The notes below the pieces were generated by a model. That model was not told the DNA's origin, made no database searches, and saw nothing but the letters and a program-made list of their open reading frames with translations. From Aquipuribacter sp. SD81 (GTDB lineage Bacteria; Actinomycetota; Actinomycetes; Actinomycetales; JBBAYJ01), in the NCBI RefSeq assembly GCF_037153975.1, contig NZ_JBBAYJ010000001.1, positions 186,001-250,000 of the forward strand: a DNA stretch of 64,000 nucleotides, given 5' to 3'. Each line of letters begins with the position of its first letter. Position 1 is the first letter of the stretch. A program made the position numbers and the translations under genes. Shown here piece after piece: positions 1 to 64,000 of the stretch.

Positions 1-337
1 TCTGGTAGACCGCGACGGTCGGCAGGTCCAGCCGCTCGCACGCCGTCAGCCCGTAGGCGCCGAGCACGAACGGCGCCGCGACGTGGACGACGTCGGGGGC
101 GAAGTCCTCGAGCACCTGCTGCACGTGCGCGGTGGGCAGCCCGACGGGGAACTGCCGGTAGCTGAACGCCGTGACCTCGCGCACCGGGGCGCCCGCGTAG
201 GACTCGGGCGCCGGGCCGGGGGCGATGACGAGGGCCTCGTCGCCGCGTCGCTCCAGGTGCTCCAGCACGCGGCAGATGCTGTTGGTCACGCCGTTGACGG
301 TGGGGAGGAAGCTCTCCGCCACGACCGCGACCCGCAT
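1..337 (-). CDS. Glycosyltransferase family 4 (mannosyltransferase-like), N-terminal part
   Basis: Only the first 112 codons are in the window; the gene runs off the left edge. It starts MRVAVVAESFLPTVNGVTNS, the typical opening of GT4 enzymes of the MgtA/PimB type, with the glycine-containing loop after the first strand (FLPTVNGV) that contacts the sugar nucleotide. Further on come the usual DVVHVAAPF and LGAYGL segments of the acceptor-binding Rossmann fold. Members act at the inner face of the membrane and add mannose or another sugar to lipid or glycan acceptors. It is divergent from the GDP-mannose pyrophosphorylase gene 72 bases away, which fits a GDP-mannose-using enzyme (inference). 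The donor and acceptor cannot be told from this fragment. Confidence 0.85.
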   Translation of the reverse strand, partial: MRVAVVAESFLPTVNGVTNSICRVLEHLERRGDEALVIAPGPAPESYAGAPVREVTAFSYRQFPVGLPTAHVQQVLEDFAPDVVHVAAPFVLGAYGLTACERLDLPTVAVYQ

Positions 338-408
338 GCTCGGCACTGTAGTGCGTGGTCGGCCGCGGGCCCGGGACCCTGGTCGGGGCGTTCGCTACGT
401 TCCCCTGC

Positions 409-1551
409 ATGGCCGCGACCCCGACCCTGCCCGGATTCCACGCCGTCGTCCCCGCCGGCGGCGCCGGGACCCGCCTGTGGCCGCTGTCGCGCGCGGCGCG
501 GCCGAAGTTCCTCCACGACCTCACCGGCAGCGGCCGCACGCTCGTGCAGTCGACGTGGGACCGGCTCGTGCCGCTCGCGGGCGAGTCCGGTGTCGTCGTG
601 GTGACGGGGCCGCAGCACGCGGTCGCGGTGGGTCGCCAGCTGCCGGCCCTGTCGGACGAGGACCTCGTCGTGGAGCCCGCGCCGCGCAACAGCGCCGCCG
701 CGATCGGGCTCGTGGCGGCGGTCCTCGCCGAGCGGGACCCCGACGCGGTCATCGGCTCCTTCGCCGCCGACCACGTCATCGGTGACGTCGCCGCCTTCCA
801 CGAGGCCGTCACGGAGGCCGTCGCCGCGGCCCGCGAGGGCTGGCTCGTCACGATCGGGATGGAGCCGACCGGGCCCGCGACGGGGTTCGGCTACATCGAC
901 GTCGCCGAGCCGCTCGCCGTCGCCGGCGCCCCCTCGCTGCGGCGCGCGCGGCGGTTCGTGGAGAAGCCCGACGTCGCGACCGCCGAGCGCTACGTCGCCG
1001 ACGGCTGGCGCTGGAACGCCGGCATGTTCGTCGTACGGGCGTCGGTGCTCGTCGCCCTGCTCACCGAGAACGCCCCGGCGCTCGCCGAGGGCCTGCGCCG
1101 CATCGCCCGGGCCTGGGACACCGAGCAGCGCGAGGAGGTGCTCGCCGCCACGTGGCCGTCGCTGCCGTCGCTGCCCATCGACACCGCCGTCGCCGAGCCC
1201 GCCGCGGACGCCGGCCGTGTGGCCGTGGTGCCGGGGTCGTTCCGCTGGGACGACGTGGGGGACTGGACGTCGCTCGGGGAGCTGCTCGACCCGGCCGTCG
1301 ACCAGGAGCAGCCCGTCGGCGGCCCCGCGGAGGGCCTGCGCGTGCTCGGCGACCCCGGCCGCGTCGTCTGCGTCGACGCGACGGGGGTCGTGGTGCCGAG
1401 CGGCGGGCGGCTCGTCGTGGTCTCGGGCGTGCAGGACGTCGTCGTCGTCGACACGCTCGACGCGGTCCTCGTCACCACGCGCGAGCGGGCGCAGGAGGTC
1501 AAGGACGTCGTCGACCTGCTCAAGCGGGAGGGCCGCAGCGACCTCGTGTGA
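409..1551 (+). CDS. manC: Mannose-1-phosphate guanylyltransferase
   Basis: Cytoplasmic enzyme joining GTP and mannose-1-phosphate to GDP-mannose, the donor for mannosylated lipids and glycans. The protein (380 aa) opens with the nucleotidyltransferase signature [12 protein letters not shown] and PKFL (about residues 16-35). It carries FVEKP near residue 183 and WNAGMFV near residue 202, all hallmarks of the single-domain actinobacterial ManC. The length matches that family; the C-terminal isomerase domain of the bifunctional type is absent. I start at ATG 409 ([10 protein letters not shown]) because the conserved fold begins directly after it; an in-frame GTG at 355 would add 18 uncharacteristic residues. 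No clear ribosome-binding site precedes 409, so translation may be leaderless. Confidence 0.93.
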
Positions 1552-1595
1552 AGGCCGGGCCGCCGTGCGCCGCCCGCGCACCTAGGCTGCCGCGC

Positions 1596-3176
1596 ATGCA
1601 GAACCCGACGACGGAGTCCGGTCTGCCGCTGCGTGCCGTCAGCGACCCCGCCGACGTCGCCGACGGGCTCGCCGACCGCCTCGGTGGGCCGGGGGAGTAC
1701 CCGTACACGCGCGGGGTCCACCCCGGCATGTACACGACGCGGCCGTGGACGATGCGGCAGTACGCGGGCTTCGGCAGCGCGAAGGAGTCCAACGCGCGCT
1801 ACCACCAGCTCGTCGCGGCAGGGACGGGCGGGCTGAGCGTCGCCTTCGACCTGCCGACGCAGATGGGCCTGGACTCCGACGACCCGCTAGCGGTGGGCGA
1901 GGTCGGCAAGGTCGGCGTCGCGGTCGACTCGCTGCAGGACATGCGCGTGCTGTTCGACGGGCTGCCGCTGGACGAGGTGAGCACGTCGATGACCATCAAC
2001 GCGCCGGCCTCGGTCCTCCTGCTGCTCTACCAGCTCGTCGCGGAGGAGAACGGGGTCGCGGGGGACAGGCTGCGCGGCACCGTCCAGAACGACGTGCTCA
2101 AGGAGTACATCGCCCGCGGCACGTACATCTTCCCGCCGGCGCCGTCGTTGCGGCTCGTGAGCGACACGTTCGCGTACTGCCGCGAGCACCTGCCGCGCTG
2201 GAACACCATCAGCGTGTCCGGCTACCACATGGCCGAGGCGGGGGCGACGCCCGCGCAGGAGGTCGCCTTCACCCTCGCCGACGGCATCGCCTACCTCGAG
2301 GCGGCGCAGGCGGCCGGGCTGAGCGTCGACGACGTCGGGCCGCGGCTGTCGTTCTTCTTCGTCGCCCGGACGACGCTGCTGGAGGAGGTCGCGAAGTTCC
2401 GCGCCGCCCGCCGCGTGTGGGCCCGGATCACGAGGGAGCGCTTCGGTGCCACCGACCCGAAGGCGATGATGCTGCGCTTCCACACGCAGACCGCCGGGGT
2501 GCAGCTGACGGCCCAGCAGCCGGAGGTCAACCTCGTCCGGGTCGCGCTGCAGGCCCTCGGTGCCGTGCTCGGCGGCACGCAGAGCCTCCACACCAACTCC
2601 TTCGACGAGGCCATCGCCCTGCCGAGCGAGAAGGCGGCGCGCCTCGCCCTGCGCACCCAGCAGGTGATCGCGCACGAGACCGACGTGACGAAGGTCGTCG
2701 ACCCGTTCGCCGGGTCATGGGCCGTGGAGTCGATGACCGACGACCTCGCGGCGGAGGTCGAGCGGCTCATCGCCCGCGTCGACGACCTGGGCGGCGCGGT
2801 CGCCGCCATCGAGGCCGGCTTTCAGAAGGAGGAGATCGAGCGGGCGGCCTACGCCGTCGCGCACGAGATCGACGCCGGCGAGCGCGTCGTGGTCGGCGTC
2901 AACCGCTTCCGCACCGAGACCGAGGAGCCGTACGAGCCGCTGCGGGTCGACCCCGAGCTGGAGCGGCGCCAGGCCGACGGGCTCGCGACGCTGCGGGCGG
3001 AGCGGGACGGTGCGGGCGTCGAGGCGGCGCTCGCCGACGTGCGCCGCGCGGCCGAGGGCAGCGCCAACGTGCTCGTGCCGATGAAGGAGGCGCTGCGCCG
3101 GCTGGCGACCGTCGGCGAGGTCTGCGGGGTGCTCCGGGAGGTGTGGGGGCGCTACCAGCCGTCGGAGCGCTTCTGA
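1596..3176 (+). CDS. Methylmalonyl-CoA mutase large subunit without B12 domain
   Basis: Catalytic TIM-barrel subunit of an adenosylcobalamin-dependent acyl-CoA mutase (526 aa), expected to interconvert methylmalonyl-CoA and succinyl-CoA in propionate metabolism. The barrel is complete and highly conserved ([27 protein letters not shown]). By hand alignment to the Propionibacterium enzyme, the substrate residues are kept: Tyr56 (Tyr89 there), Gln164 (Gln197), Arg174 (Arg207) and His211 (His244). Tyr plus Arg is the methylmalonyl-CoA pattern, not that of isobutyryl- or hydroxyisobutyryl-CoA mutases. The protein ends at GRYQPSERF with no DxHxxG cobalamin domain, so it needs a separate small subunit. 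None is encoded in the window. ATG 1596 is chosen because the sequence upstream is the preceding gene read in another frame. Confidence 0.88.
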
Positions 3177-3316
3177 GTCACGATGCTGCAACGACCCGTC
3201 CGGGGGGCTGATCCCGACCTCGGCGGCAGGTATGTTCCGTGCGACCGCGAGCGGACTCACCCAGCTGCCGGCTTCGGCGCGCCCCGCGGTCCAGGGACAT
3301 CCCAGCAGGAGGAAAC

Positions 3317-4447
3317 GTGAAGCAGTGGGCGCGTCTGACCGCGGTCGTGGGCCTGTCGGCCCTGGCCCTCGCGGCGTGCGGCGAGGCTCCGGAGGAGGCC
3401 GGCGGCGACGTCGCCAGCCCCGGGACCGACACCGCGGCCAGCGGCGAGGCCACCACGGGTGGCGAGGCGGCCGAGCAGGTCGACTTCACCGGGTGCATGG
3501 TCACCGACGCCGGCGGCGTCGACGACCGCTCGTTCAACGAGGCGGCCGACCGCGGCCTCACCCAGGCCGTCGAGGAGCTCGGCATCGAGAAGACGGTCGT
3601 GGAGTCCGGCTCCGAGACCGACTACCAGCCGAACGTCGAGCAGCTCGTCTCGCAGGACTGCGACCTGATCGTCGGCGTCGGCTTCCTGCTCGCCGGTGCG
3701 GTCGGCGACGCCGCCGCGGCCAACCCCGAGGAGCAGTTCGCGCTCATCGACTCCACGCTGGAGGAGCCGGCGGACAACGTGAAGCCGCTGCTGTTCAACA
3801 CGGCGGAGGCGGCGTTCCTCGGCGGGTACCTCGCCGCGGGCATGACCGAGACCGGCACCGTCGCGACCTTCGGCGGCATCCCGATCCCGCCCGTCACCAT
3901 CTTCATGGACGGCTTCGTCGACGGCGTCGCGTACTACAACGAGCAGAAGGGCGCCGACGTCCAGGTCCTCGGCTGGGACAAGGAGGCGCAGGACGGCACG
4001 TTCACCGGCGACTTCGACAACCAGGCCAACGGCCAGACGGTGACGGAGAACTTCATCGGCCAGGGCGCCGACATCATCCTGCCCGTCGCGGGCCCGGTCG
4101 GCCTGGGCGCCGCCGCCGCCGCGGAGGCCGCGGGTGACGTCAACCTCATCTGGGTCGACTCCGACGGCTACGAGTCCGCCTCGCAGTACGGCGCGCTCTT
4201 CATCTCCTCGGTGCTGAAGAACATCGACGCGGCCGTGTTCGACGCGACGCAGCAGACCCTCGACGGCAGCTTCTCCAACGAGCCGTACGTCGGCACGCTG
4301 GAGAACGGCGGCGTCGGCCTCGCGCCGTACCACGACTTCGAGGACACGGTCCCGCAGGAGCTCAAGGACGAGATCTCGGCCCTGCAGGAGCAGATCATCT
4401 CCGGCGAGGTGACCGTCGAGTCCCCGGCGTCGCCCTCCGCGGGATGA
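3317..4447 (+). CDS. BMP-family nucleoside-binding lipoprotein
   Basis: Extracellular substrate-binding component of a nucleoside ABC importer (376 aa). It starts at GTG 3317 after a strong ribosome-binding site AGGAGG at 3307-3312. The N terminus is a lipoprotein signal: basic start, hydrophobic LSALALAAC, lipobox LAAC, then an acidic linker rich in Glu, Gly and Thr. The mature part has the BMP/PnrA hallmarks DDRSFNEAADRG, DYQPNVEQL and VDSDGYES. It heads a tight cluster with a dual ATPase, two permeases and salvage enzymes, so uptake of purine and pyrimidine nucleosides is the natural role (inference). A hairpin downstream probably sets its expression above that of the membrane components. 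Confidence 0.92.
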   Translation: MKQWARLTAVVGLSALALAACGEAPEEAGGDVASPGTDTAASGEATTGGEAAEQVDFTGCMVTDAGGVDDRSFNEAADRGLTQAVEELGIEKTVVESGSETDYQPNVEQLVSQDCDLIVGVGFLLAGAVGDAAAANPEEQFALIDSTLEEPADNVKPLLFNTAEAAFLGGYLAAGMTETGTVATFGGIPIPPVTIFMDGFVDGVAYYNEQKGADVQVLGWDKEAQDGTFTGDFDNQANGQTVTENFIGQGADIILPVAGPVGLGAAAAAEAAGDVNLIWVDSDGYESASQYGALFISSVLKNIDAAVFDATQQTLDGSFSNEPYVGTLENGGVGLAPYHDFEDTVPQELKDEISALQEQIISGEVTVESPASPSAG

Positions 4448-4456
4448 CGACCGGCT

Positions 4457-4507
4457 CCTGAGCCACGACAGCTCAGGCGGGGGGTGCGCCGACGGCGCAC
4501 CCCCCGC
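4457..4507 (+). terminator. Tandem hairpins between binding-protein and ATPase genes
   Basis: Two inverted repeats lie directly after the lipoprotein gene. The first pairs 4457-4463 with 4471-4477 (7 bp, CCTGAGC/GCTCAGG). The second is a perfect 14-bp stem, 4477-4490 with 4494-4507, with a 3-base loop. No good T-run follows, so it is best read as a partial terminator or mRNA-stabilising element giving more binding protein than transporter, a common arrangement in ABC operons (inference). Confidence 0.65.
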
Positions 4508-4561
4508 TGTACGTTCAGGTTCCGCGCCCACCCTGCCCGGGCGCCGCACGAGGAGGTGACG

Positions 4562-6160
4562 GTGAGACTCGAGCTCGAGGGCATCACCAAGCGCTTCGGT
4601 TCCTTCACCGCCAACGACGGCATCGACCTCGTGGTCGAGCCGGGTGAGATCCACGCGCTGCTCGGCGAGAACGGCGCCGGCAAGTCGACGCTCATGAACG
4701 TCCTGTTCGGTCTCCTCGCGGCCGACGAGGGCCGCGTCCTCGTGGACGGCGAGCCCGTGCGCTTCACCGGCCCCCGCGACGCGATGCGCGCCGGGATCGG
4801 CATGGTCCACCAGCACTTCATGCTCGTGCCCGTGTTCTCCGTCGCGGAGAACGTGGCCCTCGGCGACGAGCCCGTGCGCGGTGGTGGCTTCCTCGACCGC
4901 GCCACCGCGGCGCAGCGGGTGCGCGAGACCTCGGCGCGCTTCGGCTTCGACCTCGACCCGGACGCGCTCGTCGGCGACCTGCCCGTCGGGGTGCAGCAGC
5001 GCGTGGAGATCATCAAGGCGCTCGTGCGCGACGCCCAGGTGCTCATCCTCGACGAGCCCACCGCGGTCCTCACCCCGCAGGAGACCGACGAGCTGCTCGC
5101 GATCATGAAGGAGCTCGCGGCGTCCGGGACGTCGATCGTCTTCATCACGCACAAGCTGCGCGAGGTCAAGGCCGTCGCCGACCGGATCACCGTCATCCGC
5201 CGGGGCAAGGTCGTCGGCACGGCCGAGCCGACGGCGTCCGCGACCGAGCTCGCCTCGCTCATGGTCGGCCGCTCCGTCGACCTCACCGTCGACAAGGCGG
5301 ACAAGGAGCCGGGCGAGGTCCGCTTCAGCATGCGGGGGGTGAGCCTCGTCGAGGACGAGGTCACCCTGCTCGACGACGTCGACCTGGACGTGCGCAGCGG
5401 CGAGATCGTCGTGGTGGCCGGGGTGCAGGGCAACGGGCAGACCGAGCTCACCGAGGCCGTCCTCGGGCTCGTGCGGCCGAGCTCGGGGTCCATCACCCTG
5501 GACGGCCGGGAGCTCGGCGGTCGCAGCGTCCGGCAGGTGCTCGACGCCGGCGTCGGCTTCGTGCCCGAGGACCGCTCGACCGACGGTGTCATCGGCAGCT
5601 TCACCGTCGCGGAGAACCTCGTCCTCGACCTGTTCCACTCCGCCCCGTACGGCAACGGCCTGTCGTACGACCCGAAGGCGGTCGTCCGCAACGCCGAGCA
5701 GCGGATCGGCGAGTTCGACATCCGCGCCGGCGGGCCCGCCTCGACGGCGGGGTCGCTGTCGGGCGGCAACCAGCAGAAGGTCGTCCTCGCCCGCGAGCTG
5801 AGCCGCCCGCTGCGGCTGTTCGTCGCCTCGCAGCCGACGCGCGGCCTCGACGTCGGCTCGATCGAGTTCGTGCACAGCCGCATCGTCGCCGAGCGCGACA
5901 GCGGCGCCGCCGTCCTCGTGGTGTCGACCGAGCTCGACGAGGTCGTCGCGCTCGCCGACCGGATCGCCGTCATGTACGCCGGGCGCGTCGTCGGGGTCGT
6001 GCCCGCCGACACCCCCCGCGAGGTCCTCGGCCTGATGATGGCCGGCATGGGTGCGGACGAGGCCCGGCGCGCCCACGGCGACGAGGCCGTCGCCGTCCCC
6101 GGCGACGGCCCGGCGCCGGACGCCCCCCACGCCCACCCCACGCCCGGAGCGGACGCATGA
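4562..6160 (+). CDS. Nucleoside ABC transporter, dual ATP-binding protein
   Basis: Energising subunit with two fused ATPase domains (532 aa), as in YufO/NupO and sugar CUT2 importers. Domain 1 has a canonical Walker A, GENGAGKST (residues 35-43), and Walker B LILDEPTAVL; its signature loop is the family-typical degenerate GDLPVGVQQRVE. Domain 2 has the degenerate Walker A GVQGNGQTE, a good signature LSGGNQQK near residue 399, and ASQPTRGLDVG in place of Walker B, also usual for this family. I choose GTG 4562 because AGGAGG at 4551-4556 is optimally placed for it; GTG 4556 would overlap that site. The stop overlaps the next start (ATGA). Confidence 0.92.
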   Translation: MRLELEGITKRFGSFTANDGIDLVVEPGEIHALLGENGAGKSTLMNVLFGLLAADEGRVLVDGEPVRFTGPRDAMRAGIGMVHQHFMLVPVFSVAENVALGDEPVRGGGFLDRATAAQRVRETSARFGFDLDPDALVGDLPVGVQQRVEIIKALVRDAQVLILDEPTAVLTPQETDELLAIMKELAASGTSIVFITHKLREVKAVADRITVIRRGKVVGTAEPTASATELASLMVGRSVDLTVDKADKEPGEVRFSMRGVSLVEDEVTLLDDVDLDVRSGEIVVVAGVQGNGQTELTEAVLGLVRPSSGSITLDGRELGGRSVRQVLDAGVGFVPEDRSTDGVIGSFTVAENLVLDLFHSAPYGNGLSYDPKAVVRNAEQRIGEFDIRAGGPASTAGSLSGGNQQKVVLARELSRPLRLFVASQPTRGLDVGSIEFVHSRIVAERDSGAAVLVVSTELDEVVALADRIAVMYAGRVVGVVPADTPREVLGLMMAGMGADEARRAHGDEAVAVPGDGPAPDAPHAHPTPGADA

Positions 6161-7401
6161 GCACCACCGAGACCGAGGCGCCCGCCGCGCCGCCGCCCCC
6201 GCCCGCCCCGCCCGCGCCCCGGCCCGCCCCGGTGTCGTTCTGGCGCTCCACGGCGGTGCCGTCGCTGCTCAGCGTGCTCATGGCGCTCGTCGTGGGGGCC
6301 GTCCTCATCGCCGTGAGCGACGAGCAGGTCCGCGCGGCGTCGAGCTACTTCTTCGCCCGCCCCGGCGACACGCTCGCGGCGGTCTGGACCAGCGTCACCG
6401 AGGCGTACGCGGCGCTGCTGCGGGGGTCGCTGCTGGACTGGCGGGCCGACTCGGCGCTCGGCTGGATCCGCCCGCTCGGCAACACGCTGCTCAACGCGAC
6501 GCCGCTCATCGCGGGCGGCCTCGCCGTCGCGCTGCCGTTCCGCGCCGGCATGTTCAACATCGGCGCGGAGGGGCAGATCACCGTCGCGGCGATCCTGGCC
6601 GCCTACGTCGGCTTCGCGCTGCAGCTGCCGGTCGGCGTCCACCTCGTGCTCGCGGTCCTCGCCGGCCTTCTCGGCGGGATGCTGTGGGGGGCGATCCCCG
6701 GCGTGCTCAAGGCCACGACGGGCGCGCACGAGGTCATCACGACGATCATGCTCAACTACGTCGCGCGCTACCTCATCCTCTTCCTGCTCGGCACGGTGTA
6801 CTTCCAGCGCGAGGGCCGCTCGGACCCCATCAGCCCGCCCGTGGCCGACACCGCGCAGATCCCGGTGCTCGTGCCCGGTGGCGCGCTCGGGCGGCTGCAC
6901 TGGGGCCTCGTCCTCGCCCTCGCCGCCGCGGCGGTCGCGTGGTGGCTCATCAACCGCAGCACCGTCGGCTTCCGGCTCCGCGCGGTGGGCGCGAACCCCG
7001 AGGCGGCCCGGACGGCCGGCATGTCGGTGCCCCGCACCTACGTGACGGTCATGGCCCTCGCGGGCGGGTTCGCCGCGATCGCCGGCATCTCCCAGGCGCT
7101 CGGGACCCAGCGGGAGCTCACGACCGGCATCAGCGCGGGCCTCGGGTTCGACGCCATCACGGTCGCGCTGCTCGGGCGGGCGAACCCGCTCGGCGTCGTC
7201 GGGGCCGGCATCCTCTTCGGCGCGCTGCGGGCCGGCGGGCTCACCATGCAGGCGCAGACGGGCACGTCGCTCGACATCGTCGTCGTGCTGCAGGCCCTCA
7301 TCGTGCTCTTCATCGCGGCGCCGGCCCTCATCTCCGCGATCTTCCGCCTGCGCACGACCGGTGCGGGCGTCGGCCAGCTGTCGAAGGGGTGGAACGGATG
7401 A
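6157..7401 (+). CDS. Nucleoside ABC transporter permease 1
   Basis: Polytopic membrane protein (414 aa) of the BPD_transp_2/CUT2 permease family, forming half of the nucleoside channel. A proline- and alanine-rich cytoplasmic leader (about 35 residues) precedes the first membrane span. The family block GMFNIGAEGQI lies near residue 130, followed by GAIPGVLKATTGAHEVITT, the coupling loop contacted by the ATPase, and FRLRAVGANPEAARTAGM, also conserved in this family. The start ATG 6157 overlaps the ATPase stop, and the gene itself overlaps the next permease by ATGA, so the pair is translationally coupled. Confidence 0.92.
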   Translation: MSTTETEAPAAPPPPPAPPAPRPAPVSFWRSTAVPSLLSVLMALVVGAVLIAVSDEQVRAASSYFFARPGDTLAAVWTSVTEAYAALLRGSLLDWRADSALGWIRPLGNTLLNATPLIAGGLAVALPFRAGMFNIGAEGQITVAAILAAYVGFALQLPVGVHLVLAVLAGLLGGMLWGAIPGVLKATTGAHEVITTIMLNYVARYLILFLLGTVYFQREGRSDPISPPVADTAQIPVLVPGGALGRLHWGLVLALAAAAVAWWLINRSTVGFRLRAVGANPEAARTAGMSVPRTYVTVMALAGGFAAIAGISQALGTQRELTTGISAGLGFDAITVALLGRANPLGVVGAGILFGALRAGGLTMQAQTGTSLDIVVVLQALIVLFIAAPALISAIFRLRTTGAGVGQLSKGWNG

Positions 7402-8702
7402 GCACCGAGACCGGATCCGCCACCGTCGACGACGCGCGCCCCGGTGCGACCGCCACGTCGGTGCCCACCTCGCGGGCCCGGCGCTCGTGGCGCGTCCCCG
7501 TCATCCTCGGCGTGGTCGCCGCCCTCGTCGTGCTGCTCGCGCTGCTCACCGAGCCCGGCTCGGTGAGCCGGCTCGGGCTCAGCCAGTCCGACCAGGCGCT
7601 GCAGCTGCCGGCGCTCGCGCTGCCCTCGCTCGTCACGCTGTGGCTGCTCTCGCTCGCGGCGGTCGCCATCGCCGCCGTCGCGACCGCGACGGTCCTGCAG
7701 CACCGTCGCGTGCCGCTGTGGCTGTCGGTGCTCGCCGGGGCGGTGTTCCTCCTCGGCTTCCTCACGTGGGCGGGGCAGGACGCGACGATCCCCTTCACCA
7801 ACCTGCTGCAGGGGGCGCTGTTCCTCGCGACGCCGCTGGCCTTCGGCGCGCTCGCGGGCGTGCTGTGCGAGCGCGCCGGCGTCATCAACATCTCCATCGA
7901 GGGCCAGCTGCTGAGCGGGGCGTTCGCCTCGGCCGTCGTCGCGAGCCTCACGGGCAGCGTGTACGTCGGCCTGCTCGCGGCCCCCGTCGCGGGCCTGCTC
8001 GTCGGCTGGCTGCTCGCGGTCTTCGCCATCCGCTACGTCGTCGACCAGATCGTGCTCGGCTTCGTCCTCAACATCCTCGTCATCGGCCTCACGAGCTTCC
8101 TGTACAGCCAGGTGCTGCAGTCCGACCCCGACCGCTGGAACCAGCCGGGCCGGCTGCCGCGCGTGGAGGTGCCGGGGCTGTACGAGATCCCCGTCGTCGG
8201 GCCGGTGCTCTTCAACCAGTCGCTCATCGTCTACCTCATGTACGCGGCCGTCATCGCGGTGAGCGTCGCGCTGTTCCGCACCCGGTGGGGCCTGCGCGTG
8301 CGGGCCGTGGGGGAGCACCCGAAGGCGGCGGACACCGCGGGCATCCCCGTCAACCGGGTCCGCTTCCGCAGCGTGCTGCTCGGCGGGTCCGTCGCGGGTC
8401 TCGGCGGGGCGTTCTTCACGCTCGGCTCGGTCGGCGCGTTCGGGCAGGAGATGACCGCCGGGCAGGGCTTCATCGCGCTCGCCGCGCTCATCTTCGGGCG
8501 GTGGTCCCCGGTCGGGGCGCTGCTCGCCGCCCTGCTCTTCGGCTTCGCCGCCAACCTGCAGTCGACCCTGTCCATCATCGGCTCGCCGATCCCCGGACCG
8601 TTCCTGCTCATGGCGCCGTACCTCGTCACGATCTTCGCGGTCGCGGGTCTCGTGGGGAAGGTGCGGGCGCCCGCGGCCGACGGCGTCCCGTACCGGCCGT
8701 GA
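7398..8702 (+). CDS. Nucleoside ABC transporter permease 2
   Basis: Second permease of the nucleoside importer (434 aa), homologous to the first and expected to pair with it. The conserved block ERAGVINISIEGQLL and the loop VRAVGEHPKAADTAGI identify the family. It has a longer N-terminal region with extra hydrophobic segments before the core, as in YufQ-type permeases. It starts at ATG 7398 inside the preceding stop and ends in a GTGA overlap with the cytidine deaminase gene, linking uptake to salvage in one transcript. Confidence 0.92.
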   Translation: MSTETGSATVDDARPGATATSVPTSRARRSWRVPVILGVVAALVVLLALLTEPGSVSRLGLSQSDQALQLPALALPSLVTLWLLSLAAVAIAAVATATVLQHRRVPLWLSVLAGAVFLLGFLTWAGQDATIPFTNLLQGALFLATPLAFGALAGVLCERAGVINISIEGQLLSGAFASAVVASLTGSVYVGLLAAPVAGLLVGWLLAVFAIRYVVDQIVLGFVLNILVIGLTSFLYSQVLQSDPDRWNQPGRLPRVEVPGLYEIPVVGPVLFNQSLIVYLMYAAVIAVSVALFRTRWGLRVRAVGEHPKAADTAGIPVNRVRFRSVLLGGSVAGLGGAFFTLGSVGAFGQEMTAGQGFIALAALIFGRWSPVGALLAALLFGFAANLQSTLSIIGSPIPGPFLLMAPYLVTIFAVAGLVGKVRAPAADGVPYRP

Positions 8703-9172
8703 CGGACGACCCCCCGGAGGGCGGGCCCCCGACGGGCGGGCCCCCGGCGGCCGGGGACCTCCCCGCGGTCGACTGGCCCGCGCTGCGGGCGGCGGCCGTC
8801 GACGTCATGCGGCGGGCCTACGCCCCCTACAGCCGCTTCCGGGTGGGGGCGGCCGGGCTCGTCGACGACGGGCGGGTCGTCGTCGGCTGCAACGTGGAGA
8901 ACGGCGCGTACGGGGTCACGCTGTGCGCGGAGTGCGGTCTCGTGTCGGGCCTGCACGCCACCGGCGGCGGCCGGCTCGTGGCGGTGGCGGTCGTCGACGG
9001 CGACGGGGCGCCGTGCGCGCCGTGCGGGCGCTGCCGGCAGCTGCTGTGGGAGAACGGCGGGCCCGACTGCCTGCTCGACGGCGGCGAGGGCCACCCGCCC
9101 CGCACCATGGCGCAGATGCTGCCCGGCGCCTTCGACCTGTACGACCCGACCAGCACCCAGGAGCCCCGGTGA
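8699..9172 (+). CDS. cdd: Cytidine deaminase
   Basis: Zinc enzyme that turns cytidine and deoxycytidine into uridine and deoxyuridine (157 aa, the short tetrameric type). The zinc and catalytic motifs are intact: NVENGAYGVTLCAE supplies the first Cys and the catalytic Glu, and PCAPCGRCRQ supplies the other two Cys. AYAPYSRFRVGAA is the substrate-binding opening of the fold. About 25 Pro/Gly-rich residues precede the domain. GTG 8699 overlaps the permease stop, and the 3' end overlaps deoA (GTGA), so it is translated as part of the transporter operon. Confidence 0.95.
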   Translation: MTDDPPEGGPPTGGPPAAGDLPAVDWPALRAAAVDVMRRAYAPYSRFRVGAAGLVDDGRVVVGCNVENGAYGVTLCAECGLVSGLHATGGGRLVAVAVVDGDGAPCAPCGRCRQLLWENGGPDCLLDGGEGHPPRTMAQMLPGAFDLYDPTSTQEPR

Positions 9173-10467
9173 GCCAGCAGTCCGAGCCCTACGACGCCGT
9201 CGACGTCATCCGCACCAAGCGGGACGGCGGCCGGCTGGCGCCGGAGCAGATCGACTGGGTGCTCGACGCGTACACCCGCGGCGTCGTCGCCGACGAGCAG
9301 ATGTCCGCGCTCGCGATGGCCATCCTGCTGCGCGGCATGGACCGGGAGGAGATCTCCCGCTGGACCACGGCGATGATCGCCTCCGGCGAGAGGATGGACT
9401 TCACCGACCTGCCGCGCCCGTCCGTCGACAAGCACTCGACGGGTGGCGTCGGCGACAAGATCACGCTGCCGCTCGCCCCGCTCGTGGCGGCGTGCGGCGC
9501 CGCGGTGCCGCAGCTGTCCGGCCGGGGCCTCGGCCACACCGGCGGGACGCTGGACAAGCTCGAGTCGATCCCGGGCTGGCAGGCGTCGGTCGACAACGAC
9601 CGCATGCGGCAGGTGCTCACCGAGGTCGGGGCCGTCATCTGCGCGGCCGGGTCGGGCCTCGCCCCGGCCGACCGGAAGCTGTACGCGCTGCGCGACGTGA
9701 CGGGGACCGTGGAGGCGGTCCCGCTCATCGCGAGCTCCATCATGAGCAAGAAGATCGCCGAGGGGACGGGCGGGCTGGTCCTCGACGTCAAGGTCGGCTC
9801 GGGGGCGTTCATGAAGTCCCTCGACGACGCCCGTGAGCTCGCCGAGACCATGGTCGGGCTCGGCGGCGACGCCGGTGTGCCGACCGTCGCCCTGCTCACC
9901 GACATGTCGACGCCGCTCGGGCTCACCGTCGGCAACGCGCTCGAGGTCCGCGAGTCCGTCGAGGTGCTCGCCGGCGGCGGGCCCGCCGACGTCGTCGACC
10001 TCACCCTCGCGCTGGCCCGGGAGATGCTCGCCCTCGCCGGCATCGACGCCGACCCGGCCGACGCGCTGCGCGACGGGCGCGCCATGGACTCCTGGCGCGC
10101 GATGGTCGCCGCTCAGGGCGGCGACCCCGACGCGCCGCTGCCGACCGCTCGGGACAGCCACACCGTGCTCGCGCCCGCCGACGGCGTGCTCGGCCGGCTC
10201 GACGCGTACGCGGTCGGGGTCGCCTCCTGGCGCCTCGGCGCCGGCCGGGCCCGCAAGGAGGACCCGGTGCAGGCCGGGGCCGGTATCGAGCTGCACGCCA
10301 AGCCGGGGGCGCCGGTGCGCGCCGGGGAGCCGCTCATGACCCTGCACACCGACACCCCCGAGCGCTTCGCCCGGGCGCTGGAGGCGCTCGAGGGGGGCTA
10401 CGACGTCGTGCCCGACGGGTCGCGGCCGGACGTGCCGCCCGTCGTGCTCGACCGCGTCGCCGGCTGA
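9169..10467 (+). CDS. deoA: Thymidine/pyrimidine-nucleoside phosphorylase
   Basis: Splits thymidine, deoxyuridine or uridine with phosphate into base and (deoxy)ribose-1-phosphate. The protein (432 aa) has the full DeoA/Pdp plan: N-terminal helical domain (DVIRTKRDGG), the phosphate loop KHSTGGVGDK near residue 87, the family signature SGRGLGHTGGTLDK near residue 120, and the C-terminal DGVLGRLDAYAVG domain. It follows cdd by a 4-base overlap; products of the deaminase are its substrates. Its sugar phosphate would pass through a phosphomutase to DeoC, also encoded in the window. Confidence 0.95.
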   Translation: MSQQSEPYDAVDVIRTKRDGGRLAPEQIDWVLDAYTRGVVADEQMSALAMAILLRGMDREEISRWTTAMIASGERMDFTDLPRPSVDKHSTGGVGDKITLPLAPLVAACGAAVPQLSGRGLGHTGGTLDKLESIPGWQASVDNDRMRQVLTEVGAVICAAGSGLAPADRKLYALRDVTGTVEAVPLIASSIMSKKIAEGTGGLVLDVKVGSGAFMKSLDDARELAETMVGLGGDAGVPTVALLTDMSTPLGLTVGNALEVRESVEVLAGGGPADVVDLTLALAREMLALAGIDADPADALRDGRAMDSWRAMVAAQGGDPDAPLPTARDSHTVLAPADGVLGRLDAYAVGVASWRLGAGRARKEDPVQAGAGIELHAKPGAPVRAGEPLMTLHTDTPERFARALEALEGGYDVVPDGSRPDVPPVVLDRVAG

Positions 10468-10468
10468 G

Positions 10469-10518
10469 GCCCGCTGCTCGCGGCCTGCTGCTCGCGGCCC
10501 GTGCGCGGCCCGTGCGCG
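10469..10518. repeat. Short tandem repeats directly after deoA
   Basis: Immediately behind the deoA stop are two near-identical 14-base units (10469-10482 and 10483-10496, GCCNGCTGCTCGCG) followed by two identical 11-base units (10497-10507 and 10508-10518, GCCCGTGCGCG). They fill the start of the 420-base gap (10468-10887) before add. No gene or good promoter is visible here. Confidence 0.75.
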
Positions 10519-10550
10519 GCTGTGTCGTGCCCGGCTGGGCACGGTGAGTT

Positions 10551-10734
10551 CCCGGTCTGCTCGTGCGCGACCGTGTCGTGTGCGACTGTCCTTGGCGGGA
10601 CGTGTGCCCGGTCTGCTCGTGCACGACCGTGTCGAACACGACCTTCCTGAGCGGGGTGGGTGCCCGTTCTGCTCGTGCACGACTGTCTCGCGCACGACTG
10701 TCTCGCGCACGACCGTGCCGTGCACGACCCAGTC
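10551..10734. repeat. Composite direct repeat, 56-base period then 15-base period
   Basis: A conserved 28-base core (opening CCCGGTCTGCTCGTGC) recurs at 10551, 10607 and 10663, exactly 56 bases apart. Copies 1 and 2 match at about 44 of 56 positions by hand. The third copy runs into four units of 15 bases (10675, 10690, 10705, 10720; type GCGCACGACTGTCTC). Each core contains or resembles the palindrome TCGTGCACGA. Reading frames across it give only repetitive peptides and no start or ribosome-binding site convinces, so I call it non-coding repeat DNA between deoA and add. Confidence 0.8.
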
Positions 10735-10786
10735 GCGCGCTACACGGTCGTGCGTGAGCCGACGGCGGGCCGGCACCCCGCCAGGC

Positions 10787-10800
10787 GGTCGTGCACGACC
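10787..10800. promoter_or_regulatory. Perfect 14-base palindrome upstream of add
   Basis: GGTCGTGCACGACC is its own reverse complement and shares the TCGTGCACGA centre of the repeat array just upstream. It lies 88 bases before the add start. It could be an operator for a dimeric regulator or simply the last unit of the array; no protein is known to me for this site. Confidence 0.4.
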
Positions 10801-10887
10801 GACCCGCGGCCGCCCGGGGCCGCCCGGTGCCGCTCACGGCCTTCGGGGGCCGCTCGCGACCGGCGGCCCGGGCGCTAGCGTGCAACC

Positions 10888-11958
10888 GTGACCGTCGACC
10901 TCGCCGCCGCCCCCAAGGTCCTGCTGCACGACCACCTCGACGGGGGCCTGCGCCCGGAGACCCTCGTCGAGCTCGCGGCGGGCATAGGCCACGAGCTGCC
11001 CGCCACCGAGCCGGGTGCGCTCGCCACGTGGTTCGTGGAGTCCGCGGAGTCCGGCAGCCTCGAGCGCTACCTCGAGACGTTCGCCCACACCGTCGCCGTC
11101 CTGCAGACCGCCGAGGCGCTCGAGCGCGTGTCGGCGGAGGCCGTCCTCGACCTCGCCGCCGACGGCGTCGTGCACGCCGAGATCCGCTACGCGCCCGAGC
11201 TGTGCACGGGCGGCGGGCTCGCGGCCGAGGCCGTCGTCGAGGCCGTGCAGGCGGGCCTGGACCGCGGCGTCCGCGAGGCCGCCGCCGCGGGCCGGGTCAT
11301 CAGCGTCGGTCAGCTCGTCTGCGCCATGCGGCAGGCGGACAACCACGTGGCCGCCGCGCGGCTCGCGGTCCGCTACCGAGACGCGGGGGTCCTCGGCTTC
11401 GACATCGCCGGGCCCGAGGCGGGCTTCCCGGCCAGTCGGCAGCACGAGGCCTTCGACCTGCTGCGCGCCGAGCACGTGCCGTTCACCGTCCACGCCGGCG
11501 AGGCGGCCGGCCTCGACAGCGTCGACGACGCGCTCGGCGTCGGCACGCTCCGGCTCGGCCACGGCGTGCGGGTGGCCGACGACGTCACCGCCCCCGACGC
11601 GCCCGGCGGCGTGCCGACGCTCGGCCGGACCGCCACGTGGGTCCGTGACCGTCGGATCGCGCTGGAGGCCAGCCCCACGTCGAACGTGCAGACCGGCGCT
11701 GCGACGAGCATCGCCGCGCACCCCTCGACGCTGCTCAAGGACCTCGGCTTCGCCGTCACCGTCAACACCGACAACCGGCTCGTGAGCGGCACCTCGATGA
11801 CGCGGGAGATGACCCTGCTGCGCGAGCAGGCGGGCTGGAGCGACGCCGACCTCGCGCTCGCGTCCGTCGCGGCGGCCGAGGCGTCCTTCCTGCCGCTGCC
11901 GCAGCGCGAGGAGCTCGTGCTCCGCGTGCGCGACGGCTGGGCCGCGCTCAGCTCCTGA
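10888..11958 (+). CDS. add: Adenosine deaminase
   Basis: Zinc-dependent hydrolase converting (deoxy)adenosine to (deoxy)inosine (356 aa), feeding purine nucleosides to the phosphorylase encoded at 23.3 kb. Metal and catalytic motifs are visible: [12 protein letters not shown] (first His pair), FTVHAGEA (His and catalytic Glu), LGHGVRV, and VNTDNRL with the last metal Asp; NTDN instead of NTDD is common in actinobacterial Add. It starts at GTG 10888. It is on the same strand as the transporter operon but separated by a 420-base repeat-filled gap, so it may have its own promoter. Its last 11 bases overlap the convergent DUF2200 gene. Confidence 0.94.
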
Positions 11959-12289
11959 GGATCTTCTCCATCGGCCGGCCCTTCGCGAGCTCGTCGACGA
12001 GCTTGTCGAGGTAGCGGATCTTCTGCATGAGGGGGTCCTCGACCTCCTGCACCTTGACCCCGCACACCGAGCCGGTGATGAGGGAGGCGCCGGGGTTGAG
12101 GTCGGCCTGCGCGAAGAAGTCCTCGAACGTCGTGCCCTCGGCCAGGTGCCGTTCGAGGGCGGCCTGGTCCAGGCCCGTCAGCCAGCGCGTGACCTCGTCG
12201 ACCTCGGCGCGGGTCCGGCCCTTGCGCTCCGCCTTGGTGACGTAGTGCGGGTACACCGAGGCGACGCTCGTGCGGAAGATCCGGTGCAT
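11948..12289 (-). CDS. DUF2200 domain protein
   Basis: Small soluble protein (113 aa) matching the DUF2200 family along its whole length: [17 protein letters not shown] at the start and [17 protein letters not shown] near the end. No function is established for the family as far as I know. The sequence is acidic-basic mixed, without signal or membrane segment. It lies at the end of the leftward group behind the MMPL transporter, and its 3' end overlaps adenosine deaminase convergently by 11 bases. ATG 12289 is the only reasonable start. Confidence 0.85.
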
Positions 12290-12309
12290 GCCCGGAGGCT
12301 AGCGGCCGG

Positions 12310-12326
12310 CCCCGACGGTGTCGGGG
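12310..12326 (-). terminator. Hairpin after the MMPL gene
   Basis: A 7-bp stem, CCCCGAC with GTCGGGG around a GGT loop, sits between the MMPL stop and the DUF2200 start. It could end the leftward transcript of the deoC-linked group. No T-run is visible on that strand. Confidence 0.4.
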
Positions 12327-12347
12327 TCCCGCCGCGACCCGCCCCGC

Positions 12348-14498
12348 TCAGGAGCGGCGTGCGCCGGGCAGGACCCAGTTCCAGCGCCCGAGGAGCGTCA
12401 TGGTGCCGGGCAGCAGGAGACCGCGCACGACCGTCACGTCGAGGAGCAGGGCGAGCGCCATGCCGACCCCGACCTCCTTGACCGCGACGAGCTCCCCGAT
12501 CGCGAAGCCGAGGAACACCACGCCGATGCAGACCGCCGCCGCGGTCACCACCGGTCCGGACGCGGTGATGCCGGTGAGGACGGCCCGCCGGTTCGCGGCG
12601 GCGTCGTGGACGGGCTCCGCGTCCCACGCCTCGCGGATGCGCGACAGCAGGAACACCTCGTAGTCCATCGACAGCCCGAACACGAGGACGAACAGCAGCA
12701 GCGGCGTCGTGACGTCGAGTCGGCCGAGCGGGTCGACCCCGAGCAGGCCGGCCGCCCAGCCGTCCTGGAACACGAGCACGAGCACCCCGAGCGTCGCGCC
12801 CAGCGTCAGCAGGTTGAGCAGCACCGCCTTGATCGGCACGAGGACGGACCGCGTGAGGGCACCGAGCAGGAGCAGGGTCGGCAGCAGCACGACCACCGCA
12901 GCCAGCCACAGCCGCTCGCCGATGCCGTCGCGGGTGTCGACGAGCTCCGCCGCGGGCCCGCCGACCGTCACCGGGACGCCGACGTCCAGGCCGCGCACCT
13001 GCCGCACGAGCCGCTGCGCGGCCGGGTCGGCCGTGGCGCCCGTCGGCGTCACCTCCAGCGACGTCGTGCCGGGCGGGGAGACGTCGGCCGTCCGGACCTC
13101 GTCGACGCCGTCGAGGGCGTAGACCGCCTCGGCGACCTGGGTCGCGTCGGCGGGGTCGCCGGAGTCGACGACGACCTGCAGCGGCTGGACCGCCACGAGC
13201 GGGAAGTCGTCGGTGAGCGCCTCGGACAGCACCCGGGCCTCGGTGCCGGGGGGCAGGGACCCGGCGTCGGAGGCCCCGAGGCGCAGCGTGGCCAGCGGGA
13301 GGCACAGCAGCACGAGCAGCACCGCGCTGCCGAGGGTCGCCACGACCGGCCGGTCCTGCGCGCGCCGGGCAAGGCGCGCCATGAGGCCGGGGCGCTCGGG
13401 GCGCGGCCGCCGCCACACCCACGTCCGGGTGCCGGGGGCCGGGACGTGGGCGTGCAGCAGCGCGACGAGCGCGGGGACGAGCGTGAGGCCGGCGAGGGTG
13501 ACGAGGGCGGCGACGACCGCCCCGCCGGTGGCCATGCTCGCCAGCAGCGGCTCGCCCACGACGAGCAGCGCGAGGAACGCGGTGGCGACCGCGAGGCCGG
13601 AGAACAGCACGGCGCGTCCGGCGTGCGCGCCCGTGCGGGCCATGAGGTCCGCGACCGGCTCGCCGGGGTGGGCGGCGCGCTCCTCCCGGAACCGCGACAC
13701 CACGAGCAGGCTGTAGTCGACGGCCAGGCCGAGGCCGAGGAGCGTGACGATGTTGACGGCGAACTCGCTGACGGCGGTGACGTTCGTGAGGCCCGTGAGC
13801 AGCAGCAGGGCCGCGGCGATGACCGCCAGCGCCGTCCCGAGCGGGACGAGGGCCACCCGGACGCCGCCGAGCAGGAGCACGAGCAGCACGCACAGCACGC
13901 CGAGCGCGAGCGACTCCCCGCGGACCGCGTCGGCGACGGCAAGGTCGGCGAAGGCCCGCTCGGCGAGCAGCTGTCCGCCGACGAGCACCTCGGGGGCCGA
14001 CACGGTCCGCAGCAGGTCCGTCACCTCGTCGGCCACCGCCAGGGCCGCGTCTTCGTCGAGGTCGTCGGCCAGCTCGACGACGACGAGGGAGCGCTGCCCG
14101 TCGTCGCTGATGAGCCCGCCGCCGGTCCAGGCGTCGACGACCTCCTCGACCCCGTCGACCTCACGGATGTGGTACATGACGGCGGTCGCGCTCTCGCGCA
14201 GGGTCGGGTCGAAGAAGTCGGCGCCGCCCACGACGGCCACGACCGTGGGGGCGTCGGGGTCGACGTCGGCGAGCCGGGCGGCGACCCGGGCGGACTCCGC
14301 CCCGGCCCGCACCTCGGCGACGGTCTCGGTCCGGTCGAACACCGAGCCGCCGACCACGCCGCCGAGCACCGCGACGACCACCCAGACGACCACGACGACG
14401 ACGCGGTGGCGGGCGACGAGGCCGCCGAGGCGGGCGGAGGGCGTCGTCGGCAGCGGGGCGCGGGGCGGGGTGGGGCGCGCGGGCCGTCTGCGGGCCAC
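12348..14498 (-). CDS. MMPL-family RND transporter
   Basis: Large inner-membrane exporter (716 aa) with the two-fold MMPL plan: membrane helix 1 (VVVVVVWVVVAVLGGVV) after a basic start, a periplasmic-side loop domain, a helix bundle with GLGLAVDYSLLVVSRFREE, a second loop domain, and a second bundle with VFGLSMDYEVFLLSRIREAWD. These paired DY motifs within helices are the proton-relay hallmark of the family. MMPL proteins export lipids, siderophores or drugs; the substrate here is unknown. It starts at GTG 14498, four bases after the kinase-like gene, so the two are probably co-transcribed. Confidence 0.9.
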   Translation of the reverse strand: MARRRPARPTPPRAPLPTTPSARLGGLVARHRVVVVVVWVVVAVLGGVVGGSVFDRTETVAEVRAGAESARVAARLADVDPDAPTVVAVVGGADFFDPTLRESATAVMYHIREVDGVEEVVDAWTGGGLISDDGQRSLVVVELADDLDEDAALAVADEVTDLLRTVSAPEVLVGGQLLAERAFADLAVADAVRGESLALGVLCVLLVLLLGGVRVALVPLGTALAVIAAALLLLTGLTNVTAVSEFAVNIVTLLGLGLAVDYSLLVVSRFREERAAHPGEPVADLMARTGAHAGRAVLFSGLAVATAFLALLVVGEPLLASMATGGAVVAALVTLAGLTLVPALVALLHAHVPAPGTRTWVWRRPRPERPGLMARLARRAQDRPVVATLGSAVLLVLLCLPLATLRLGASDAGSLPPGTEARVLSEALTDDFPLVAVQPLQVVVDSGDPADATQVAEAVYALDGVDEVRTADVSPPGTTSLEVTPTGATADPAAQRLVRQVRGLDVGVPVTVGGPAAELVDTRDGIGERLWLAAVVVLLPTLLLLGALTRSVLVPIKAVLLNLLTLGATLGVLVLVFQDGWAAGLLGVDPLGRLDVTTPLLLFVLVFGLSMDYEVFLLSRIREAWDAEPVHDAAANRRAVLTGITASGPVVTAAAVCIGVVFLGFAIGELVAVKEVGVGMALALLLDVTVVRGLLLPGTMTLLGRWNWVLPGARRS

Positions 14499-14502
14499 GG
14501 CC

Positions 14503-15141
14503 TCAGGCCCGCACGCCGTCGAGGTGCCGCGCGACGAGCCCCTCGACCTCGGCCTTGGTGACCGGTCGGGTGCCGCACGCGGTCCAGCGCCGCAGCAGCC
14601 CGGGCTCCTGGCGGGCGAGGGCCACCCCGCGCCGCAGCAGCGTGAGCGGCGGCTTGCGGTGGCCGGCGAGGTCGCGCGCGAGGCGGCGCACGAACGTCAC
14701 CGCCGGGCGCGAGCGCAGGTGCACGGCGTCCAGCAGCACGTCGCTGCCGCGCAGCCGCGCCACGAGCTCGGGCGCGAAGAGGCCCTCCGCGACGACCAGG
14801 CCACCGGGCCCCACGGTGACCGGCCGGTGCCCGGTCGCGCGGCTCGTCGGGATGTCGTAGACGGGCACCTCGCACCGGCCGTCCGCGCAGAGCCGGCGCA
14901 ACGCCGCCTCGGCCGCGTCGACGTCCCACGACGCGGGGTCGTCCCAGTCGACGATGCCGCCCCACGCGGGCAGGCCGGGGTCGGTGTGGTCGCGGTAGAA
15001 GTCGTCGAGCTGGACGACCGTCACCTGCTCGTGCCGACCGCGCAGCCGTTCGACGAGCGTCGTCTTGCCGGACCCGCTGGCCCCGGCCAGCAGCAGCACG
15101 CGGGCGCGCGGCCGCGGGGGGCCGTCGGTCGGACGGGGCAC
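14503..15141 (-). CDS. Uridine-kinase-like P-loop phosphotransferase
   Basis: Cytoplasmic P-loop kinase (212 aa). Walker A is LAGASGSGKTT near residue 20, followed by VVQLDDFYRDHTDP, the base- and sugar-contacting segment of uridine kinase/phosphoribulokinase proteins, then YDIPTSRATG and VVAEGLFAPEL (Walker B-like strand). Annotated relatives are called uridine kinase, but the C-terminal part is divergent and substrate specificity is not proven. The location next to a partial aldehyde dehydrogenase of the deoC group supports a role in nucleoside salvage (inference). GTG 15141 follows the upstream stop by 4 bases. Confidence 0.8.
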   Translation of the reverse strand: MPRPTDGPPRPRARVLLLAGASGSGKTTLVERLRGRHEQVTVVQLDDFYRDHTDPGLPAWGGIVDWDDPASWDVDAAEAALRRLCADGRCEVPVYDIPTSRATGHRPVTVGPGGLVVAEGLFAPELVARLRGSDVLLDAVHLRSRPAVTFVRRLARDLAGHRKPPLTLLRRGVALARQEPGLLRRWTACGTRPVTKAEVEGLVARHLDGVRA

Positions 15142-15145
15142 GTGC

Positions 15146-16057
15146 TCAGCGGCCCTTGGGGTGCCAGACGGTCTTGGTCTCCATGACGGCGAGCATGCGG
15201 CGCGGGTCCGGCGCGGCCGTCCAGTCCGGCTCCTCGCCGTCGGGCAGGTCCGCCGGGCGCAGGACCCGCGTGAGCGTGTCGGCGGCCGCGGCCTCGAGGC
15301 CGCCCCACGTCGGGTCGGTGAGCGCAGCGGCGCCCGTGAGGTCGAGCGCGTCGACGTCGCGGTGCGACGCGAGCCACGGGCCGAGCTCGGCCGCCGAGCC
15401 GGTCAGCAGGTTGACGACGCCGCCCGGCACGTCGGAGGTGGCGAGCACCTCGCCGAGGGCGACCGCGGGCAGCGGCCGCTCGAACGACGTCACGACCACG
15501 CACGTGCAGCCCGTCGCGACCACGGGCGCCACGACGCTCGTGAGGCCGAGCAGCGACGAGCGCTGCGGGGCGAGGACCGCGACCACGCCCGTGGGCTCCG
15601 GCACCGACAGGTTGAAGTACGGCCCGGCGACGGGGTTCGCGTTGCCCGCGACCTGGGCGATCTTGTCGGTCCACCCGGCGTACCAGACCCACCGGTCGAC
15701 CGCGGCGGCCACCTGCGCCCGCGCGTCGGCGGCGCTCACGCCCTCCGCCTGCTCGACGAGGTCGGCGAGCTGCGCGGTGCGCCCCTCGAGCATCTCCGCG
15801 ACCCGGTACAGCACCTGGCCCCGGTTGTACGCGGTCGCGCCGGACCACTTCGCGACAGCCGAGCGGGCAGCGACGACCGCGTCGCGCGCGTCCTTGCGCG
15901 AGGCCAGCGCCGCCTGCGCGAGCACGCGGCCGTCGGCGCCGTGGACGGCGTACGTGCGGCCGGACTCGCTGCGGGGGAACGACCCGCCGACGTACAGCTT
16001 GTAGGTCTTGCGCACGTCGAGGCGCTCACCGGCCGGCGCTGCGGGGGTCTGGCTCAC
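15146..16057 (-). CDS. Half-length aldehyde dehydrogenase-like protein
   Basis: Protein of 303 aa that aligns to the NAD-binding half of aldehyde dehydrogenases (TYKLYVGGSFPRSESGRTY, then VPEPTGVVAVLAP, then PLPAVALGEVLATSDVPGGVVNLLTG). The usual PWNFP is replaced by APQRS. The chain stops after the region that would hold the catalytic Glu, and nothing corresponds to the catalytic Cys domain, so it should not be an active dehydrogenase alone. Similar half-length partners occur beside deoC and a full aldehyde dehydrogenase in other actinobacteria, to my recollection. It may be a non-catalytic subunit. GTG 16057 gives the usual short leader before the fold. Confidence 0.8.
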   Translation of the reverse strand: MSQTPAAPAGERLDVRKTYKLYVGGSFPRSESGRTYAVHGADGRVLAQAALASRKDARDAVVAARSAVAKWSGATAYNRGQVLYRVAEMLEGRTAQLADLVEQAEGVSAADARAQVAAAVDRWVWYAGWTDKIAQVAGNANPVAGPYFNLSVPEPTGVVAVLAPQRSSLLGLTSVVAPVVATGCTCVVVTSFERPLPAVALGEVLATSDVPGGVVNLLTGSAAELGPWLASHRDVDALDLTGAAALTDPTWGGLEAAAADTLTRVLRPADLPDGEEPDWTAAPDPRRMLAVMETKTVWHPKGR

Positions 16058-16124
16058 GGGGCACAAGACTAGGTCCACCGGACGGGTGCTCCCCGGCGGT
16101 CGCCCGGCAGGGCAGCATGAGGGC

Positions 16125-17042
16125 GTGGGGGACGCACCGGCCGGACGGCCGCGACGGTGGTGGCTGCCGGGCGCTCTCGTGGCCCTGGTCGCCACCGCCG
16201 TGACGGTCGTGGTCGCCGAGGGCTGGTACGCCTACGAGGAGGCGGCCGCCTGCGGCTCCAGCTGGACCAGCATGTGCCTGGCGGAGTTCCTCCTCGGTGC
16301 GCTTGTCGTCGTCGCGGCGTCGCCGGTGCTGCTGTACCTCGCCTACCGCCTCGCCGGGGTCCGCCGGCCGCTGCTGTCCGTGCTCGTGGCCCTCGCCGCC
16401 GGCGTGCTGCTCCTCGCCCTATCGCCGCTGACCCGCGACGTGGCCGCGCTCGCCGACGTCGCGGAGCCCCACCTCGACGGACAGGGCTCGTCCTGGGCGC
16501 TCGCCGTGGTCGTCGGTCCCGCGGTGCTCGCCGGAGGGCTGGTCTGGTCGGGGCCGCGACGCGCCGTCCGCGCGGCGACGGCCGCCGTGGCGCTCGCCGC
16601 GCTGGGCGCATCCGCCGTGCTGCTGCAGCCGGCTGCGGACGCCGCGCGCGACCGGCGTGAGGTCGTCGCGGCCGCCACGCCCCTCGTCATCGCGCCCGGC
16701 TGGCAGTGGCTGTCGCCCTACGACGGGCAGGCGCGGCTCGACTACGACGTCGTCCCGACCGGGACGGTCGACATGTGGGACTCGCTGCGGGTCGAGGTCT
16801 CGACCGACCTCGACGAGGAGGGCTCGGTGTGCGGCTTCACGCCCTGCCGGCAGGTCGGCGACGTGCTCGTGAGCGAACCGACGGACGGCGCGGGCACCGT
16901 GACCGCGTGGCGCGTGCTCGACGGTCACCTCGTCGAGGTCACCGCCTACGACCCGGAGGACGACCCCGACCCCGTCGCCTTCCTCACCGCGGCGCGGGTC
17001 GCCGACCTCGAGACGTTCCTCGCCGCCCGTACCGAGCGCTGA
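16125..17042 (+). CDS. Five-span membrane protein with external domain, copy 1
   Basis: Unrecognised protein of 305 aa. It has a basic start (RPRRWWLPG) and about five hydrophobic spans (roughly 13-33, 51-72, 82-100, 123-141, 147-165). A hydrophilic C-terminal domain of about 135 residues follows and should face outside. That domain has a Cys pair in VCGFTPCRQVGDVLV and the closing block WRVLDGHLVEVTAYDPEDDP. The next gene is a clear paralogue, with the same upstream bases too, so this is a tandem duplication. The pair is inserted, in opposite orientation, between two aldehyde dehydrogenase genes. GTG 16125 is chosen because both copies start identically there. Confidence 0.75.
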   Translation: MGDAPAGRPRRWWLPGALVALVATAVTVVVAEGWYAYEEAAACGSSWTSMCLAEFLLGALVVVAASPVLLYLAYRLAGVRRPLLSVLVALAAGVLLLALSPLTRDVAALADVAEPHLDGQGSSWALAVVVGPAVLAGGLVWSGPRRAVRAATAAVALAALGASAVLLQPAADAARDRREVVAAATPLVIAPGWQWLSPYDGQARLDYDVVPTGTVDMWDSLRVEVSTDLDEEGSVCGFTPCRQVGDVLVSEPTDGAGTVTAWRVLDGHLVEVTAYDPEDDPDPVAFLTAARVADLETFLAARTER

Positions 17043-17167
17043 GCGGCGCGCAGTCCGCCGTCGGCCTCCTGGGCGCGGAGGGCGCAGGAGAGCGGGACGC
17101 GCAGGTCGCGACCGGAGACGACGAACGGGTGATGCCGCCGGCGGGAGCGGCACGGCAGCATGAGGGC

Positions 17168-18091
17168 GTGGGGGAGGCGCCGGCCGGACGGCCGCGACGG
17201 TGGTGGCTGCCGGGCGTGCTCGTGGCGCTCGTCGCCACCGCGCTGACGGTGGTCGTCGCCGAGGGTTGGTACGGCTACGAGGCGGGCGGCTGCGGGGATC
17301 CCCGGGAGAAATTCACGTGCATGTCCGAGGCGATCCTCGGCGGCGCGGCGGTGATCCTGCTCGCGCCCCCGGCCGTGTGGCTTGCCTACCGGGAGAGCGG
17401 CGTGCGACGGCCCTTCCTCTCCCTGCTCGTCGCGCTGGGCACGGGCGTGCCGCTGCTCGCCGTGCCGTGGTTCGTTCAGGAGGTGACGGCGCTGGCGGGA
17501 CGCACCGAGCCGGCGCTCGACGGCCCGGGCTCCTCCTGGTCCCTGGCCGTCGTGGTCGGGCCGGCGGTCCTCGCCGGCGGGCTCGCCTGGTCGGGACCTC
17601 GACGGGCGGCCCGGGCCGTGGGAGCCGGCGCCGCCCTCGTCGCCCTGGTGGGGTCCGTCTTCCTCCTCGCGCCCGCGGCGCGCGAGGCGAGGGACGAGCG
17701 GGTGGTCGCCGCCGCCGGCACCCCGCTCGTGATCGCCCCCGGCTGGCGGTGGGTGTCGCCGTGGGAGCGCACCGACGGCCTCGACTACGACGTCGTCGTG
17801 GACGGCACCGAGGACCGGTGGGACCGGCTCGCGGTCGAGCTCTCGACGGACCTCGACCGCGAGGGCTGGCGGTGCGACGTCGACCCCTGCCGGCAGGTCG
17901 GCGACGTCCTCGTCACCGTCCCCGACGGGGGTACGGGGTTCGTGTCCGCGTGGCGCGTGCTCGACGGCCACCTCGTCGAGGTGACGGCGTACGACCCGGA
18001 GGACGACCCGGACCCGGTCGCGTTCCTCACCGCGGCACGGGTCGTCGACCTCGAGGAGTTCCTCGCCGCCCGTCGCGCCCGTGACCGCTGA
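17168..18091 (+). CDS. Five-span membrane protein with external domain, copy 2
   Basis: Paralogue of the preceding gene (307 aa). The N terminus VGEAPAGRPRRWWLPG, the central GSSWSLAVVVGPAVLAGGL and the C-terminal CRQVGDVLV and VLDGHLVEVTAYDPEDDPDP are shared almost letter for letter, while the first external loop (after span 1) and spans 2-3 differ. The Cys pair of the external domain is kept (CDVDPCRQVG). The duplicated segment includes the bases just upstream of the start (AGCATGAGGGCGTGGGGGA). Function unknown; no enzyme motif is visible. Confidence 0.75.
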   Translation: MGEAPAGRPRRWWLPGVLVALVATALTVVVAEGWYGYEAGGCGDPREKFTCMSEAILGGAAVILLAPPAVWLAYRESGVRRPFLSLLVALGTGVPLLAVPWFVQEVTALAGRTEPALDGPGSSWSLAVVVGPAVLAGGLAWSGPRRAARAVGAGAALVALVGSVFLLAPAAREARDERVVAAAGTPLVIAPGWRWVSPWERTDGLDYDVVVDGTEDRWDRLAVELSTDLDREGWRCDVDPCRQVGDVLVTVPDGGTGFVSAWRVLDGHLVEVTAYDPEDDPDPVAFLTAARVVDLEEFLAARRARDR

Positions 18092-18101
18092 GCCCGACCG
18101 G

Positions 18102-18122
18102 CGGGCCCGTCTCCCGGGCCCG
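18102..18122. terminator. Bidirectional hairpin between convergent genes
   Basis: Two copies of CGGGCCCG (18102-18109 and 18115-18122) form an 8-bp stem with a 5-base loop between the convergent ends of the membrane-protein copy 2 and the aldehyde dehydrogenase gene. It can fold on either strand. Confidence 0.55.
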
Positions 18123-18141
18123 GCCTCTGGGCGGGCGCGCC

Positions 18142-19614
18142 TCAGCGGACGTAGGCCTCCAGGCCGTGCCGGCCGCCCTCGCGGCCGTAGCCGGACTCCT
18201 TGAACCCGCCGAACGGGCTCGTGGGGTCGAACTTGTTGAACGTGTTGGCCCACACGACGCCCGCGCGCAGCCGGTCCGCCGTCCACAGGATCTTCGAGCC
18301 CTTGTCGGTCCACACACCGGCGGACAGGCCGTAGGGCGTGTTGTTCGCCTTCGCCACCGCCTCTTCGGGGGTGCGGAAGGTGAGGACGGACACGACCGGG
18401 CCGAAGATCTCCTCCTGCGCGACCCGGTGGCTCGTCTGCACGTCGGTGAAGACGGTCGGCGCGAACCAGTAGCCGCGCTCCGGGAGCTCGCAGTCCAGCG
18501 TCCAGCGTCCGGCGCCCTCGTCCTCGCCGACCTGCGCGAGCTCGGTGATGCGGCCGAGCTGCTCGGCGGAGTTGATGGCCCCGAGGTCGGTGTTCTTGTC
18601 CATCGGGTCGCCGACGCGCAGCGACGCGAGGCGCCGCTTGAGCCGGTCGACGACCTCCTCGGCCACGGCCTCCTGCACGAGCAGGCGCGAGCCCGCGCAG
18701 CACACGTGGCCCTGGTTGAAGAAGATCCCGTCGACGATGCCCTCGACCGCGGAGTCCAACGGGGCGTCGTCGTAGACGATGTTCGCGCCCTTGCCGCCCA
18801 GCTCGAGGGTGGCCTTCTTCCGCGTCCCGGCGATGCTGCGGGCGATGGCCTTGCCGACGCCCGTCGAGCCGGTGAACGCGACCTTGTCGACGCCGTCGTG
18901 CCCGACGACGGCGGCGCCCGTGTCGCCCGCGCCCGTCACGATGTTGACGACGCCCGGCGGCAGGTCGGCCTCCTGGCAGATCTCCGCGAAGAGCAGCGCC
19001 GACAGCGGCGTGGTCTCCGCGGGCTTCAGCACGACCGTGTTGCCCGTGGCGAGCGCCGGGGCGACCTTCCACGCGAGCATGAGCAGCGGGAAGTTCCACG
19101 GGATGACCTGGCCGACCACGCCGTGCGGCTGCGGGTCGGGACCGAGGCCGGCCCACTGCAGCTTGTCGGCCCAGCCCGCGTGGTAGAAGAAGTGGTTGGC
19201 GACCAGCGGCACGTCGACGTCACGGGTCTCGCGGATCGGCTTGCCGTTGTCGAGGGTCTCGACGACCGCGAGCTCGCGGGCCCGCTCGGCGACGAGCCGG
19301 GCGACGCGGAACAGGTACTTGCCGCGCTCGGCGGGGGCCATCGGGCCCCACACCCTCTCGTGCGCGCGCCGGGCCGCCGCGACCGCGCGGTCGACGTCGG
19401 CGGCGCCGGCGTGGGCGACGCTCGACAGCCGTTCCTCCGTCGCCGGGTTGACCGTGTCGAGGGTGCGGCCGTCGGCGGCGTCGGTGAACTCCCCGTCGAC
19501 GAACAGCCCGTAGGAGTCGGCGATCCGCGCGATGGAGCGGGACTCCGGCGCGGGGGAGTAGCGGAACGGGGTGTCCGACAGGTCGGTGAGCTCGCGGGGC
19601 GTGAGGTCGGTCAT
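18142..19614 (-). CDS. Aldehyde dehydrogenase, full length
   Basis: NAD(P)-dependent oxidation of an aldehyde to the acid (490 aa). All key parts are present: IPWNFPLLML for coenzyme binding near residue 165, FTGSTGVGK, the catalytic Glu in LELGGKGANIV, and the catalytic Cys in FFNQGHVCCAGSR near residue 300. The C terminus has FGPVVSVLTF and the oligomerisation strand. It lies 32 bases behind deoC on the same strand, with a ribosome-binding site GGAGAG before ATG 19614. Acetaldehyde from the DeoC reaction is the likely substrate (inference from context), giving acetate. Confidence 0.92.
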   Translation of the reverse strand: MTDLTPRELTDLSDTPFRYSPAPESRSIARIADSYGLFVDGEFTDAADGRTLDTVNPATEERLSSVAHAGAADVDRAVAAARRAHERVWGPMAPAERGKYLFRVARLVAERARELAVVETLDNGKPIRETRDVDVPLVANHFFYHAGWADKLQWAGLGPDPQPHGVVGQVIPWNFPLLMLAWKVAPALATGNTVVLKPAETTPLSALLFAEICQEADLPPGVVNIVTGAGDTGAAVVGHDGVDKVAFTGSTGVGKAIARSIAGTRKKATLELGGKGANIVYDDAPLDSAVEGIVDGIFFNQGHVCCAGSRLLVQEAVAEEVVDRLKRRLASLRVGDPMDKNTDLGAINSAEQLGRITELAQVGEDEGAGRWTLDCELPERGYWFAPTVFTDVQTSHRVAQEEIFGPVVSVLTFRTPEEAVAKANNTPYGLSAGVWTDKGSKILWTADRLRAGVVWANTFNKFDPTSPFGGFKESGYGREGGRHGLEAYVR

Positions 19615-19646
19615 GGGGGTCTCTCCGCTGGTCCTCGGTCGGGGGC

Positions 19647-20747
19647 TCAGTCGACGCTCACGTAGTCGGCGCCGCTGTAGGCACCGGTGCGCAGCTTCTG
19701 GCGCTGCATGAGCACGTCGTTGAGCAGGCTGGACGCGCCGAAGCGGAACCGGTCCGGGTGCAACCAGTCCGGTCCGAGGGTTTCCTGCACCATGACGAGG
19801 TAGCGCAGGGCGTCCTTGGCGGTGCGGATGCCGCCCGCGGGCTTCATGCCGACGACGTGGCCGGTCGCGAGGTGGAAGTCGCGGATGGCCTCGAGCATGA
19901 CGAGCGTGACCGGCATGCTCGCGGCCGCGGACACCTTGCCCGTGCTCGTCTTGATGGTGTCGGCGCCGGCGAGCATCGCCAGCCAGGACGCCCGGCGGAC
20001 GTTGTCGTACGTGACGAGCTCGCCGGTCTCGAGGATGACCTTGAGCTTCGCGCGGGACCCGTCGGGCCGGGTGCACGCGGCCCGCACGGCGACGACGTCC
20101 TCGAAGACCTCCAGCCAGCGCCCGGCCAGGAACGCGCCGCGGTCGATGACCATGTCGATCTCGTGGGCGCCCGCGGCGACGGCGTCGGCGGTGTCGAGCA
20201 GGCGCACCCTGGTCGAGGCCCGGCCGGACGGGAACGCGGTCGCGACGGCGGCGATCTTGACCCCCGGGCGCTCGCCGGCCGCGGGCGGGCGCCGCCACAG
20301 CGCACCGGCGCGCTCCAACGCCTCGGCGACGGGCACGACGAGGTCGCCGTACACGCAGACGGCGGCCACCGGCGGGCAGTCGGTGGCGGGGTCGGGGTGG
20401 GCGGCCTTCGCCGCCAGCGTGCGCACCTTGCCGGGGGTGTCGGCGCCCTCGAGCGTCGTGAGGTCGATCATCGACACGACCGCGTCGAGGCCCCACGCCT
20501 TGCTGTCGGTCTTGATGGACCGCGTGCCGAACTTCGCGGCGCGGGCGTTCGCACCCACCTCGTCGACGCCCGGCAGGCCGCGCAGGAAGCGGCGCAGGCT
20601 CGTGGCGTCGACCCGGCCGACGAGGCTCTCCACGGCGCTGCCGGCCCCCTGGCGTGCCGCCGCGTCGGCGCCGCGCGAGGGCTCGGCGGGCCCGTCGGCT
20701 CCGCGGTCGCGGGCGGTCGCGGGGCCCGTGGCGGCGAGGTCGGTCAC
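19647..20747 (-). CDS. deoC: Deoxyribose-phosphate aldolase
   Basis: Class I aldolase cleaving 2-deoxyribose-5-phosphate to acetaldehyde and glyceraldehyde-3-phosphate (366 aa, the longer actinobacterial form with an extra N-terminal region). The Schiff-base lysine lies in ADTIKTSTGKV and the second active-site lysine in GMKPAGGIRT; KVILETGEL and HEIDMVID are also characteristic. GTG 20747 begins about 60 low-complexity residues before the fold. It heads the leftward catabolic group with the aldehyde dehydrogenase and is divergent from the PH-domain gene 33 bases away. Confidence 0.94.
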   Translation of the reverse strand: MTDLAATGPATARDRGADGPAEPSRGADAAARQGAGSAVESLVGRVDATSLRRFLRGLPGVDEVGANARAAKFGTRSIKTDSKAWGLDAVVSMIDLTTLEGADTPGKVRTLAAKAAHPDPATDCPPVAAVCVYGDLVVPVAEALERAGALWRRPPAAGERPGVKIAAVATAFPSGRASTRVRLLDTADAVAAGAHEIDMVIDRGAFLAGRWLEVFEDVVAVRAACTRPDGSRAKLKVILETGELVTYDNVRRASWLAMLAGADTIKTSTGKVSAAASMPVTLVMLEAIRDFHLATGHVVGMKPAGGIRTAKDALRYLVMVQETLGPDWLHPDRFRFGASSLLNDVLMQRQKLRTGAYSGADYVSVD

Positions 20748-20780
20748 GGGTGCGAGCGTAACGCCGGGCAGGATGTGCGC

Positions 20781-21497
20781 GTGCCGCCCACCTTCCCCCG
20801 ACCCCCGTCGGGGACCCCCGCCGACGGCCCCGGTGACGGTCCCGGTGACGGTCCCGACGGGCGTCCCGGGGGACCCGGTGGGGACCCGCTCGCGGTGCCG
20901 GGGGAGTTCCGGCCGGGTGGGGTGCGGGTGCTCGCCGTCGCGTGGTGGGTGCTCGCCGCGGTGCTCGCCGCGGACCTGCTGCTCAACAGCGACCTGCCGG
21001 GGGAGCTGCCGGGCGCGCTCGCGGGCGTCGCCCTGCTCGGCCTCTCGTGCGCGCTGGTCCACGCGCTGTTCTGGCACCCGGCCGTGCGCGCCGACGTGAC
21101 GGGCGTCGAGCTCGTCAACGTGTGGCGCCGCGTCCACCTGCCGTGGTCGACGCTGACCGACCTCGACACCCGGTGGGCGCTGACGCTGGAGGCGGGCGGG
21201 CGGCGCTGGACGGCGTGGGCGGCCCCCGCGTCTGGTCGGCGGTTCCGGGCCGTGCAGCGGCGGGAGGCCCCGTGGGCCGCGCGCGGCGCGGAGGGGATCG
21301 AGGGCAGCCGCGCCCCCGGCTCGAGCGCCGGCGAGGCGGCCGTCCTCGTGGAGTCCCGCTGGGAGCGCTGGCGCACCGCGCCCACGGCCGAGCGGGCCAC
21401 CGGGACCGGCGAGACCCGCACCGCCTGGTGCCCGTCGAGCCTCGTGCCGACCGCCGTGTCGCTCGCCCTGCTGCTGCTCGCCCTCCTCCTGCCCTGA
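20781..21497 (+). CDS. PH-domain membrane protein
   Basis: Protein of 238 aa with a Pro/Gly/Asp-rich cytoplasmic leader (repeated GPGDG), two close hydrophobic spans (WWVLAAVLAADLLL and ALAGVALLGLSCALVHALF), and then a bacterial PH-like domain: TGVELVNVWRRVHLPWSTLTDLD followed by WALTLEAGGRRWTAWAAPA. A last hydrophobic segment of about 20 residues ends the protein. This is the common actinobacterial layout of PH-domain proteins related to mycobacterial CFP6. Function is not defined. GTG 20781 is used; GTG 20775 is an equal alternative in the same frame. Confidence 0.8.
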   Translation: MPPTFPRPPSGTPADGPGDGPGDGPDGRPGGPGGDPLAVPGEFRPGGVRVLAVAWWVLAAVLAADLLLNSDLPGELPGALAGVALLGLSCALVHALFWHPAVRADVTGVELVNVWRRVHLPWSTLTDLDTRWALTLEAGGRRWTAWAAPASGRRFRAVQRREAPWAARGAEGIEGSRAPGSSAGEAAVLVESRWERWRTAPTAERATGTGETRTAWCPSSLVPTAVSLALLLLALLLP

Positions 21498-21525
21498 GCG
21501 ACGCGGGACGTCGACGGCCGGACGC

Positions 21526-23337
21526 TCAGACGGTGAGTAGCTCCCGGACCTGGCGGGCGAGACGGTCGAGGCGCTCCTGCGCGGTCGTGCGGGCCGAGGC
21601 CAGCGCGTGGGCCCCGTCGGTCCCGTCGGTCCCGTCGGTCCCGTCGGTCCCGTCGGTCCCGTCGATCCCGTCGGCCGCGACCGGCTCGGTGGTCTCGAGG
21701 TACGCCTTGAGCTTCGGCTCGGTGCCCGACGGCCGCACGACCACCCGCGCGCCGTCGGCGACCAGCCGCACGCCCGCGGTCGGCGGCAGGCCGTCGACCC
21801 CGGTCGACAGGTCCTCGACCCGGACCGGCGAGCGACCGGCGAGGTCGCCGGGCGGGTCGCCGAGCAGCCGCTCGAGCACCGTCGGCACCACGGACAGGTC
21901 CGCGAGGCGCAGGGTGACCGGTGTCGTGAGGTGCACGCCGTGCCGCCGGTGCAGGTCGTCGAGCTCGTCGAGCAGCGACCGGCCGGCCGCCCGGGCCGCA
22001 GCGAGCAGCTCGGCGACCAGGAGCGCGGCGCTGATCCCGTCCTTGTCGCGGACGAGCGCGGGCGCGACGCAGTAGCCGAGCGCCTCCTCGTAGCCGGCCA
22101 CGAGGCCGGGCACCCGGGCGATCCACTTGAAGCCGGTGAGCGTCGCGACCGAGCGCACGCCCGCGGCCGCCGCGACGCGGTGCACGAGCGAGGACGACAC
22201 GAGCGAGGCAGCGACGGTCGCGGGCTCCCCGTCGTCGACCGGTGCGGGCGCGGGCGTGCGGCGCAGCACGTGCGCGACGAGGAGGGCGCCCACCTCGTCG
22301 CCGCTCAGCTGCCGCCAGGCGGCCGGGTCGTCGGAGGCGCCGCGGGCGGGGTCCGGCACCGCCACGCTGCAGCGGTCGGCGTCCGGGTCGTTGGCGAGGA
22401 CGGCGTCGGCGCCGGTCCGGGCGGCGAGGGCGAGCGCGAGGTCGAGGGCGCCCGCCTCCTCCGGGTTGGGGAACGGCACGGTGGGGAAGTCCGGGTCGGC
22501 GTCGGCCTGCTCGGCCACCGGCGTCACGTCGGTGAAGCCGGCGCGGTCGAGCACGTCGCGCAGCAGCGCGTCGCCCACCCCGTGCATGGCGGTGGTGACG
22601 AGCCGCACGTCGCGCGGGCCGGGGGGCGCGAGGGCCGCGACGGCGGCGGCGTACTGCGTGAGGAGGTCCTCGCCCGCGACGTCCCAGCCGGCCTCGGCGC
22701 GGGGGACGGCGGCCGCGGGCGGGGCCGCGGCGATCGCGGCGGCGATCTCGGCGTCGACCGGCGGCACGATCTGCACCCCAGCAGCAGGGTCGGGGGCGAC
22801 GCGACCGCCGAGGTACACCTTGTAGCCGTTGTCGTCCTTCGGGTTGTGGCTCGCCGTCACCACGACGCCCGCGTCGGCGCCGAGGCGCCGCACGGCGTGG
22901 GCGACGACGGGCGTCGGCGCGGGCCGGTCGAGGAGCACGGCGTCGCAGCCGGCGGCGACGAGGACGGCGACCGTGTCGGCGGCGAAGCGGGCGGAGCCGT
23001 GGCGCGCGTCGTGCCCGACGACCACGTGCGGGGCGGCGCCGGCCAGGGCGGGGTGCGCCCGCAGCCACGTCGCGAGGCCCGCCGCGGCCCGTACGACGAC
23101 CGAGCGGTTCATGCGGTTGGGCCCCGGTCCCATCCGCCCGCGGAGCCCCGCGGTGCCGAAGGCGAGCGCGCTGCCGACGCTGTCGCGCAGCTCCGCGGTC
23201 GCCTCGCCCGCCGCACCGGCCTCGCGCTCGGCCTCGGCGCGGGCCACGAGGTCGCGGAGCGCGACCGCGTCGGCGGGCTCGACGTCGCCATCGGCCCAGG
23301 CCAGCGCAGCGGCCCGCAGCCGCTCCTCTGGGCTCAC
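21526..23337 (-). CDS. Phosphosugar mutase (phosphoglucomutase/phosphomannomutase family)
   Basis: Alpha-D-phosphohexomutase of 603 aa, close to the PgcA/ManB-type length. The phosphoserine loop is VVTASHNPKDDNGYKVY, the metal loop DPDADRCSVA, the sugar loop GFKWIARV and the phosphate-binding loop VRPSGTEPKLKAY. It is translationally coupled to purine nucleoside phosphorylase (GTGA at 23334-23337). Such pairs suggest it may move phosphate on ribose-1-phosphate, standing in for DeoB, which is not seen here (inference). The C terminus carries a run of Asp-Gly-Thr repeats between the phosphate loop and the last helix (about residues 555-575), absent from standard family members and encoded by a 9-base tandem repeat. 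Confidence 0.9.
   Translation of the reverse strand: MSPEERLRAAALAWADGDVEPADAVALRDLVARAEAEREAGAAGEATAELRDSVGSALAFGTAGLRGRMGPGPNRMNRSVVVRAAAGLATWLRAHPALAGAAPHVVVGHDARHGSARFAADTVAVLVAAGCDAVLLDRPAPTPVVAHAVRRLGADAGVVVTASHNPKDDNGYKVYLGGRVAPDPAAGVQIVPPVDAEIAAAIAAAPPAAAVPRAEAGWDVAGEDLLTQYAAAVAALAPPGPRDVRLVTTAMHGVGDALLRDVLDRAGFTDVTPVAEQADADPDFPTVPFPNPEEAGALDLALALAARTGADAVLANDPDADRCSVAVPDPARGASDDPAAWRQLSGDEVGALLVAHVLRRTPAPAPVDDGEPATVAASLVSSSLVHRVAAAAGVRSVATLTGFKWIARVPGLVAGYEEALGYCVAPALVRDKDGISAALLVAELLAAARAAGRSLLDELDDLHRRHGVHLTTPVTLRLADLSVVPTVLERLLGDPPGDLAGRSPVRVEDLSTGVDGLPPTAGVRLVADGARVVVRPSGTEPKLKAYLETTEPVAADGIDGTDGTDGTDGTDGTDGAHALASARTTAQERLDRLARQVRELLTV
21613..21674 (-). repeat. 9-base tandem repeat in the phosphomutase gene
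   Basis: Five perfect copies of CCCGTCGGT (21613-21657), a sixth with one change, and a partial seventh. On the coding strand they give Asp-Gly-Thr repeats ending in Asp-Gly-Ile. Whole-codon length keeps the frame if copies are gained or lost. Confidence 0.9.
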
Positions 23338-24227
23338 GCCGCGGCGACCCGGTCGACGACCGCCGCGAGCAGCCGCCCGCAGCGCTCGGCGGCCTCCCGG
23401 CCGGCCTGCAGGACCTCGGAGTGGTCGAGGGCCTCACCCGTGGTGCCGGCGGCCAGGTTGGTGACCAGCGACAGGCCGAGCACCTCCAGGCCGAGCGCGC
23501 GGGCCGCGACGGTCTCCAGCGCCGTCGACATGCCGACCAGCTGCCCACCGAGCACGCCGACCATCGCCACCTCGGCGGGGGTCTCGTACTGCGGTCCGTG
23601 CAGTTGGGCGTACACGCCCTCGGGCAGGTCCGGGTCGACCTCGTGCGCGAGCGCGCGCAGCCGCGGGGAGTACGCGTCGGTGAGGTCGACGAAGGTCGCG
23701 CCGCGCAGGGGGGTGGCGCCCGTGAGGTTGAGGTGGTCCCGCAGCAGCACGGCGGTGCCCGGCGTCCAGTCCGCCACGAGCGAGCCGCAGCCGTTGGTGA
23801 GGACCACGTGGCGCACCCCCAGGGCCGCGGCCGTGCGGACGCCGTGGGCGACGGCGTCGGTGCCGTGGCCCTCGTACAGGTGGGTGCGCGCGGCGACGAG
23901 CAGCACGAGGCGGCCCGAGCCGGTCCGCACCACACGCAGCCGGCCGTGGTGCCCTGCGACGGCGGAGGCGCGGAAGCCCGGCACGTCGCCGGCGGCGACG
24001 TCGGCGACGACCTCGCCGAGCAGGTCCGCCGCCTGACCCCAGCCGGAACCGAGGACGACCGCGGTGTCGAGCGCGGTGCCGGCGTCCAGGCCCGCCGCGG
24101 CGCGTACCGCCGCCGCGGCGTCCGCGGCCGCTCGCTGCCACCCGGGCGCGTCGGTCCCGGGCGCACCGGCGACGTTCCCGGGCGGGGAGGCGGAGGAGGG
24201 GGCGGCGGTCGCGTCGTCGTGCGTCAC
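23334..24227 (-). CDS. Purine nucleoside phosphorylase
   Basis: Trimeric (class I) PNP, cleaving inosine, guanosine and their deoxy forms with phosphate (297 aa). It has VVLGSGWGQ (phosphate loop), AGHHGRLRV, TNGCGSL, the purine-binding segment AQLHGPQYETPAEV, and VGMSTALETVAARALGLEVLGLSLVTNLAAG, the last signature of the class. GTG 24227 adds about 45 variable residues in front. It works downstream of adenosine deaminase and upstream of the coupled phosphomutase gene, closing the route from imported purine nucleosides to sugar phosphate. Confidence 0.93.
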   Translation of the reverse strand: MTHDDATAAPSSASPPGNVAGAPGTDAPGWQRAAADAAAAVRAAAGLDAGTALDTAVVLGSGWGQAADLLGEVVADVAAGDVPGFRASAVAGHHGRLRVVRTGSGRLVLLVAARTHLYEGHGTDAVAHGVRTAAALGVRHVVLTNGCGSLVADWTPGTAVLLRDHLNLTGATPLRGATFVDLTDAYSPRLRALAHEVDPDLPEGVYAQLHGPQYETPAEVAMVGVLGGQLVGMSTALETVAARALGLEVLGLSLVTNLAAGTTGEALDHSEVLQAGREAAERCGRLLAAVVDRVAAA

Positions 24228-24344
24228 GCTCGGAGGGTATTGGGAAGCCGTCACCGGGGCAGCGCGCCGACGGGCCAGCGCGCCGACGAGCCAGGGGGCC
24301 GGCGGGCGGGGGGCGCGTCGCGCCGGCGGCGCGCAGCCGTCAGC

Positions 24345-25514
24345 ATGGGGGGCGTGGTCGCCGCCGTGCCCGAGCCGCGCCGCGTCCGGGCGCTCGACGT
24401 CGCCCGCGGCGTGGGGCTGCTCGGCGCGGCCGTCGGCACCGCGACGCTCTGGCTCGACGCGCGCCGGCTCGGCCCCGGCTACCGCCCGGCGGAGCGGGGC
24501 GACGTCGACCGCCTCACCGACCTCGTGACGGCCCTGCTCGTCGACAACCGGGTGCTGCCGCTGTTCGCGGTCGTGCTCGGGGCCGCGCTCGCGCTCCGGG
24601 TGCAGCGGGACGGGGCCCGCGCGACGCCCGTCGTGCTGCGCCGCGCCGCGGTCCTGCTCGGTCTCGGCCTGCTCCACGCCACGCTCGTGCTCGAGGCCGA
24701 CGTGCTGGGGGTGCTCGCGGTCCTCCTCGTGCTCGGGCTGCCGCTGGTCCGGGCCCGACGCCGGTGGTGGGTGGTCGCGTGCGTCGCCGTGCTGCCCGCG
24801 CTCGTGCTGCACGGGGCCGCCGACGGCGTCGGCGGCAGCGCCGGCTTCCCCGACCCGCCCGCCGACTACGTGCTGTCGGTCGTGGACCGGACGGGCACGT
24901 GGCTGCTCGGGCTCGTGCTGCTGCCGCTCGCCCAGGCCGGCCCGCTCGTCGGCGTGGTCGCCGGCGTCGCGCTCGTGCGCGGCGGGTGGCTGCAGCGTCC
25001 CGAGGCGCACCGACGCGGGCTCGTCGGGCTCGCGGTGGTCGGGCTCGCGGTCGGGCTCGCGGGCGCCGTGCCGTACGCGCGCGTGGTCGCGGGGCCGGGC
25101 GCACCGGACCTCGCCACGAGCGCGCTGGCCGGGGTCGCGTCGTCGGTGAGCGGGCCGGCCGGCGCCGTCGGGCTCGTCGCGCTGCTCGCGCTGCTCGTGC
25201 CGCGGGCGCCCCGGGAGCTCCGCGCGGGTCGGGGGCCTGGCGCGCTCGAGGCGCTCGAGCGGCTCGGCCGCCACAGCCTCGCCGCCTACCTCGCGACGTC
25301 CGCCGTGCTCGCGGTCGTGCTCGCGCCGTGGGCGCTGGGGGCGGGGGCCCGCTGGGGCACCACGGCCACGGCCCTGCTCGCCGCCGGCACGTGGGGGCTG
25401 TCGCTGGTCGTCGTGCTGCTCGTCCGGTCGGCCCCGTGGGCCGCCGGCGGGCGCGGCACGGGGCCGGCTCAGCCGAGCGAGCGGCAGGGCCTCGAGCGCA
25501 GCTCCGCGACGTAG
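24345..25514 (+). CDS. DUF418-type integral membrane protein
   Basis: Membrane protein of 389 aa with about nine hydrophobic spans. It opens RVRALDVARGVGLLGA, the usual start of DUF418/YeiB-like proteins, and continues with RRAAVLLGLGLLHATLVLEADVLGVLAV, in which the acidic residue after the helix is typical. The C-terminal half (LERLGRHSLAAYLATS) is the DUF418 signature region. The family is thought to be related to acyltransferases of surface polymers, but function is unproven. ATG 24345 is used; GTG 24354 is possible. The 3' end overlaps the convergent cyclotransferase-like gene by 46 bases. Confidence 0.8.
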   Translation: MGGVVAAVPEPRRVRALDVARGVGLLGAAVGTATLWLDARRLGPGYRPAERGDVDRLTDLVTALLVDNRVLPLFAVVLGAALALRVQRDGARATPVVLRRAAVLLGLGLLHATLVLEADVLGVLAVLLVLGLPLVRARRRWWVVACVAVLPALVLHGAADGVGGSAGFPDPPADYVLSVVDRTGTWLLGLVLLPLAQAGPLVGVVAGVALVRGGWLQRPEAHRRGLVGLAVVGLAVGLAGAVPYARVVAGPGAPDLATSALAGVASSVSGPAGAVGLVALLALLVPRAPRELRAGRGPGALEALERLGRHSLAAYLATSAVLAVVLAPWALGAGARWGTTATALLAAGTWGLSLVVVLLVRSAPWAAGGRGTGPAQPSERQGLERSSAT

Positions 25515-25924
25515 TCCGCGGGCGCGCCGCCCGCCTCCGCGGCGTCGGCCACCACGCCGAGCGTCATCGCCGACGGCAGGCCGCCCTCGTAGGCGTCGAG
25601 CACGTAGAGGAACGCGGGCACGCTGCCGTCGAGGGTGTCGACGCGCACGGTCAGGCGACGGAACAGGCCCGTCGAGGCGCCCTCCCACTCGTCGAGCAGG
25701 TGCTCGTCCTCGCGCGCGACCTCGTAGAGGAGCACGTAGACGGCGCTGTCCGGACGCTCCGGGCACGGCACGACCGTGGGGAGCGAGCCGTCCCAGCCGT
25801 GCTCCTCCCCGCCGAACGTCAGCCGCCACCCGGCGAGCCAGCCCGACCCGCGGGCGGGCGAGCGCGGGGCGCGCTCGGCCATCCGGTCCGGGTCGAGGTT
25901 CCCCGCGTAGGCGGCGTAGAGCAT
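25469..25924 (-). CDS. Gamma-glutamylcyclotransferase-like protein
   Basis: Small cytoplasmic protein (151 aa) of the GGCT/AIG2 fold. The opening MLYAAYAGNLDPDRMAERAP is the YGSNL-type substrate loop of the family, with Ala-Gly replacing Gly-Ser. VYVLLYEVAREDEHLLDEWEG contains the acidic residue at the catalytic position and FLYVLDAY ends the fold. Family members cyclise gamma-glutamyl groups to 5-oxoproline; the real substrate here is not known. The start lies 56 bases from the divergent dehydrogenase gene, and the end overlaps the DUF418 gene. Confidence 0.85.
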   Translation of the reverse strand: MLYAAYAGNLDPDRMAERAPRSPARGSGWLAGWRLTFGGEEHGWDGSLPTVVPCPERPDSAVYVLLYEVAREDEHLLDEWEGASTGLFRRLTVRVDTLDGSVPAFLYVLDAYEGGLPSAMTLGVVADAAEAGGAPADYVAELRSRPCRSLG

Positions 25925-25980
25925 GGCGGGGAGCGTAGTGGCGGGTGGCCCTGTCGGGGCCGGCTGACAGACTGGAGGTC

Positions 25981-27396
25981 GTGAGCGAGGTTCCCACCCG
26001 GCCCCAGCAGCGCGTCGTCGTCGTCGGCGGCGGCCCCGGCGGCTACGAGGCCGCCCTCGTCGCCGCCCAGCTCGGCGCCGACGTCACCGTCGTCGACGAG
26101 GACGGGCTCGGCGGCGCCGCCGTCCTCACCGACTGCGTGCCGAGCAAGACCCTCATCGCCACGAGCGAGGTCATGACGCAGGTCGACGGCTCCTCCCGCC
26201 TCGGCGTGCGCTACCCGGACGCCCTCGAGCGCGGGGAGACGGTCGGCGTCGACATCGGCGTGGTCAACGCCCGCGTCAAGCGCCTGGCCGCCGCGCAGTC
26301 CACCGACATCCGCACCGCCCTGGAGGGGGTCGGCGTCCGCGTCGTCGTCGGCCGCGGCCGGCTCGGGCCGGGGGAGGTCGCCGTGGACGGGCCGGACGGG
26401 GCCCACCGGCTGCCCGCGGACGCGGTGCTCGTGTCGACCGGCGCCACGCCGCGCCGCCTGGAGTCGTCGATGCCGGACGGGGAGCGCATCCTCGACTGGC
26501 GCCAGCTGTACGACCTCGACGTGCTCCCCGAGAGGCTCGTCGTCGTGGGGTCCGGCGTGACGGGCGCGGAGTTCGCCTCCGCCTACCTCGCGCTCGGCAG
26601 CCAGGTGACCCTCGTCTCCAGCCGCGACCGCGTCCTGCCGGGGGAGGACGCCGACGCCGCGACGGTGCTGGAGGACGCGTTCCGTCGCCGCGGCATGCGG
26701 GTGCTGTCGCGCTCGCGCGCGGAGACCGTCCGGCGGGAGGGCGACGGGGTGGTCGTCACCCTCACCGACGGCAGCCGCGTCGAGGGCAGCCACTGCCTCA
26801 TGGCCGTCGGCTCGATCCCCAACACGGCGGGCCTCGGGCTGGAGGAGGCCGGCGTCCAGCTGAGCCCCAGCGGCCACGTCGCCACCGACCGGGTGTCGCG
26901 CACGAGCGTGCCCGGGGTGTACGCGGCGGGGGACTGCACGGGGGTGCTCGCCCTCGCCAGCGTCGCGGCCATGCAGGGCCGCATCGCCATGCGGCACCTG
27001 CTCGGCGACGCCGTCCGTCCGCTCTCGCTCAAGACCGTCGCCAGCAACATCTTCACCGCGCCGGAGATCGCGACCGTCGGCTGGACGCAGGCCCAGCTCG
27101 ACAGCGGCGAGGCCCAGGGGGACGGCGTCATGCTCCCGCTCGCTACCAACCCGCGCGCCAAGATGCAGGGCGTCGACGAGGGCTTCGTCAAGCTCTTCGC
27201 ACGGACCGGCTCCGGCACCGTCATCGGCGGCGTCGTCGTGGGGCCACGGGCCAGCGAGCTCATCTTCCCCATCACGCTCGCCGTCGAGCACCGGCTCACG
27301 GTCGACGACATGGCCCGCGCCTTCACGGTGTACCCGAGCCTGTCCGGCTCGATCGCGGAGGCCGCGCGCCGGCTGCACCCCGCGCCGCTGCTGTGA
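25981..27396 (+). CDS. NAD(P)H-quinone dehydrogenase, LpdA-like flavoprotein
   Basis: FAD-dependent pyridine-nucleotide oxidoreductase (471 aa). FAD site VVVVGGGPGGYEAAL near residue 11, NAD(P) site VVVGSGVTGAEFAS near residue 190, second FAD motif GVYAAGDCTG near residue 312. The redox disulfide of lipoamide dehydrogenases is missing: the motif reads GGAAVLTDCVPSK with only one Cys, and the C-terminal His-Glu pair is not seen. This matches mycobacterial LpdA (Rv3303c), a quinone reductase rather than a disulfide reductase. GTG 25981 starts just before the fold. The stop overlaps the start of the Arr gene. Confidence 0.9.
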   Translation: MSEVPTRPQQRVVVVGGGPGGYEAALVAAQLGADVTVVDEDGLGGAAVLTDCVPSKTLIATSEVMTQVDGSSRLGVRYPDALERGETVGVDIGVVNARVKRLAAAQSTDIRTALEGVGVRVVVGRGRLGPGEVAVDGPDGAHRLPADAVLVSTGATPRRLESSMPDGERILDWRQLYDLDVLPERLVVVGSGVTGAEFASAYLALGSQVTLVSSRDRVLPGEDADAATVLEDAFRRRGMRVLSRSRAETVRREGDGVVVTLTDGSRVEGSHCLMAVGSIPNTAGLGLEEAGVQLSPSGHVATDRVSRTSVPGVYAAGDCTGVLALASVAAMQGRIAMRHLLGDAVRPLSLKTVASNIFTAPEIATVGWTQAQLDSGEAQGDGVMLPLATNPRAKMQGVDEGFVKLFARTGSGTVIGGVVVGPRASELIFPITLAVEHRLTVDDMARAFTVYPSLSGSIAEAARRLHPAPLL

Positions 27397-27860
27397 GCGA
27401 GCCCGCGGCCGCGCCGGTGCGGCGTCCCGTCACCTTCGCCGACCACGACCACGTGGGCGGACCGTTCTTCCACGGCACGGCCGCCGTGCTCCCGCCCGGC
27501 AGCGAGCTCGCGGCCGGGTTCGTGTCGAACTTCCAGGCCGGCCGGGTGCTGCACCACGTGTACTTCGCGTCGGTGCTGGAGACCGCGGTGTGGGGCGCGG
27601 AGCTCGCGAGCGCGCTCACCGGGGCGGGGAACCCCGGCCACGTGTACGAGGTCGAGCCGCTCGGTCCGTTCGAGGACGACCCGAACGTCACCGACCAGCG
27701 GTTCCCGGGGAACCCGACCGGGTCCTACCGCAGCCGCGACCCGCTGCGGGTGCTCCGGGAGGTGCCCGACTGGCCGGCGCACCCGCCCGAGGTGCTGCAG
27801 CGGATGCTCGACTCCCTCGCGCGGCTGCGCGCCGAGGGCCGCGACGTGATCCTCGACTGA
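27393..27860 (+). CDS. arr: NAD+--rifampin ADP-ribosyltransferase
   Basis: Inactivates rifamycins by ADP-ribosylating the C23 hydroxyl. The protein (155 aa) lines up along its length with Arr: GPFFHGTAAVLPPG (the NAD-binding His), GFVSNFQAGRVLHHVYFAS, AVWGAELA, VEPLGPFEDDPNVTDQRFPG, NPTGSYRSRDPLRV and DWPAHPPEVLQRMLDSL. All blocks are intact, so it is likely active. GTG 27393 lies inside the LpdA stop (GTGA), so the two are co-translated. There is no integron or transposon sign and base usage is like the neighbours, so this is a chromosomal, probably intrinsic, copy. Confidence 0.93.
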   Translation: MSEPAAAPVRRPVTFADHDHVGGPFFHGTAAVLPPGSELAAGFVSNFQAGRVLHHVYFASVLETAVWGAELASALTGAGNPGHVYEVEPLGPFEDDPNVTDQRFPGNPTGSYRSRDPLRVLREVPDWPAHPPEVLQRMLDSLARLRAEGRDVILD

Positions 27861-27864
27861 GCCG

Positions 27865-29676
27865 CTACTCGATCTCGCAGACGACGGCGCCCGCCGTCAC
27901 GGTGCCGCCGACCTCGACCGCGAGGCCCGTGACGGTCCCCGCGCGGTGGGCGTTGAGCGGCTGCTCCATCTTCATGGCCTCCAGCACCGCGACGAGGTCG
28001 CCCTCGGCGACCTCGTCGCCGTCGGAGACGACGACCTTGACGACGGTCGCCTGCATCGGGCTCGTGAGCGCGTTGCCCGACGCGGCGGCGCCGCCCGCGG
28101 CCCTGCGGCCGCTGCGCCGGGGGGCGCGGGCGAGGCCCGCGCCCGCCGCGGGGGCGGTGGGAGCGGCCAGCGACGCGGGCAGCACGACCTCGACGCGCCG
28201 GCCGTCGACCTCGACGACGACGCGGGTCCGCTCCGCGGGCTCCGGCTGCCCGGACTCGGCGGCGTCAGGCGTCCACGCGGGGATCGTGTTGTCGAACTCG
28301 GTCTCGATCCAGCGCGTGTGCACGGTGAACGCCTCGTCGGCGTCGTCGGGGGCGAAGGCGGGGTCGGAGACGACGGTGCGGTGGAACGGGAGCACGGTCG
28401 GCAGGCCCTCGACGACGAACTCCGCGAGCGCGCGCCGCGAGCGCTCGAGCGCCTGCTGGCGGGTCGCGCCGGTGACGACGAGCTTGGCGAGCATGGAGTC
28501 GAAGCCGCCGCCCACCACGGAGCCCGCCTCGACGCCTGAGTCCAGCCGCACGCCGGGGCCGCTCGGCGGCTGCCACACGCGGACCGGTCCGGGCTGCGGC
28601 AGGAAGCCGCGGCCGGCGTCCTCGCCGTTGACGCGGAACTCGATCGAGTGCCCGCGGACCTCGGGGTCGTCGTAGCCGAGCGGCTCACCCATGGCGATGC
28701 GGAGCTGCTCCCGGACCAGGTCGAGCCCGGTCACCTCCTCGGACACGCAGTGCTCGACCTGCAGGCGGGTGTTGACCTCGAGGAAGCTGATGGTCCCGTC
28801 CTGGCCGACGAGGAACTCGCACGTGCCCGCGCCGACGTAGCCGGCCTCGCGCAGGATCGCCTTGCTCGAGGCGTACAGCTGCTCGACCTGCTCGTCGGTG
28901 AGGAACGGCGCCGGCGCCTCCTCGACGAGCTTCTGGTGCCGGCGCTGCAGCGAGCAGTCGCGCGTCGACACGACGACGACGCCGCCGTGGGTGTCGGCGA
29001 GGCACTGCGTCTCCACGTGGCGCGGCCGGTCGAGGTAGCGCTCGACGAAGCACTCGCCGCGCCCGAAGGCGCCGACGGCCTCGCGGGTGGCGGAGTCGAA
29101 GAGCTCCGGCACCTCCTCGATGGTCCGGGCGACCTTGAGCCCGCGCCCGCCGCCGCCGAAGGCGGCCTTGATGGCGATGGGCAGGCCGTGCTCGCGCGCG
29201 AAGGCGACGACCTCGTCGGCGTCGGCGACCGGGTCCGGCGTGCCCGCGACGAGCGGGGCGCCCGCGCGGGCGGCGATGTGGCGGGCCGACACCTTGTCGC
29301 CGAGGTCGCGGATGGCCTGCGGCGGAGGCCCGATCCACACCAGGCCGGCGTCGGTGACAGCCTGGGCGAAGTCGGCGTTCTCCGACAGGAACCCGTAGCC
29401 GGGGTGGACGGCGTCGGCACCGGCCCGCGCCGCGACGTCGAGCAGCTTGGCGATGTCGAGGTAGGACTCCGCGGGGGTCGACCCGCCGAGCGCGAACGCC
29501 TCGTCGGCGGCGCGCACGTGGACGGCGTCGGCGTCGGGCTCGGCGTACACCGCGACGGAGCGGAGCCCGTGGTCGGCGCAGGCCCGCGCGACCCGGACCG
29601 CGATCTCGCCGCGGTTGGCGATGAGGACCGTCGTGAAGGGACGGGCCGCTGCTTCGGAGGACTGCGTCGTCGACAT
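27865..29676 (-). CDS. Acyl-CoA carboxylase alpha chain (biotin carboxylase plus biotin carrier)
   Basis: ATP-dependent carboxylation of biotin, then carrier for transfer to acetyl- or propionyl-CoA (603 aa, the AccA-type fused length). Biotin carboxylase domain: [42 protein letters not shown] (ATP loop), and [17 protein letters not shown] flexible Ala/Arg-rich linker (about residues 505-535) leads to the carrier domain with the biotin lysine in [13 protein letters not shown] 29676 is used because the Arg/Ala-rich residues upstream are not family-like. The partner beta chain could be the one at 40.0-41.6 kb (inference). Confidence 0.94.
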
Positions 29677-29805
29677 CGCTGCGGAGCCTAGCCCCCGACG
29701 GGCGGGCCGCCACCGACCCCGCGCGCGGGGTGCGCGCCGCACCCGGCTCGCCCCGGTTCGTCACCACTTGCGGCCCCGGGAGGGGGGGAGGAGGGTGTCG
29801 GACCA

Positions 29806-29831
29806 CCGGAGCCGGGTGCCCCCGGCTCCGG
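29806..29831 (+). promoter_or_regulatory. Inverted repeat in the leader of the sugar importer
   Basis: A perfect 11-bp inverted repeat, CCGGAGCCGGG (29806-29816) with CCCGGCTCCGG (29821-29831), lies 69 bases before the lpqY-like start and is flanked on both sides by GACCAC. It may be an operator or an mRNA hairpin. The rest of the 223-base gap (29677-29899) holds no gene; a polyG-rich stretch and a strong ribosome-binding site at its right end are the only other features. Confidence 0.4.
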
Positions 29832-29899
29832 ACCACCTGACGACCGCGACGGCGCGGTCGCCGCCGGTGCCGCGGCGCCGGTGGGGGAGGAGGCGGCAC

Positions 29900-31249
29900 A
29901 TGGTGCGTCGAGGACCGGAACCAGCCCGACCGTCGCGGGGGAGGGTGCGACGACGACCTCCCGCCCGCGGCCCGGTGGTGGCCGCGGCCGTGCTCCCGCT
30001 CGCACTCGTGGCCGCGTGCGGCGGCGGGGACGCCGGCGGGTCCACCGCGCTCACGTGGTACACGATCCCCGACAACGGCGGCCAGGCGCAGGTCGCCGCC
30101 GCCTGCAGCGAGGCCAGCGAGGGCGCCTACCGCATCGAGACGGCGAGCCTGCCGAGCGACGCGGACGCCCAGCGCGAGCAGCTGATCCGCCGGCTCGCGG
30201 CCGAGGACTCCTCCATCGACATCATGAGCCTCGACCCGCCGTTCGTCCCCGAGTTCTCCGAGGCGGGCTTCATCGCCGACCTGCCCGACGACCTCGCCGA
30301 GACCCTCACCGAGGACGTCTTCGACGCGGCGGTCGAGAGCGCGACGTGGAAGGACGAGCTCGTCGCCGCGCCGATGTGGACCAACACCCAGCTGCTCTGG
30401 TACCGCGAGTCGGTCGCCGAGGAGGCCGGCCTCGACCCGGACGCCGGGCCCGTCACGTGGGACCAGGTCATCGCCGCCGCGGAGGAGACCGGCACGACGA
30501 TCTCGGTCCAGGCGAACCGCTACGAGGGGTACACGGTCTGGATCAACGCCCTCATCGAGGGCGCGGGCGGGCAGGTGCTGGAGAACCCGGAGGCGGAGCC
30601 GGAGGACCTGGAGCTCGGCCTCGACGGCGAGGCGGCCGCCGAGGCCGCCGCCGTCATCCGGCAGGCGGTCGACGCCGGTGTCGTCGGCCCGAGCGTGTCG
30701 ACGTCGACGGAGGAGGAGTCGCTCGCCCTGTTCCAGCGGGAGCAGAGCGGCTTCATGGTCAACTGGCCGTACGTCTACGAGGCCTTCTCGGGCGCCGTCG
30801 AGAGCGGCGCGCTGGACCAGGAGTTCCTCGACGACCTGGGCTGGACGGTCTACCCGCAGACGGTCGAGGGCGAGGAGTCCGCGCCGCCCTTCGGCGGCGG
30901 GGCGGTCGGGGTCGGCGCCTTCAGCGAGAACGGCGACCTCGCGCTCGAGGCGCTGCAGTGCCTCGTGAGCCCCGAGAGCCAGAAGCTGCTGTGGCAGGTC
31001 AACGGCGTACCCGCGGCGACCCGCTCGGTCTACGACGACGAGGAGATCCAGGAGCAGTACCCGGCCGCCGACGCGATCCGGGAGTCCATGGAGCAGGCGC
31101 GGCCCCGCCCGCTCACCCCCTACTACGGCGAGGTGTCGCAGTCGCTGCAGCGGGTCTTCCACCCGCCGGGCGAGATCGACCCCGAGCGGACGCCCCAGGA
31201 GGCGGCCGAGCTCATCCAGGGCGTGCTGGCGAAGGAGGACCTGCTGTGA
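29900..31249 (+). CDS. LpqY-like sugar-binding lipoprotein (trehalose importer)
   Basis: Substrate-binding lipoprotein (449 aa) of a carbohydrate ABC importer. ATG 29900 follows GGAGGAGG closely. A long basic leader precedes a hydrophobic stretch ending in the lipobox LVAAC. The mature protein resembles mycobacterial LpqY by eye: IETASLPSDADAQREQLIRRLA, DIMSLDPPFVPEFSEAGF, TNTQLLWYRESV, QANRYEGYTVWINALIEGAGG and MVNWPYVYEAF. With the order binding protein, permease, permease, ATPase it matches lpqY-sugA-sugB-sugC, which imports trehalose in mycobacteria; other disaccharides remain possible. Stop overlaps the permease start (GTGA). Confidence 0.88.
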   Translation: MVRRGPEPARPSRGRVRRRPPARGPVVAAAVLPLALVAACGGGDAGGSTALTWYTIPDNGGQAQVAAACSEASEGAYRIETASLPSDADAQREQLIRRLAAEDSSIDIMSLDPPFVPEFSEAGFIADLPDDLAETLTEDVFDAAVESATWKDELVAAPMWTNTQLLWYRESVAEEAGLDPDAGPVTWDQVIAAAEETGTTISVQANRYEGYTVWINALIEGAGGQVLENPEAEPEDLELGLDGEAAAEAAAVIRQAVDAGVVGPSVSTSTEEESLALFQREQSGFMVNWPYVYEAFSGAVESGALDQEFLDDLGWTVYPQTVEGEESAPPFGGGAVGVGAFSENGDLALEALQCLVSPESQKLLWQVNGVPAATRSVYDDEEIQEQYPAADAIRESMEQARPRPLTPYYGEVSQSLQRVFHPPGEIDPERTPQEAAELIQGVLAKEDLL

Positions 31250-32262
31250 GCAGCGCGACCGCGGCGACGAACGCCGCCACCGGCGACCTGCGCGTCGAGC
31301 AGAAGGGCGAGGCGGGCGGCGGTCCACCGGGACCGTCGTCGCAGCGGACCAGACAGGCGGTCGAGCAGGCCCGGGCGCAGGCCAGCGACCGGGTCAAGGC
31401 CGAGCGGCGCCTGGGCTGGATGCTCGCGGGGCCGGCGTTCCTCGTCATGCTGTCGGTGACGCTGTACCCGATCCTGCAGGCGACCTACGACTCGCTCTTC
31501 GACTACCGGCTCACCGACCCGGACAACCGGGCGTTCATCGGGCTGCGCAACTACGGCGTCATCCTCACCGACCCCGTCTGGTGGCGGGCCTTCGGCGTGA
31601 CGTCGCTCATCACGGTCATCACCGTGGTGGTGGAGCTCGTGCTCGGCTTCGCGCTCGCGATGGTCATGCACAAGGTGCTGACGAACCTGCGCGGCGTCGT
31701 CCGCGCGGCCATCCTCATCCCCTACGCGATCATCACGGTCGTCTCCGCGTTCGCGTGGCAGTTCGCCTTCGCCAACGACACCGGGTTCGTCAACACGTGG
31801 TTCCGGCTCGGCCAGCTCGACTGGTTCGGCGACTTCTGGACGGCGCTCGCCGTGATCTGCGCGAGCGAGATCTGGAAGACCACGCCGTTCATCTCCCTGC
31901 TCCTCCTCGCGGGCCTCGCCCAGGTACCCGAGGACATGCAGGAGGCGGCCAAGGTCGACGGCGCGACGTGGTGGGAGAGGTTCCGCCGCGTGACGGCGCC
32001 GAGCATGAAGGCGTCGATCATGGTCGCGGTCCTGTTCCGCGCCCTCGACGCGTTCCGCGTCTTCGACAACATCTTCATCATGACGAACGGGGCCCAGGGC
32101 ACCGAGTCGCTGTCGATCCTGGCCTACCGGCAGACCATCAGCCGGGTCGAGATCGGCCTCGGCTCCGCGGTTTCGGTCCTGCTGTTCCTGTCCGTCGTGC
32201 TCATCGCCGTCGGCTTCGTCAAGGCCTTCAAGGTCGACCTGGCGGCAGGGAGGGACGGCTGA
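31246..32262 (+). CDS. Sugar ABC transporter permease, SugA-like
   Basis: Membrane channel subunit (338 aa) of the MalF/SugA type. About 55 hydrophilic residues (Glu/Gln/Arg-rich) precede six membrane spans. The ATPase-coupling loop is EAAKVDGATWWERFRRVTAPSM, close to the EAA consensus. NTQ-free periplasmic loop FDYRLTDPDNRAFIGLRNY is typical of the family. Coupled by GTGA to the binding-protein gene and by TGATG to the second permease. Confidence 0.9.
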   Translation: MSSATAATNAATGDLRVEQKGEAGGGPPGPSSQRTRQAVEQARAQASDRVKAERRLGWMLAGPAFLVMLSVTLYPILQATYDSLFDYRLTDPDNRAFIGLRNYGVILTDPVWWRAFGVTSLITVITVVVELVLGFALAMVMHKVLTNLRGVVRAAILIPYAIITVVSAFAWQFAFANDTGFVNTWFRLGQLDWFGDFWTALAVICASEIWKTTPFISLLLLAGLAQVPEDMQEAAKVDGATWWERFRRVTAPSMKASIMVAVLFRALDAFRVFDNIFIMTNGAQGTESLSILAYRQTISRVEIGLGSAVSVLLFLSVVLIAVGFVKAFKVDLAAGRDG

Positions 32263-33104
32263 TGCCCGGCATCTCCACCCGCGAGCGGGTGCTCTGGTAC
32301 GTGGCGGCCGCGGTCGTCGTGGTCTACGCGCTGTTCCCCGTCGCGTGGATCGTGTCGCTGTCGCTCAAGCCGACCGCCGACCTGTCGAACCGGCAGTTCC
32401 TGCCGACGAACGCGACGCTCGCGAACTACGAGCAGATCCTGCTCGGCGACGCCCGCGACCTGTTCCTGCCCGCGCTCGGCGTCTCCGTCGTCGTGTCCGG
32501 GCTGTCGACGCTGCTCGCGGTCGTGCTCGCGACGTTCTGCGCGTACGCGATCGCCCGGCTGGAGTTCCCCGGCAAGCGCGTGATCCTCGGCGCGGCGCTC
32601 GGGGTGTCGATCTTCCCCGTCATCAGCATCGTGACGCCGCTGTTCAACGTGTGGCGGCTCGTGGGGCTCTACGACACCATCCCGGGGCTCGTCATCCCGT
32701 ACATGGCGCTCACGCTGCCGCTGTCGATCTGGGTGCTGTCGGCGTTCTTCCGGCAGATCCCGTGGGAGCTCGAGCAGGCGGCCCAGGTCGACGGCGCGAC
32801 GACGTGGCAGGCGTTCCGCAAGGTGATCGTGCCGCTCGCGGCGCCGGGCGTCTTCACCACCGCGATCATCGCGTTCTTCATCGCGTGGAACGACTTCGTC
32901 TTCGGCATCTCGCTCACCTCGACCGAGCGCGCGCGCCCGGTGCCCGCCGCGCTCGCGTTCTTCACCGGCGAGTCGCAGTTCACCGAGCCGACGGGCGCCA
33001 TCGCGGCGGCCGCGGTCGTCGTCACCGTCCCCGTGGTCGTCCTCGTCCTCATCTTCCAGCGCCGGATCGTGTCCGGCCTCACGTCCGGCGCCGTCAAGGG
33101 CTGA
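32262..33104 (+). CDS. Sugar ABC transporter permease, SugB-like
   Basis: Second channel subunit (280 aa) of the MalG/SugB type with six spans: YVAAAVVVVYALFPVAWIVSLSLK opens the protein, and the coupling loop EQAAQVDGATTWQAFRKVIVPL carries the EAA motif. The segment FIAWNDFVFGISLT is characteristic of sugar importers. ATG 32262 overlaps the preceding TGA by one base. The ATPase gene follows after 27 bases with its own ribosome-binding site. Confidence 0.92.
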   Translation: MPGISTRERVLWYVAAAVVVVYALFPVAWIVSLSLKPTADLSNRQFLPTNATLANYEQILLGDARDLFLPALGVSVVVSGLSTLLAVVLATFCAYAIARLEFPGKRVILGAALGVSIFPVISIVTPLFNVWRLVGLYDTIPGLVIPYMALTLPLSIWVLSAFFRQIPWELEQAAQVDGATTWQAFRKVIVPLAAPGVFTTAIIAFFIAWNDFVFGISLTSTERARPVPAALAFFTGESQFTEPTGAIAAAAVVVTVPVVVLVLIFQRRIVSGLTSGAVKG

Positions 33105-33131
33105 GGCCCGCCCCGAGAGAAGGAGGCTCCT

Positions 33132-34442
33132 GTGGCCACCATCGAGCTCCACAACATCGTCAAGGTCTACGGCGACGGCTTCGCGGCGGTCGACGACGTC
33201 AGCATCGACATCGAGGACGGCGAGTTCGTCATCCTCGTCGGCCCGTCCGGGTCGGGGAAGTCGACCCTGCTCCGCATGATCGCCGGGCTGGAGGACATCA
33301 CCTCCGGCGACCTCCTCATCGACGGCACCCGCGTCAACGAGAAGGCCCCCCGCGACCGCGGCCTCGCGATGGTGTTCCAGAACTACGCCCTGTACCCCCA
33401 CCTCACGGTGTACGAGAACATCGCCTTCCCGCTCCGGCTGTCCAAGCACAAGGTCAAGGAGAAGGAGCTCGACGAGGCGGTCCGCAACGCGGCGGGGCTG
33501 CTCGAGCTCGAGGAGCACCTCGAGCGCAAGCCGGCGAACCTGTCCGGCGGCCAGCGCCAGCGCGTCGCCATGGGCCGGGCCCTCGTGCGGGAGGCCAACG
33601 CGTTCCTCTTCGACGAGCCGCTGTCGAACCTCGACGCCAAGCTGCGCGGGCAGATGCGGACGGAGATCGCGCGGCTGCAGCGCCGGCTCGGCACGACCAC
33701 GGTGTACGTCACCCACGACCAGACCGAGGCGATGACCCTCGGCGACCGGGTCGCGGTGCTGCGGCGCGGGGTCATGCAGCAGATCGCGAGCCCGCGCGAG
33801 CTGTACGAGCAGCCCGTCAACCTCTTCGTCGCCGGGTTCATCGGCAGCCCGCCCATGAACTTCGTGCCGGGCAGGGTCGAGGGGTCGACGCTCCACCTGC
33901 CCTTCGGTGACGTGCCGCTGCCGGAGGCGATGGTCGAGCAGGCGGGCGGCCGCGAGGTCGTCGTGGCGGGCATCCGGCCGGAGCACTTCGAGGACGCCTC
34001 CATCGTCGACACGCCCGACGACGGCGTCACCTTCGACGCCGAGGTCGACGTCACCGAGTGGCTCGGCGACCAGCTCTACGCCTACGTGCCCTTCGAGGCG
34101 GAGGGCGACGTGCGCCGCAAGCTCGACGAGCTCGACCGCGAGCTCGACGGCGAGGGCATGCGCACCCAGCTCGTCGTCGCCCTCGACGGGCAGAGCAAGG
34201 TGCGCGACGGGTCGCGGGCGACGCTGTGGCTCGACACCCGGCGCATGCACCTGTTCGACCCGGAGACCGGCGACAACCTCACGCGTGACGAGGAGGAGGC
34301 GACCCGGCTCGGCCGGGAGAGCGCCGACGCGCGCAAGGAGGCGATCGAGCGGGAGCGGCGCCGGCGCGACGGCGACGCCGACGGTGCGGGCGAGGGCACG
34401 CGGACCGTCGACGTCCGCGACAAGGAGGGTGCGCGCGCCTGA
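33132..34442 (+). CDS. Sugar ABC transporter ATPase, SugC/MsmX-like
   Basis: ATP-binding subunit (436 aa). Walker A GPSGSGKST near residue 38, signature LSGGQRQRVAMGRAL near residue 138, Walker B FLFDEPLSNLDAKLR, and switch His in YVTHDQTEAM. The C-terminal regulatory (TOBE) part has FIGSPPMNF, GIRPEHF and LWLDTRRMHLFDPETG. An unusual tail of about 50 charged residues (many Arg, Glu, Asp) follows and is absent from standard members. GTG 33132 is preceded by AAGGAGG. SugC-type ATPases may serve several importers. Confidence 0.92.
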   Translation: MATIELHNIVKVYGDGFAAVDDVSIDIEDGEFVILVGPSGSGKSTLLRMIAGLEDITSGDLLIDGTRVNEKAPRDRGLAMVFQNYALYPHLTVYENIAFPLRLSKHKVKEKELDEAVRNAAGLLELEEHLERKPANLSGGQRQRVAMGRALVREANAFLFDEPLSNLDAKLRGQMRTEIARLQRRLGTTTVYVTHDQTEAMTLGDRVAVLRRGVMQQIASPRELYEQPVNLFVAGFIGSPPMNFVPGRVEGSTLHLPFGDVPLPEAMVEQAGGREVVVAGIRPEHFEDASIVDTPDDGVTFDAEVDVTEWLGDQLYAYVPFEAEGDVRRKLDELDRELDGEGMRTQLVVALDGQSKVRDGSRATLWLDTRRMHLFDPETGDNLTRDEEEATRLGRESADARKEAIERERRRRDGDADGAGEGTRTVDVRDKEGARA

Positions 34443-34552
34443 GCCCAGGCGCAGCAGCCTCGGCCCACCCGCGTCGGTGACCACCAGGACTGCACTGCAG
34501 CGCTGGGGCCGCGCGTGAGGGTGGACCGCGGCCCCCCAGGGCCGGGTCGCCC

Positions 34553-34897
34553 TCAGGCGGTGGCGATCCGCTCGAGGGCGCGCCGGTGCTGCGCGAAGGC
34601 GGTCCGCCCCTGCGCGGTGGGCGCGAGCCACGTCCGCGCCCGCCGACCCTCGGCGACCTTGCTGACCTCGAGGTAGCCGGCCTCCTCCAGCGCGGTCAGC
34701 TGACGGCTGAGCACGGAGTCGCTCACCTCGACGGTGTCCCGCACGTGGGCGAAGGCGACCTTGTCCGCCGAGACGACGACGGCGAGGACCGAGAACCGCA
34801 CGCCGTGCAGCAGCAGCGGGTCGAGGTCGTGGCGGGGGTGGCCGCCGGACGGTCCGGCCGTCGCCGTGCCGGGGGGGCTGCTCGCGCCGCCGCTCAC
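34553..34897 (-). CDS. Winged-helix transcriptional regulator (HTH_27 type)
   Basis: Small DNA-binding protein (114 aa). HGVRFSVLAVVVSADKVAFAHVRDTVEVSDSVLSRQLTALEEAGYLEVSKVAEGRRARTWLAPTAQGR is a MarR-like winged helix: helix-turn-helix (VSDSVLSRQLTALEEAGY) then the beta wing with basic tips. It is the second gene of a pair with a small membrane protein, coupled by GTGA, and the pair lies behind a palindrome likely bound by this protein (autoregulation, inference). GTG 34897 gives a short Ser/Gly/Pro leader. Confidence 0.82.
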   Translation of the reverse strand: MSGGASSPPGTATAGPSGGHPRHDLDPLLLHGVRFSVLAVVVSADKVAFAHVRDTVEVSDSVLSRQLTALEEAGYLEVSKVAEGRRARTWLAPTAQGRTAFAQHRRALERIATA

Positions 34898-35325
34898 CGC
34901 AGCGCCCGGGCGGTGAGGGCGGCGGAGACGAGCAGCGGGGCCGCGACCACCACCGCCGCCAGCGCCCAGCCCCACAGCGGCCACTCGTAGTACATGCCCA
35001 CCCACAGCGAGACGCCGTACGTCACTCCCGTGCCGACCCAGCCGTTGCGGAACACCCGGCGGGAGAAGCCGCCCTGGACGGGGCGGCGGACCGCCAGCCA
35101 CGCCATCGCGACCACCAGCACGCCGAAGGCGACCATCGGCGCGACGATGTCGCCGGGTCCCTCGGCGGCCCCCAGCAGCACGGTGAGGGCGCCGAAGGCG
35201 ACCCCGAAGACGGCCTGGTAGAGCACCCACCACCGCGCGAGGCGCGTGGTGCGGGAGGTGGCCTCGTCGGCCTGGAGCAGGGCGGCCCGGGCGGTCCCGG
35301 CGTCCATCGTCTCGTCGTCCGTCAT
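34894..35325 (-). CDS. Small four-span membrane protein
   Basis: Protein of 143 aa, function unknown. Hydrophilic start (about 28 residues), then four hydrophobic spans (WWVLYQAVFGVAFGALTVLL, IVAPMVAFGVLVVAMAWLAV, GWVGTGVTYGVSLWVGMYY, WALAAVVVAAPLLVSAAL). Such proteins commonly sit next to an HTH_27 regulator in actinobacteria. First gene of the two-gene unit; the operator-like palindrome lies 21-35 bases upstream of ATG 35325. Confidence 0.75.
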   Translation of the reverse strand: MTDDETMDAGTARAALLQADEATSRTTRLARWWVLYQAVFGVAFGALTVLLGAAEGPGDIVAPMVAFGVLVVAMAWLAVRRPVQGGFSRRVFRNGWVGTGVTYGVSLWVGMYYEWPLWGWALAAVVVAAPLLVSAALTARALR

Positions 35326-35345
35326 GACGACAGCCTGACACATGG

Positions 35346-35360
35346 TTTCCAAATTGGAAA
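35346..35360 (-). promoter_or_regulatory. Operator-like palindrome TTTCCAA-A-TTGGAAA
   Basis: A perfect 7-bp inverted repeat around one central base, AT-rich in otherwise GC-rich DNA. It lies between the ackA end and the start of the membrane-protein/regulator pair, where their promoter must be. A dimeric winged-helix regulator, most simply the one encoded at 34553-34897, is the likely ligand. Confidence 0.65.
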
Positions 35361-35372
35361 GCGTATGCCGGG

Positions 35373-36608
35373 TCAATCTCCTCCGGCCGTGAGCAGGTCG
35401 ACCGCCTGCCGCGCGATCTCGCCCTCCTCGTCCGTCGGCACGACCAGGACGGCCGGACCGGCCGCGGCGCCGGGGTGCACGGGGACGACGTCGCCCGGGC
35501 CCGCGGCGACGTCGGCGTTGCGTGCGGGGTCGACCTGGACACCGAGCACCGCCAGGCCGTCGCAGACGTCGGCCCGCACGCGGGCGGAGTTCTCCCCGAC
35601 GCCCGCGGTGAACGCGAGCGCGTCGAGGCCCTCGAGCGCGACCGCGTACGCGCCGACGTAGGCGCGGACGCGGTAGGCGTACACCGCGAGGGCGAGGGCC
35701 GCGTCCTGCTCGCCCGCCTCGGCGCGGCGGGTGACGTCGCGCACGTCGCCGTCGCCGCACAGCCCCCTCAGCCCCGAGGCGCCGTTGAGGGCCTCCTCGA
35801 CGGCCTCCGCGTCGAGCCCGGCGACGCGGCGCAGGTGGCCGGCGAGCGCGGGGTCGACGTCGCCGCTGCGCGAGCCCATGACGAGCCCCGCCAGCGGCGT
35901 GAGCCCCATCGAGGTGTCGACGCTGCGCCCGCCGCGCACCGCGCACGCGCTCGCGCCGTTGCCGAGGTGGAGCACGACGACGCGCGCCGCGCCCGGGTCC
36001 GTCCCGCGTTCGCGCTGCAGCCAGGCCGTGGCCGCGCGCGACACGTAGGCGTGCGAGGTGCCGTGGAACCCGTAGCGGCGCACCCCGTGCTCCTCGCGCC
36101 ACTCCCGCGGCACGGCGTAGGTGCGGGCGACCTCGGGCAGGTCGGCGTGGAAGGCGGTGTCGAAGACCGCGACGTGGGGCACGTCGCCGAAGCGCTCCCG
36201 CGCCGCCCGGATGCCGGCCGCGTTGACGGGGTTGTGCAGCGGGGCGAGCACCGCGAGCTCCGCGATGCGGGCCAGCACCCGGTCGTCGACGACGACCGGG
36301 CCGGAGAAGTCCTCGCCGCCGTGGACCACCCGGTGGCCGACGGCCGTGACGTCGTCGAGGGAGGGCCCGTGCGCCGCGAGCGCGTCGGCAGCCGCCCGCA
36401 GCGCCGCGGCGTGGTCGGGCGCGTCGACCGCCTCGTCGTCGACCGCTCGCCCGCCCGGGCCGTCGTGGCGCAGCCGCGCGCCGTCGGAGCCGATGCGCTC
36501 GACGGTCCCGCCGCCGAGGCGCCGGGCGGCCGCGGCGGGGTCGCCGGACGGCTCGAGCACGGCGTACTTGAGCGAGGAGGAGCCGGCGTTGACCACGAGG
36601 ACGCTCAC
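35373..36608 (-). CDS. ackA: Acetate kinase
   Basis: Interconverts acetyl-phosphate plus ADP and acetate plus ATP (411 aa, normal length). Motifs: VLVVNAGSSSLKY at the start, GHRVVHGG, FDTAFHADLPEVARTYAVP (with the conserved substrate His/Asp), YGFHGTSHAYVSR, LHLGNGASACAV, DTSMGLTPLAGLVMGSRSGDVDP, and FTAGVGENSARVR. GTG 36608 overlaps the pta stop (GTGA). With pta it forms the route between acetyl-CoA and acetate, and could reuse acetate from the deoC/aldehyde dehydrogenase path. Confidence 0.97.
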   Translation of the reverse strand: MSVLVVNAGSSSLKYAVLEPSGDPAAAARRLGGGTVERIGSDGARLRHDGPGGRAVDDEAVDAPDHAAALRAAADALAAHGPSLDDVTAVGHRVVHGGEDFSGPVVVDDRVLARIAELAVLAPLHNPVNAAGIRAARERFGDVPHVAVFDTAFHADLPEVARTYAVPREWREEHGVRRYGFHGTSHAYVSRAATAWLQRERGTDPGAARVVVLHLGNGASACAVRGGRSVDTSMGLTPLAGLVMGSRSGDVDPALAGHLRRVAGLDAEAVEEALNGASGLRGLCGDGDVRDVTRRAEAGEQDAALALAVYAYRVRAYVGAYAVALEGLDALAFTAGVGENSARVRADVCDGLAVLGVQVDPARNADVAAGPGDVVPVHPGAAAGPAVLVVPTDEEGEIARQAVDLLTAGGD

Positions 36609-38755
36609 GAGCCGTCCCTCCCGCCGTCGGTGCGGCCGCCCTCGGCGTCCCGGCGCTCCCGGTCGGCCTCCTGCGCCTGCACCGCCGTCACCGCGACCGT
36701 CGTCGCGATGTCGTCGACGGTCGCGCCGCGCGACAGGTCGTTGACGGGCGCGTTGAGCCCCTGCAGCACGGGACCGACCGCCGTGGCACCCGCCGAGCGC
36801 TGCACGGCCTTGTACGTGTTGTTGCCGGTGTTGAGGTCGGGGAACACGAGCACCGTCGCCTGCCCGGCGACGGAGGAGTCCGGCAGCTTCGTGCGGGCCA
36901 CCGACGGGTCCACGGCGGCGTCGTACTGCAGCGGGCCCTCGACGAGCAGGTCCGGCCGCCGCTCCCGGACCAGCTCCGTCGCGGTGCGCACCCGGTCGAC
37001 GTCGGCGCCGCTGCCGGAGGTGCCGGTGGAGTACGACAGCATGGCGACCCGCGGCTCGACGCCGAAGGCGGCCGCGGTGGCCGCGGAGGACACCGCGATG
37101 TCGGCGAGCTGCTCTGCGGTCGGGCTCGGCACGACCGCGCAGTCGCCGTAGACGAGCACCCGGTCCGGCAGCAGCATGAAGAACACGCTCGAGACCACGG
37201 AGACGCCGTCACGCGTCCGGATGACCTCGAAGGCGGGCCGGATGGTGTGGGCGGTCGTGTGGACGGCGCCCGACACCATGCCGTCCGCCTCGCCCGCGTG
37301 GACCATGAGGGTGCCGAAGTACGACACGTCGGAGACGGTGTCGTGGGCCTGCTCGGGCGTGACGCCGCGGTGGGCCCGCAGCCGGGCGTAGGTCTCGGCG
37401 TACTCCTCGCGCCGCGGGTCGGTGACCGGGTCGACGACGGTGGCGCCCTGCACGTCCGCGCCCGCGGCGGCCGCCGCGGCGGCGACCTCGTCCGGCGCGC
37501 CGAGCAGGACGACGTCGGCGACGCCGCGGCGCAGCACGCGCTCGGCCGCACGCAGCACGCGCGGCTCGGTGCCCTCCGGCAGCACGATGCGGCGCCGGTC
37601 GGCCCTCGCCCGCTCGAAGAGGTCGTGGGTGAACATGACGGGGGTGACGGTGTCGGTCGGGGCGAGCGCGAGCGCGTCCAGCCACGCCTCGGCCGGCACG
37701 TGCTCGTCCGCGAGCCGGAGCGCCGCGTCGATCTTGCGGTGGGAGTGCGCCCGCATCCGGCCGCGCAGCCCCGCGGCGGCGGTCGCGACCGCGAAGGTCG
37801 TGCCGTCGGCGACGACGACGGGCGGCGAGGGCGAGAACCCCTCGAGCAGACGGGCGGTCGTGGGGTCGGGCTCGAACCCGCCGGTCAGCACGAGGCCCGC
37901 CGGGGTGGGGAAGGTGTCGGCGTGCGCGGCGGCGAGCGTGCCGACGAGGACGTCGGACCGGTCGCCCGGGACGATGACGACGGCCGCGTCGACGAGGTGC
38001 TCGAGCATGTGCGGCAGCGTCATGGCCGCGACCATGACGTCGACCGCGGCCCGGTCGAGGTCGGCGTCGTCGCCGCTCACCAGGCGCGCGCCGACCGTGT
38101 CGGCGATCTGCCGCAGCGTCGGCGCGGCCAGCAGCGGCAGCTCGGGGACGACCGCGGCCCGCACGTCGAGGCCCTGCTCGTCCAGCAGCCCCTCGACGTC
38201 GCGGCGGACGGCGCCGAGGTCGTCGGGGCGGCAGCGGTTCGCCACCACCCCGACCACCGGCACGTGGCGGGCCGTGAGCTGGGCGAGCGCGTGCTCCGCG
38301 GCCGCCCGCACGTCCGCCGTGCTGCGGAAGCCGTCGCGGTCCCGGCCGGTGACGACGGCCACGACCGGCGCCGAGAGGTCCTGCGCGAGGTCGATGTTGG
38401 TCGCGAGCTCGCTCGCCGCCCCCACGTCGGTGAAGTCGCTGCCGACCACGAGCACCGCGTCCGCGTCGCGGGCCAGGGCCCGGTACCGCTCGACGATGCG
38501 GGGCCGGGTCGCGGTCGGGTCGGCGTGGTGCTCGTCGTAGGTGACCCCGACGCACGCCTGCGGCTCCGGGCGGGCGCCCTCGGGCAGCCGGCTCAGCAGC
38601 AGGTCGACGAGGAAGTCACCGCCGCCCTCCCGCGTCACCGGGCGGAACACGGCCGGCCTCGCGACGCGGCGGGCCATGGCGTCGAACAGCGCGAGCGCGA
38701 GCGCGGACTTGCCGCTGTCCGCCTCCGTGCTCATGAGGAACAGGGCGGTGCTCAT
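36605..38755 (-). CDS. pta: Phosphate acetyltransferase, long form
   Basis: Converts acetyl-CoA and phosphate to acetyl-phosphate (716 aa). Three-part long Pta: N-terminal P-loop domain of the BioD/CobB type (LFLMSTEADSGKSALALAL), a central DRTGG-like domain (from about residue 215, with LVLTGGFEPDP), and the C-terminal catalytic domain (about 395-700) with RIVLPEGTEPRVLRAA, VSDVSYFGTLMVHAGEADGMVSGA and LPDSSVAGQATVLVFPDLNTGN. ATG 38755. The long form is normally subject to allosteric control through the N-terminal part. Confidence 0.96.
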   Translation of the reverse strand: MSTALFLMSTEADSGKSALALALFDAMARRVARPAVFRPVTREGGGDFLVDLLLSRLPEGARPEPQACVGVTYDEHHADPTATRPRIVERYRALARDADAVLVVGSDFTDVGAASELATNIDLAQDLSAPVVAVVTGRDRDGFRSTADVRAAAEHALAQLTARHVPVVGVVANRCRPDDLGAVRRDVEGLLDEQGLDVRAAVVPELPLLAAPTLRQIADTVGARLVSGDDADLDRAAVDVMVAAMTLPHMLEHLVDAAVVIVPGDRSDVLVGTLAAAHADTFPTPAGLVLTGGFEPDPTTARLLEGFSPSPPVVVADGTTFAVATAAAGLRGRMRAHSHRKIDAALRLADEHVPAEAWLDALALAPTDTVTPVMFTHDLFERARADRRRIVLPEGTEPRVLRAAERVLRRGVADVVLLGAPDEVAAAAAAAGADVQGATVVDPVTDPRREEYAETYARLRAHRGVTPEQAHDTVSDVSYFGTLMVHAGEADGMVSGAVHTTAHTIRPAFEVIRTRDGVSVVSSVFFMLLPDRVLVYGDCAVVPSPTAEQLADIAVSSAATAAAFGVEPRVAMLSYSTGTSGSGADVDRVRTATELVRERRPDLLVEGPLQYDAAVDPSVARTKLPDSSVAGQATVLVFPDLNTGNNTYKAVQRSAGATAVGPVLQGLNAPVNDLSRGATVDDIATTVAVTAVQAQEADRERRDAEGGRTDGGRDGS

Positions 38756-38872
38756 GGGTCGACGCTAACGAGCCCCGCCGCCCCGGGCGAGCGAGGACCG
38801 TCCGCGAGGGCACCCGGGCTAGGCTCGCCGCGGAGCGGCCACCACCCCTCGGCCGCCCAGAGGGAGCGACCG

Positions 38873-40051
38873 ATGACGTTCGCACTGGCGGAGCACCACG
38901 AGGACCTCCGCGCAGTCGTCCGGGACTTCGCCGCGGCCGAGATCGCGCCGCACATCGCGAAGTGGGACGAGACGCACCACTTCCCCGCCCACCTCGTGCC
39001 GATGATGGGCGAGCTGGGCCTGTTCGGCCTCGTCGTGCCCGAGGAGCACGGCGGCGCGGGCGGCGACTTCACGAGCCTGTGCGTGGCGATCGAGGAGCTG
39101 GGCTACGTCGACCAGTCCGCCGGCATCACGCTGTCGGCGGGCGTCGGGCTCGGCATCAACCCGATCCTCACCTTCGGCACCGACGAGCAGAAGCAGCGCT
39201 GGCTGCCCGACCTCGTGGAGGGCCGCGCGCTCGCGGCGTTCGGGCTCACCGAGCCCGAGGCCGGCTCCGACGCCGGGGCGACCCGCACCCGCGCCGAGCT
39301 CGTCGACGGCGAGTGGGTCCTGGACGGCGCGAAGAGCTACATCACGAACTCCGGCACCGAGCTGACGAGCGTCGTCACCGTCACCGCCCGCACGGGCACG
39401 CGCGAGGACGGCGGCCCCGAGATCTCCGCGATCATGGTGCCGGCGGGTACGGACGGCTTCGTCGTCGAGCAGGCCTACCGCAAGCTCGGCTGGAACTCCT
39501 CCGACACCCACGGGCTGGCGTTCAAGGGTGCCCGTGTGCCCGAGGACCACCTGCTCGGGGCCCGAGGCGACGGCTTCCGCCAGTTCCTCGCGACCCTCGA
39601 CGACGGACGCATCGCGATCTCGGCGCTCGCGCTGGGCTCCGCCCGCGCGTGCCTCGACCTCGCGACGGAGTACGCGAGGACCCGCGTCGCCTTCGGCGCG
39701 CCGATCGGTCGCAACCAGGGCGTCGCCTTCCCGCTCGCCGACCTCGCCACCGACGTCGAGGCCGGGCACCTCCTCACCTACAAGGCGGCGTGGCTCAAGG
39801 ACCGGCAGGCGGAGGGGAGGGCGACCCGCGCGCAGGTCAAGGAGGCCGCGTCCAAGGCGAAGCTCTTCACCTCGACCGTCGCCATGGACGCCGCGCGCGT
39901 GGCCACGCAGGTGTTCGGCGGTGCGGGGTTCATGGAGGAGTACCCGGTCGCCCGCTTCTACCGCGACGCGAAGATCCTCGAGATCGGCGAGGGGACGAGC
40001 GAGGTGCAGAAGCTCGTCCTCGCGCGCGGCCTCGGCCTGCCCGTGGCATGA
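38873..40051 (+). CDS. Acyl-CoA dehydrogenase
   Basis: FAD enzyme forming the 2,3-double bond of an acyl-CoA (392 aa, standard length). FAD/substrate motifs: FGLTEPEAGSDAG near residue 122, SYITNSGTEL, the signature RTRVAFGAPIGRNQGVAF, and QVFGGAGFMEEYPVARFYRDAKILEIGEGTSEVQ, which contains the catalytic Glu in the position used by short/branched-chain dehydrogenases. It is coupled by ATGA to a carboxylase beta chain, which points to branched-chain amino acid or short-chain acyl-CoA breakdown (inference). Confidence 0.93.
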   Translation: MTFALAEHHEDLRAVVRDFAAAEIAPHIAKWDETHHFPAHLVPMMGELGLFGLVVPEEHGGAGGDFTSLCVAIEELGYVDQSAGITLSAGVGLGINPILTFGTDEQKQRWLPDLVEGRALAAFGLTEPEAGSDAGATRTRAELVDGEWVLDGAKSYITNSGTELTSVVTVTARTGTREDGGPEISAIMVPAGTDGFVVEQAYRKLGWNSSDTHGLAFKGARVPEDHLLGARGDGFRQFLATLDDGRIAISALALGSARACLDLATEYARTRVAFGAPIGRNQGVAFPLADLATDVEAGHLLTYKAAWLKDRQAEGRATRAQVKEAASKAKLFTSTVAMDAARVATQVFGGAGFMEEYPVARFYRDAKILEIGEGTSEVQKLVLARGLGLPVA

Positions 40052-41607
40052 CGGGCACCACCGGGGGGACCGGCACCGCGCGCCCGGCCTTCGGCGAGTG
40101 GCTCGCCGAGGCCGAGCGGCGCACGGCCGCCCCCGACGAGCGGGGACGGGCCCGGCTGGACGCGGCCGGCAAGCTCGCCGTGCGCGAGCGCGTCGGCCTG
40201 CTGTGCGACGACGGCTCCTTCGTGGAGGACGGGCGGCTCGCGAACGGCGCCGCCGAGGGCCTGCCCGCCGACGGGGTGGTGACGGGCCGCGGGACCGTCG
40301 ACGGGCGCCCGGTCGTCGTGGTCGCCAACGACCCCACGGTCAAGGCGGGCTCGTGGGGCGCCCGGACGGTCGAGAAGATGGTCCGGGCCACCGAGGTGGC
40401 GCTGCGCGAGCAGCTGGCGATCGTGTGGCTCGTCGACTCCGCCGGGGCGCGCATCACCGACCAGGTCGAGCTGTTCCCCGGCCGGCGCGGTGCCGGGCGC
40501 ATCTTCCACAACCAGGTCGCGCTGTCCGGCAAGGTGCCGCAGGTCTGCTGCCTGTTCGGGCCCTCGGCGGCGGGCGGGGCCTACGTGCCCTCGTTCTGCG
40601 ACCTGGTGATCATGGTCGAGGGGAACGCGTCCATGTACCTCGGCAGCCCCCGCATGGCGGAGATGGTCGTGGGGGAGCGGGTGTCGCTGGAGGAGATGGG
40701 CGGCGCGCGCATGCACTGCACCGTCTCCGGCTGCGGCGACCTGCTCGCCGCCGACGACGCCGACGCGATCGAGCAGGCGCGGCTGTACCTGTCGTACCTG
40801 CCGGCCACGTGGCGCGACGAGCCGCCCACGTACACCCCCGAGCCGCCGCTGCGCCCGCTCGTCACCGGCGACGTGCCCGCCCGCGAGTCCGAGCCGTTCG
40901 ACGTGCACGTCGTCATCGACGGGCTCGTCGACGAGGACTCCTTCTTCGAGATCAAGCCGCTGTTCGCCCCCGAGCTCGTCGTCGGGCTCGCGCGCCTCGA
41001 GGGCCGCACCGTCGGCGTCGTGGCCAACAACTCCGCGGTCAAGGGCGGGGTGCTCTTCGTCGACTCCGCCGACAAGGCCGCCCGGTTCGTCACGCTGTGC
41101 GACGCGTTCGGCATCCCCCTCGTCTACCTCGCCGACGTCCCCGGTTTCATGATCGGCAGCGAGGTCGAGCGGGCGGGCATCATCCGCCACGGCGCGAAGA
41201 TGGTCGCGGCCGTCAGCGAGGCGACCGTGCCGCAGGTGAGCGTCGTGCTCCGCAAGGCCTACGGCGCCGGGCTGTACGCCATGGCGGGGCCCGGCTTCGC
41301 CCCGCACGCGTGCGTCGCGCTGCCGACGGCCGCGATCGCCGTCATGGGTCCGGAGGCGGCGGTCAACGCCGTGTACGCCAACCGGATCGCGGCGATCGAG
41401 GACCCGGCCGAGCGCGACGCGTTCGTGCGCGCGCGCCGCGAGGAGTACCTCGAGGACGTCGACCTCCGCCGGCTCGCGAGCGACCTCGTCGTCGACGCGG
41501 TCGTGCAGCCGGAGGACCTCCGCGCCGACCTCGTGCGGCGCCTCGCGTACGCCGCCCGCACCCACCGGGAGTTCTCCGAGCGCCGCCACCCGGTCTGGCC
41601 GGTCTGA
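40048..41607 (+). CDS. Acyl-CoA carboxylase beta chain (carboxyltransferase)
   Basis: Transfers the carboxyl group from biotin to an acyl-CoA (519 aa, PccB/AccD length). The two crotonase-like halves are clear: VVVANDPTVKAGSWG, VDSAGARITDQVELFPGRRGAGRIF and FGPSAAGGAYVPSFCD in the first; VVANNSAVKGGVLFVDSADKAARFV, LADVPGFMIGSEVERAGIIRHGAKM and KAYGAGLYAMAGPGF in the second. The SxxxGAR loop and FMIGSEVE resemble methylcrotonyl-/geranyl-type beta chains as well as propionyl types, so the exact acyl-CoA is open. The upstream acyl-CoA dehydrogenase favours a leucine- or valine-type route. Confidence 0.92.
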   Translation: MTGTTGGTGTARPAFGEWLAEAERRTAAPDERGRARLDAAGKLAVRERVGLLCDDGSFVEDGRLANGAAEGLPADGVVTGRGTVDGRPVVVVANDPTVKAGSWGARTVEKMVRATEVALREQLAIVWLVDSAGARITDQVELFPGRRGAGRIFHNQVALSGKVPQVCCLFGPSAAGGAYVPSFCDLVIMVEGNASMYLGSPRMAEMVVGERVSLEEMGGARMHCTVSGCGDLLAADDADAIEQARLYLSYLPATWRDEPPTYTPEPPLRPLVTGDVPARESEPFDVHVVIDGLVDEDSFFEIKPLFAPELVVGLARLEGRTVGVVANNSAVKGGVLFVDSADKAARFVTLCDAFGIPLVYLADVPGFMIGSEVERAGIIRHGAKMVAAVSEATVPQVSVVLRKAYGAGLYAMAGPGFAPHACVALPTAAIAVMGPEAAVNAVYANRIAAIEDPAERDAFVRARREEYLEDVDLRRLASDLVVDAVVQPEDLRADLVRRLAYAARTHREFSERRHPVWPV

Positions 41608-41727
41608 CGACCGCGACGAGGCACCCGGACGGGCGTTCGTGGACGCGTTCCCACGGGCGGGCGTGCGCGTGGCCATATGCTGCTGACGTCGACGCGCGTC
41701 GACGACGAGCAGCCGGGGTGGAGCGAG

Positions 41728-42753
41728 GTGAGGCCGGTGCCGGAGCAGGTGACGCGGTCCGGCTGGCAGCGCCCGAGCATCTACGACGTCGCGAAGGCGG
41801 CCGGCGTCTCCCACATGACGGTGTCCCGCGTGCTCAACGGGCACAGCAACATCCGCGAGTCCACGCGCGAGCGGGTCCTCAAGGCCATCGAGGAGACCAA
41901 CTACACGCGCAACTCCATCGCGCGCGCGCTCGCGACGAGGCGCGCCATGCGGATCGGCGTGCTCGTCGACAGCCCGGTGCAGCACGGGCCGAACAGCACG
42001 CTGCGGGCGCTGGAGAGCGCCGCCCGCGACGTCGGGTACTCCGTGAGCTCGTTCTCGATCGACGACGACACGTCGAAGGTCGACACGGGTGTCGTGGAGC
42101 TCGTCACGCAGGGCTGCGAGGCGCTGTGCGTCATCGCGCCGCGGGAGTCGTCCCTGGACCTGCTCCGCCGCCGCAGCACGGGGCTGCCGACGCTGCTCAT
42201 CAAGGCCGAGCCCGAGCCCGGCATGCACACGCTCGCCGTCGACCAGCGGCTCGGTGCGCGCCTGGCCGTCGACCACCTGCTCTCGCTCGGGCACCGCACC
42301 GTGCACCACCTCGCCGGGCCGCAGGACTGGTACGACGCCCGCGGCCGCGTGCAGGGCTGGCAGGAGGCCCTCACCGACGCCGGGGTCGCGCCGCCCGACC
42401 CCGTCGCGGGGGACTGGACCTCCGACCGCGGGTACGAGGTCGCGGTCGGCGGCGAGCTGGACGGCGCCACCGCGGTCTTCGCCAGCAACGACCAGATGGC
42501 GCTCGGCGTCGTGCACGGCCTCGTCGAGCGCGGGGTGCGGGTGCCCGAGGACGTCAGCGTCGTCGGGTTCGACGACCTGCCCGACTCCGGGCACTTCCTG
42601 CCGCCCCTCACCACGGTGCGGCAGGACTTCGCGGCGCTCGGTGCGCTCGCGCTGCGCCGCGTGATCGCCGCGATCGAGGACGCCGACGTCGCGCAGCACG
42701 AGGTCATCGGGCCGGACCTCGTCGTGCGGGCGTCCACGGCCGCGCCCGCCTGA
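41728..42753 (+). CDS. LacI-family transcriptional regulator
   Basis: DNA-binding repressor (341 aa from GTG 41728). Helix-turn-helix SIYDVAKAAGVSHMTVSRVLNG at about residues 17-38, with hinge helix NSIARALATRR, then the periplasmic-binding-like sensor domain: IGVLVDSPVQHGPN, LLIKAEP, GHRTVHHLAGP, VFASNDQMALGVVHGL and SVVGFDDLPDSGHFLPPLTTV. I prefer GTG 41728 because GGAG lies 5-8 bases ahead; ATG 41677 would add 17 residues without a ribosome-binding site. It stands at the head of the polysaccharide island and probably binds the three palindromes at 42.8, 44.9 and 55.2 kb (inference). The effector would be a sugar released by the secreted enzymes. Confidence 0.9.
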   Translation: MRPVPEQVTRSGWQRPSIYDVAKAAGVSHMTVSRVLNGHSNIRESTRERVLKAIEETNYTRNSIARALATRRAMRIGVLVDSPVQHGPNSTLRALESAARDVGYSVSSFSIDDDTSKVDTGVVELVTQGCEALCVIAPRESSLDLLRRRSTGLPTLLIKAEPEPGMHTLAVDQRLGARLAVDHLLSLGHRTVHHLAGPQDWYDARGRVQGWQEALTDAGVAPPDPVAGDWTSDRGYEVAVGGELDGATAVFASNDQMALGVVHGLVERGVRVPEDVSVVGFDDLPDSGHFLPPLTTVRQDFAALGALALRRVIAAIEDADVAQHEVIGPDLVVRASTAAPA

Positions 42754-42820
42754 GCGGGGCGTCGGCCACGACGGGTGACCCCGTGCGCCCGGACGGGTCG
42801 AGCCGTTTCCGCGCAGGGGC

Positions 42821-42850
42821 TTGTTCTCGCTAACAGGGTGTGGCTAACCT
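42821..42850 (+). promoter_or_regulatory. Promoter with LacI-type operator, WxL-like gene
   Basis: In the 306-base gap 42754-43059. TGTTCTCGCTAACA (42822-42835) matches the ideal palindrome TGTTAGCGCTAACA at 12 of 14 positions. It overlaps a possible -35 TTGTTC (42821) with TAACCT (42845-42850) as -10, 18 bases apart. The remaining about 210 bases before the gene at 43060 appear to be a long leader without a gene. Confidence 0.6.
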
Positions 42851-43059
42851 GCCTGGTGAGCGCGTCGATCCGACGACGGATCCACAGAGAGGTGGAGGAC
42901 AGGTGCCCGTGTCGTGGCCAGGTGAGCGCTACCGCGTACCAGCTGCCGCGACCGCGGACGGCTGTCGCGCCTGACGTCACCGCTCGACGTGGCGCCCGGA
43001 GGTACCGGGTGCCCGCACGACGACCGGCCGACGACGGCCGGGAAGTGGAGTACACAGAC

Positions 43060-43689
43060 ATGAGCACACGAGGCCTGCTCGCCCGCACCGTCGCGGGCGT
43101 CACCGGCGCCGTCCTCCTCACCGGTGTGGCCGGCGCCGCGTTCGCCGACCCCGTCGACGGCGAGGCCGAGAACGTCGAGATCGGCGTCACCATCGACGGC
43201 CTGGAGCCCGCGGGCGCCCTCACCATGAGCGTCGCCTCGAGCAGCACGGAGCTCGCCGAGGTCGACACCGACGAGGAGGGCATCCGCCGCTTCGACGGCA
43301 CGCTGCCGACCGTGACCGTCACCGACGACCGGGACGTGGCCCCCGAGAGCGCCTACTGGTACGTCACCGGCCAGTCGTCCGACTTCACCGCCGCAGAGGG
43401 TGACGCCACCCTGCCGGCCGGCCACCTCGGCTGGACCCCGGAGGTCCTCACCGACAACGACGGAGAGGTCGCCGCCGGCGACCAGGTGCTCACCATCCTC
43501 GACGAGGGCCCCGACGCGGTCGGCCTCGTCGGCGAGGAGCTCCTCGCGCTCGCGCTCGACTCGACCGAGGCGGCGGCGACGGGCACGTGGCAGGCCAACG
43601 CGGACCTCTTCCTCAAGACCCCCGAGGACGTCCCCGCGGGCGACTACTCCGCGACCCTCACCCTCACGCTGTGGGAGGACTCGTACTGA
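43060..43689 (+). CDS. Secreted WxL-like surface protein
   Basis: Exported protein of 209 aa with a Sec signal peptide (basic MSTRGLLARTV, hydrophobic core, cleavage about AFA-DP). The mature part is acidic and beta-rich: GTLPTVTVTDDRD, YWYVTGQSSDF, AGHLGWTPEVL and, at the end, PAGDYSATLTLTLWED. This layout is that of actinobacterial WxL-like proteins, although a strict Trp-x-Leu tripeptide is not present. The next gene encodes the DUF916-like partner, as in WxL/csc clusters of lactobacilli and enterococci. No membrane anchor or sorting signal is visible. Probably non-covalently held at the cell wall (inference). Confidence 0.62.
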   Translation: MSTRGLLARTVAGVTGAVLLTGVAGAAFADPVDGEAENVEIGVTIDGLEPAGALTMSVASSSTELAEVDTDEEGIRRFDGTLPTVTVTDDRDVAPESAYWYVTGQSSDFTAAEGDATLPAGHLGWTPEVLTDNDGEVAAGDQVLTILDEGPDAVGLVGEELLALALDSTEAAATGTWQANADLFLKTPEDVPAGDYSATLTLTLWEDSY

Positions 43690-43787
43690 GCCGTCCCCAG
43701 GACCGCTCGACCCCGTCGGCCGGGACCGCGGCGCACGCCGCGGTCCCGCCCGACGGCGTCCCGGCGTCCCTGCCTACGGTGTCGGGC

Positions 43788-44885
43788 ATGTCCGTCCGCC
43801 GCCCGCGCGCGAGCGCGCGCCTGGTCGTCGTCGCCGTCGTGGCGCTCGCCGCCGTCCTCGGGGCGCTGCCGGCGCGCGCCACGGCGCCCGCGCCGGACGC
43901 CCCGGCCGCAGGGTCCGAGGCCGCCCCGCCTCAGGCGCCGGCCGACGAGCTCCGCTGGTCGGTCGGGCCGGCGGACGCCGACGGACGGGACGAGCGCACG
44001 TCCGTCGAGCTCACGCTCGACCCGGGGGAGCGGGCCGAGGACCGGTTCGAGGTGGAGAACCTCAGCGACCGGGAGATCACCTTCCGGCTGGCCGCGGCCG
44101 ACGGCTTCTACACCCGCAACGGCCGCTTCGACGTCCTCGCGTCGGGGCAGGAGTCCGTCGCCGCGGGGACGTGGGTGGACCTGCCCGGCGAGGTCACGGT
44201 CGAGGCCGGGGGCACCGAGGTCGTCCCCTTCACCGTCACGGTGCCCGAGCGGGCGGAGCCCGGCGACCACGCCGCGGGCATCACCGCGTCGGTGCTGAGC
44301 ACGCAGACCGCCGACGACGGCGCGAGCGTCGGCGTCGAGAGCCGCGTCGGCTTCCGGGTGCTCACCCGGGTGACCGGCGAGATCGCGCCCGCGGCGTCCG
44401 TCGACGTGGTGGCTGCCGCCTACGACACCTCGTGGAACCCCTTCCGGCCGGGTGCCGCGGTCGTGGCCTTCGACGTCGTCAACGACGGCAACACCCGGCT
44501 GCTCGTGCAGGGCGCGGCCAGCGGTGCGGGCGGTCGCGGTGCCTTCCCGCCGGCCGGTGAGACGCGGCAGGAGCTCCTGCCCGGCGACGAGCGTCGCCTG
44601 CAGGTCGAGGTGCGTGGCGTGTGGCCGCTGCTGTACGTGCCGCTGGAGGTCGTGGTCGACCCCGAGGCCGCCACCATGGACGGCGCGAGCCCACCCGTCG
44701 GCACGGTGGCCGCGAGCACCGTGCTGTGGGCCGTCCCGTGGCCGCAGCTGCTGCTGCTGGCGGGTGTCGTGCTGGTCCTCGTCAGCCTCCTGGCCGGCCG
44801 GCGCCGTTCGCGCCGCCGGCTCGACAGCATGCTCGAGGCGGCGCGGGAGCAGGGCCGGCGCGACGCCGCGCCGGATGCTTCTTGA
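43788..44885 (+). CDS. DUF916-like (WxL partner) membrane-anchored protein
   Basis: Exported single-pass protein of 365 aa. Signal peptide (residues 1-34, ending PARATA), Pro/Ala-rich spacer, then an immunoglobulin-like region with LRWSVGPADADGRDERTSVE, LDPGERAEDRFEVENLSDREITF and GTEVVPFTVTVPERAEPGDHAAGI, matching the DUF916 peptidoglycan-binding domain family. A second beta domain leads to a C-terminal membrane helix (about 325-347) and a basic cytoplasmic tail (RRRSRRRLDSM). It follows the WxL-like gene by 98 bases. Pairing suggests it holds the WxL-like protein on the wall. Its stop codon TGA lies within the -35 box of the next promoter. Confidence 0.72.
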   Translation: MSVRRPRASARLVVVAVVALAAVLGALPARATAPAPDAPAAGSEAAPPQAPADELRWSVGPADADGRDERTSVELTLDPGERAEDRFEVENLSDREITFRLAAADGFYTRNGRFDVLASGQESVAAGTWVDLPGEVTVEAGGTEVVPFTVTVPERAEPGDHAAGITASVLSTQTADDGASVGVESRVGFRVLTRVTGEIAPAASVDVVAAAYDTSWNPFRPGAAVVAFDVVNDGNTRLLVQGAASGAGGRGAFPPAGETRQELLPGDERRLQVEVRGVWPLLYVPLEVVVDPEAATMDGASPPVGTVAASTVLWAVPWPQLLLLAGVVLVLVSLLAGRRRSRRRLDSMLEAAREQGRRDAAPDAS

Positions 44886-44931
44886 CACAGCCCGTCACGG
44901 CTATAGGCTGACTGTGTTGTTCCCGCTAACA
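44882..44931 (+). promoter_or_regulatory. Promoter with LacI-type operator before first GH43 gene
   Basis: A near-ideal promoter: -35 TTGACA (44882-44887), 16-base spacer, -10 TAGGCT (44904-44909). TGTTCCCGCTAACA (44918-44931), 12 of 14 matches to TGTTAGCGCTAACA, covers the expected transcription start, a position fit for repression by blocking the polymerase. Confidence 0.75.
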
Positions 44932-45026
44932 ACGCGTGGCCCACGCCGACGTGAGGCCGCGACCGGTCGTGCAACGGAGCCCGCCCCTCGTGCCACGGGC
45001 TCCTCACAGGAATAGAGGCCCGTCGT

Positions 45027-47975
45027 ATGCCGTCCCCCTCGTCCCCCCCGCTCCGCCGTCGCGCCTGCGCGCTCGCCGCCGCGGGCGCCCTCGCGCTCGC
45101 CGCGGTGTCGGTGCCCGTCGCCAGCGCGTCGACCACCGTCGACGACGGACCGGCCCCCCTCCTGCACTACACCTTCGACGGGCTCACGTCGGCCGCCGCC
45201 GGCACGACGGTGCCGGACGTCAGCGGCAACGGCTACGACGCCACCGTCCGCCAGTCCGGCGCGCAGGCCGCCGACGGCGTCCTCAGCCTGCCGGGCGGCG
45301 GGGCCGCGTCCGCCGGCTACGTCGAGGTCCCGACCGCGGGCCTCGTCGGGCAGGAGAGCCTCACGTTCTCGACGTGGCTGTCCCCGCGCTCCGCGCCCGG
45401 CAACGTCGCCGCGGCCTTCGTCGGGGCGCCCGTGGCCGCCGGCGCGTCCTTCTCCTCCGGCTACTGGCTGCTCAACCCCGCCAACCCGAGCGGCTACGTG
45501 AAGTCCGTCGTGACGAACAGCGTGAGCGCCGGCTCCCCGTGGACCACGGAGGTCGGGCCGGGGTCGACCGCGACCCCCACCGCGGGCGTGCGCACCCCGA
45601 GCGGTGCCGCGCTGTACACGACGGTCGTCGACGGCGCCGCCGGCCGCCTGCGGGTCTACGTCGACGGCCAGCAGGTCTCCGACACCGCCATCGCGCGCGA
45701 CGTGGCCGACTTCGGCACCCAGCTCGTCGCCTACCTCGGCCGCTCCACCTACAACGACCCGGGCTGGGCAGGCGACGTCGACGACTTCGCCGTGTACGGC
45801 GAGGCCCTCGCCGCCGCCGAGGTGCAGGCGCTGTTCGGCGAGCAGGCGCTGGAGCGCGCCGTGGCCGGGACGGACGTGCCGGCCGGCGCGACCGCGTCCT
45901 TCACCCTGCCGACCACGAGCTACGGGACCCAGGTCGCCTGGGTCTCCGACGACCCGGCGATCGCCGTGTCCGGTGGCGAGGCCACCGTCACGCGACCCGC
46001 CGCCGGCTCCGGCGACGCCACCGTCACGCTCACGGCCACCTTCACCGTCGGCGACGCCTCGCGGACCGCGACGTACACCGTGGTCGTGCCGCAGGAGCTG
46101 TCGGACGACGTGCGCGCCGACCTCGACGCCGCCGCGCTGGAGGTCGACGAGCCGGGCGACGTCCGCGGCAACTTCGCCGTGCCGACGACCGGCGCCAACG
46201 GCTCCACGGTCGAGTGGTCGGTGGGCGAGGGCGCCGACCGCGTGTCGCTGCGCGACGGGGTCACCGACACCTCGCGCACCGTCGTGGTCGAGCGCCCCGC
46301 CCCCGACGAGGAGGCGGCCGAGGCCGTCCTCGTGGCGACCGTCCGCTCCGGCTCGGCCACCCGGACCCGCGAGTGGCGCCTCACGCTCCCGGCGCTGCCG
46401 GCGGGCACCGACGACACCGAGGCGTACTTCTGGGCCTTCTTCACCGGCGAGGGCGACGGCGCCGAGCGCGTCAGCCTGGCGGCGTCGAAGGGCAACGACG
46501 CGCTGGACTGGAACACCCTCAACGACGGTCAGCCGGTCTTCTCCTCCGACCTCGGGACCGAGGGACTGCGCGACCCGTTCATCATCCGCTCGCCCGAGGG
46601 CGACACGTTCTACATGATCGCCACCGACCTCAAGGTCGCGGGCCTGCCGGGCGGCTTCGCCACCGCGCAGCTGCGCGGCTCTCGCTACATCGAGGTCTGG
46701 GAGTCCGACGACCTCGTGAACTGGTCCGAGCAGCGCCACGTCAAGGTGTCGTCGGACTACGCCGGCAACACGTGGGCGCCCGAGGCGTTCTGGAGCGAGG
46801 AGCTCGACACCTTCGTCGTGTTCTGGGCGTCCAACCTCTACGACACGACCGACGCGAGCGCGCGGACCGCCGTCACCTACAACCGCATGATGTACGCGCT
46901 CACCGACGACTTCCGGACCTTCTCGGAGCCGACGGAGTGGATCGACGTCCGCCGCGGCGCCGGCCGGGGCATGATCGACTCCACGGTGGCCCTCGAGGAC
47001 GGCGTCTACCACCGCTTCACCAAGGACGAGGCGTCGATGACGATCCGTCACGAGAGGTCGACGGACCTGCTCGACACCGTGGAGGGCACCCTTCCCGGCA
47101 CCACCGGACCGGCGGACGAGTGGACCCTCGTGCAGGAGCGCGTCGCCTCCGGACTGCCCAACGGCGAGCCCGGCGGGACGTTCTCCAGCGGTGAGGGGGC
47201 CAACATCTTCCGCGCCAACGAGGGCGACGTGAACGGGCTCGACTGGTTCCTCTTCATCGACCAGCCGGACTACCACGGCGGCCCGAACCACTACATCCCG
47301 TTCGGCACCGACGACCTCGACTCCCGGTCGTGGACGCCGCTGGGGAGCAAGCTGCGCGAGAACCTGCCGCAGAACGCCGACGGCGGCGAGCCGCGCCACG
47401 GCACGGTCATCCCCGTGACGCGGGAGGAGTACGAGCGCATCCTGCGGGCCTACGCCCCTGAGATCGCCGTCACCGACGCCGCCGTCGAGCAGGTCAGCAC
47501 CGAGGCGGGGACCGCACCGGTCCTGCCGACGACGGCCACCCTCACGACCGCGGCCGGGTCCACCCGCACCGCGACGGTCGTGTGGGACGACGTCGACCCC
47601 GCCGACTACGCGGCACCGGGCACGTTCACCGTGCGGGGGACCGCGCAGGACGACTCGCGGCGCCCTGTCACGACGACCGTCACGGTCGTCGGGGCCGCGG
47701 GACCGCAGGTGTCGGTGACGGCGGACACCCGCTGCGTCGCGGGCCGGGTCGTGCAGACCGTCCGCCTCGGCAACGACTCCGACGGTGCCGTGCAGGTCGT
47801 CGTCCGCTCCGACTGGGGCAGCCGCTCGGTGTCGCTCGCGGCCGACGGCGGCTCGAGCGTCGCCTTCTCCACCCGGCTCGCCCAGGCGCCCGCCGGCGAG
47901 GTGACCGTCACCGCGGCCGCGGGCGGGGCCGAGACGGTCACGACCGCGGCGTACGGCGCCCGCAGCTGCGGCTGA
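45027..47975 (+). CDS. Secreted multidomain GH43-type glycosidase 1
   Basis: Exported protein of 982 aa. Signal peptide (1-35), LamG-like jelly roll (about 44-270), two atrophied Ig-like domains (276-455), a GH43-type five-blade propeller (about 464-800), an Ig-like Big_4 domain (about 810-890), and the island's shared C-terminal module (RCVAGRVVQTV ... ARSCG). The GH43 triad can be placed: base Asp516 (GLRDPFIIRS), Asp651 (GMIDSTVALEDG), acid Glu723 (SSGEGANIF). Expected to release arabinofuranosyl or xylosyl groups from plant polymers; the exact linkage is not readable. It has its own LacI-regulated promoter and a strong terminator, so it is a single-gene unit. Confidence 0.85.
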   Translation: MPSPSSPPLRRRACALAAAGALALAAVSVPVASASTTVDDGPAPLLHYTFDGLTSAAAGTTVPDVSGNGYDATVRQSGAQAADGVLSLPGGGAASAGYVEVPTAGLVGQESLTFSTWLSPRSAPGNVAAAFVGAPVAAGASFSSGYWLLNPANPSGYVKSVVTNSVSAGSPWTTEVGPGSTATPTAGVRTPSGAALYTTVVDGAAGRLRVYVDGQQVSDTAIARDVADFGTQLVAYLGRSTYNDPGWAGDVDDFAVYGEALAAAEVQALFGEQALERAVAGTDVPAGATASFTLPTTSYGTQVAWVSDDPAIAVSGGEATVTRPAAGSGDATVTLTATFTVGDASRTATYTVVVPQELSDDVRADLDAAALEVDEPGDVRGNFAVPTTGANGSTVEWSVGEGADRVSLRDGVTDTSRTVVVERPAPDEEAAEAVLVATVRSGSATRTREWRLTLPALPAGTDDTEAYFWAFFTGEGDGAERVSLAASKGNDALDWNTLNDGQPVFSSDLGTEGLRDPFIIRSPEGDTFYMIATDLKVAGLPGGFATAQLRGSRYIEVWESDDLVNWSEQRHVKVSSDYAGNTWAPEAFWSEELDTFVVFWASNLYDTTDASARTAVTYNRMMYALTDDFRTFSEPTEWIDVRRGAGRGMIDSTVALEDGVYHRFTKDEASMTIRHERSTDLLDTVEGTLPGTTGPADEWTLVQERVASGLPNGEPGGTFSSGEGANIFRANEGDVNGLDWFLFIDQPDYHGGPNHYIPFGTDDLDSRSWTPLGSKLRENLPQNADGGEPRHGTVIPVTREEYERILRAYAPEIAVTDAAVEQVSTEAGTAPVLPTTATLTTAAGSTRTATVVWDDVDPADYAAPGTFTVRGTAQDDSRRPVTTTVTVVGAAGPQVSVTADTRCVAGRVVQTVRLGNDSDGAVQVVVRSDWGSRSVSLAADGGSSVAFSTRLAQAPAGEVTVTAAAGGAETVTTAAYGARSCG

Positions 47976-47982
47976 GGTAGGA

Positions 47983-48014
47983 GCCGCGGGGCCGGTCCCG
48001 ACCGGCCCCGCGGC
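47983..48014 (+). terminator. Strong hairpin after glycosidase 1
   Basis: A perfect 15-bp stem pairs 47983-47997 with 48000-48014 (GCCGCGGGGCCGGTC), starting 8 bases after the stop. No T-run follows, which is usual in such GC-rich genomes. Confidence 0.7.
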
Positions 48015-48088
48015 CCGCCCGCCCCACCCCTCGCACCCCGACCCGTGTCTCGCCGCGCCACCCGTCCCACGAGGAAGTAGGACCCGCT

Positions 48089-51000
48089 GTGCCCAGGACC
48101 CCCTCCCGCCGCGTGCTCGCCGGCGTCACCGCCGCCGTCCTCGGACTGTCCGGCGCGGCCGTCGCCACCGGCCCTGCCGCGGGGGCCACGACCGACGACG
48201 GCCTCGTCGCGCACTGGCCGCTCACCGAGACCGGCGGCACCGTCGCGGCCGACGTGTCCGGCTCCGGCCGGGACGGCACGTACGTCGGCGGCCCCACCCT
48301 GACCGGGGGCGAGGGCGTCCGGCTCGACGGCGTCGACGACCACGTCGACCTGCCCGACGACCTGCTCGCGGGCCTGGGCTCGGTGACCGTGAGCGCCGAG
48401 GTGCTCATCCGCGCCGGCCAGGCCTCGCCGTACTTCGTGTACGGCTTCGGCAACACCACCTCCGGCGTGGGCGACGGCTACCTGTTCACCTCCGGCACGC
48501 CGTACCGGGCCTCCATCGCCTCCGGCAACTGGACGACGGAGCAGACCGTGAACAGCGGAGCGGACCTCACGCGCGACGCGTGGCGGACGCTCACCTACAT
48601 CCTCGACGACGCCAGCGACACCGCGCGGCTGTACCTGGACGGTGAGCAGGTCGCGAGCAGCACGTCCGTGACCCTCACGCCGGGCAGCATCGGGGGCGGG
48701 GCCACGACGGCCAACTACCTCGGGCGGTCCGTCTACACCGCCGACCGCTACCTCGCCGGCAGCCTGCGCGAGGTCCGGCTGTACGACCGGGCCCTGTCCG
48801 CGGCCGAGGTCGCGGCGCTGCCCCCCTCGGCCGAGGTCGCGCTCGAGCGCGACCTCGCGTCCCTCGACCTGGGCGACCTCGGCGCCGTGACCGACGACCT
48901 CCGCCTGCCCACCACCGCCGCGAACGGGTCGAGCGTGCAGTGGTCCTCCAGCGCCGCCGACGTCGTCGCCCCCGACGGCACCGTGACGCGTCCCGCGGCG
49001 GGCGAGCCCGCCGCCGAGGTGACCCTCACCGCGACGCTGACCCGGGGAGGCGCGACGGGTACGCGTGAGTTCGTCGTGACCGTCGTCCCGGCCGCCGGTG
49101 CGGAGCAGCTCGCGGCCGAGGACCTCGACGCGCTGTCGGTGCCGGACGCCGACGACGTGCGGGGCAACATCACGCTGCCCACCACGGGCGAGGTCAACGG
49201 CAGCCCGATCGAGTGGAGCGCGACGCCGGAGGGCGTCGTCACGACCGAGGCGGTCGACGGCGTGGCGGCCGGTGCCGTCACCCGCGGGGAGCAGGACACG
49301 CCTGTCACCCTCACCGCCCGCGTGCCGGGCACCGAGGCCACCCGGACGATCGAGGTGACCGTCACCGCCGCACCCGCCGACCTCGACACGGACTACACGG
49401 CCGGCTACCTGTGGACCCACTTCGCCACCGAGGGCGGCTACGAGAAGATCTTCCTCGGCCACAGCGACGACGGCCTGCACTGGGAGAAGCTCAACGACAA
49501 CCGGCCGGTCCTCGCCAACCTCGCCGGCGACCTCGGCGTCCGCGACCCGCACCTCGTGCGCTCCCCGGACGGCGACCGCTACTGGATCATCGGCACGGAC
49601 CTGCACGCCGAGGGCGGGGGACCCGGCGGGTCCGGCTGGGACCAGCTGAACGCGAGCCAGGACCTCGTCGTGTGGCAGTCCGAGGACCTCGTCACGTGGA
49701 GCGACCAGCGCATCGTCTTCGCCGGCTTCCCCGACGCCGGCAACGTGTGGGCGCCCGAGGCGGTGTGGGACGAGGAGTCCGGTCAGTACTACGTCTACTG
49801 GTCGGCGCGCGACCGCCGCGACAACGGGACCGAGGACTGGGCGCTCCGGGTCTACGTCACGACGACCCGCGACTTCGTCACCTTCTCCGAGCCGCGCGTC
49901 TGGGCCTCGCTCAACGAGCAGGGCGACGGTGCGGGCGGGCCCAACATCATCGACTCGAGCATCGCGGTCGAGGACGGCGTCTACTACCGCTTCTCCACCT
50001 CCGACTGGCGCACCGTCATCGACACCGCTCCGAGCCTCGACGGACCGTGGACCACGGTCGTGGCCGCGGGCGAGGCCGGCGCGCACGGGCTGCGCGAGCG
50101 CATGGAGGGGCTGACCGTCTTCGAGCTGCCCGACGGGCGCTGGGCGCTGTTCGGGGACGACGGCGGCTACTACGGCCACGTCACCGACAGCCTCGTGAGC
50201 CTGCAGTTCACCGAGCTCGGCGTCGGCAGCGGGCCCGACCAGTACTCGTTCTCCCAGCGGTTCCGGCACGGCTCCGTCATCCAGCTGTCCGCCGCGGAGG
50301 AGGAGCGGCTGCTCGCCGCCTACGGTGACGAGCCCACCGACCCGACGGACCCGACGGACCCGACGGACCCGACGGACCCGACGGACCCGACGGACCCGAC
50401 GGACCCGACGGACCCGACGGACCCGACGGACCCGACGGCGGGCCCGGTCGCGGAGTACACCTTCGACGACGGCACGCTGGCGGACTCCGTCGGCGACGCC
50501 GACCTCACCGCCTTCGGCTCCGCGGCGGTCGTCGACGACGCCGAGCGCGGCCAGGTGCTGCGCCTGGACGGCAGCGCGGGCGGCTACGCGGCCTTCCCGA
50601 CCGGCTTCTTCGACGGCCGGTCCGAGCTCACGGTCTCGATGGACGTGCGCTCGGAGCTGACGAGCGGCAACTTCTTCACCTTCGCCCTCGGCCGCGACAC
50701 CACCGACTACTACTTCCTCCGCGTGCGCGGCGGAGAGGTGCGCAGCGCCATCACCCAGGCCTCGTGGCAGAGCGAGTCGGCGGTCACCGGGACGGTGGCG
50801 GCGGGGGAGTGGCACCGCTTCGACGTCGTCGTGGACGGCCGCAGCATGGCCGTCTACGTCGACGGCGTCCTGCTCGGGCGCAACGACGAGCTGTCCGCGG
50901 GCGTCGACGACCTCGGCGAGGACCTGCTCGGCTGGCTCGGCCGGTCCTTCTACGGTCCGGACCGCTACTTCCAGGGCTCCTTCGACGACATCCGGGTCCA

Positions 51001-52492
51001 CGACCGGGCGCTCACGCAGGCGGAGCTGCTCGGCGACGACCAGCTCGTCGACGTCGGCCTCGCCGACCCCGGCGTGCTCAAGGTCGACCCGATCGTCTCC
51101 GGTGCGGAGCGCACGGTGACGTTCCCCGTCGTGCCGGGCACGGACCTCACGACGCTGGCCCCCACGTTCACCGCCGCGGAGGGGGTGACGGTCTCGCCGG
51201 CCTCCGGCACGGTCGTCGACCTCACCGAGCCGGCCACGTACACCCTCACCTCCGGCGACGGCGCGACGGCCGCGTGGACGATGTCGGCGCTGGAGATGCG
51301 CAGCCCGGTGCTGCCGGGCCTGTACGCGGACCCCAACATCGCCGCCTTCGGCGACACGTACTACATCTACGCGACGTCGGACGGCTACCCCGGCTGGGGT
51401 GGTCAGGAGTTCTACGTCTGGTCGTCGAAGGACCTCGTCGACTGGACCCGCTCGGAGGAGCCCTTCCTCACCCTCGACGGGGCGGACGGCGACGTGCCGT
51501 GGGCGACCGGCAACGCGTGGGCGCCGACCATCATCGAGCGGGACGGGAAGTACTACTTCTACTTCTCCGGCCACAACCCGACGTACAACCGCAAGACGAT
51601 CGGGGTCGCCGTCGCGGACAGCCCCGAGGGGCCGTTCACGGCCCAGCCGACCGCGATGATCCTCAACAACGAGGCCGTCACGAGCGGGCAGGCGATCGAC
51701 CCGGCCGCGTTCCACGACCCCGTCACCGGCACGTGGTACCTGGCGTGGGGCAACGGCTCGCCCGTCATCGCCGAGCTCGCCGACGACATGGTGTCGATCG
51801 TGCCGGGGACCTACCGGCGGATCGAGGGCCTGCGCGACTTCCGCGAGGGCGTGTTCCTCAACTACCGGCAGGGCCTGTACCACCTGACGTACGCCATCGA
51901 CGACACCGGCTCGGAGAACTACCGCGTCGGCTACGCCACGGCCACGAGCATGGCGGGGCCGTGGACCTACCGCGGCGTCATCCTCAGCAAGGACCTGTCG
52001 CTCGGCATCAAGGGGCCCGGGCACAGCTCGATCCTCAACGTGCCGGGCACGGACGACTGGTACATCGCCTACCACCGCTTCGCGATCCCCGGCGGCAACG
52101 GCACCAACCGCGAGACCACGATCGACCGGCTCACCTTCGGTCCCGACGGGCTCATCCAGCCGGTCACGCCGACGCTCACCAGCGTCGGACCCCAGCGCAT
52201 CGAGCTCCCGGCCGACGGCCCGGAGGTCACCGCGACCGCCGGCACCCGCTGCGTCGCGGGACGGGTGGTGCTCACCGTACGGCTGGACAACACCGAGGCC
52301 GAGCCCGTGGACGTCACGGTGTCCACCGCCCACGGCGAGCGCAGCGCGACCGTCGACGCCGCCGGCGGCACGACGCTCGCGCTCGCCACCCGCCAGCGGT
52401 CCGTGGCCGCGGGCGAGGTGACGGTCACCGCGACCGACGGGGACGCGGACCGCACGACCACGACCACGTACGACGCCCGCTCCTGCGGCTGA
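48089..52492 (+). CDS. Secreted bimodular GH43-type glycosidase 2 (two catalytic domains)
   Basis: Exported protein of 1467 aa. Signal peptide (1-34), LamG (about 40-250), two atrophied Ig-like domains (256-430), GH43-type propeller A (436-735), eleven Thr-Asp-Pro repeats (750-782), a second LamG (788-1000), a short beta domain, GH43 propeller B (1072-1375), and the shared C-terminal module (from 1380). Both triads are intact. A: Asp486 (GVRDPHLVRS), Asp622 (IIDSSIAVED), Glu673 (RMEGLTVF). B: Asp1081 (YADPNIAAF), Asp1204 (AIDPAAFHD), Glu1253 (REGVFLNY). A resembles the other propellers of the island; B is closer to classical GH43. Starts at GTG 48089 after AGGAAG. The next enzyme gene follows after 23 bases. 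Confidence 0.87.
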   Translation: MPRTPSRRVLAGVTAAVLGLSGAAVATGPAAGATTDDGLVAHWPLTETGGTVAADVSGSGRDGTYVGGPTLTGGEGVRLDGVDDHVDLPDDLLAGLGSVTVSAEVLIRAGQASPYFVYGFGNTTSGVGDGYLFTSGTPYRASIASGNWTTEQTVNSGADLTRDAWRTLTYILDDASDTARLYLDGEQVASSTSVTLTPGSIGGGATTANYLGRSVYTADRYLAGSLREVRLYDRALSAAEVAALPPSAEVALERDLASLDLGDLGAVTDDLRLPTTAANGSSVQWSSSAADVVAPDGTVTRPAAGEPAAEVTLTATLTRGGATGTREFVVTVVPAAGAEQLAAEDLDALSVPDADDVRGNITLPTTGEVNGSPIEWSATPEGVVTTEAVDGVAAGAVTRGEQDTPVTLTARVPGTEATRTIEVTVTAAPADLDTDYTAGYLWTHFATEGGYEKIFLGHSDDGLHWEKLNDNRPVLANLAGDLGVRDPHLVRSPDGDRYWIIGTDLHAEGGGPGGSGWDQLNASQDLVVWQSEDLVTWSDQRIVFAGFPDAGNVWAPEAVWDEESGQYYVYWSARDRRDNGTEDWALRVYVTTTRDFVTFSEPRVWASLNEQGDGAGGPNIIDSSIAVEDGVYYRFSTSDWRTVIDTAPSLDGPWTTVVAAGEAGAHGLRERMEGLTVFELPDGRWALFGDDGGYYGHVTDSLVSLQFTELGVGSGPDQYSFSQRFRHGSVIQLSAAEEERLLAAYGDEPTDPTDPTDPTDPTDPTDPTDPTDPTDPTDPTDPTAGPVAEYTFDDGTLADSVGDADLTAFGSAAVVDDAERGQVLRLDGSAGGYAAFPTGFFDGRSELTVSMDVRSELTSGNFFTFALGRDTTDYYFLRVRGGEVRSAITQASWQSESAVTGTVAAGEWHRFDVVVDGRSMAVYVDGVLLGRNDELSAGVDDLGEDLLGWLGRSFYGPDRYFQGSFDDIRVHDRALTQAELLGDDQLVDVGLADPGVLKVDPIVSGAERTVTFPVVPGTDLTTLAPTFTAAEGVTVSPASGTVVDLTEPATYTLTSGDGATAAWTMSALEMRSPVLPGLYADPNIAAFGDTYYIYATSDGYPGWGGQEFYVWSSKDLVDWTRSEEPFLTLDGADGDVPWATGNAWAPTIIERDGKYYFYFSGHNPTYNRKTIGVAVADSPEGPFTAQPTAMILNNEAVTSGQAIDPAAFHDPVTGTWYLAWGNGSPVIAELADDMVSIVPGTYRRIEGLRDFREGVFLNYRQGLYHLTYAIDDTGSENYRVGYATATSMAGPWTYRGVILSKDLSLGIKGPGHSSILNVPGTDDWYIAYHRFAIPGGNGTNRETTIDRLTFGPDGLIQPVTPTLTSVGPQRIELPADGPEVTATAGTRCVAGRVVLTVRLDNTEAEPVDVTVSTAHGERSATVDAAGGTTLALATRQRSVAAGEVTVTATDGDADRTTTTTYDARSCG
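50336..50434 (+). repeat. 9-base tandem repeat coding a Thr-Asp-Pro linker
   Basis: Eleven units of 9 bases (ACCGACCCG, then ACGGACCCG ten times) encode the linker between the two halves of glycosidase 2. Ten units are identical at the base level, which points to recent slippage or expansion. Confidence 0.95.
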
Positions 52493-52515
52493 CCCCGACG
52501 ACGGAAGGACCGACC

Positions 52516-55032
52516 ATGAGAACCCGACGCGCACTGGCCGCGGCGCTCGCCGCGACCGTGAGCCTGGGGGTGGCCGCGGCGCTGCCGAGCGCCGCCCAGG
52601 CCGCCGAGGACCCGACCGAGGGCCTGGTGGTGCACTACCCGCTCACCGGCGACGGCGGCACGACCGCCACCGACGCGTCCGGCAACGGCCTCGACGCGCC
52701 GATCCTCGGCGGGGCGCAGCTCTCGCCGACCGGGCTGGTGCTCGACGGCAGCAACGACTACGTCGACCTGCCCGACGACCTGGTCCGCGGGCTCGACAGC
52801 ATCACGGTCGCCTTCGACGTGCGCATCGACCCCAGCATGGGCACCGCGTACTTCATCTACAGCATCGGCAACACGACCGCGGCCGGCGTCGGCAACGGGT
52901 ACCTGTTCGCTGAGGGCAACCCGCTGCGGACGGCCATCGCCTCCGGCAACTGGTCCACCGAGCAGAACACCCAGGTGAGCCGGAACCTCGTCCGCGACGT
53001 GTGGAAGCACGTCACGTACACCCAGACCGGCACCACGGGCGTGCTGTACGAGGACGGGGTCGAGGTCGCCCGCAACACCGCGGTCACCATCACCCCGGGC
53101 TCGATCGGTGGCGGCACCACCACGGCCAACTACATCGGCCGCTCCGCCTACACCGCTGACCCCTACCTGCGCGGCAGCGTCCGCGACTTCCGCGTCTACG
53201 ACCGCGCGCTGTCCGCCGCCGAGGTCGAGGCGGTCAGCTCCGGCAACGCGCAGCCCGCGGTCGACGCGGACGCGCAGGCGCTCGACCTCGGTGACACGAG
53301 CGCCGTGCAGGACGACCTCGTGCTGCCGACCTCGGCCCCGGGCGGCTCGGCCGTCACGTGGGCCACCTCCGACGCCGCGGTCGTCTCGGCCACGGGGGCC
53401 GTCACGCGACCGGCGGCGGGGGAGGGGCCCGCCACGGCGACGCTGACCGCCACGCTCCGCCAGCGCGGCGCGACGGCCCAGCGGACCTTCGAGGTCACCG
53501 TGGTGCCGCTCGGCTCCGACGCCCAGCGGGCCGAGGCGGCGGCCGCCGCGCTCGTGGTCCACGACGTCGACGACGTCCGCGGCAACCTGTTCCTGCCGAC
53601 GGAGGGCCCGGACGGCTCGAGCGTCACGTGGTCGTCCGCCGCACCCGAGGTCGTCACCGCGACCGGTGAGGTGACCCGCCCGGCGCCCGGCGAGGACGGC
53701 GTCGACGTCGAGCTCACCGCCACGGTGCAGGTCGGCTCGGCGACGGCGACGCGCACCCTCACCGCCCGCGTGCGGCCGCTCCCGGCGCCCGCGGCGTTCG
53801 AGGGCTACCTGTTCTCGCACTTCCTCGGCGAGGGGCTGCAGGACGGCGAGCAGGTCTACTTCGCCCTCAGCGAGGGCAACGACCCGCTCGAGTACATGAA
53901 CCTCAACGACGGGGACCCCGTCATGGTGTCGACGAGCGGCGAGATGGGCCTGCGCGACCCGTTCATCATCCGCTCGCCGGAGGGCGACAAGTTCTACCAG
54001 ATCGCCACCGACCTGCGGATGTGGAACCAGTCGTCCGGCAGCTGGGACAAGGTGCAGCGCTTCGGCAGCCGCAACATCGTGGTGTGGGAGTCGACCGACC
54101 TCGTCAGCTGGTCGGAGAGCTGGGTCGCGGAGGTCGCGCCGGAGAACGCCGGCAACGCCTGGGCCCCGGAGATCTTCTACGACGACGAGCGCGGTGAGTA
54201 CGTCGTGTTCTGGGCGTCCAAGCTGTACGCCGACGACGACCCGCAGCACACCGGCAGCACGTACAACCGGATGCTGTACGCGACGACCCGGGACTTCCGG
54301 AACTTCAGCGAGGCCGAGGTCCTCATCGACTACGGCTACTCGACCATCGACACGACGATGATCGAGCACGACGGCGACGTGTACCGCTTCACGAAGAACG
54401 AGGCGAACCGGTCCTCGACCAACCCGGGTGGCAAGTACGTGTTCGAGGAGGTCGGCTCCGGGCCGCTCGCCGACGACTTCACGCTCGTGCGGGAGGCGAT
54501 CGGGGCCGGGTCGATCAGCCAGGGCGAGGGCGCGACGGTGTTCAAGTCGAACACCGAGGAGCGCTGGTACCTGTTCATCGACGAGTACGGCGGGCGCGGC
54601 TACGTGCCGTTCACCACGACCGACCTCGCGAGCGGCGAGTGGACGATGCTCGCGCCGGGGGAGTACTCCTTCCCCTCGCGCCTGCGCCACGGCACCGTGC
54701 TGCCCGTGACCGGCGCTGAGTGGCGCGCGCTGCAGCGCGCGTACGGCGACGCCCTCGCGGGCGCGGTCGCCGTCGAGGCCGGCACCCGGTGCGTCGCCGG
54801 GCGCGTCGTGCAGACCGTCCGGCTCGACAACGAGCACGACGGCGCCGTCGGCGTGCGGGTCGCCACGACGGCCGGGACGCGCACCGTGAGCCTCGACGAG
54901 GGACGGGGCACGACCGTGGCCCTCAGCACGCGGCAGGCCTCCGTGCCCGCCGGCGACGTGACGGCCGACGTCACGGTGGGCGGGGACAGCCGCACCGTGA
55001 CGGCGTCCTACGCGGCGAGGTCCTGCGCCTAG
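52516..55032 (+). CDS. Secreted multidomain GH43-type glycosidase 3
   Basis: Exported protein of 838 aa. Signal peptide (1-31), LamG (about 38-250) nearly the same as in glycosidase 2 (SIGGGTTTANYIGRSAYTAD), two atrophied Ig-like domains (255-418), GH43-type propeller (425-755), shared C-terminal module (757-838, RCVAGRVVQTV ... ARSCA). Triad: Asp481 (GLRDPFIIRS), Asp612 (TIDTTMIEHDG), Glu671 (QGEGATVF). ATG 52516 has GGAAGG in front and lies 23 bases behind glycosidase 2, so the two form one transcript. No separate promoter is seen, and the pair's own promoter before 48089 is not obvious either. Confidence 0.86.
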   Translation: MRTRRALAAALAATVSLGVAAALPSAAQAAEDPTEGLVVHYPLTGDGGTTATDASGNGLDAPILGGAQLSPTGLVLDGSNDYVDLPDDLVRGLDSITVAFDVRIDPSMGTAYFIYSIGNTTAAGVGNGYLFAEGNPLRTAIASGNWSTEQNTQVSRNLVRDVWKHVTYTQTGTTGVLYEDGVEVARNTAVTITPGSIGGGTTTANYIGRSAYTADPYLRGSVRDFRVYDRALSAAEVEAVSSGNAQPAVDADAQALDLGDTSAVQDDLVLPTSAPGGSAVTWATSDAAVVSATGAVTRPAAGEGPATATLTATLRQRGATAQRTFEVTVVPLGSDAQRAEAAAAALVVHDVDDVRGNLFLPTEGPDGSSVTWSSAAPEVVTATGEVTRPAPGEDGVDVELTATVQVGSATATRTLTARVRPLPAPAAFEGYLFSHFLGEGLQDGEQVYFALSEGNDPLEYMNLNDGDPVMVSTSGEMGLRDPFIIRSPEGDKFYQIATDLRMWNQSSGSWDKVQRFGSRNIVVWESTDLVSWSESWVAEVAPENAGNAWAPEIFYDDERGEYVVFWASKLYADDDPQHTGSTYNRMLYATTRDFRNFSEAEVLIDYGYSTIDTTMIEHDGDVYRFTKNEANRSSTNPGGKYVFEEVGSGPLADDFTLVREAIGAGSISQGEGATVFKSNTEERWYLFIDEYGGRGYVPFTTTDLASGEWTMLAPGEYSFPSRLRHGTVLPVTGAEWRALQRAYGDALAGAVAVEAGTRCVAGRVVQTVRLDNEHDGAVGVRVATTAGTRTVSLDEGRGTTVALSTRQASVPAGDVTADVTVGGDSRTVTASYAARSCA

Positions 55033-55064
55033 GTCTGGCGCGCAGCCCGTGCCGCGGGCGGACG

Positions 55065-55101
55065 AGGAGGGGCGGACCGGGTCGACCGGACCGCCCCTCC
55101 T
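55065..55101 (+). terminator. Hairpin after glycosidase 3
   Basis: An 11-bp stem (AGGAGGGGCGG with CCGCCCCTCCT), extended inside by CCGG/CCGG across one A-A mismatch, loop GTCGA. It lies 33 bases after the stop and before the next promoter. Confidence 0.65.
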
Positions 55102-55138
55102 GCCGTCGACGCCGCCTGGTCGCGGGCGGTTCGGTGGG

Positions 55139-55178
55139 TTGGAACGACAAAATGTGACCGCTAACGTGAGCGATAACA
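55139..55178 (+). promoter_or_regulatory. Promoter with two LacI-type operators before glycosidase 4
   Basis: -35 TTGGAA (55139-55144), 17-base spacer, -10 TAACGT (55162-55167). Two half-overlapping palindromes, TGTGACCGCTAACG (55153-55166) and CGTGAGCGATAACA (55165-55178), each match TGTTAGCGCTAACA at 11 of 14 positions and cover the -10 box and start point. Confidence 0.7.
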
Positions 55179-55219
55179 GCGGACGTCGGTGTCCGCGTGT
55201 GCACGCAACGGAGTGTGTG

Positions 55220-58200
55220 ATGAGAACCTCCCGTCCCCGTCGGTCCGCGGTCGTCGCCGCGGTGGTCGGTGCCCTCGTCCTCGCCTCGGCGGGGACAGCG
55301 GTCGCACAGGCCGCCGTACCGGACGACGGCCTCGTCGCCGAGTACCTCTTCGACGAGACGTCCGGTGCCACCGTCCCCAACACCGCCGAGGGCTCGGACC
55401 TCGGGCCCGCCACCGTCCGGAACGTCCAGGCCACGGACTGGACGGGCTCGGCCCTCACGCTGCGGGGCGGGGCCAAGACGTCCACCGGCAACTGGGTCGA
55501 GCTGCCCGACGACATCCTGCTGGGCGAGCGCTCGGCCACCGTCACCGCGGAGGTCCGTGCGTCGGCCGCGATGCTCAACACCTTCCACTTCCTGTGGAAC
55601 GTCGGCAACGAGTCGTCGGCCACCGAGTACTTCTTCACGTCCCTCAACTGCGGCAACAGCCGCACCCCGCTCGTGGGCATCAAGTCCGGCGGCACCGAGC
55701 AGCTCGTGCAGTCCGGCTCCTGCGGCGTGACGGCGAACCAGTGGTTCAACGTCACCGCCGTCGTGGACGGCAGCGGCTCCCAGGCCACCGCCTCGCTGTA
55801 CCTCGACGGCACCCGGGTGGCGCGCGGCGACGTCGCCCGCACCCCCGCCGACGTCGTCGACCAGTCCCTCAACACCATCGGCCGCGCGCCGTGGCCCGAC
55901 CCCCTCTTCGCCGGTGCCATCTCGGCGTTCCGCGTGTACGACCGTGCCCTCAGCGACGCCGAGGTGGCCGAGGTCTCCGCGACCGACGTGCAGGCGCACG
56001 CCGAGGAGATCCGGGCACAGGCGGACGCCGTCCTGACCGGGCTCGACCTCACCGACCTCGAGACCAGCGGCGACATCGACCTGCCCACGGCCGCGGGCCG
56101 GGTGACGTGGACCTCCAGCGACCCCGACGTCGTGGCCGCGGACGGCTCGGTCGAGCCCCCGCTGACCGGCGAGCCGGCGGTCGAGGTGGAGCTCACCGCG
56201 ACCGTGTCGATCCGCGGCATCAGCGCCACCCGCACCATCACCGTCACGGTCCAGCCGTCCGACGAGACCCCGGACGAGCGCGTCGAGCGGCTCGCCCAGC
56301 AGATGGTCGTGCCGCCCGTCGTCGCCTCGGGCACGGCGCTCCCGCCCGCCCCGGCCGGCACCACCGCCGAGGTCACCGCGACCGAGGGCGTCGACGTCGT
56401 CGACGGCGCGGTCGTCTCCGGCTCCGACGAGCCCGTCGAGGGCACCGTGACCGTCGAGGTCACCGACTCCGCCACGGGCGCCACCACCACGCGCACCTTC
56501 GCGGTGCGGGTGCTCCCGGCGACCGCGGAGCAGCTGCTGGCGTACTCCCGCACCCCCACCAGCGCCGCGCAGGCCAACAACGCCGACGTGGCGCTGAGCA
56601 TGCACCTCGCGCTGGCCGAGGACGGCACGTGGTCGCCGCTCAACGGCAACTACGGGATCTGGTTCGCGCGCACGGCCTCGACGCCGGCCCCGGGCGGCAC
56701 GAGCAGCGGCATCATCCGCAGCCTGCGCGACCCCCACGCCTTCTACCTGGCCGACGGCCGCTTCGGCGTGGTGGCCACCCGCACCCTGCGCAACGGGGGC
56801 GTCGACCCCTCGCAGGCCTCGAGCATGCTGCTCGCCACGAGCGACGACCTGCGCTCCTACACCGAGGTCGGGCTCGTGGACCTCGGGGTCACGAGCGGCG
56901 TCAACGACCCCGCCGTCGTGTTCGACAGCGCCTCGGACCTCTACGTGGTCTCGTGGACCTCCGACGCCGGCGCCGCCCAGTACACGACCTTCGGTGACCT
57001 CACCGACCCCGCCACCCGGGGCGAGGTCCGTCGGGGTGTCGTGACCGCCACGGCCGGGGTCGCGGACACCGGCGTGGCGAACTACGCCACCGGCAACTCC
57101 CTCCCCGTGACGGTCGACGTGGCCGACGCGCTGCGCGTGCGCTTCGAGGCCATCTACAACACCGGGGTCGAGTCCTCCGACGACGTCACCGTCGAGGAGG
57201 GCGCCGAGCTCACCACGGCGGACCTGCCCGAGCGGGTCAGCCTCACGTACAACGACGGCTCCACCGCGAGCCGCGCCGTGACGTGGGACGAGGCGGCACT
57301 GGCCGCGGTCGACACCGACACCCCCGGCACGTACGAGGTGACCGGTGAGGTCCGGACCCCCGAGTACCCCGAGCCCTTCTCGGACGAGCGCGCCGACCCG
57401 ACCATCTTCACGCACGACTGGAACGGTCGGACCCGCTACTACTTCATCGCCACCAACGACCTGAACCTCAACCCGGTCAACCCGACCAACGGCGTCTTCA
57501 TGCCCTTCCGCGCCGCCGACACCATCGACGACCTGTCCGACGAGGGCCTGGCGGACGGTCGCAGCACCGAGGTCAACCTGCTGGAGGAGGGCGACACCGA
57601 CGCCTACGGCAACGTGATCACCGGCTGCTTCTGGGCGCCGGAGATCCACGTCATCGACGGCTACCTGTCGATCCTGTTCATGCCGTGCTACGACGGCTCC
57701 AACGGCCAGCCCGACATCTTCACCGGCCGCGCGAGCATCATCCAGCTGCAGAAGGACGCCGAGGGCAACGACCTCGAGCCCACCGACCCCGCCAGCTGGA
57801 GCGAGCCGGAGTACGTCGTGCGCGCCGACGGCTCGATCCTCAACCCGATCCAGAACATCTCGCTCGACATGACGTACTTCGTCGACGGCGACCAGTCGTA
57901 CTACGCCTGGCAGCAGGTCGGCGCGGTCTTCATCGCGCGGGTGGACCCGTCGGAGCCGACGCGGCTCACCTCGCCGCCGGTCCGCATCTACGCCCCGGTC
58001 TACGCCTGGGACAACACCATCGCGGAGGGCCCGAACGTCCACATCCGTGACGGCGTCGTCTACATGCTGTACTCCGGCTCGCTCGTCGGGGACACGTACA
58101 CCACGGGCCTGCTGACCGCCGAGGTCGGGGCCGACCTGACCGACCCGGCGGCGTGGGAGCCCCTCAACTACCCGATCCAGAAGTCGGAGATGTTCGAGGG

Positions 58201-58729
58201 GGAGTGGCAGCTCGGCCCGGGCCACGGCATGTGGTCCTACGACGAGGACGACAACCTGCTGTACGTCTACCACGCCCGCACGAGCAACCTCGGGCTCACC
58301 GGCCGCGACACCTTCGTGCGCCGGGTGCACTTCGCCGCCGACGGCCTCCCGATCCTCGACATGGAGCGTGACGAGGAGGTGGCGCCGGAGAACCGCACGG
58401 TGTCGGTGACCGTCGTGGTCGAGCCGCGCGAGACCCAGCAGCTCGACGTCTCGGCGGTCATGACCGCCCGGTGCGTGGCCGGTCGCGCCGTGCAGGTCGT
58501 CACCCTCTCCAACGGCGAGGACGTCTCGGTGTCCGCCGAGGTCACCTCGCCCTACGGCAGCCGCGCGACCGCGTCGCTGGATGCCGGTCGCAGCGTGTCC
58601 TACGCGTTCTCGACGCGGCGGACGGCGTTCGAGGCCGGTACGGCAACCCTCGACGTCGGGGCGGTCGTGGACGGCGAGACCGTCGAGGTCTCGAGCACCG
58701 TGTCCTTCGACGCCTTCTCGTGCTCGTGA
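55220..58729 (+). CDS. Secreted GH43 glycosidase 4 with a second, incomplete propeller
   Basis: Exported protein of 1169 aa. Signal peptide (1-33), LamG (about 36-255), Ig-like domain(s) (about 270-430), a short propeller-like region (436-605), a Big_4 Ig-like domain (about 645-715), a full GH43 propeller (725-1070), and the shared C-terminal module (from about 1083, RCVAGRAVQVV ... FSCS). Full propeller triad: Asp726 (ADPTIFTHD), Asp883 (SLDMTYFVDG), Glu936 (AEGPNVHI). The first propeller keeps LRDPHAFY (Asp504) and VNDPAVVF (Asp563) but ends before any acid Glu, so it looks inactive or truncated. ATG 55220. Coupled by GTGA to glycosidase 5. Confidence 0.86.
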   Translation: MRTSRPRRSAVVAAVVGALVLASAGTAVAQAAVPDDGLVAEYLFDETSGATVPNTAEGSDLGPATVRNVQATDWTGSALTLRGGAKTSTGNWVELPDDILLGERSATVTAEVRASAAMLNTFHFLWNVGNESSATEYFFTSLNCGNSRTPLVGIKSGGTEQLVQSGSCGVTANQWFNVTAVVDGSGSQATASLYLDGTRVARGDVARTPADVVDQSLNTIGRAPWPDPLFAGAISAFRVYDRALSDAEVAEVSATDVQAHAEEIRAQADAVLTGLDLTDLETSGDIDLPTAAGRVTWTSSDPDVVAADGSVEPPLTGEPAVEVELTATVSIRGISATRTITVTVQPSDETPDERVERLAQQMVVPPVVASGTALPPAPAGTTAEVTATEGVDVVDGAVVSGSDEPVEGTVTVEVTDSATGATTTRTFAVRVLPATAEQLLAYSRTPTSAAQANNADVALSMHLALAEDGTWSPLNGNYGIWFARTASTPAPGGTSSGIIRSLRDPHAFYLADGRFGVVATRTLRNGGVDPSQASSMLLATSDDLRSYTEVGLVDLGVTSGVNDPAVVFDSASDLYVVSWTSDAGAAQYTTFGDLTDPATRGEVRRGVVTATAGVADTGVANYATGNSLPVTVDVADALRVRFEAIYNTGVESSDDVTVEEGAELTTADLPERVSLTYNDGSTASRAVTWDEAALAAVDTDTPGTYEVTGEVRTPEYPEPFSDERADPTIFTHDWNGRTRYYFIATNDLNLNPVNPTNGVFMPFRAADTIDDLSDEGLADGRSTEVNLLEEGDTDAYGNVITGCFWAPEIHVIDGYLSILFMPCYDGSNGQPDIFTGRASIIQLQKDAEGNDLEPTDPASWSEPEYVVRADGSILNPIQNISLDMTYFVDGDQSYYAWQQVGAVFIARVDPSEPTRLTSPPVRIYAPVYAWDNTIAEGPNVHIRDGVVYMLYSGSLVGDTYTTGLLTAEVGADLTDPAAWEPLNYPIQKSEMFEGEWQLGPGHGMWSYDEDDNLLYVYHARTSNLGLTGRDTFVRRVHFAADGLPILDMERDEEVAPENRTVSVTVVVEPRETQQLDVSAVMTARCVAGRAVQVVTLSNGEDVSVSAEVTSPYGSRATASLDAGRSVSYAFSTRRTAFEAGTATLDVGAVVDGETVEVSSTVSFDAFSCS

Positions 58730-61647
58730 CGGGGGCCGGAGGTCGGGGCGCCGGCCGCACGGTCGCGACGGTCGCCGCCGTGACGCTCGTCGGGTCGCTC
58801 GCGGTGGTGGTGCCCGTCACCACCGCCGCGGGCGCCCCCGCCGAGGGGGCGCTGCGCGACGGTCTCGTCGCGGAGTACCTCTTCGAGGAGGCCGACGGTG
58901 AGGCGGTGCGCAACAGCGCCGACGGCGACGTGACCGCCGCCGACCCGCTGGACGCGGTCGTGCGCAACTACGCCGCCGCACAGCGGTCGGAGCCGGGCAC
59001 GCTGCGGTTCACCGGCGGCGCGAAGTCGTCGACCGGTAACTGGGTGGAGCTGCCGGACGACCTGCTGGCCGACGCGCAGTCGGCCACGGTGTCGGTCGAC
59101 GTCCGCGCCGACGCCACCATGCTCAACAGCAACCACTTCCTGTGGAACATCGGCAGCGAGTCGACGCAGCAGTACTGGTTCGCCACCACCCGTGGTCCGC
59201 GCTCGGCCATCACCACCGGCGGCTCGGGCGGGGAGAGCAGCGGTACGGGCTACGCGATGACCGCCGCGCAGTGGCACAGCCTGACGGCGGTCGTGGACGG
59301 TGAGGCGGGCACGATCACGCTCTACACCGACGGGCAGCGTTCCGGCGTGGGCACGACGACGGCGACGCCGTCGGACATCGCGCAGACGCTCAGCACCATC
59401 GGGCGGGCGCCGTACAACGACCCGCTGTTCGCGGGGGCGGTCGGGGCCTTCCGGGTCTACGACCGTGCCCTGGCCGACGACGAGGTCGTCGAGCTGTCCG
59501 AGCACGACGCGGTCGCGCACGCCGACAGCCTGCGCGCGGTGGCGGACCGCACACTGGCCGCCGTCGACCTCGGCGACACGTCGACCCTGACGGACGACAT
59601 CGACCTCTTCGAGCTCCGTGGGATCTCGTGGGCGTCGTCGGACCCGTCGGTGCTCGCCGGCGACGGCGACCTCAGCCGGCCCGCGGTCGGGGAGCCCGAC
59701 GCCACGGTCACCCTCACCGCGACCGCCGCCGCCCGCGGGGTGCCTGCCACCGCGGCGCGCAGCTTCACGGTCGGCGTCCCGGCGCTGACCGAGGCCGACG
59801 TCGCCGCGGACGGGGCGGCGCTGCAGGTGCCGGACCGGGCCCTCGGCAACCTCTACCTGCCCGGCCAGGGCGAGGCCGGTGCCCCGGTGCGGTGGCAGTC
59901 CTCCGACGACACGGTCATCACCGACGAGGTCGAGGGCGCCGCGGCGCCGGGCGTCGTCACGCGACCGGCGTGGGGCGGGCCGGACGAGACGGTCACCCTG
60001 ACCGCCACGGTCGGCGAGGGCACCTCTGCCGTCACCCGCACCTTCGAGGTGACCGTCGCGGCGGCCCCACGACCCGCGGTCGACAGCCGCTACCTGTTCG
60101 CCTACTTCACCGGCGACACGCTGGCGGGGGAGCGGATCTCGCTCGCGGCGTCGCGGGGCAACAGCGCGATGACGTGGGACGTGCTGAACGGCGGTCAGCC
60201 GGTGCTGTCCTCCACCGAGGGCACGGGTGGGCTCCGTGACCCGTTCGTCATGCGCTCGGCCGAGGGCGACCGGTTCTTCATGATCGCCACGGACCTGTCG
60301 ATCGGCAGCGGCACGTCGTGGACGCAGGCGCTCGACGAGGGCAGCACGCACCTGGAGATCTGGGAGTCCACGGACCTGCGCACCTGGTCCGAGCAGCGCC
60401 ACGTCAGCGTCTCCGGGCCCTTCGCGTCGATGACGTGGGCACCGGAGGCGTACTGGGACGAGGCGGCGCAGGAGTACGTCGTGTACTGGTCCTCGCGCGT
60501 CTACCCCGACGCCACGCGTCCATACGACAAGGCGCGCACGCCCAACTCGACGTACTCCAAGGTGATGTACGCGACGACGCGCGACTTCGTCCACTTCTCC
60601 GACGCGGTGGTGTGGCAGGAGGCCGGTGACCGCATCGACACGACGATGATCGAGGACGACGGCACGTTCTACCGGTTCACCAAGGAGGTGACCGGCTGCG
60701 TCGACATCACGCAGGAGTCGTCGCCGTCGATCCGGGCACTGACCGTGCCCGGGGAGTACGACTGGACCACGCAGGCCAGCTGCATCTCCAAGCGGGCGCG
60801 GAACACCACCCGGACCACGGAGGGCCCGACGATCTTCCGCGCCAACGCCGGCGACACGTCGCTGCCGGAGGGGGTCGACGAGGGCTTCTACCTCTTCGTC
60901 GACGACTTCACCGGCGCCGGCTACCTGCCGCTGTTCAGCGAGTCGCTCGCGGACCCGGACTGGCGCACGGTCGCGGGGTCCCTGCCGACGTCGCGGCACG
61001 GCAGCGTCATGCCCGTCACGCTCGAGCAGTGGCAGTCCGCGCGCGGCGAGGAGGTCACCGAGGTGGCGACGACCACGACGCTGGAGGGTCTCTCCGACGG
61101 TGCCGTCCTCGAGGGCGGGGACACCCTCCGCGTGGTCGTGACCGCCGACGACGGCGGTCCGGTCGCGGGGGCGGTGCAGGTGAGCATCGGCGGGCGGACG
61201 CTCGACGCGGTGCTCACCGACCGGGACGGACGCCACGTCGGGGAGGTGGTCGTGCCCGACGACCTCACCGCGGGCACGGCCGTGCCGGTCAGCGCCTCGT
61301 ACGCGGGGCTCGCGCCGGTGGCCGCGTCGACGTCGACGACCACGACCGTCGCCGTCGCCGAGGACTCGCCGTCGGTCGGCGCCCGGGTGCAGACCCGGTG
61401 CGTCGCCGGTCAGGTCGTCCTGGCGGTGACGGTCGCCAACACGGGCAGCGGGTCCGTCACCGTCAGCGTGGGCTCGGCCTACGGGCGCCGGGGGCCGGTC
61501 CGCCTCGTGGACGGGCAGAGCACCTCGGTTGCGATCACGACACGTCTGGCCTCCGTGGCGGCCGGCTCCGTCGACGTCCGGGCCACCGACGCGACGGGGC
61601 GCACGGTCACCCAGCGGGTCGGGTACGCCACCACCAGCTGCGGCTGA
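58726..61647 (+). CDS. Secreted multidomain GH43-type glycosidase 5
   Basis: Exported protein of 973 aa. Signal sequence RTVATVAAVTLVGSLAVVV (cleavage near residue 36), LamG (45-260), atrophied Ig-like domains (280-447), GH43-type propeller (452-770), an extra Ig-like domain (780-880, TTTTLEGLSDGAVLEGGD), shared C-terminal module (885-973, RCVAGQVVLAV ... TTSCG). Triad: Asp505 (GLRDPFVMRS), Asp638 (RIDTTMIEDDG), Glu699 (TEGPTIFRAN). A Cys pair (CVDIT and ASCIS) inside the propeller may form a disulfide. GTG 58726 overlaps the stop of glycosidase 4; GTG 58720 is an alternative. Confidence 0.85.
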   Translation: MTGAGGRGAGRTVATVAAVTLVGSLAVVVPVTTAAGAPAEGALRDGLVAEYLFEEADGEAVRNSADGDVTAADPLDAVVRNYAAAQRSEPGTLRFTGGAKSSTGNWVELPDDLLADAQSATVSVDVRADATMLNSNHFLWNIGSESTQQYWFATTRGPRSAITTGGSGGESSGTGYAMTAAQWHSLTAVVDGEAGTITLYTDGQRSGVGTTTATPSDIAQTLSTIGRAPYNDPLFAGAVGAFRVYDRALADDEVVELSEHDAVAHADSLRAVADRTLAAVDLGDTSTLTDDIDLFELRGISWASSDPSVLAGDGDLSRPAVGEPDATVTLTATAAARGVPATAARSFTVGVPALTEADVAADGAALQVPDRALGNLYLPGQGEAGAPVRWQSSDDTVITDEVEGAAAPGVVTRPAWGGPDETVTLTATVGEGTSAVTRTFEVTVAAAPRPAVDSRYLFAYFTGDTLAGERISLAASRGNSAMTWDVLNGGQPVLSSTEGTGGLRDPFVMRSAEGDRFFMIATDLSIGSGTSWTQALDEGSTHLEIWESTDLRTWSEQRHVSVSGPFASMTWAPEAYWDEAAQEYVVYWSSRVYPDATRPYDKARTPNSTYSKVMYATTRDFVHFSDAVVWQEAGDRIDTTMIEDDGTFYRFTKEVTGCVDITQESSPSIRALTVPGEYDWTTQASCISKRARNTTRTTEGPTIFRANAGDTSLPEGVDEGFYLFVDDFTGAGYLPLFSESLADPDWRTVAGSLPTSRHGSVMPVTLEQWQSARGEEVTEVATTTTLEGLSDGAVLEGGDTLRVVVTADDGGPVAGAVQVSIGGRTLDAVLTDRDGRHVGEVVVPDDLTAGTAVPVSASYAGLAPVAASTSTTTTVAVAEDSPSVGARVQTRCVAGQVVLAVTVANTGSGSVTVSVGSAYGRRGPVRLVDGQSTSVAITTRLASVAAGSVDVRATDATGRTVTQRVGYATTSCG

Positions 61648-61658
61648 CGCGCCGGACC

Positions 61659-61700
61659 GACGACGCCCCGCCGAGGCCCAGGCCTCGGCGGGGCGTCGTC
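61659..61700. terminator. Very strong bidirectional hairpin
   Basis: A perfect 20-bp stem, 61659-61678 paired with 61681-61700, centred on GGCCCAGGCC. It separates the convergent ends of glycosidase 5 and the VOC gene and can stop transcription from both sides. Confidence 0.8.
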
Positions 61701-61743
61701 GTGCGCGCCGGACCCCGTTACGGGCTGCCCGCCCGGGCGCCGG

Positions 61744-62079
61744 TCAGGTCCCGGTGACGACGACGAGGTTGCCGTCGGCGTCGCGCAGCCGGAGGATGCG
61801 GGCGCCGCCGCCCGGCTCCGGGCCGTCGAGGGCGATGCCGGCCTCACGCAGCCGGCTCGCCTCGGCGTCGAGGTCGTCGCTGCCCAGGACGAGCTGCGAC
61901 ACCCCGGAGCGGTCGGCGTCCCGCCAGACCTGGAGCCCGGACCCGGACGCGAGGTGCCACTCGAGCAGGCCGGGCATGGGGCGGGCGTCAGGGCCGCGGC
62001 CGAACAGCGTCGTGTACCAGGTCTCGGCGGCGTCGAGGTCCGACACGACCGCGCCCGCGAGGACATGAGAGAACGTCAT
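61744..62079 (-). CDS. VOC-family (glyoxalase/bleomycin-resistance fold) protein
   Basis: Small cytoplasmic protein of 111 aa with one VOC module pair: AGAVVSDLDAAETWYTTLFGRGPD, WHLASGSGLQVW, and LRDADGNLVVVTG, the last a strand that usually supplies a metal ligand or substrate contact. The family covers lyases, dioxygenases and drug-binding proteins, so no reaction can be assigned. It lies alone between the two convergent/tandem parts of the GH43 island, 50 bases from the stop of glycosidase 6 on the same strand. ATG 62079. Confidence 0.85.
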   Translation of the reverse strand: MTFSHVLAGAVVSDLDAAETWYTTLFGRGPDARPMPGLLEWHLASGSGLQVWRDADRSGVSQLVLGSDDLDAEASRLREAGIALDGPEPGGGARILRLRDADGNLVVVTGT

Positions 62080-62129
62080 GAGCGGGGAGACCCGCCCATG
62101 ACGTCCGACTCATCGGTCGTGCCGCTACC

Positions 62130-64000
62130 TCAGCAGGTGGCAGGCGCGTAGTCCGCGGTCGCGCTGCCCTCGGCCCCACCCGCGGTCGCCGTGACCTGCG
62201 CCGAGCCCGCCGGCACCGACGCCTGCCGGGTGGACAGCGCCACCGACGACCCGCGACCGGGCTCGAGGGTGCCGAGGTCCCGGGTGCCGTACGGCGTCTC
62301 GACGACCGCCCGCACCGGGGCGTCGTGCTCGTTGGTGGCGCGGACCACGAGCGCGACGCGCCCCGCCACGCAGCGGGTGGACGCGGTGGCGGTGACGTCG
62401 ACACCCTCGGCGGCGCCGACGACCACCCGTGCGCTCACCGGGATGGCCGTCGTGCTGTACAGCTCACGGTCCGGTGCACCGTAGGCCGTCGAGCCGTTGG
62501 CGCCCACCCACGCGTTCAGGTTGGCTCCGATGGTGCGCACGGTGCCGCTCACCTCGTAGCTGCCGGGTGTGGACGCGTCGACGCTCGCGACGTCCCACTC
62601 GACGGGCTGCTCGGCCGTGCCGCGGCCGTAGGCGAGCGTCACCTCGGCGGTCGCCGGAAGGGCGGCCCGGACGGCTGCGGCGTCGGCGTCCGCCGGTACC
62701 CCGACGCTGCCCAGGTCCTCGGTGACGGCACCGGTGGCGTCGGCCTCCCGGACCTCGTCGTACTGCTCGCGGGTGAGCCCGACGATGCCGCCGTGCTTGG
62801 TGCTCGGGGCCATGGAGAAGTCGGGGGAGCTCAGCAGCTCCCAGCCCGCGTCGAGGTCGGTCGTCGTGAGCGGCCGGTAGCCGACGATCGGGATGACGTC
62901 GACGTACAGGTACCACCGCTCCTCGTCGTGCGCCTTGAAGATCGCAGGACCCTCCACGCCGCCGGGGTTGTCATTCGCGTACTCCGCCCCGATGCGGTCC
63001 TGGATCTGCGTCCACTCCGCCGCCGGCTCCCACCAGCGCTCGGCCGTGGTCGACTCGTAGTACAGCCCCGTGCCGAAGGTGTTGTCCTTGGTGACCCGGT
63101 ACGTGGTGCCCTCGTGCTGGGTGATCGTCGTGTCGATGGTGTTGCCGCCCTCGTCGATGAACACCCCGCCGAAGTCGTAGGTCTCCTGCGTGAAGTCGGG
63201 CGTCGCGCCCCACATCACGCGGGAGTACGTGCTGCCGGTGTGCTGCGCGTCGTCGTACAGGTTCGACGACCAGTACAGGACGAACGCGCCGCGGCCGTCG
63301 GCGTAGTAGTCATCGACCCACGTGGCCTCGGGCGCCCAGGCCATGCCGAGCTCGGCCTGCTCGATGCCGTCGTCGACGGCGACGTCGAACTGGCGCAGGT
63401 CGCTCCACGTGACGAGGTCCTGCGACTCCCACACGTTCAGCTTCGTGCTGCCCTGCGAGCTCCACCAGCACCACGACGTGCAGCTGCCGGAACCCTGGTT
63501 GCCGCCGAAGACGCGCAGGTCCGTGGCGATGACGTAGTACGTGCCCGTCTCCGGGTTGTACGTGAGGTACGGGTCGCGGACACCGGTCGTGCCGAGGTCG
63601 GAGGCGAGGATCGGCTCGCCGCCGTTGAGGGGGTCCCACTGCTCGGGGTTGTCGCCCCGGGACACGTCGAGGTAGATCTTCTCGGCGTAGCCGGCGGGGT
63701 CCTCGATGAAGTGGACCATGAGGTAGCCGTAGTCGTCGTCCGGCTCGGCGGCCGGCTCGGCGGTGACCGTCACCTCGCGCGACGCGCTCACGCCGCGGAC
63801 GCTCGCGGTCGCCGTGAGGGTGCCGCTGCGGGGCTCGCCGCCGGCGGTCGGGAGGTCGGTGGTCACGGACGTGCCGTCCGCGGACACCTCCAGCGACGTG
63901 TCCGTCGAGGACCACGAGACGGTGCCGCCGTAGTCCGGCAGGTTGGTGACGGTGTCGTCGAGGGTGACGTCGACGACCCGGTCCAGCGCCGCGCGCGCCG
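62130..64000 (-). CDS. Secreted multidomain GH43-type glycosidase 6, 5' end missing
   Basis: Runs off the right edge; about 623 codons are visible and the frame stays open to base 64000. From the edge inward: end of an atrophied Ig-like domain (ALDRVVDVTLDDTVTNLPDY), GH43-type propeller with GVRDPYLTYN, TIDTTITQHEG and VEGPAIFKAHD as the likely base Asp, second Asp and acid Glu, a Big_4-like domain (EQPVEWDVASVDASTPGSY), and the shared C-terminal module (RCVAGRVALVV ... APATC). A Cys/Trp-rich insert SGSCTSWCWWSS in the first blades is peculiar to this copy. It is on the opposite strand from the other five, so its promoter is outside the window. Confidence 0.85.
   Translation of the reverse strand, partial: ARAALDRVVDVTLDDTVTNLPDYGGTVSWSSTDTSLEVSADGTSVTTDLPTAGGEPRSGTLTATASVRGVSASREVTVTAEPAAEPDDDYGYLMVHFIEDPAGYAEKIYLDVSRGDNPEQWDPLNGGEPILASDLGTTGVRDPYLTYNPETGTYYVIATDLRVFGGNQGSGSCTSWCWWSSQGSTKLNVWESQDLVTWSDLRQFDVAVDDGIEQAELGMAWAPEATWVDDYYADGRGAFVLYWSSNLYDDAQHTGSTYSRVMWGATPDFTQETYDFGGVFIDEGGNTIDTTITQHEGTTYRVTKDNTFGTGLYYESTTAERWWEPAAEWTQIQDRIGAEYANDNPGGVEGPAIFKAHDEERWYLYVDVIPIVGYRPLTTTDLDAGWELLSSPDFSMAPSTKHGGIVGLTREQYDEVREADATGAVTEDLGSVGVPADADAAAVRAALPATAEVTLAYGRGTAEQPVEWDVASVDASTPGSYEVSGTVRTIGANLNAWVGANGSTAYGAPDRELYSTTAIPVSARVVVGAAEGVDVTATASTRCVAGRVALVVRATNEHDAPVRAVVETPYGTRDLGTLEPGRGSSVALSTRQASVPAGSAQVTATAGGAEGSATADYAPATC

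Follow-up and report, generated by a model that had tools for sequence, protein, structure and literature searches.

In the cohesin-dockerin cellulosome, many enzymes share one docking domain, and the system has a receptor dedicated to it as well as an anchor at the surface. C-terminal sorting tags such as sortase/LPXTG provide a cargo-independent signal for dispersed substrates and need few dedicated partner genes. Closer to the locus described here are the WxL clusters of Firmicutes, which reportedly include the csc clusters. Such clusters are described as consisting of a small WxL protein, a large WxL protein and a WxL-interacting protein (WxLIP) with DUF916 and DUF3324 domains (PMC10599100, PMC9772566), and WxLIP is proposed to bind WxL (PMC10599100); DUF916 genes near other domains have also been mentioned (PMC12537917).

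We analysed a 64,000-nucleotide stretch of Aquipuribacter sp. SD81 (the window), in which a WxL-like/DUF916-like gene pair lies beside large secreted proteins, as a sequence-only reading had described (Table 1). The second protein of the pair, P0002, scores 34.7 bits against the WxLIP_PGBD family PF06030 (cut-off 27.3), bearing out its description as DUF916-like, and is the sole PF06030 match of its genome at E<=0.1; the genome holds one WxLIP match and one WxL-like match. Its N-terminus is hydrophobic and its hydropathy reaches a maximum of 2.32 at about residue 319, followed by a basic tail; P0002 is, on these grounds, a WxL-interacting protein with a predicted signal peptide and a C-terminal membrane helix predicted from hydropathy. 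The second domain of Firmicutes WxLIPs, DUF3324 (HBD), does not appear among the six families that the search lists for this protein at E<=10, and the solved WxLIP EfmWxLIP1 (9i25/9i1y) gives a weak sequence match to profile A4 (E 0.018).

Table 1. Positions of genes, modules and operator-like sites in the window.
Feature	Position	Strand	Basis
LacI-family regulator, candidate for the island	41677..42753	+	Pfam LacI and Peripla_BP_3; adjacency
Operator-like site TGTTCTCGCTAACA upstream of WxL/WxLIP pair	42822..42835	+	one of three pattern-source sites
P0001, short stand-alone WxL-like secreted protein, proposed module receptor	43060..43689	+	homology to long forms
P0002, WxLIP/DUF916, proposed membrane anchor	43788..44885	+	PF06030 match, E 2e-8
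Operator-like site TGTTCCCGCTAACA before E1	44918..44931	+	pattern search
E1: LamG, aBig, GH43-like (sub-cut-off), Big_4, C-terminal module	45027..47975	+	profile search
Module of E1	47694..47972	+	alignment of six
E2: LamG, aBig, GH43-like, second LamG, GH43, C-terminal module; start codon uncertain	48089..52492	+	profile search
Module of E2	52211..52489	+	alignment of six
E3: LamG, aBig, GH43-like (sub-cut-off), C-terminal module	52516..55032	+	profile search
Module of E3	54751..55029	+	alignment of six
Two overlapping operator-like sites before E4	55153..55178	.	pattern search
E4: LamG, aBig, Big_4, GH43, C-terminal module	55220..58729	+	profile search
Module of E4	58433..58726	+	alignment of six
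E5: LamG, aBig, GH43-like (sub-cut-off), C-terminal module; start by gene caller	58720..61647	+	profile search
Module of E5	61360..61644	+	alignment of six
E6: Big_4, weak aBig, C-terminal module; runs beyond window	62130..64000	-	profile search
Module of E6	62133..62411	-	alignment of six

The first protein, P0001, matches nothing in Pfam or NCBIfam, the WxL family PF13731 included, and the one PF13731 match in its genome is at chance level and lies elsewhere. We nevertheless call it WxL-like on account of its homology to the long-form proteins of actinobacteria, of which three (L068, L072 and L075) match PF13731 below the cut-off; the earlier assignment of this gene thus stands by homology, though not by a family match of its own. 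Searching PF13731 against 39 short and long forms returned four matches at E<=1, those three among them, the best at 6.8e-4. All 29 short forms examined have W-x-V as their first WxL motif and none has W-x-L at the second, where 20 of the 29 read LTLSLFE. A short WxL-like protein is present in 13 of 59 genomes searched, its own included, and an attempt to reach Firmicutes WxL sequences through plasmids recovered only actinobacteria.

Downstream lie E1 to E6, which had been read as a six-enzyme GH43 island. That description is partly upheld, since the Pfam cut-off for GH43 is passed in E2 and E4 only, with matches below it in E1, E3 and E5; in E6, an 871-residue protein whose gene is cut by the window end, none was found within the 622 residues scanned. 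An arabinofuranosidase model matches E1-E3, the only ones scanned with it, each under its cut-off. None of the six bears a C-terminal LPXTG signal or a membrane helix, in keeping with what had been claimed of these enzymes, and their candidacy as sortase substrates was rejected for want of a C-terminal LPXTG.

What all six do share, again as previously described, is one C-terminal module of about 95 residues with two cysteines, in which 18 of 98 alignment columns are invariant. Searching 20 modules against Pfam gave at best FlgD_ig (E 9.4e-4, sub-cut-off), with the remaining families weaker, and two modules run against NCBIfam approached no cut-off. Sequence searches of the PDB yielded nothing but designed proteins for the module and, for the WxL protein, nothing beyond designed proteins plus an antibody domain. 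In fold searches the module model is a common Ig-like sandwich (best structure 9fyn, Z 9.4), and the WxL part of a model from Isoptericola resembles the pilin FimA (6erj, Z 8.6, rmsd 3.5 over 138 residues), Z values that do not prove relatedness in either case. In 124 of 129 proteins, no more than 0-7 residues separate the end of the module from the C-terminus; a non-terminal module occurs in G185. It is independent of cargo type: GH43 accounts for 16 of 45 cargoes, and the others include GH98, GH59, GH20, GH95, GH123, GH30 and phosphoesterase domains.

The distribution of the module follows that of the short WxL protein far beyond chance, as a survey of genomes shows. Among 396 genomes of the order (module matches at E<=1e-4), the module occurs in 28 of 29 genomes with a short WxL versus 26 of 367 without (Fisher p 8e-27), and a short WxL is present in all 16 genomes with at least five scored modules. 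A class-wide set of 325 genomes, which overlaps the first, gives 20 of 20 versus 11 of 305. Permutation within six genera, using counts from the listed genomes rather than all 396, yields p about 1e-5. Scored module candidates were capped at 12 per genome in the order set and at 15 in the class set, so that counts at these values are lower bounds; one genome, G066, combines at least 12 scored modules, all on a single contig, with one short WxL, a case of dispersed modules and a single proposed receptor. Adjacency was assessed at 80 named loci, for which WxL was the sole selection criterion and which contain 81 short-WxL genes: a module gene lies immediately upstream on the same strand of 66 of these genes and within the fetched stretch for 76, versus none of nine loci with a long-form WxL and no short one. 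In 25 of the 63 pairs, WxL distances track the neighbouring module (partial r of 0.35, given WxLIP) more closely than they track another module from the same locus (0.02), a coupling that may come from co-inheritance.

The association has exceptions. A short WxL occurs without a module in G076, and two loci with full flanks (L100 and L132) have no module. Conversely, a module match without a short WxL occurs in 35 searched genomes (26 in the order, nine further in the class), including G410 with six modules, G388 with four and G038 with three. A second search of these 35, with G215 and G478 as positive controls, scored every candidate in 32 genomes and 83 of 87-98 in the remaining three; no short WxL reached 125 bits, and 15 genomes had weaker matches. 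In four of the 35 (G451, G434, G521 and G611), the LacI-cargo-cargo operon of G557 is present but lacks the WxL/WxLIP pair that it otherwise contains. Because of the 35 genomes, the pair is not necessary for every module. Such cases, and the commonness of the Ig-like fold, are what one would expect if the module were a carbohydrate- or cell-wall-binding domain acting by itself, with WxL and WxLIP forming a separate adhesive complex and the two travelling together through plant-polysaccharide use. We regard this explanation as unlikely, in light of the immediate adjacency of module and short-WxL genes, the lack of modules at long-form loci, the very different enzyme families that serve as cargo and the structure prediction described below.

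To examine docking of the module on WxL, we ran AlphaFold2 on a read-through chain that occurs naturally in Isoptericola halotolerans (module, stop, WxL) and whose module-WxL pair is homologous to that of the window. The structural evidence comprises this co-fold, in which the stop was read as W, the signal peptide was retained and WxLIP was not part of the chain, and one control chain, both judged by pTM without PAE or coordinates. The module-WxL chain reached a pTM of 0.76 across a low-confidence linker, where simple arithmetic gives about 0.52 for undocked domains and 0.74 for an inter-domain error of 3 A; this value implies that the module is placed on WxL with confidence. The control, a module joined to a carbohydrate-binding domain, gave 0.51, which falls between its own estimates of 0.43 undocked and 0.65 docked at 3 A; the partner domain in this chain was modelled at lower pLDDT and had no additional paired rows. 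Thus, the co-fold called for by the sequence-only reading predicts docking in the homologous pair.

One could also imagine that the partner of the module is WxLIP, or solely the complex of WxL and WxLIP, with WxL serving as a spacer or chaperone. WxL and WxLIP are gained and lost as a pair in one operon, and WxLIP has Ig-like domains and is the proposed WxL binder in Firmicutes (PMC10599100). We consider such an arrangement quite improbable: only 36 of 63 module-WxL pairs have a WxLIP within the fetched stretch, and WxL by itself already gives a confident co-fold. Least credible, and in our judgment very unlikely, is that the enzymes are secreted free, with the module stabilising or pairing them and the WxL link reflecting linkage in mobile sugar-use islands, as their lack of a covalent anchor and the presence of the set on plasmids of Cellulosimicrobium and Clavibacter might suggest, since the association recurs across many genera and some genomes have modules scattered away from the WxL gene, so that linkage alone is insufficient.

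Sites resembling one another precede P0001, E1 and E4, and the pattern TKTKNNCGCTAACR was written from these three, which therefore match it by construction. Elsewhere in the 3.86 Mb assembly it has one exact match, on contig 6, 0.26 kb before another module-bearing enzyme; only this fourth match is independent, because the pattern derives from the other three. With one mismatch allowed, the pattern hits 28 sites and its reversed form 11; the core CGCTAAC by itself shows no enrichment in the window (4 copies versus 2.07 expected). A search with the palindrome TTANCGNTAA, considered as an operator, gave nothing. The proposal that pair and enzymes share an operator type is therefore plausible but not strong, given the circular pattern, the one-mismatch counts and the unenriched core; the LacI-family regulator may bind these sites.

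Taken together, the PF06030 match, co-occurrence, adjacency and co-fold support the docking hypothesis put forward from the sequence, and indicate the small WxL as the partner. We think it probable that the module docks on the small WxL, that WxLIP ties WxL to the membrane, and that the enzymes are thereby held at the wall and co-induced through a LacI-type switch. The module would be a docking domain of Ig-like fold, with the stand-alone small WxL as its non-covalently bound partner; WxL would be kept at the cell surface by the DUF916 domain of WxLIP, whose C-terminal helix would sit in the membrane. WxL may bind peptidoglycan as well. Secreted glycosidases with the module, putatively of arabinan type, would in this way be retained on the wall in a shared complex, and pair and enzymes would be induced together.

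We lean slightly towards a broader proposal, that genera from Microbacterium, Agromyces and Isoptericola to Micromonospora, Herbidospora and Jiangella possess an undescribed modular surface display, in which a module on many unrelated hydrolases, a single small pilin-like WxL receptor and a WxLIP anchor would form a cohesin/dockerin-like arrangement of independent origin that channels genome-scattered modules into few receptors. Judged by titles, abstracts and term counts, none of the papers listed in searches of the open PMC library treats WxL in these genera or the module, and a cohesin/dockerin-like WxL display was not found in the literature searched. If correct, the proposal would explain how numerous soil- and plant-associated actinomycetes could retain large polysaccharide-cutting enzymes at their surface without sortase signals, would give a function to proteins annotated 'hypothetical' or 'DUF916' and to the unnamed module, would carry WxL biology beyond Firmicutes into enzyme display by Actinomycetota, and would offer a compact docking pair of two small domains for surface display.

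Compared with the WxL clusters of Firmicutes, the locus similarly places a stand-alone small WxL(-like) protein beside a DUF916 protein with a predicted membrane helix and is tied to carbohydrate use, as in lactobacilli. Its partner proteins, however, are enzymes with a two-cysteine Ig-like module rather than a large WxL protein, its small WxL is of the LTLSLFE type and lacks W-x-L at the second motif, it has no DUF3324 match, and neither its enzymes nor the WxL/WxLIP pair carry a C-terminal LPXTG signal. Like the cohesin-dockerin system, the proposed one would equip many enzymes with the same C-terminal docking domain and pair it with a receptor and an anchor. Its module, however, is modelled as an Ig-like beta sandwich instead of a calcium-binding dockerin, and the receptor is a single pilin-like domain with no multi-receptor scaffold seen. 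Neither dockerin, among all 20 families listed for the modules, nor cohesin, among 25 of the 30 for the WxL forms, was found. With sortase/LPXTG tags the module has in common a cargo-independent C-terminal signal, dispersed substrates and few partner genes, but it is a folded domain proposed to dock non-covalently, and its cassette shows no visible sorting enzyme. Finally, the actinobacterial long-form proteins have a related WxL-like domain, usually a WxLIP neighbour, and a link to hydrolases, yet in them WxL is fused to the enzyme and, at the nine loci, the module is missing nearby. The long forms include GH18, GH53, GDPD, esterase and phosphoesterase domains joined directly to a C-terminal WxL-like domain, so that module and WxL together would accomplish as two separate parts what these fusions accomplish in one.

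Within the high-GC, 3.86-Mb actinobacterial genome, a LacI gene precedes a pair of genes, one for a short secreted protein (P0001) and one for P0002, downstream of which come six large secreted proteins (E1-E6), five encoded in the same direction and the sixth on the opposite strand. The sequence-only reading had taken the pair as WxL-like and DUF916-like, and the second half of that assignment stands: by profile, P0002 is a WxLIP-family protein and the genome's only PF06030 match, ending in a hydrophobic helix and a basic tail, with no match to DUF3324 in its second domain. P0001 found no match in Pfam or NCBIfam; we term it WxL-like because it falls below the Pfam WxL cut-off and lacks a second W-x-L motif. 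The six large proteins, first described as a GH43 island, are built from LamG, aBig, Big_4 and GH43 or GH43-like domains (Pfam); no GH43 was detected within the scanned part of E6. One C-terminal module does recur in all six and carries RCVAG close to where it begins and a cysteine where it ends; no Pfam or NCBIfam family among those listed matched it above cut-off.

Coordinates of the features discussed
Feature	Position	Remark
LacI gene	41677-42753	precedes P0001 and P0002
P0001	43060-43689	short secreted protein
P0002	43788-44885	PF06030 (WxLIP), above cut-off
Seventh module-bearing large protein	G000:C1:251241-254129 (L059:5241-8129)	just beyond the window, divergent from E6
One-mismatch operator-like sites, contig 6	C6:70275 and 70364 (L060:15275, 15364)	upstream of the next entry
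Gene set on contig 6	L060:15430-20000	resembles a transporter operon, judged by eye

That this module docks onto the WxL/DUF916 pair had been proposed from the window, and docking of the module on the small WxL protein is the most likely reading of the co-occurrence, adjacency and co-fold evidence. Profiles for the module (A2) and the short WxL (A3) were run against 396 genomes of the order, an A3 match of at least 125 bits defining a short-WxL genome. The expected association extends across genomes: the module is present in 28 of the 29 short-WxL genomes, versus 26 of the 367 others (17 of the 26 with a single match, none with more than four); all 16 genomes with at least five scored modules are short-WxL genomes. 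The exception, G076, carries the WxL/WxLIP pair and no module. WxLIP itself (profile A4) occurs in 80 of the 396. In an overlapping class set of 325 genomes, modules are present in 20 of 20 short-WxL genomes (one of them, G478, with the WxL seen as fragments only) versus 11 of 305 others. Fisher p values of 8e-27 (order) and 2e-24 (class) are inflated by relatedness; permutation within six genera, among the listed genomes only, gives p of about 1e-5. Two species of the own genus with a short WxL carry nine and seven modules, and the third species has neither. Modules also lie within a few hundred bases of contig starts (G478 C41, C46; G527 C72, C75; G467 C103, C246; G667 C76), as do WxL fragments in G478, as if near-identical adjacent copies had broken these four assemblies, whose copy counts may be too low.

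Adjacency was examined in the best 80 of 179 loci from an A3 scan of named genomes, picked on WxL sequence with the module ignored and spanning Microbacterium, Agromyces, Rathayibacter, Frigoribacterium, Isoptericola, Georgenia, Tessaracoccus, Micromonospora, Herbidospora, Nonomuraea, Jiangella and others; genes were called by a purpose-written script, with approximate starts. A module gene lies immediately upstream on the same strand in 66 of the 81 short-WxL genes of these loci, and somewhere in the fetched stretch in 76. Among the remaining five, L108 starts at the edge of its contig, L099 consists of a contig of 5.6 kb and the upstream gene of L115 appears off-frame at its end; L100 and L132 have complete flanks and still no module gene. 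WxLIP falls within the fetched stretch for 36 of 63 adjacent module-WxL pairs. The set of WxL, WxLIP and module enzyme also occurs in a Nonomuraea record and on two plasmids (L215, Cellulosimicrobium protaetiae pCPRO01; L216, Clavibacter phaseoli pCCh), where the short WxL is annotated as a hypothetical protein.

Homologs of P0001, present in 13 of the 59 searched genomes (counting the own genome), come in two forms told apart by gene neighbourhood. Short stand-alone forms (188-213 aa; eight loci with the window) all have a module-bearing large protein at most 1.5 kb away and WxLIP in the same stretch. In long forms the WxL-like domain is the C-terminus of a 423-875 aa protein, and none of the nine such loci read that lack a short form has a module gene. 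Six long forms, each adjoined by WxLIP, fuse WxL directly to an enzyme: GH18 (L068), esterase (L069), GH53 (L072), phosphoesterase (L073, L074) and GDPD (L076).

In 124 of 129 proteins no more than seven residues follow the module, and among 45 diverse cargo proteins GH43 was found in 16 and assorted other catalytic domains elsewhere (25 of 71 Pfam families listed). This pattern fits a tag that tracks its receptor and not a substrate, as would suit sorting or docking.

In some loci the module and WxL genes share one frame with a single stop between them. We folded such a chain from Isoptericola halotolerans (325 aa: module, stop read as W, linker, signal peptide, WxL; 81 alignment rows, 10 naturally joined), judging it, with a single control, from pTM and pLDDT. 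Its pTM was 0.76, against an arithmetic expectation of about 0.52 undocked and about 0.74 at 3 A placement error, with pLDDT of 85-98 for most blocks of both domains and 33-54 in the linker. The control, a 329-aa Micromonospora chain (64 rows) joining the same kind of module rows to the next gene's CBM4_9-type domain, reached 0.51 (own estimates 0.43 undocked, 0.65 at 3 A), suggesting no confident docking, yet not wholly at baseline. The co-fold prediction favours the module-WxL pairing. The module is predicted to adopt an Ig-like sandwich fold; for the WxL part the resemblance is to self-complemented FimA.

Other results count against docking. Modules without a short WxL occur in 26 order-set genomes and nine more of the class set; a repeat search of these 35, scoring every candidate in 32 genomes and most candidates in the other three, again turned up no short WxL and gave weaker matches in 15. 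Several C-terminal modules without a detected short WxL were seen in G410 (six modules), G388 and G038 (L200-L202, L206, L207, L214), and in G185 the module is not C-terminal. Four genomes (G451, G434, G521, G611; L195-L198) have an operon like that of G557 (L210), with LacI and two long cargo genes, minus the WxL/WxLIP pair; what looks like one operon type, judged from gene order and ends, so exists with and without the pair, whose two genes are acquired or lost together with the modules left in place. Module-only genomes may release these enzymes or rely on some other receptor. The asymmetry, in which the receptor nearly always has modules and modules sometimes lack the receptor, still fits a dedicated receptor. 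With WxLIP allowed for, WxL distances gave a partial r of 0.35 with the adjacent module versus 0.02 with another module of the locus (25 of 63 pairs, those with all four proteins), a coupling that co-inheritance could explain.

The own genome holds nine module copies: six in the window and a seventh 1.2 kb beyond its end, while contigs 6 and 9 carry a single copy apiece. An operator type common to pair and enzymes had also been claimed, and similar sites do precede P0001, E1 and E4; the pattern derived from them has one further exact match, upstream of the contig-6 module enzyme, and 28 one-mismatch sites versus 11 with the reversed pattern. The bare core is not enriched within the window. A regulon shared by the WxL pair and module enzymes is likely rather than established. 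Two one-mismatch sites sit between E6 and the seventh module protein, and on a by-eye reading the contig-6 gene set could add a sugar importer to the regulon.

In the most likely mechanism, with the module docked on the small WxL, the DUF916 domain of WxLIP would bind WxL, as proposed and modelled for Firmicutes (PMC10599100), and the WxLIP helix would anchor it. The enzymes would form a surface-bound consortium attacking arabinan-like polymers, a sugar suggested by GH43 resemblance only, and the sugars of these polymers would switch the regulon of the LacI gene. We found no account of a WxL/module system in the open PMC library. Sharing no family with cohesin and dockerin in the scans made, the WxL/module set would nonetheless work as they do.
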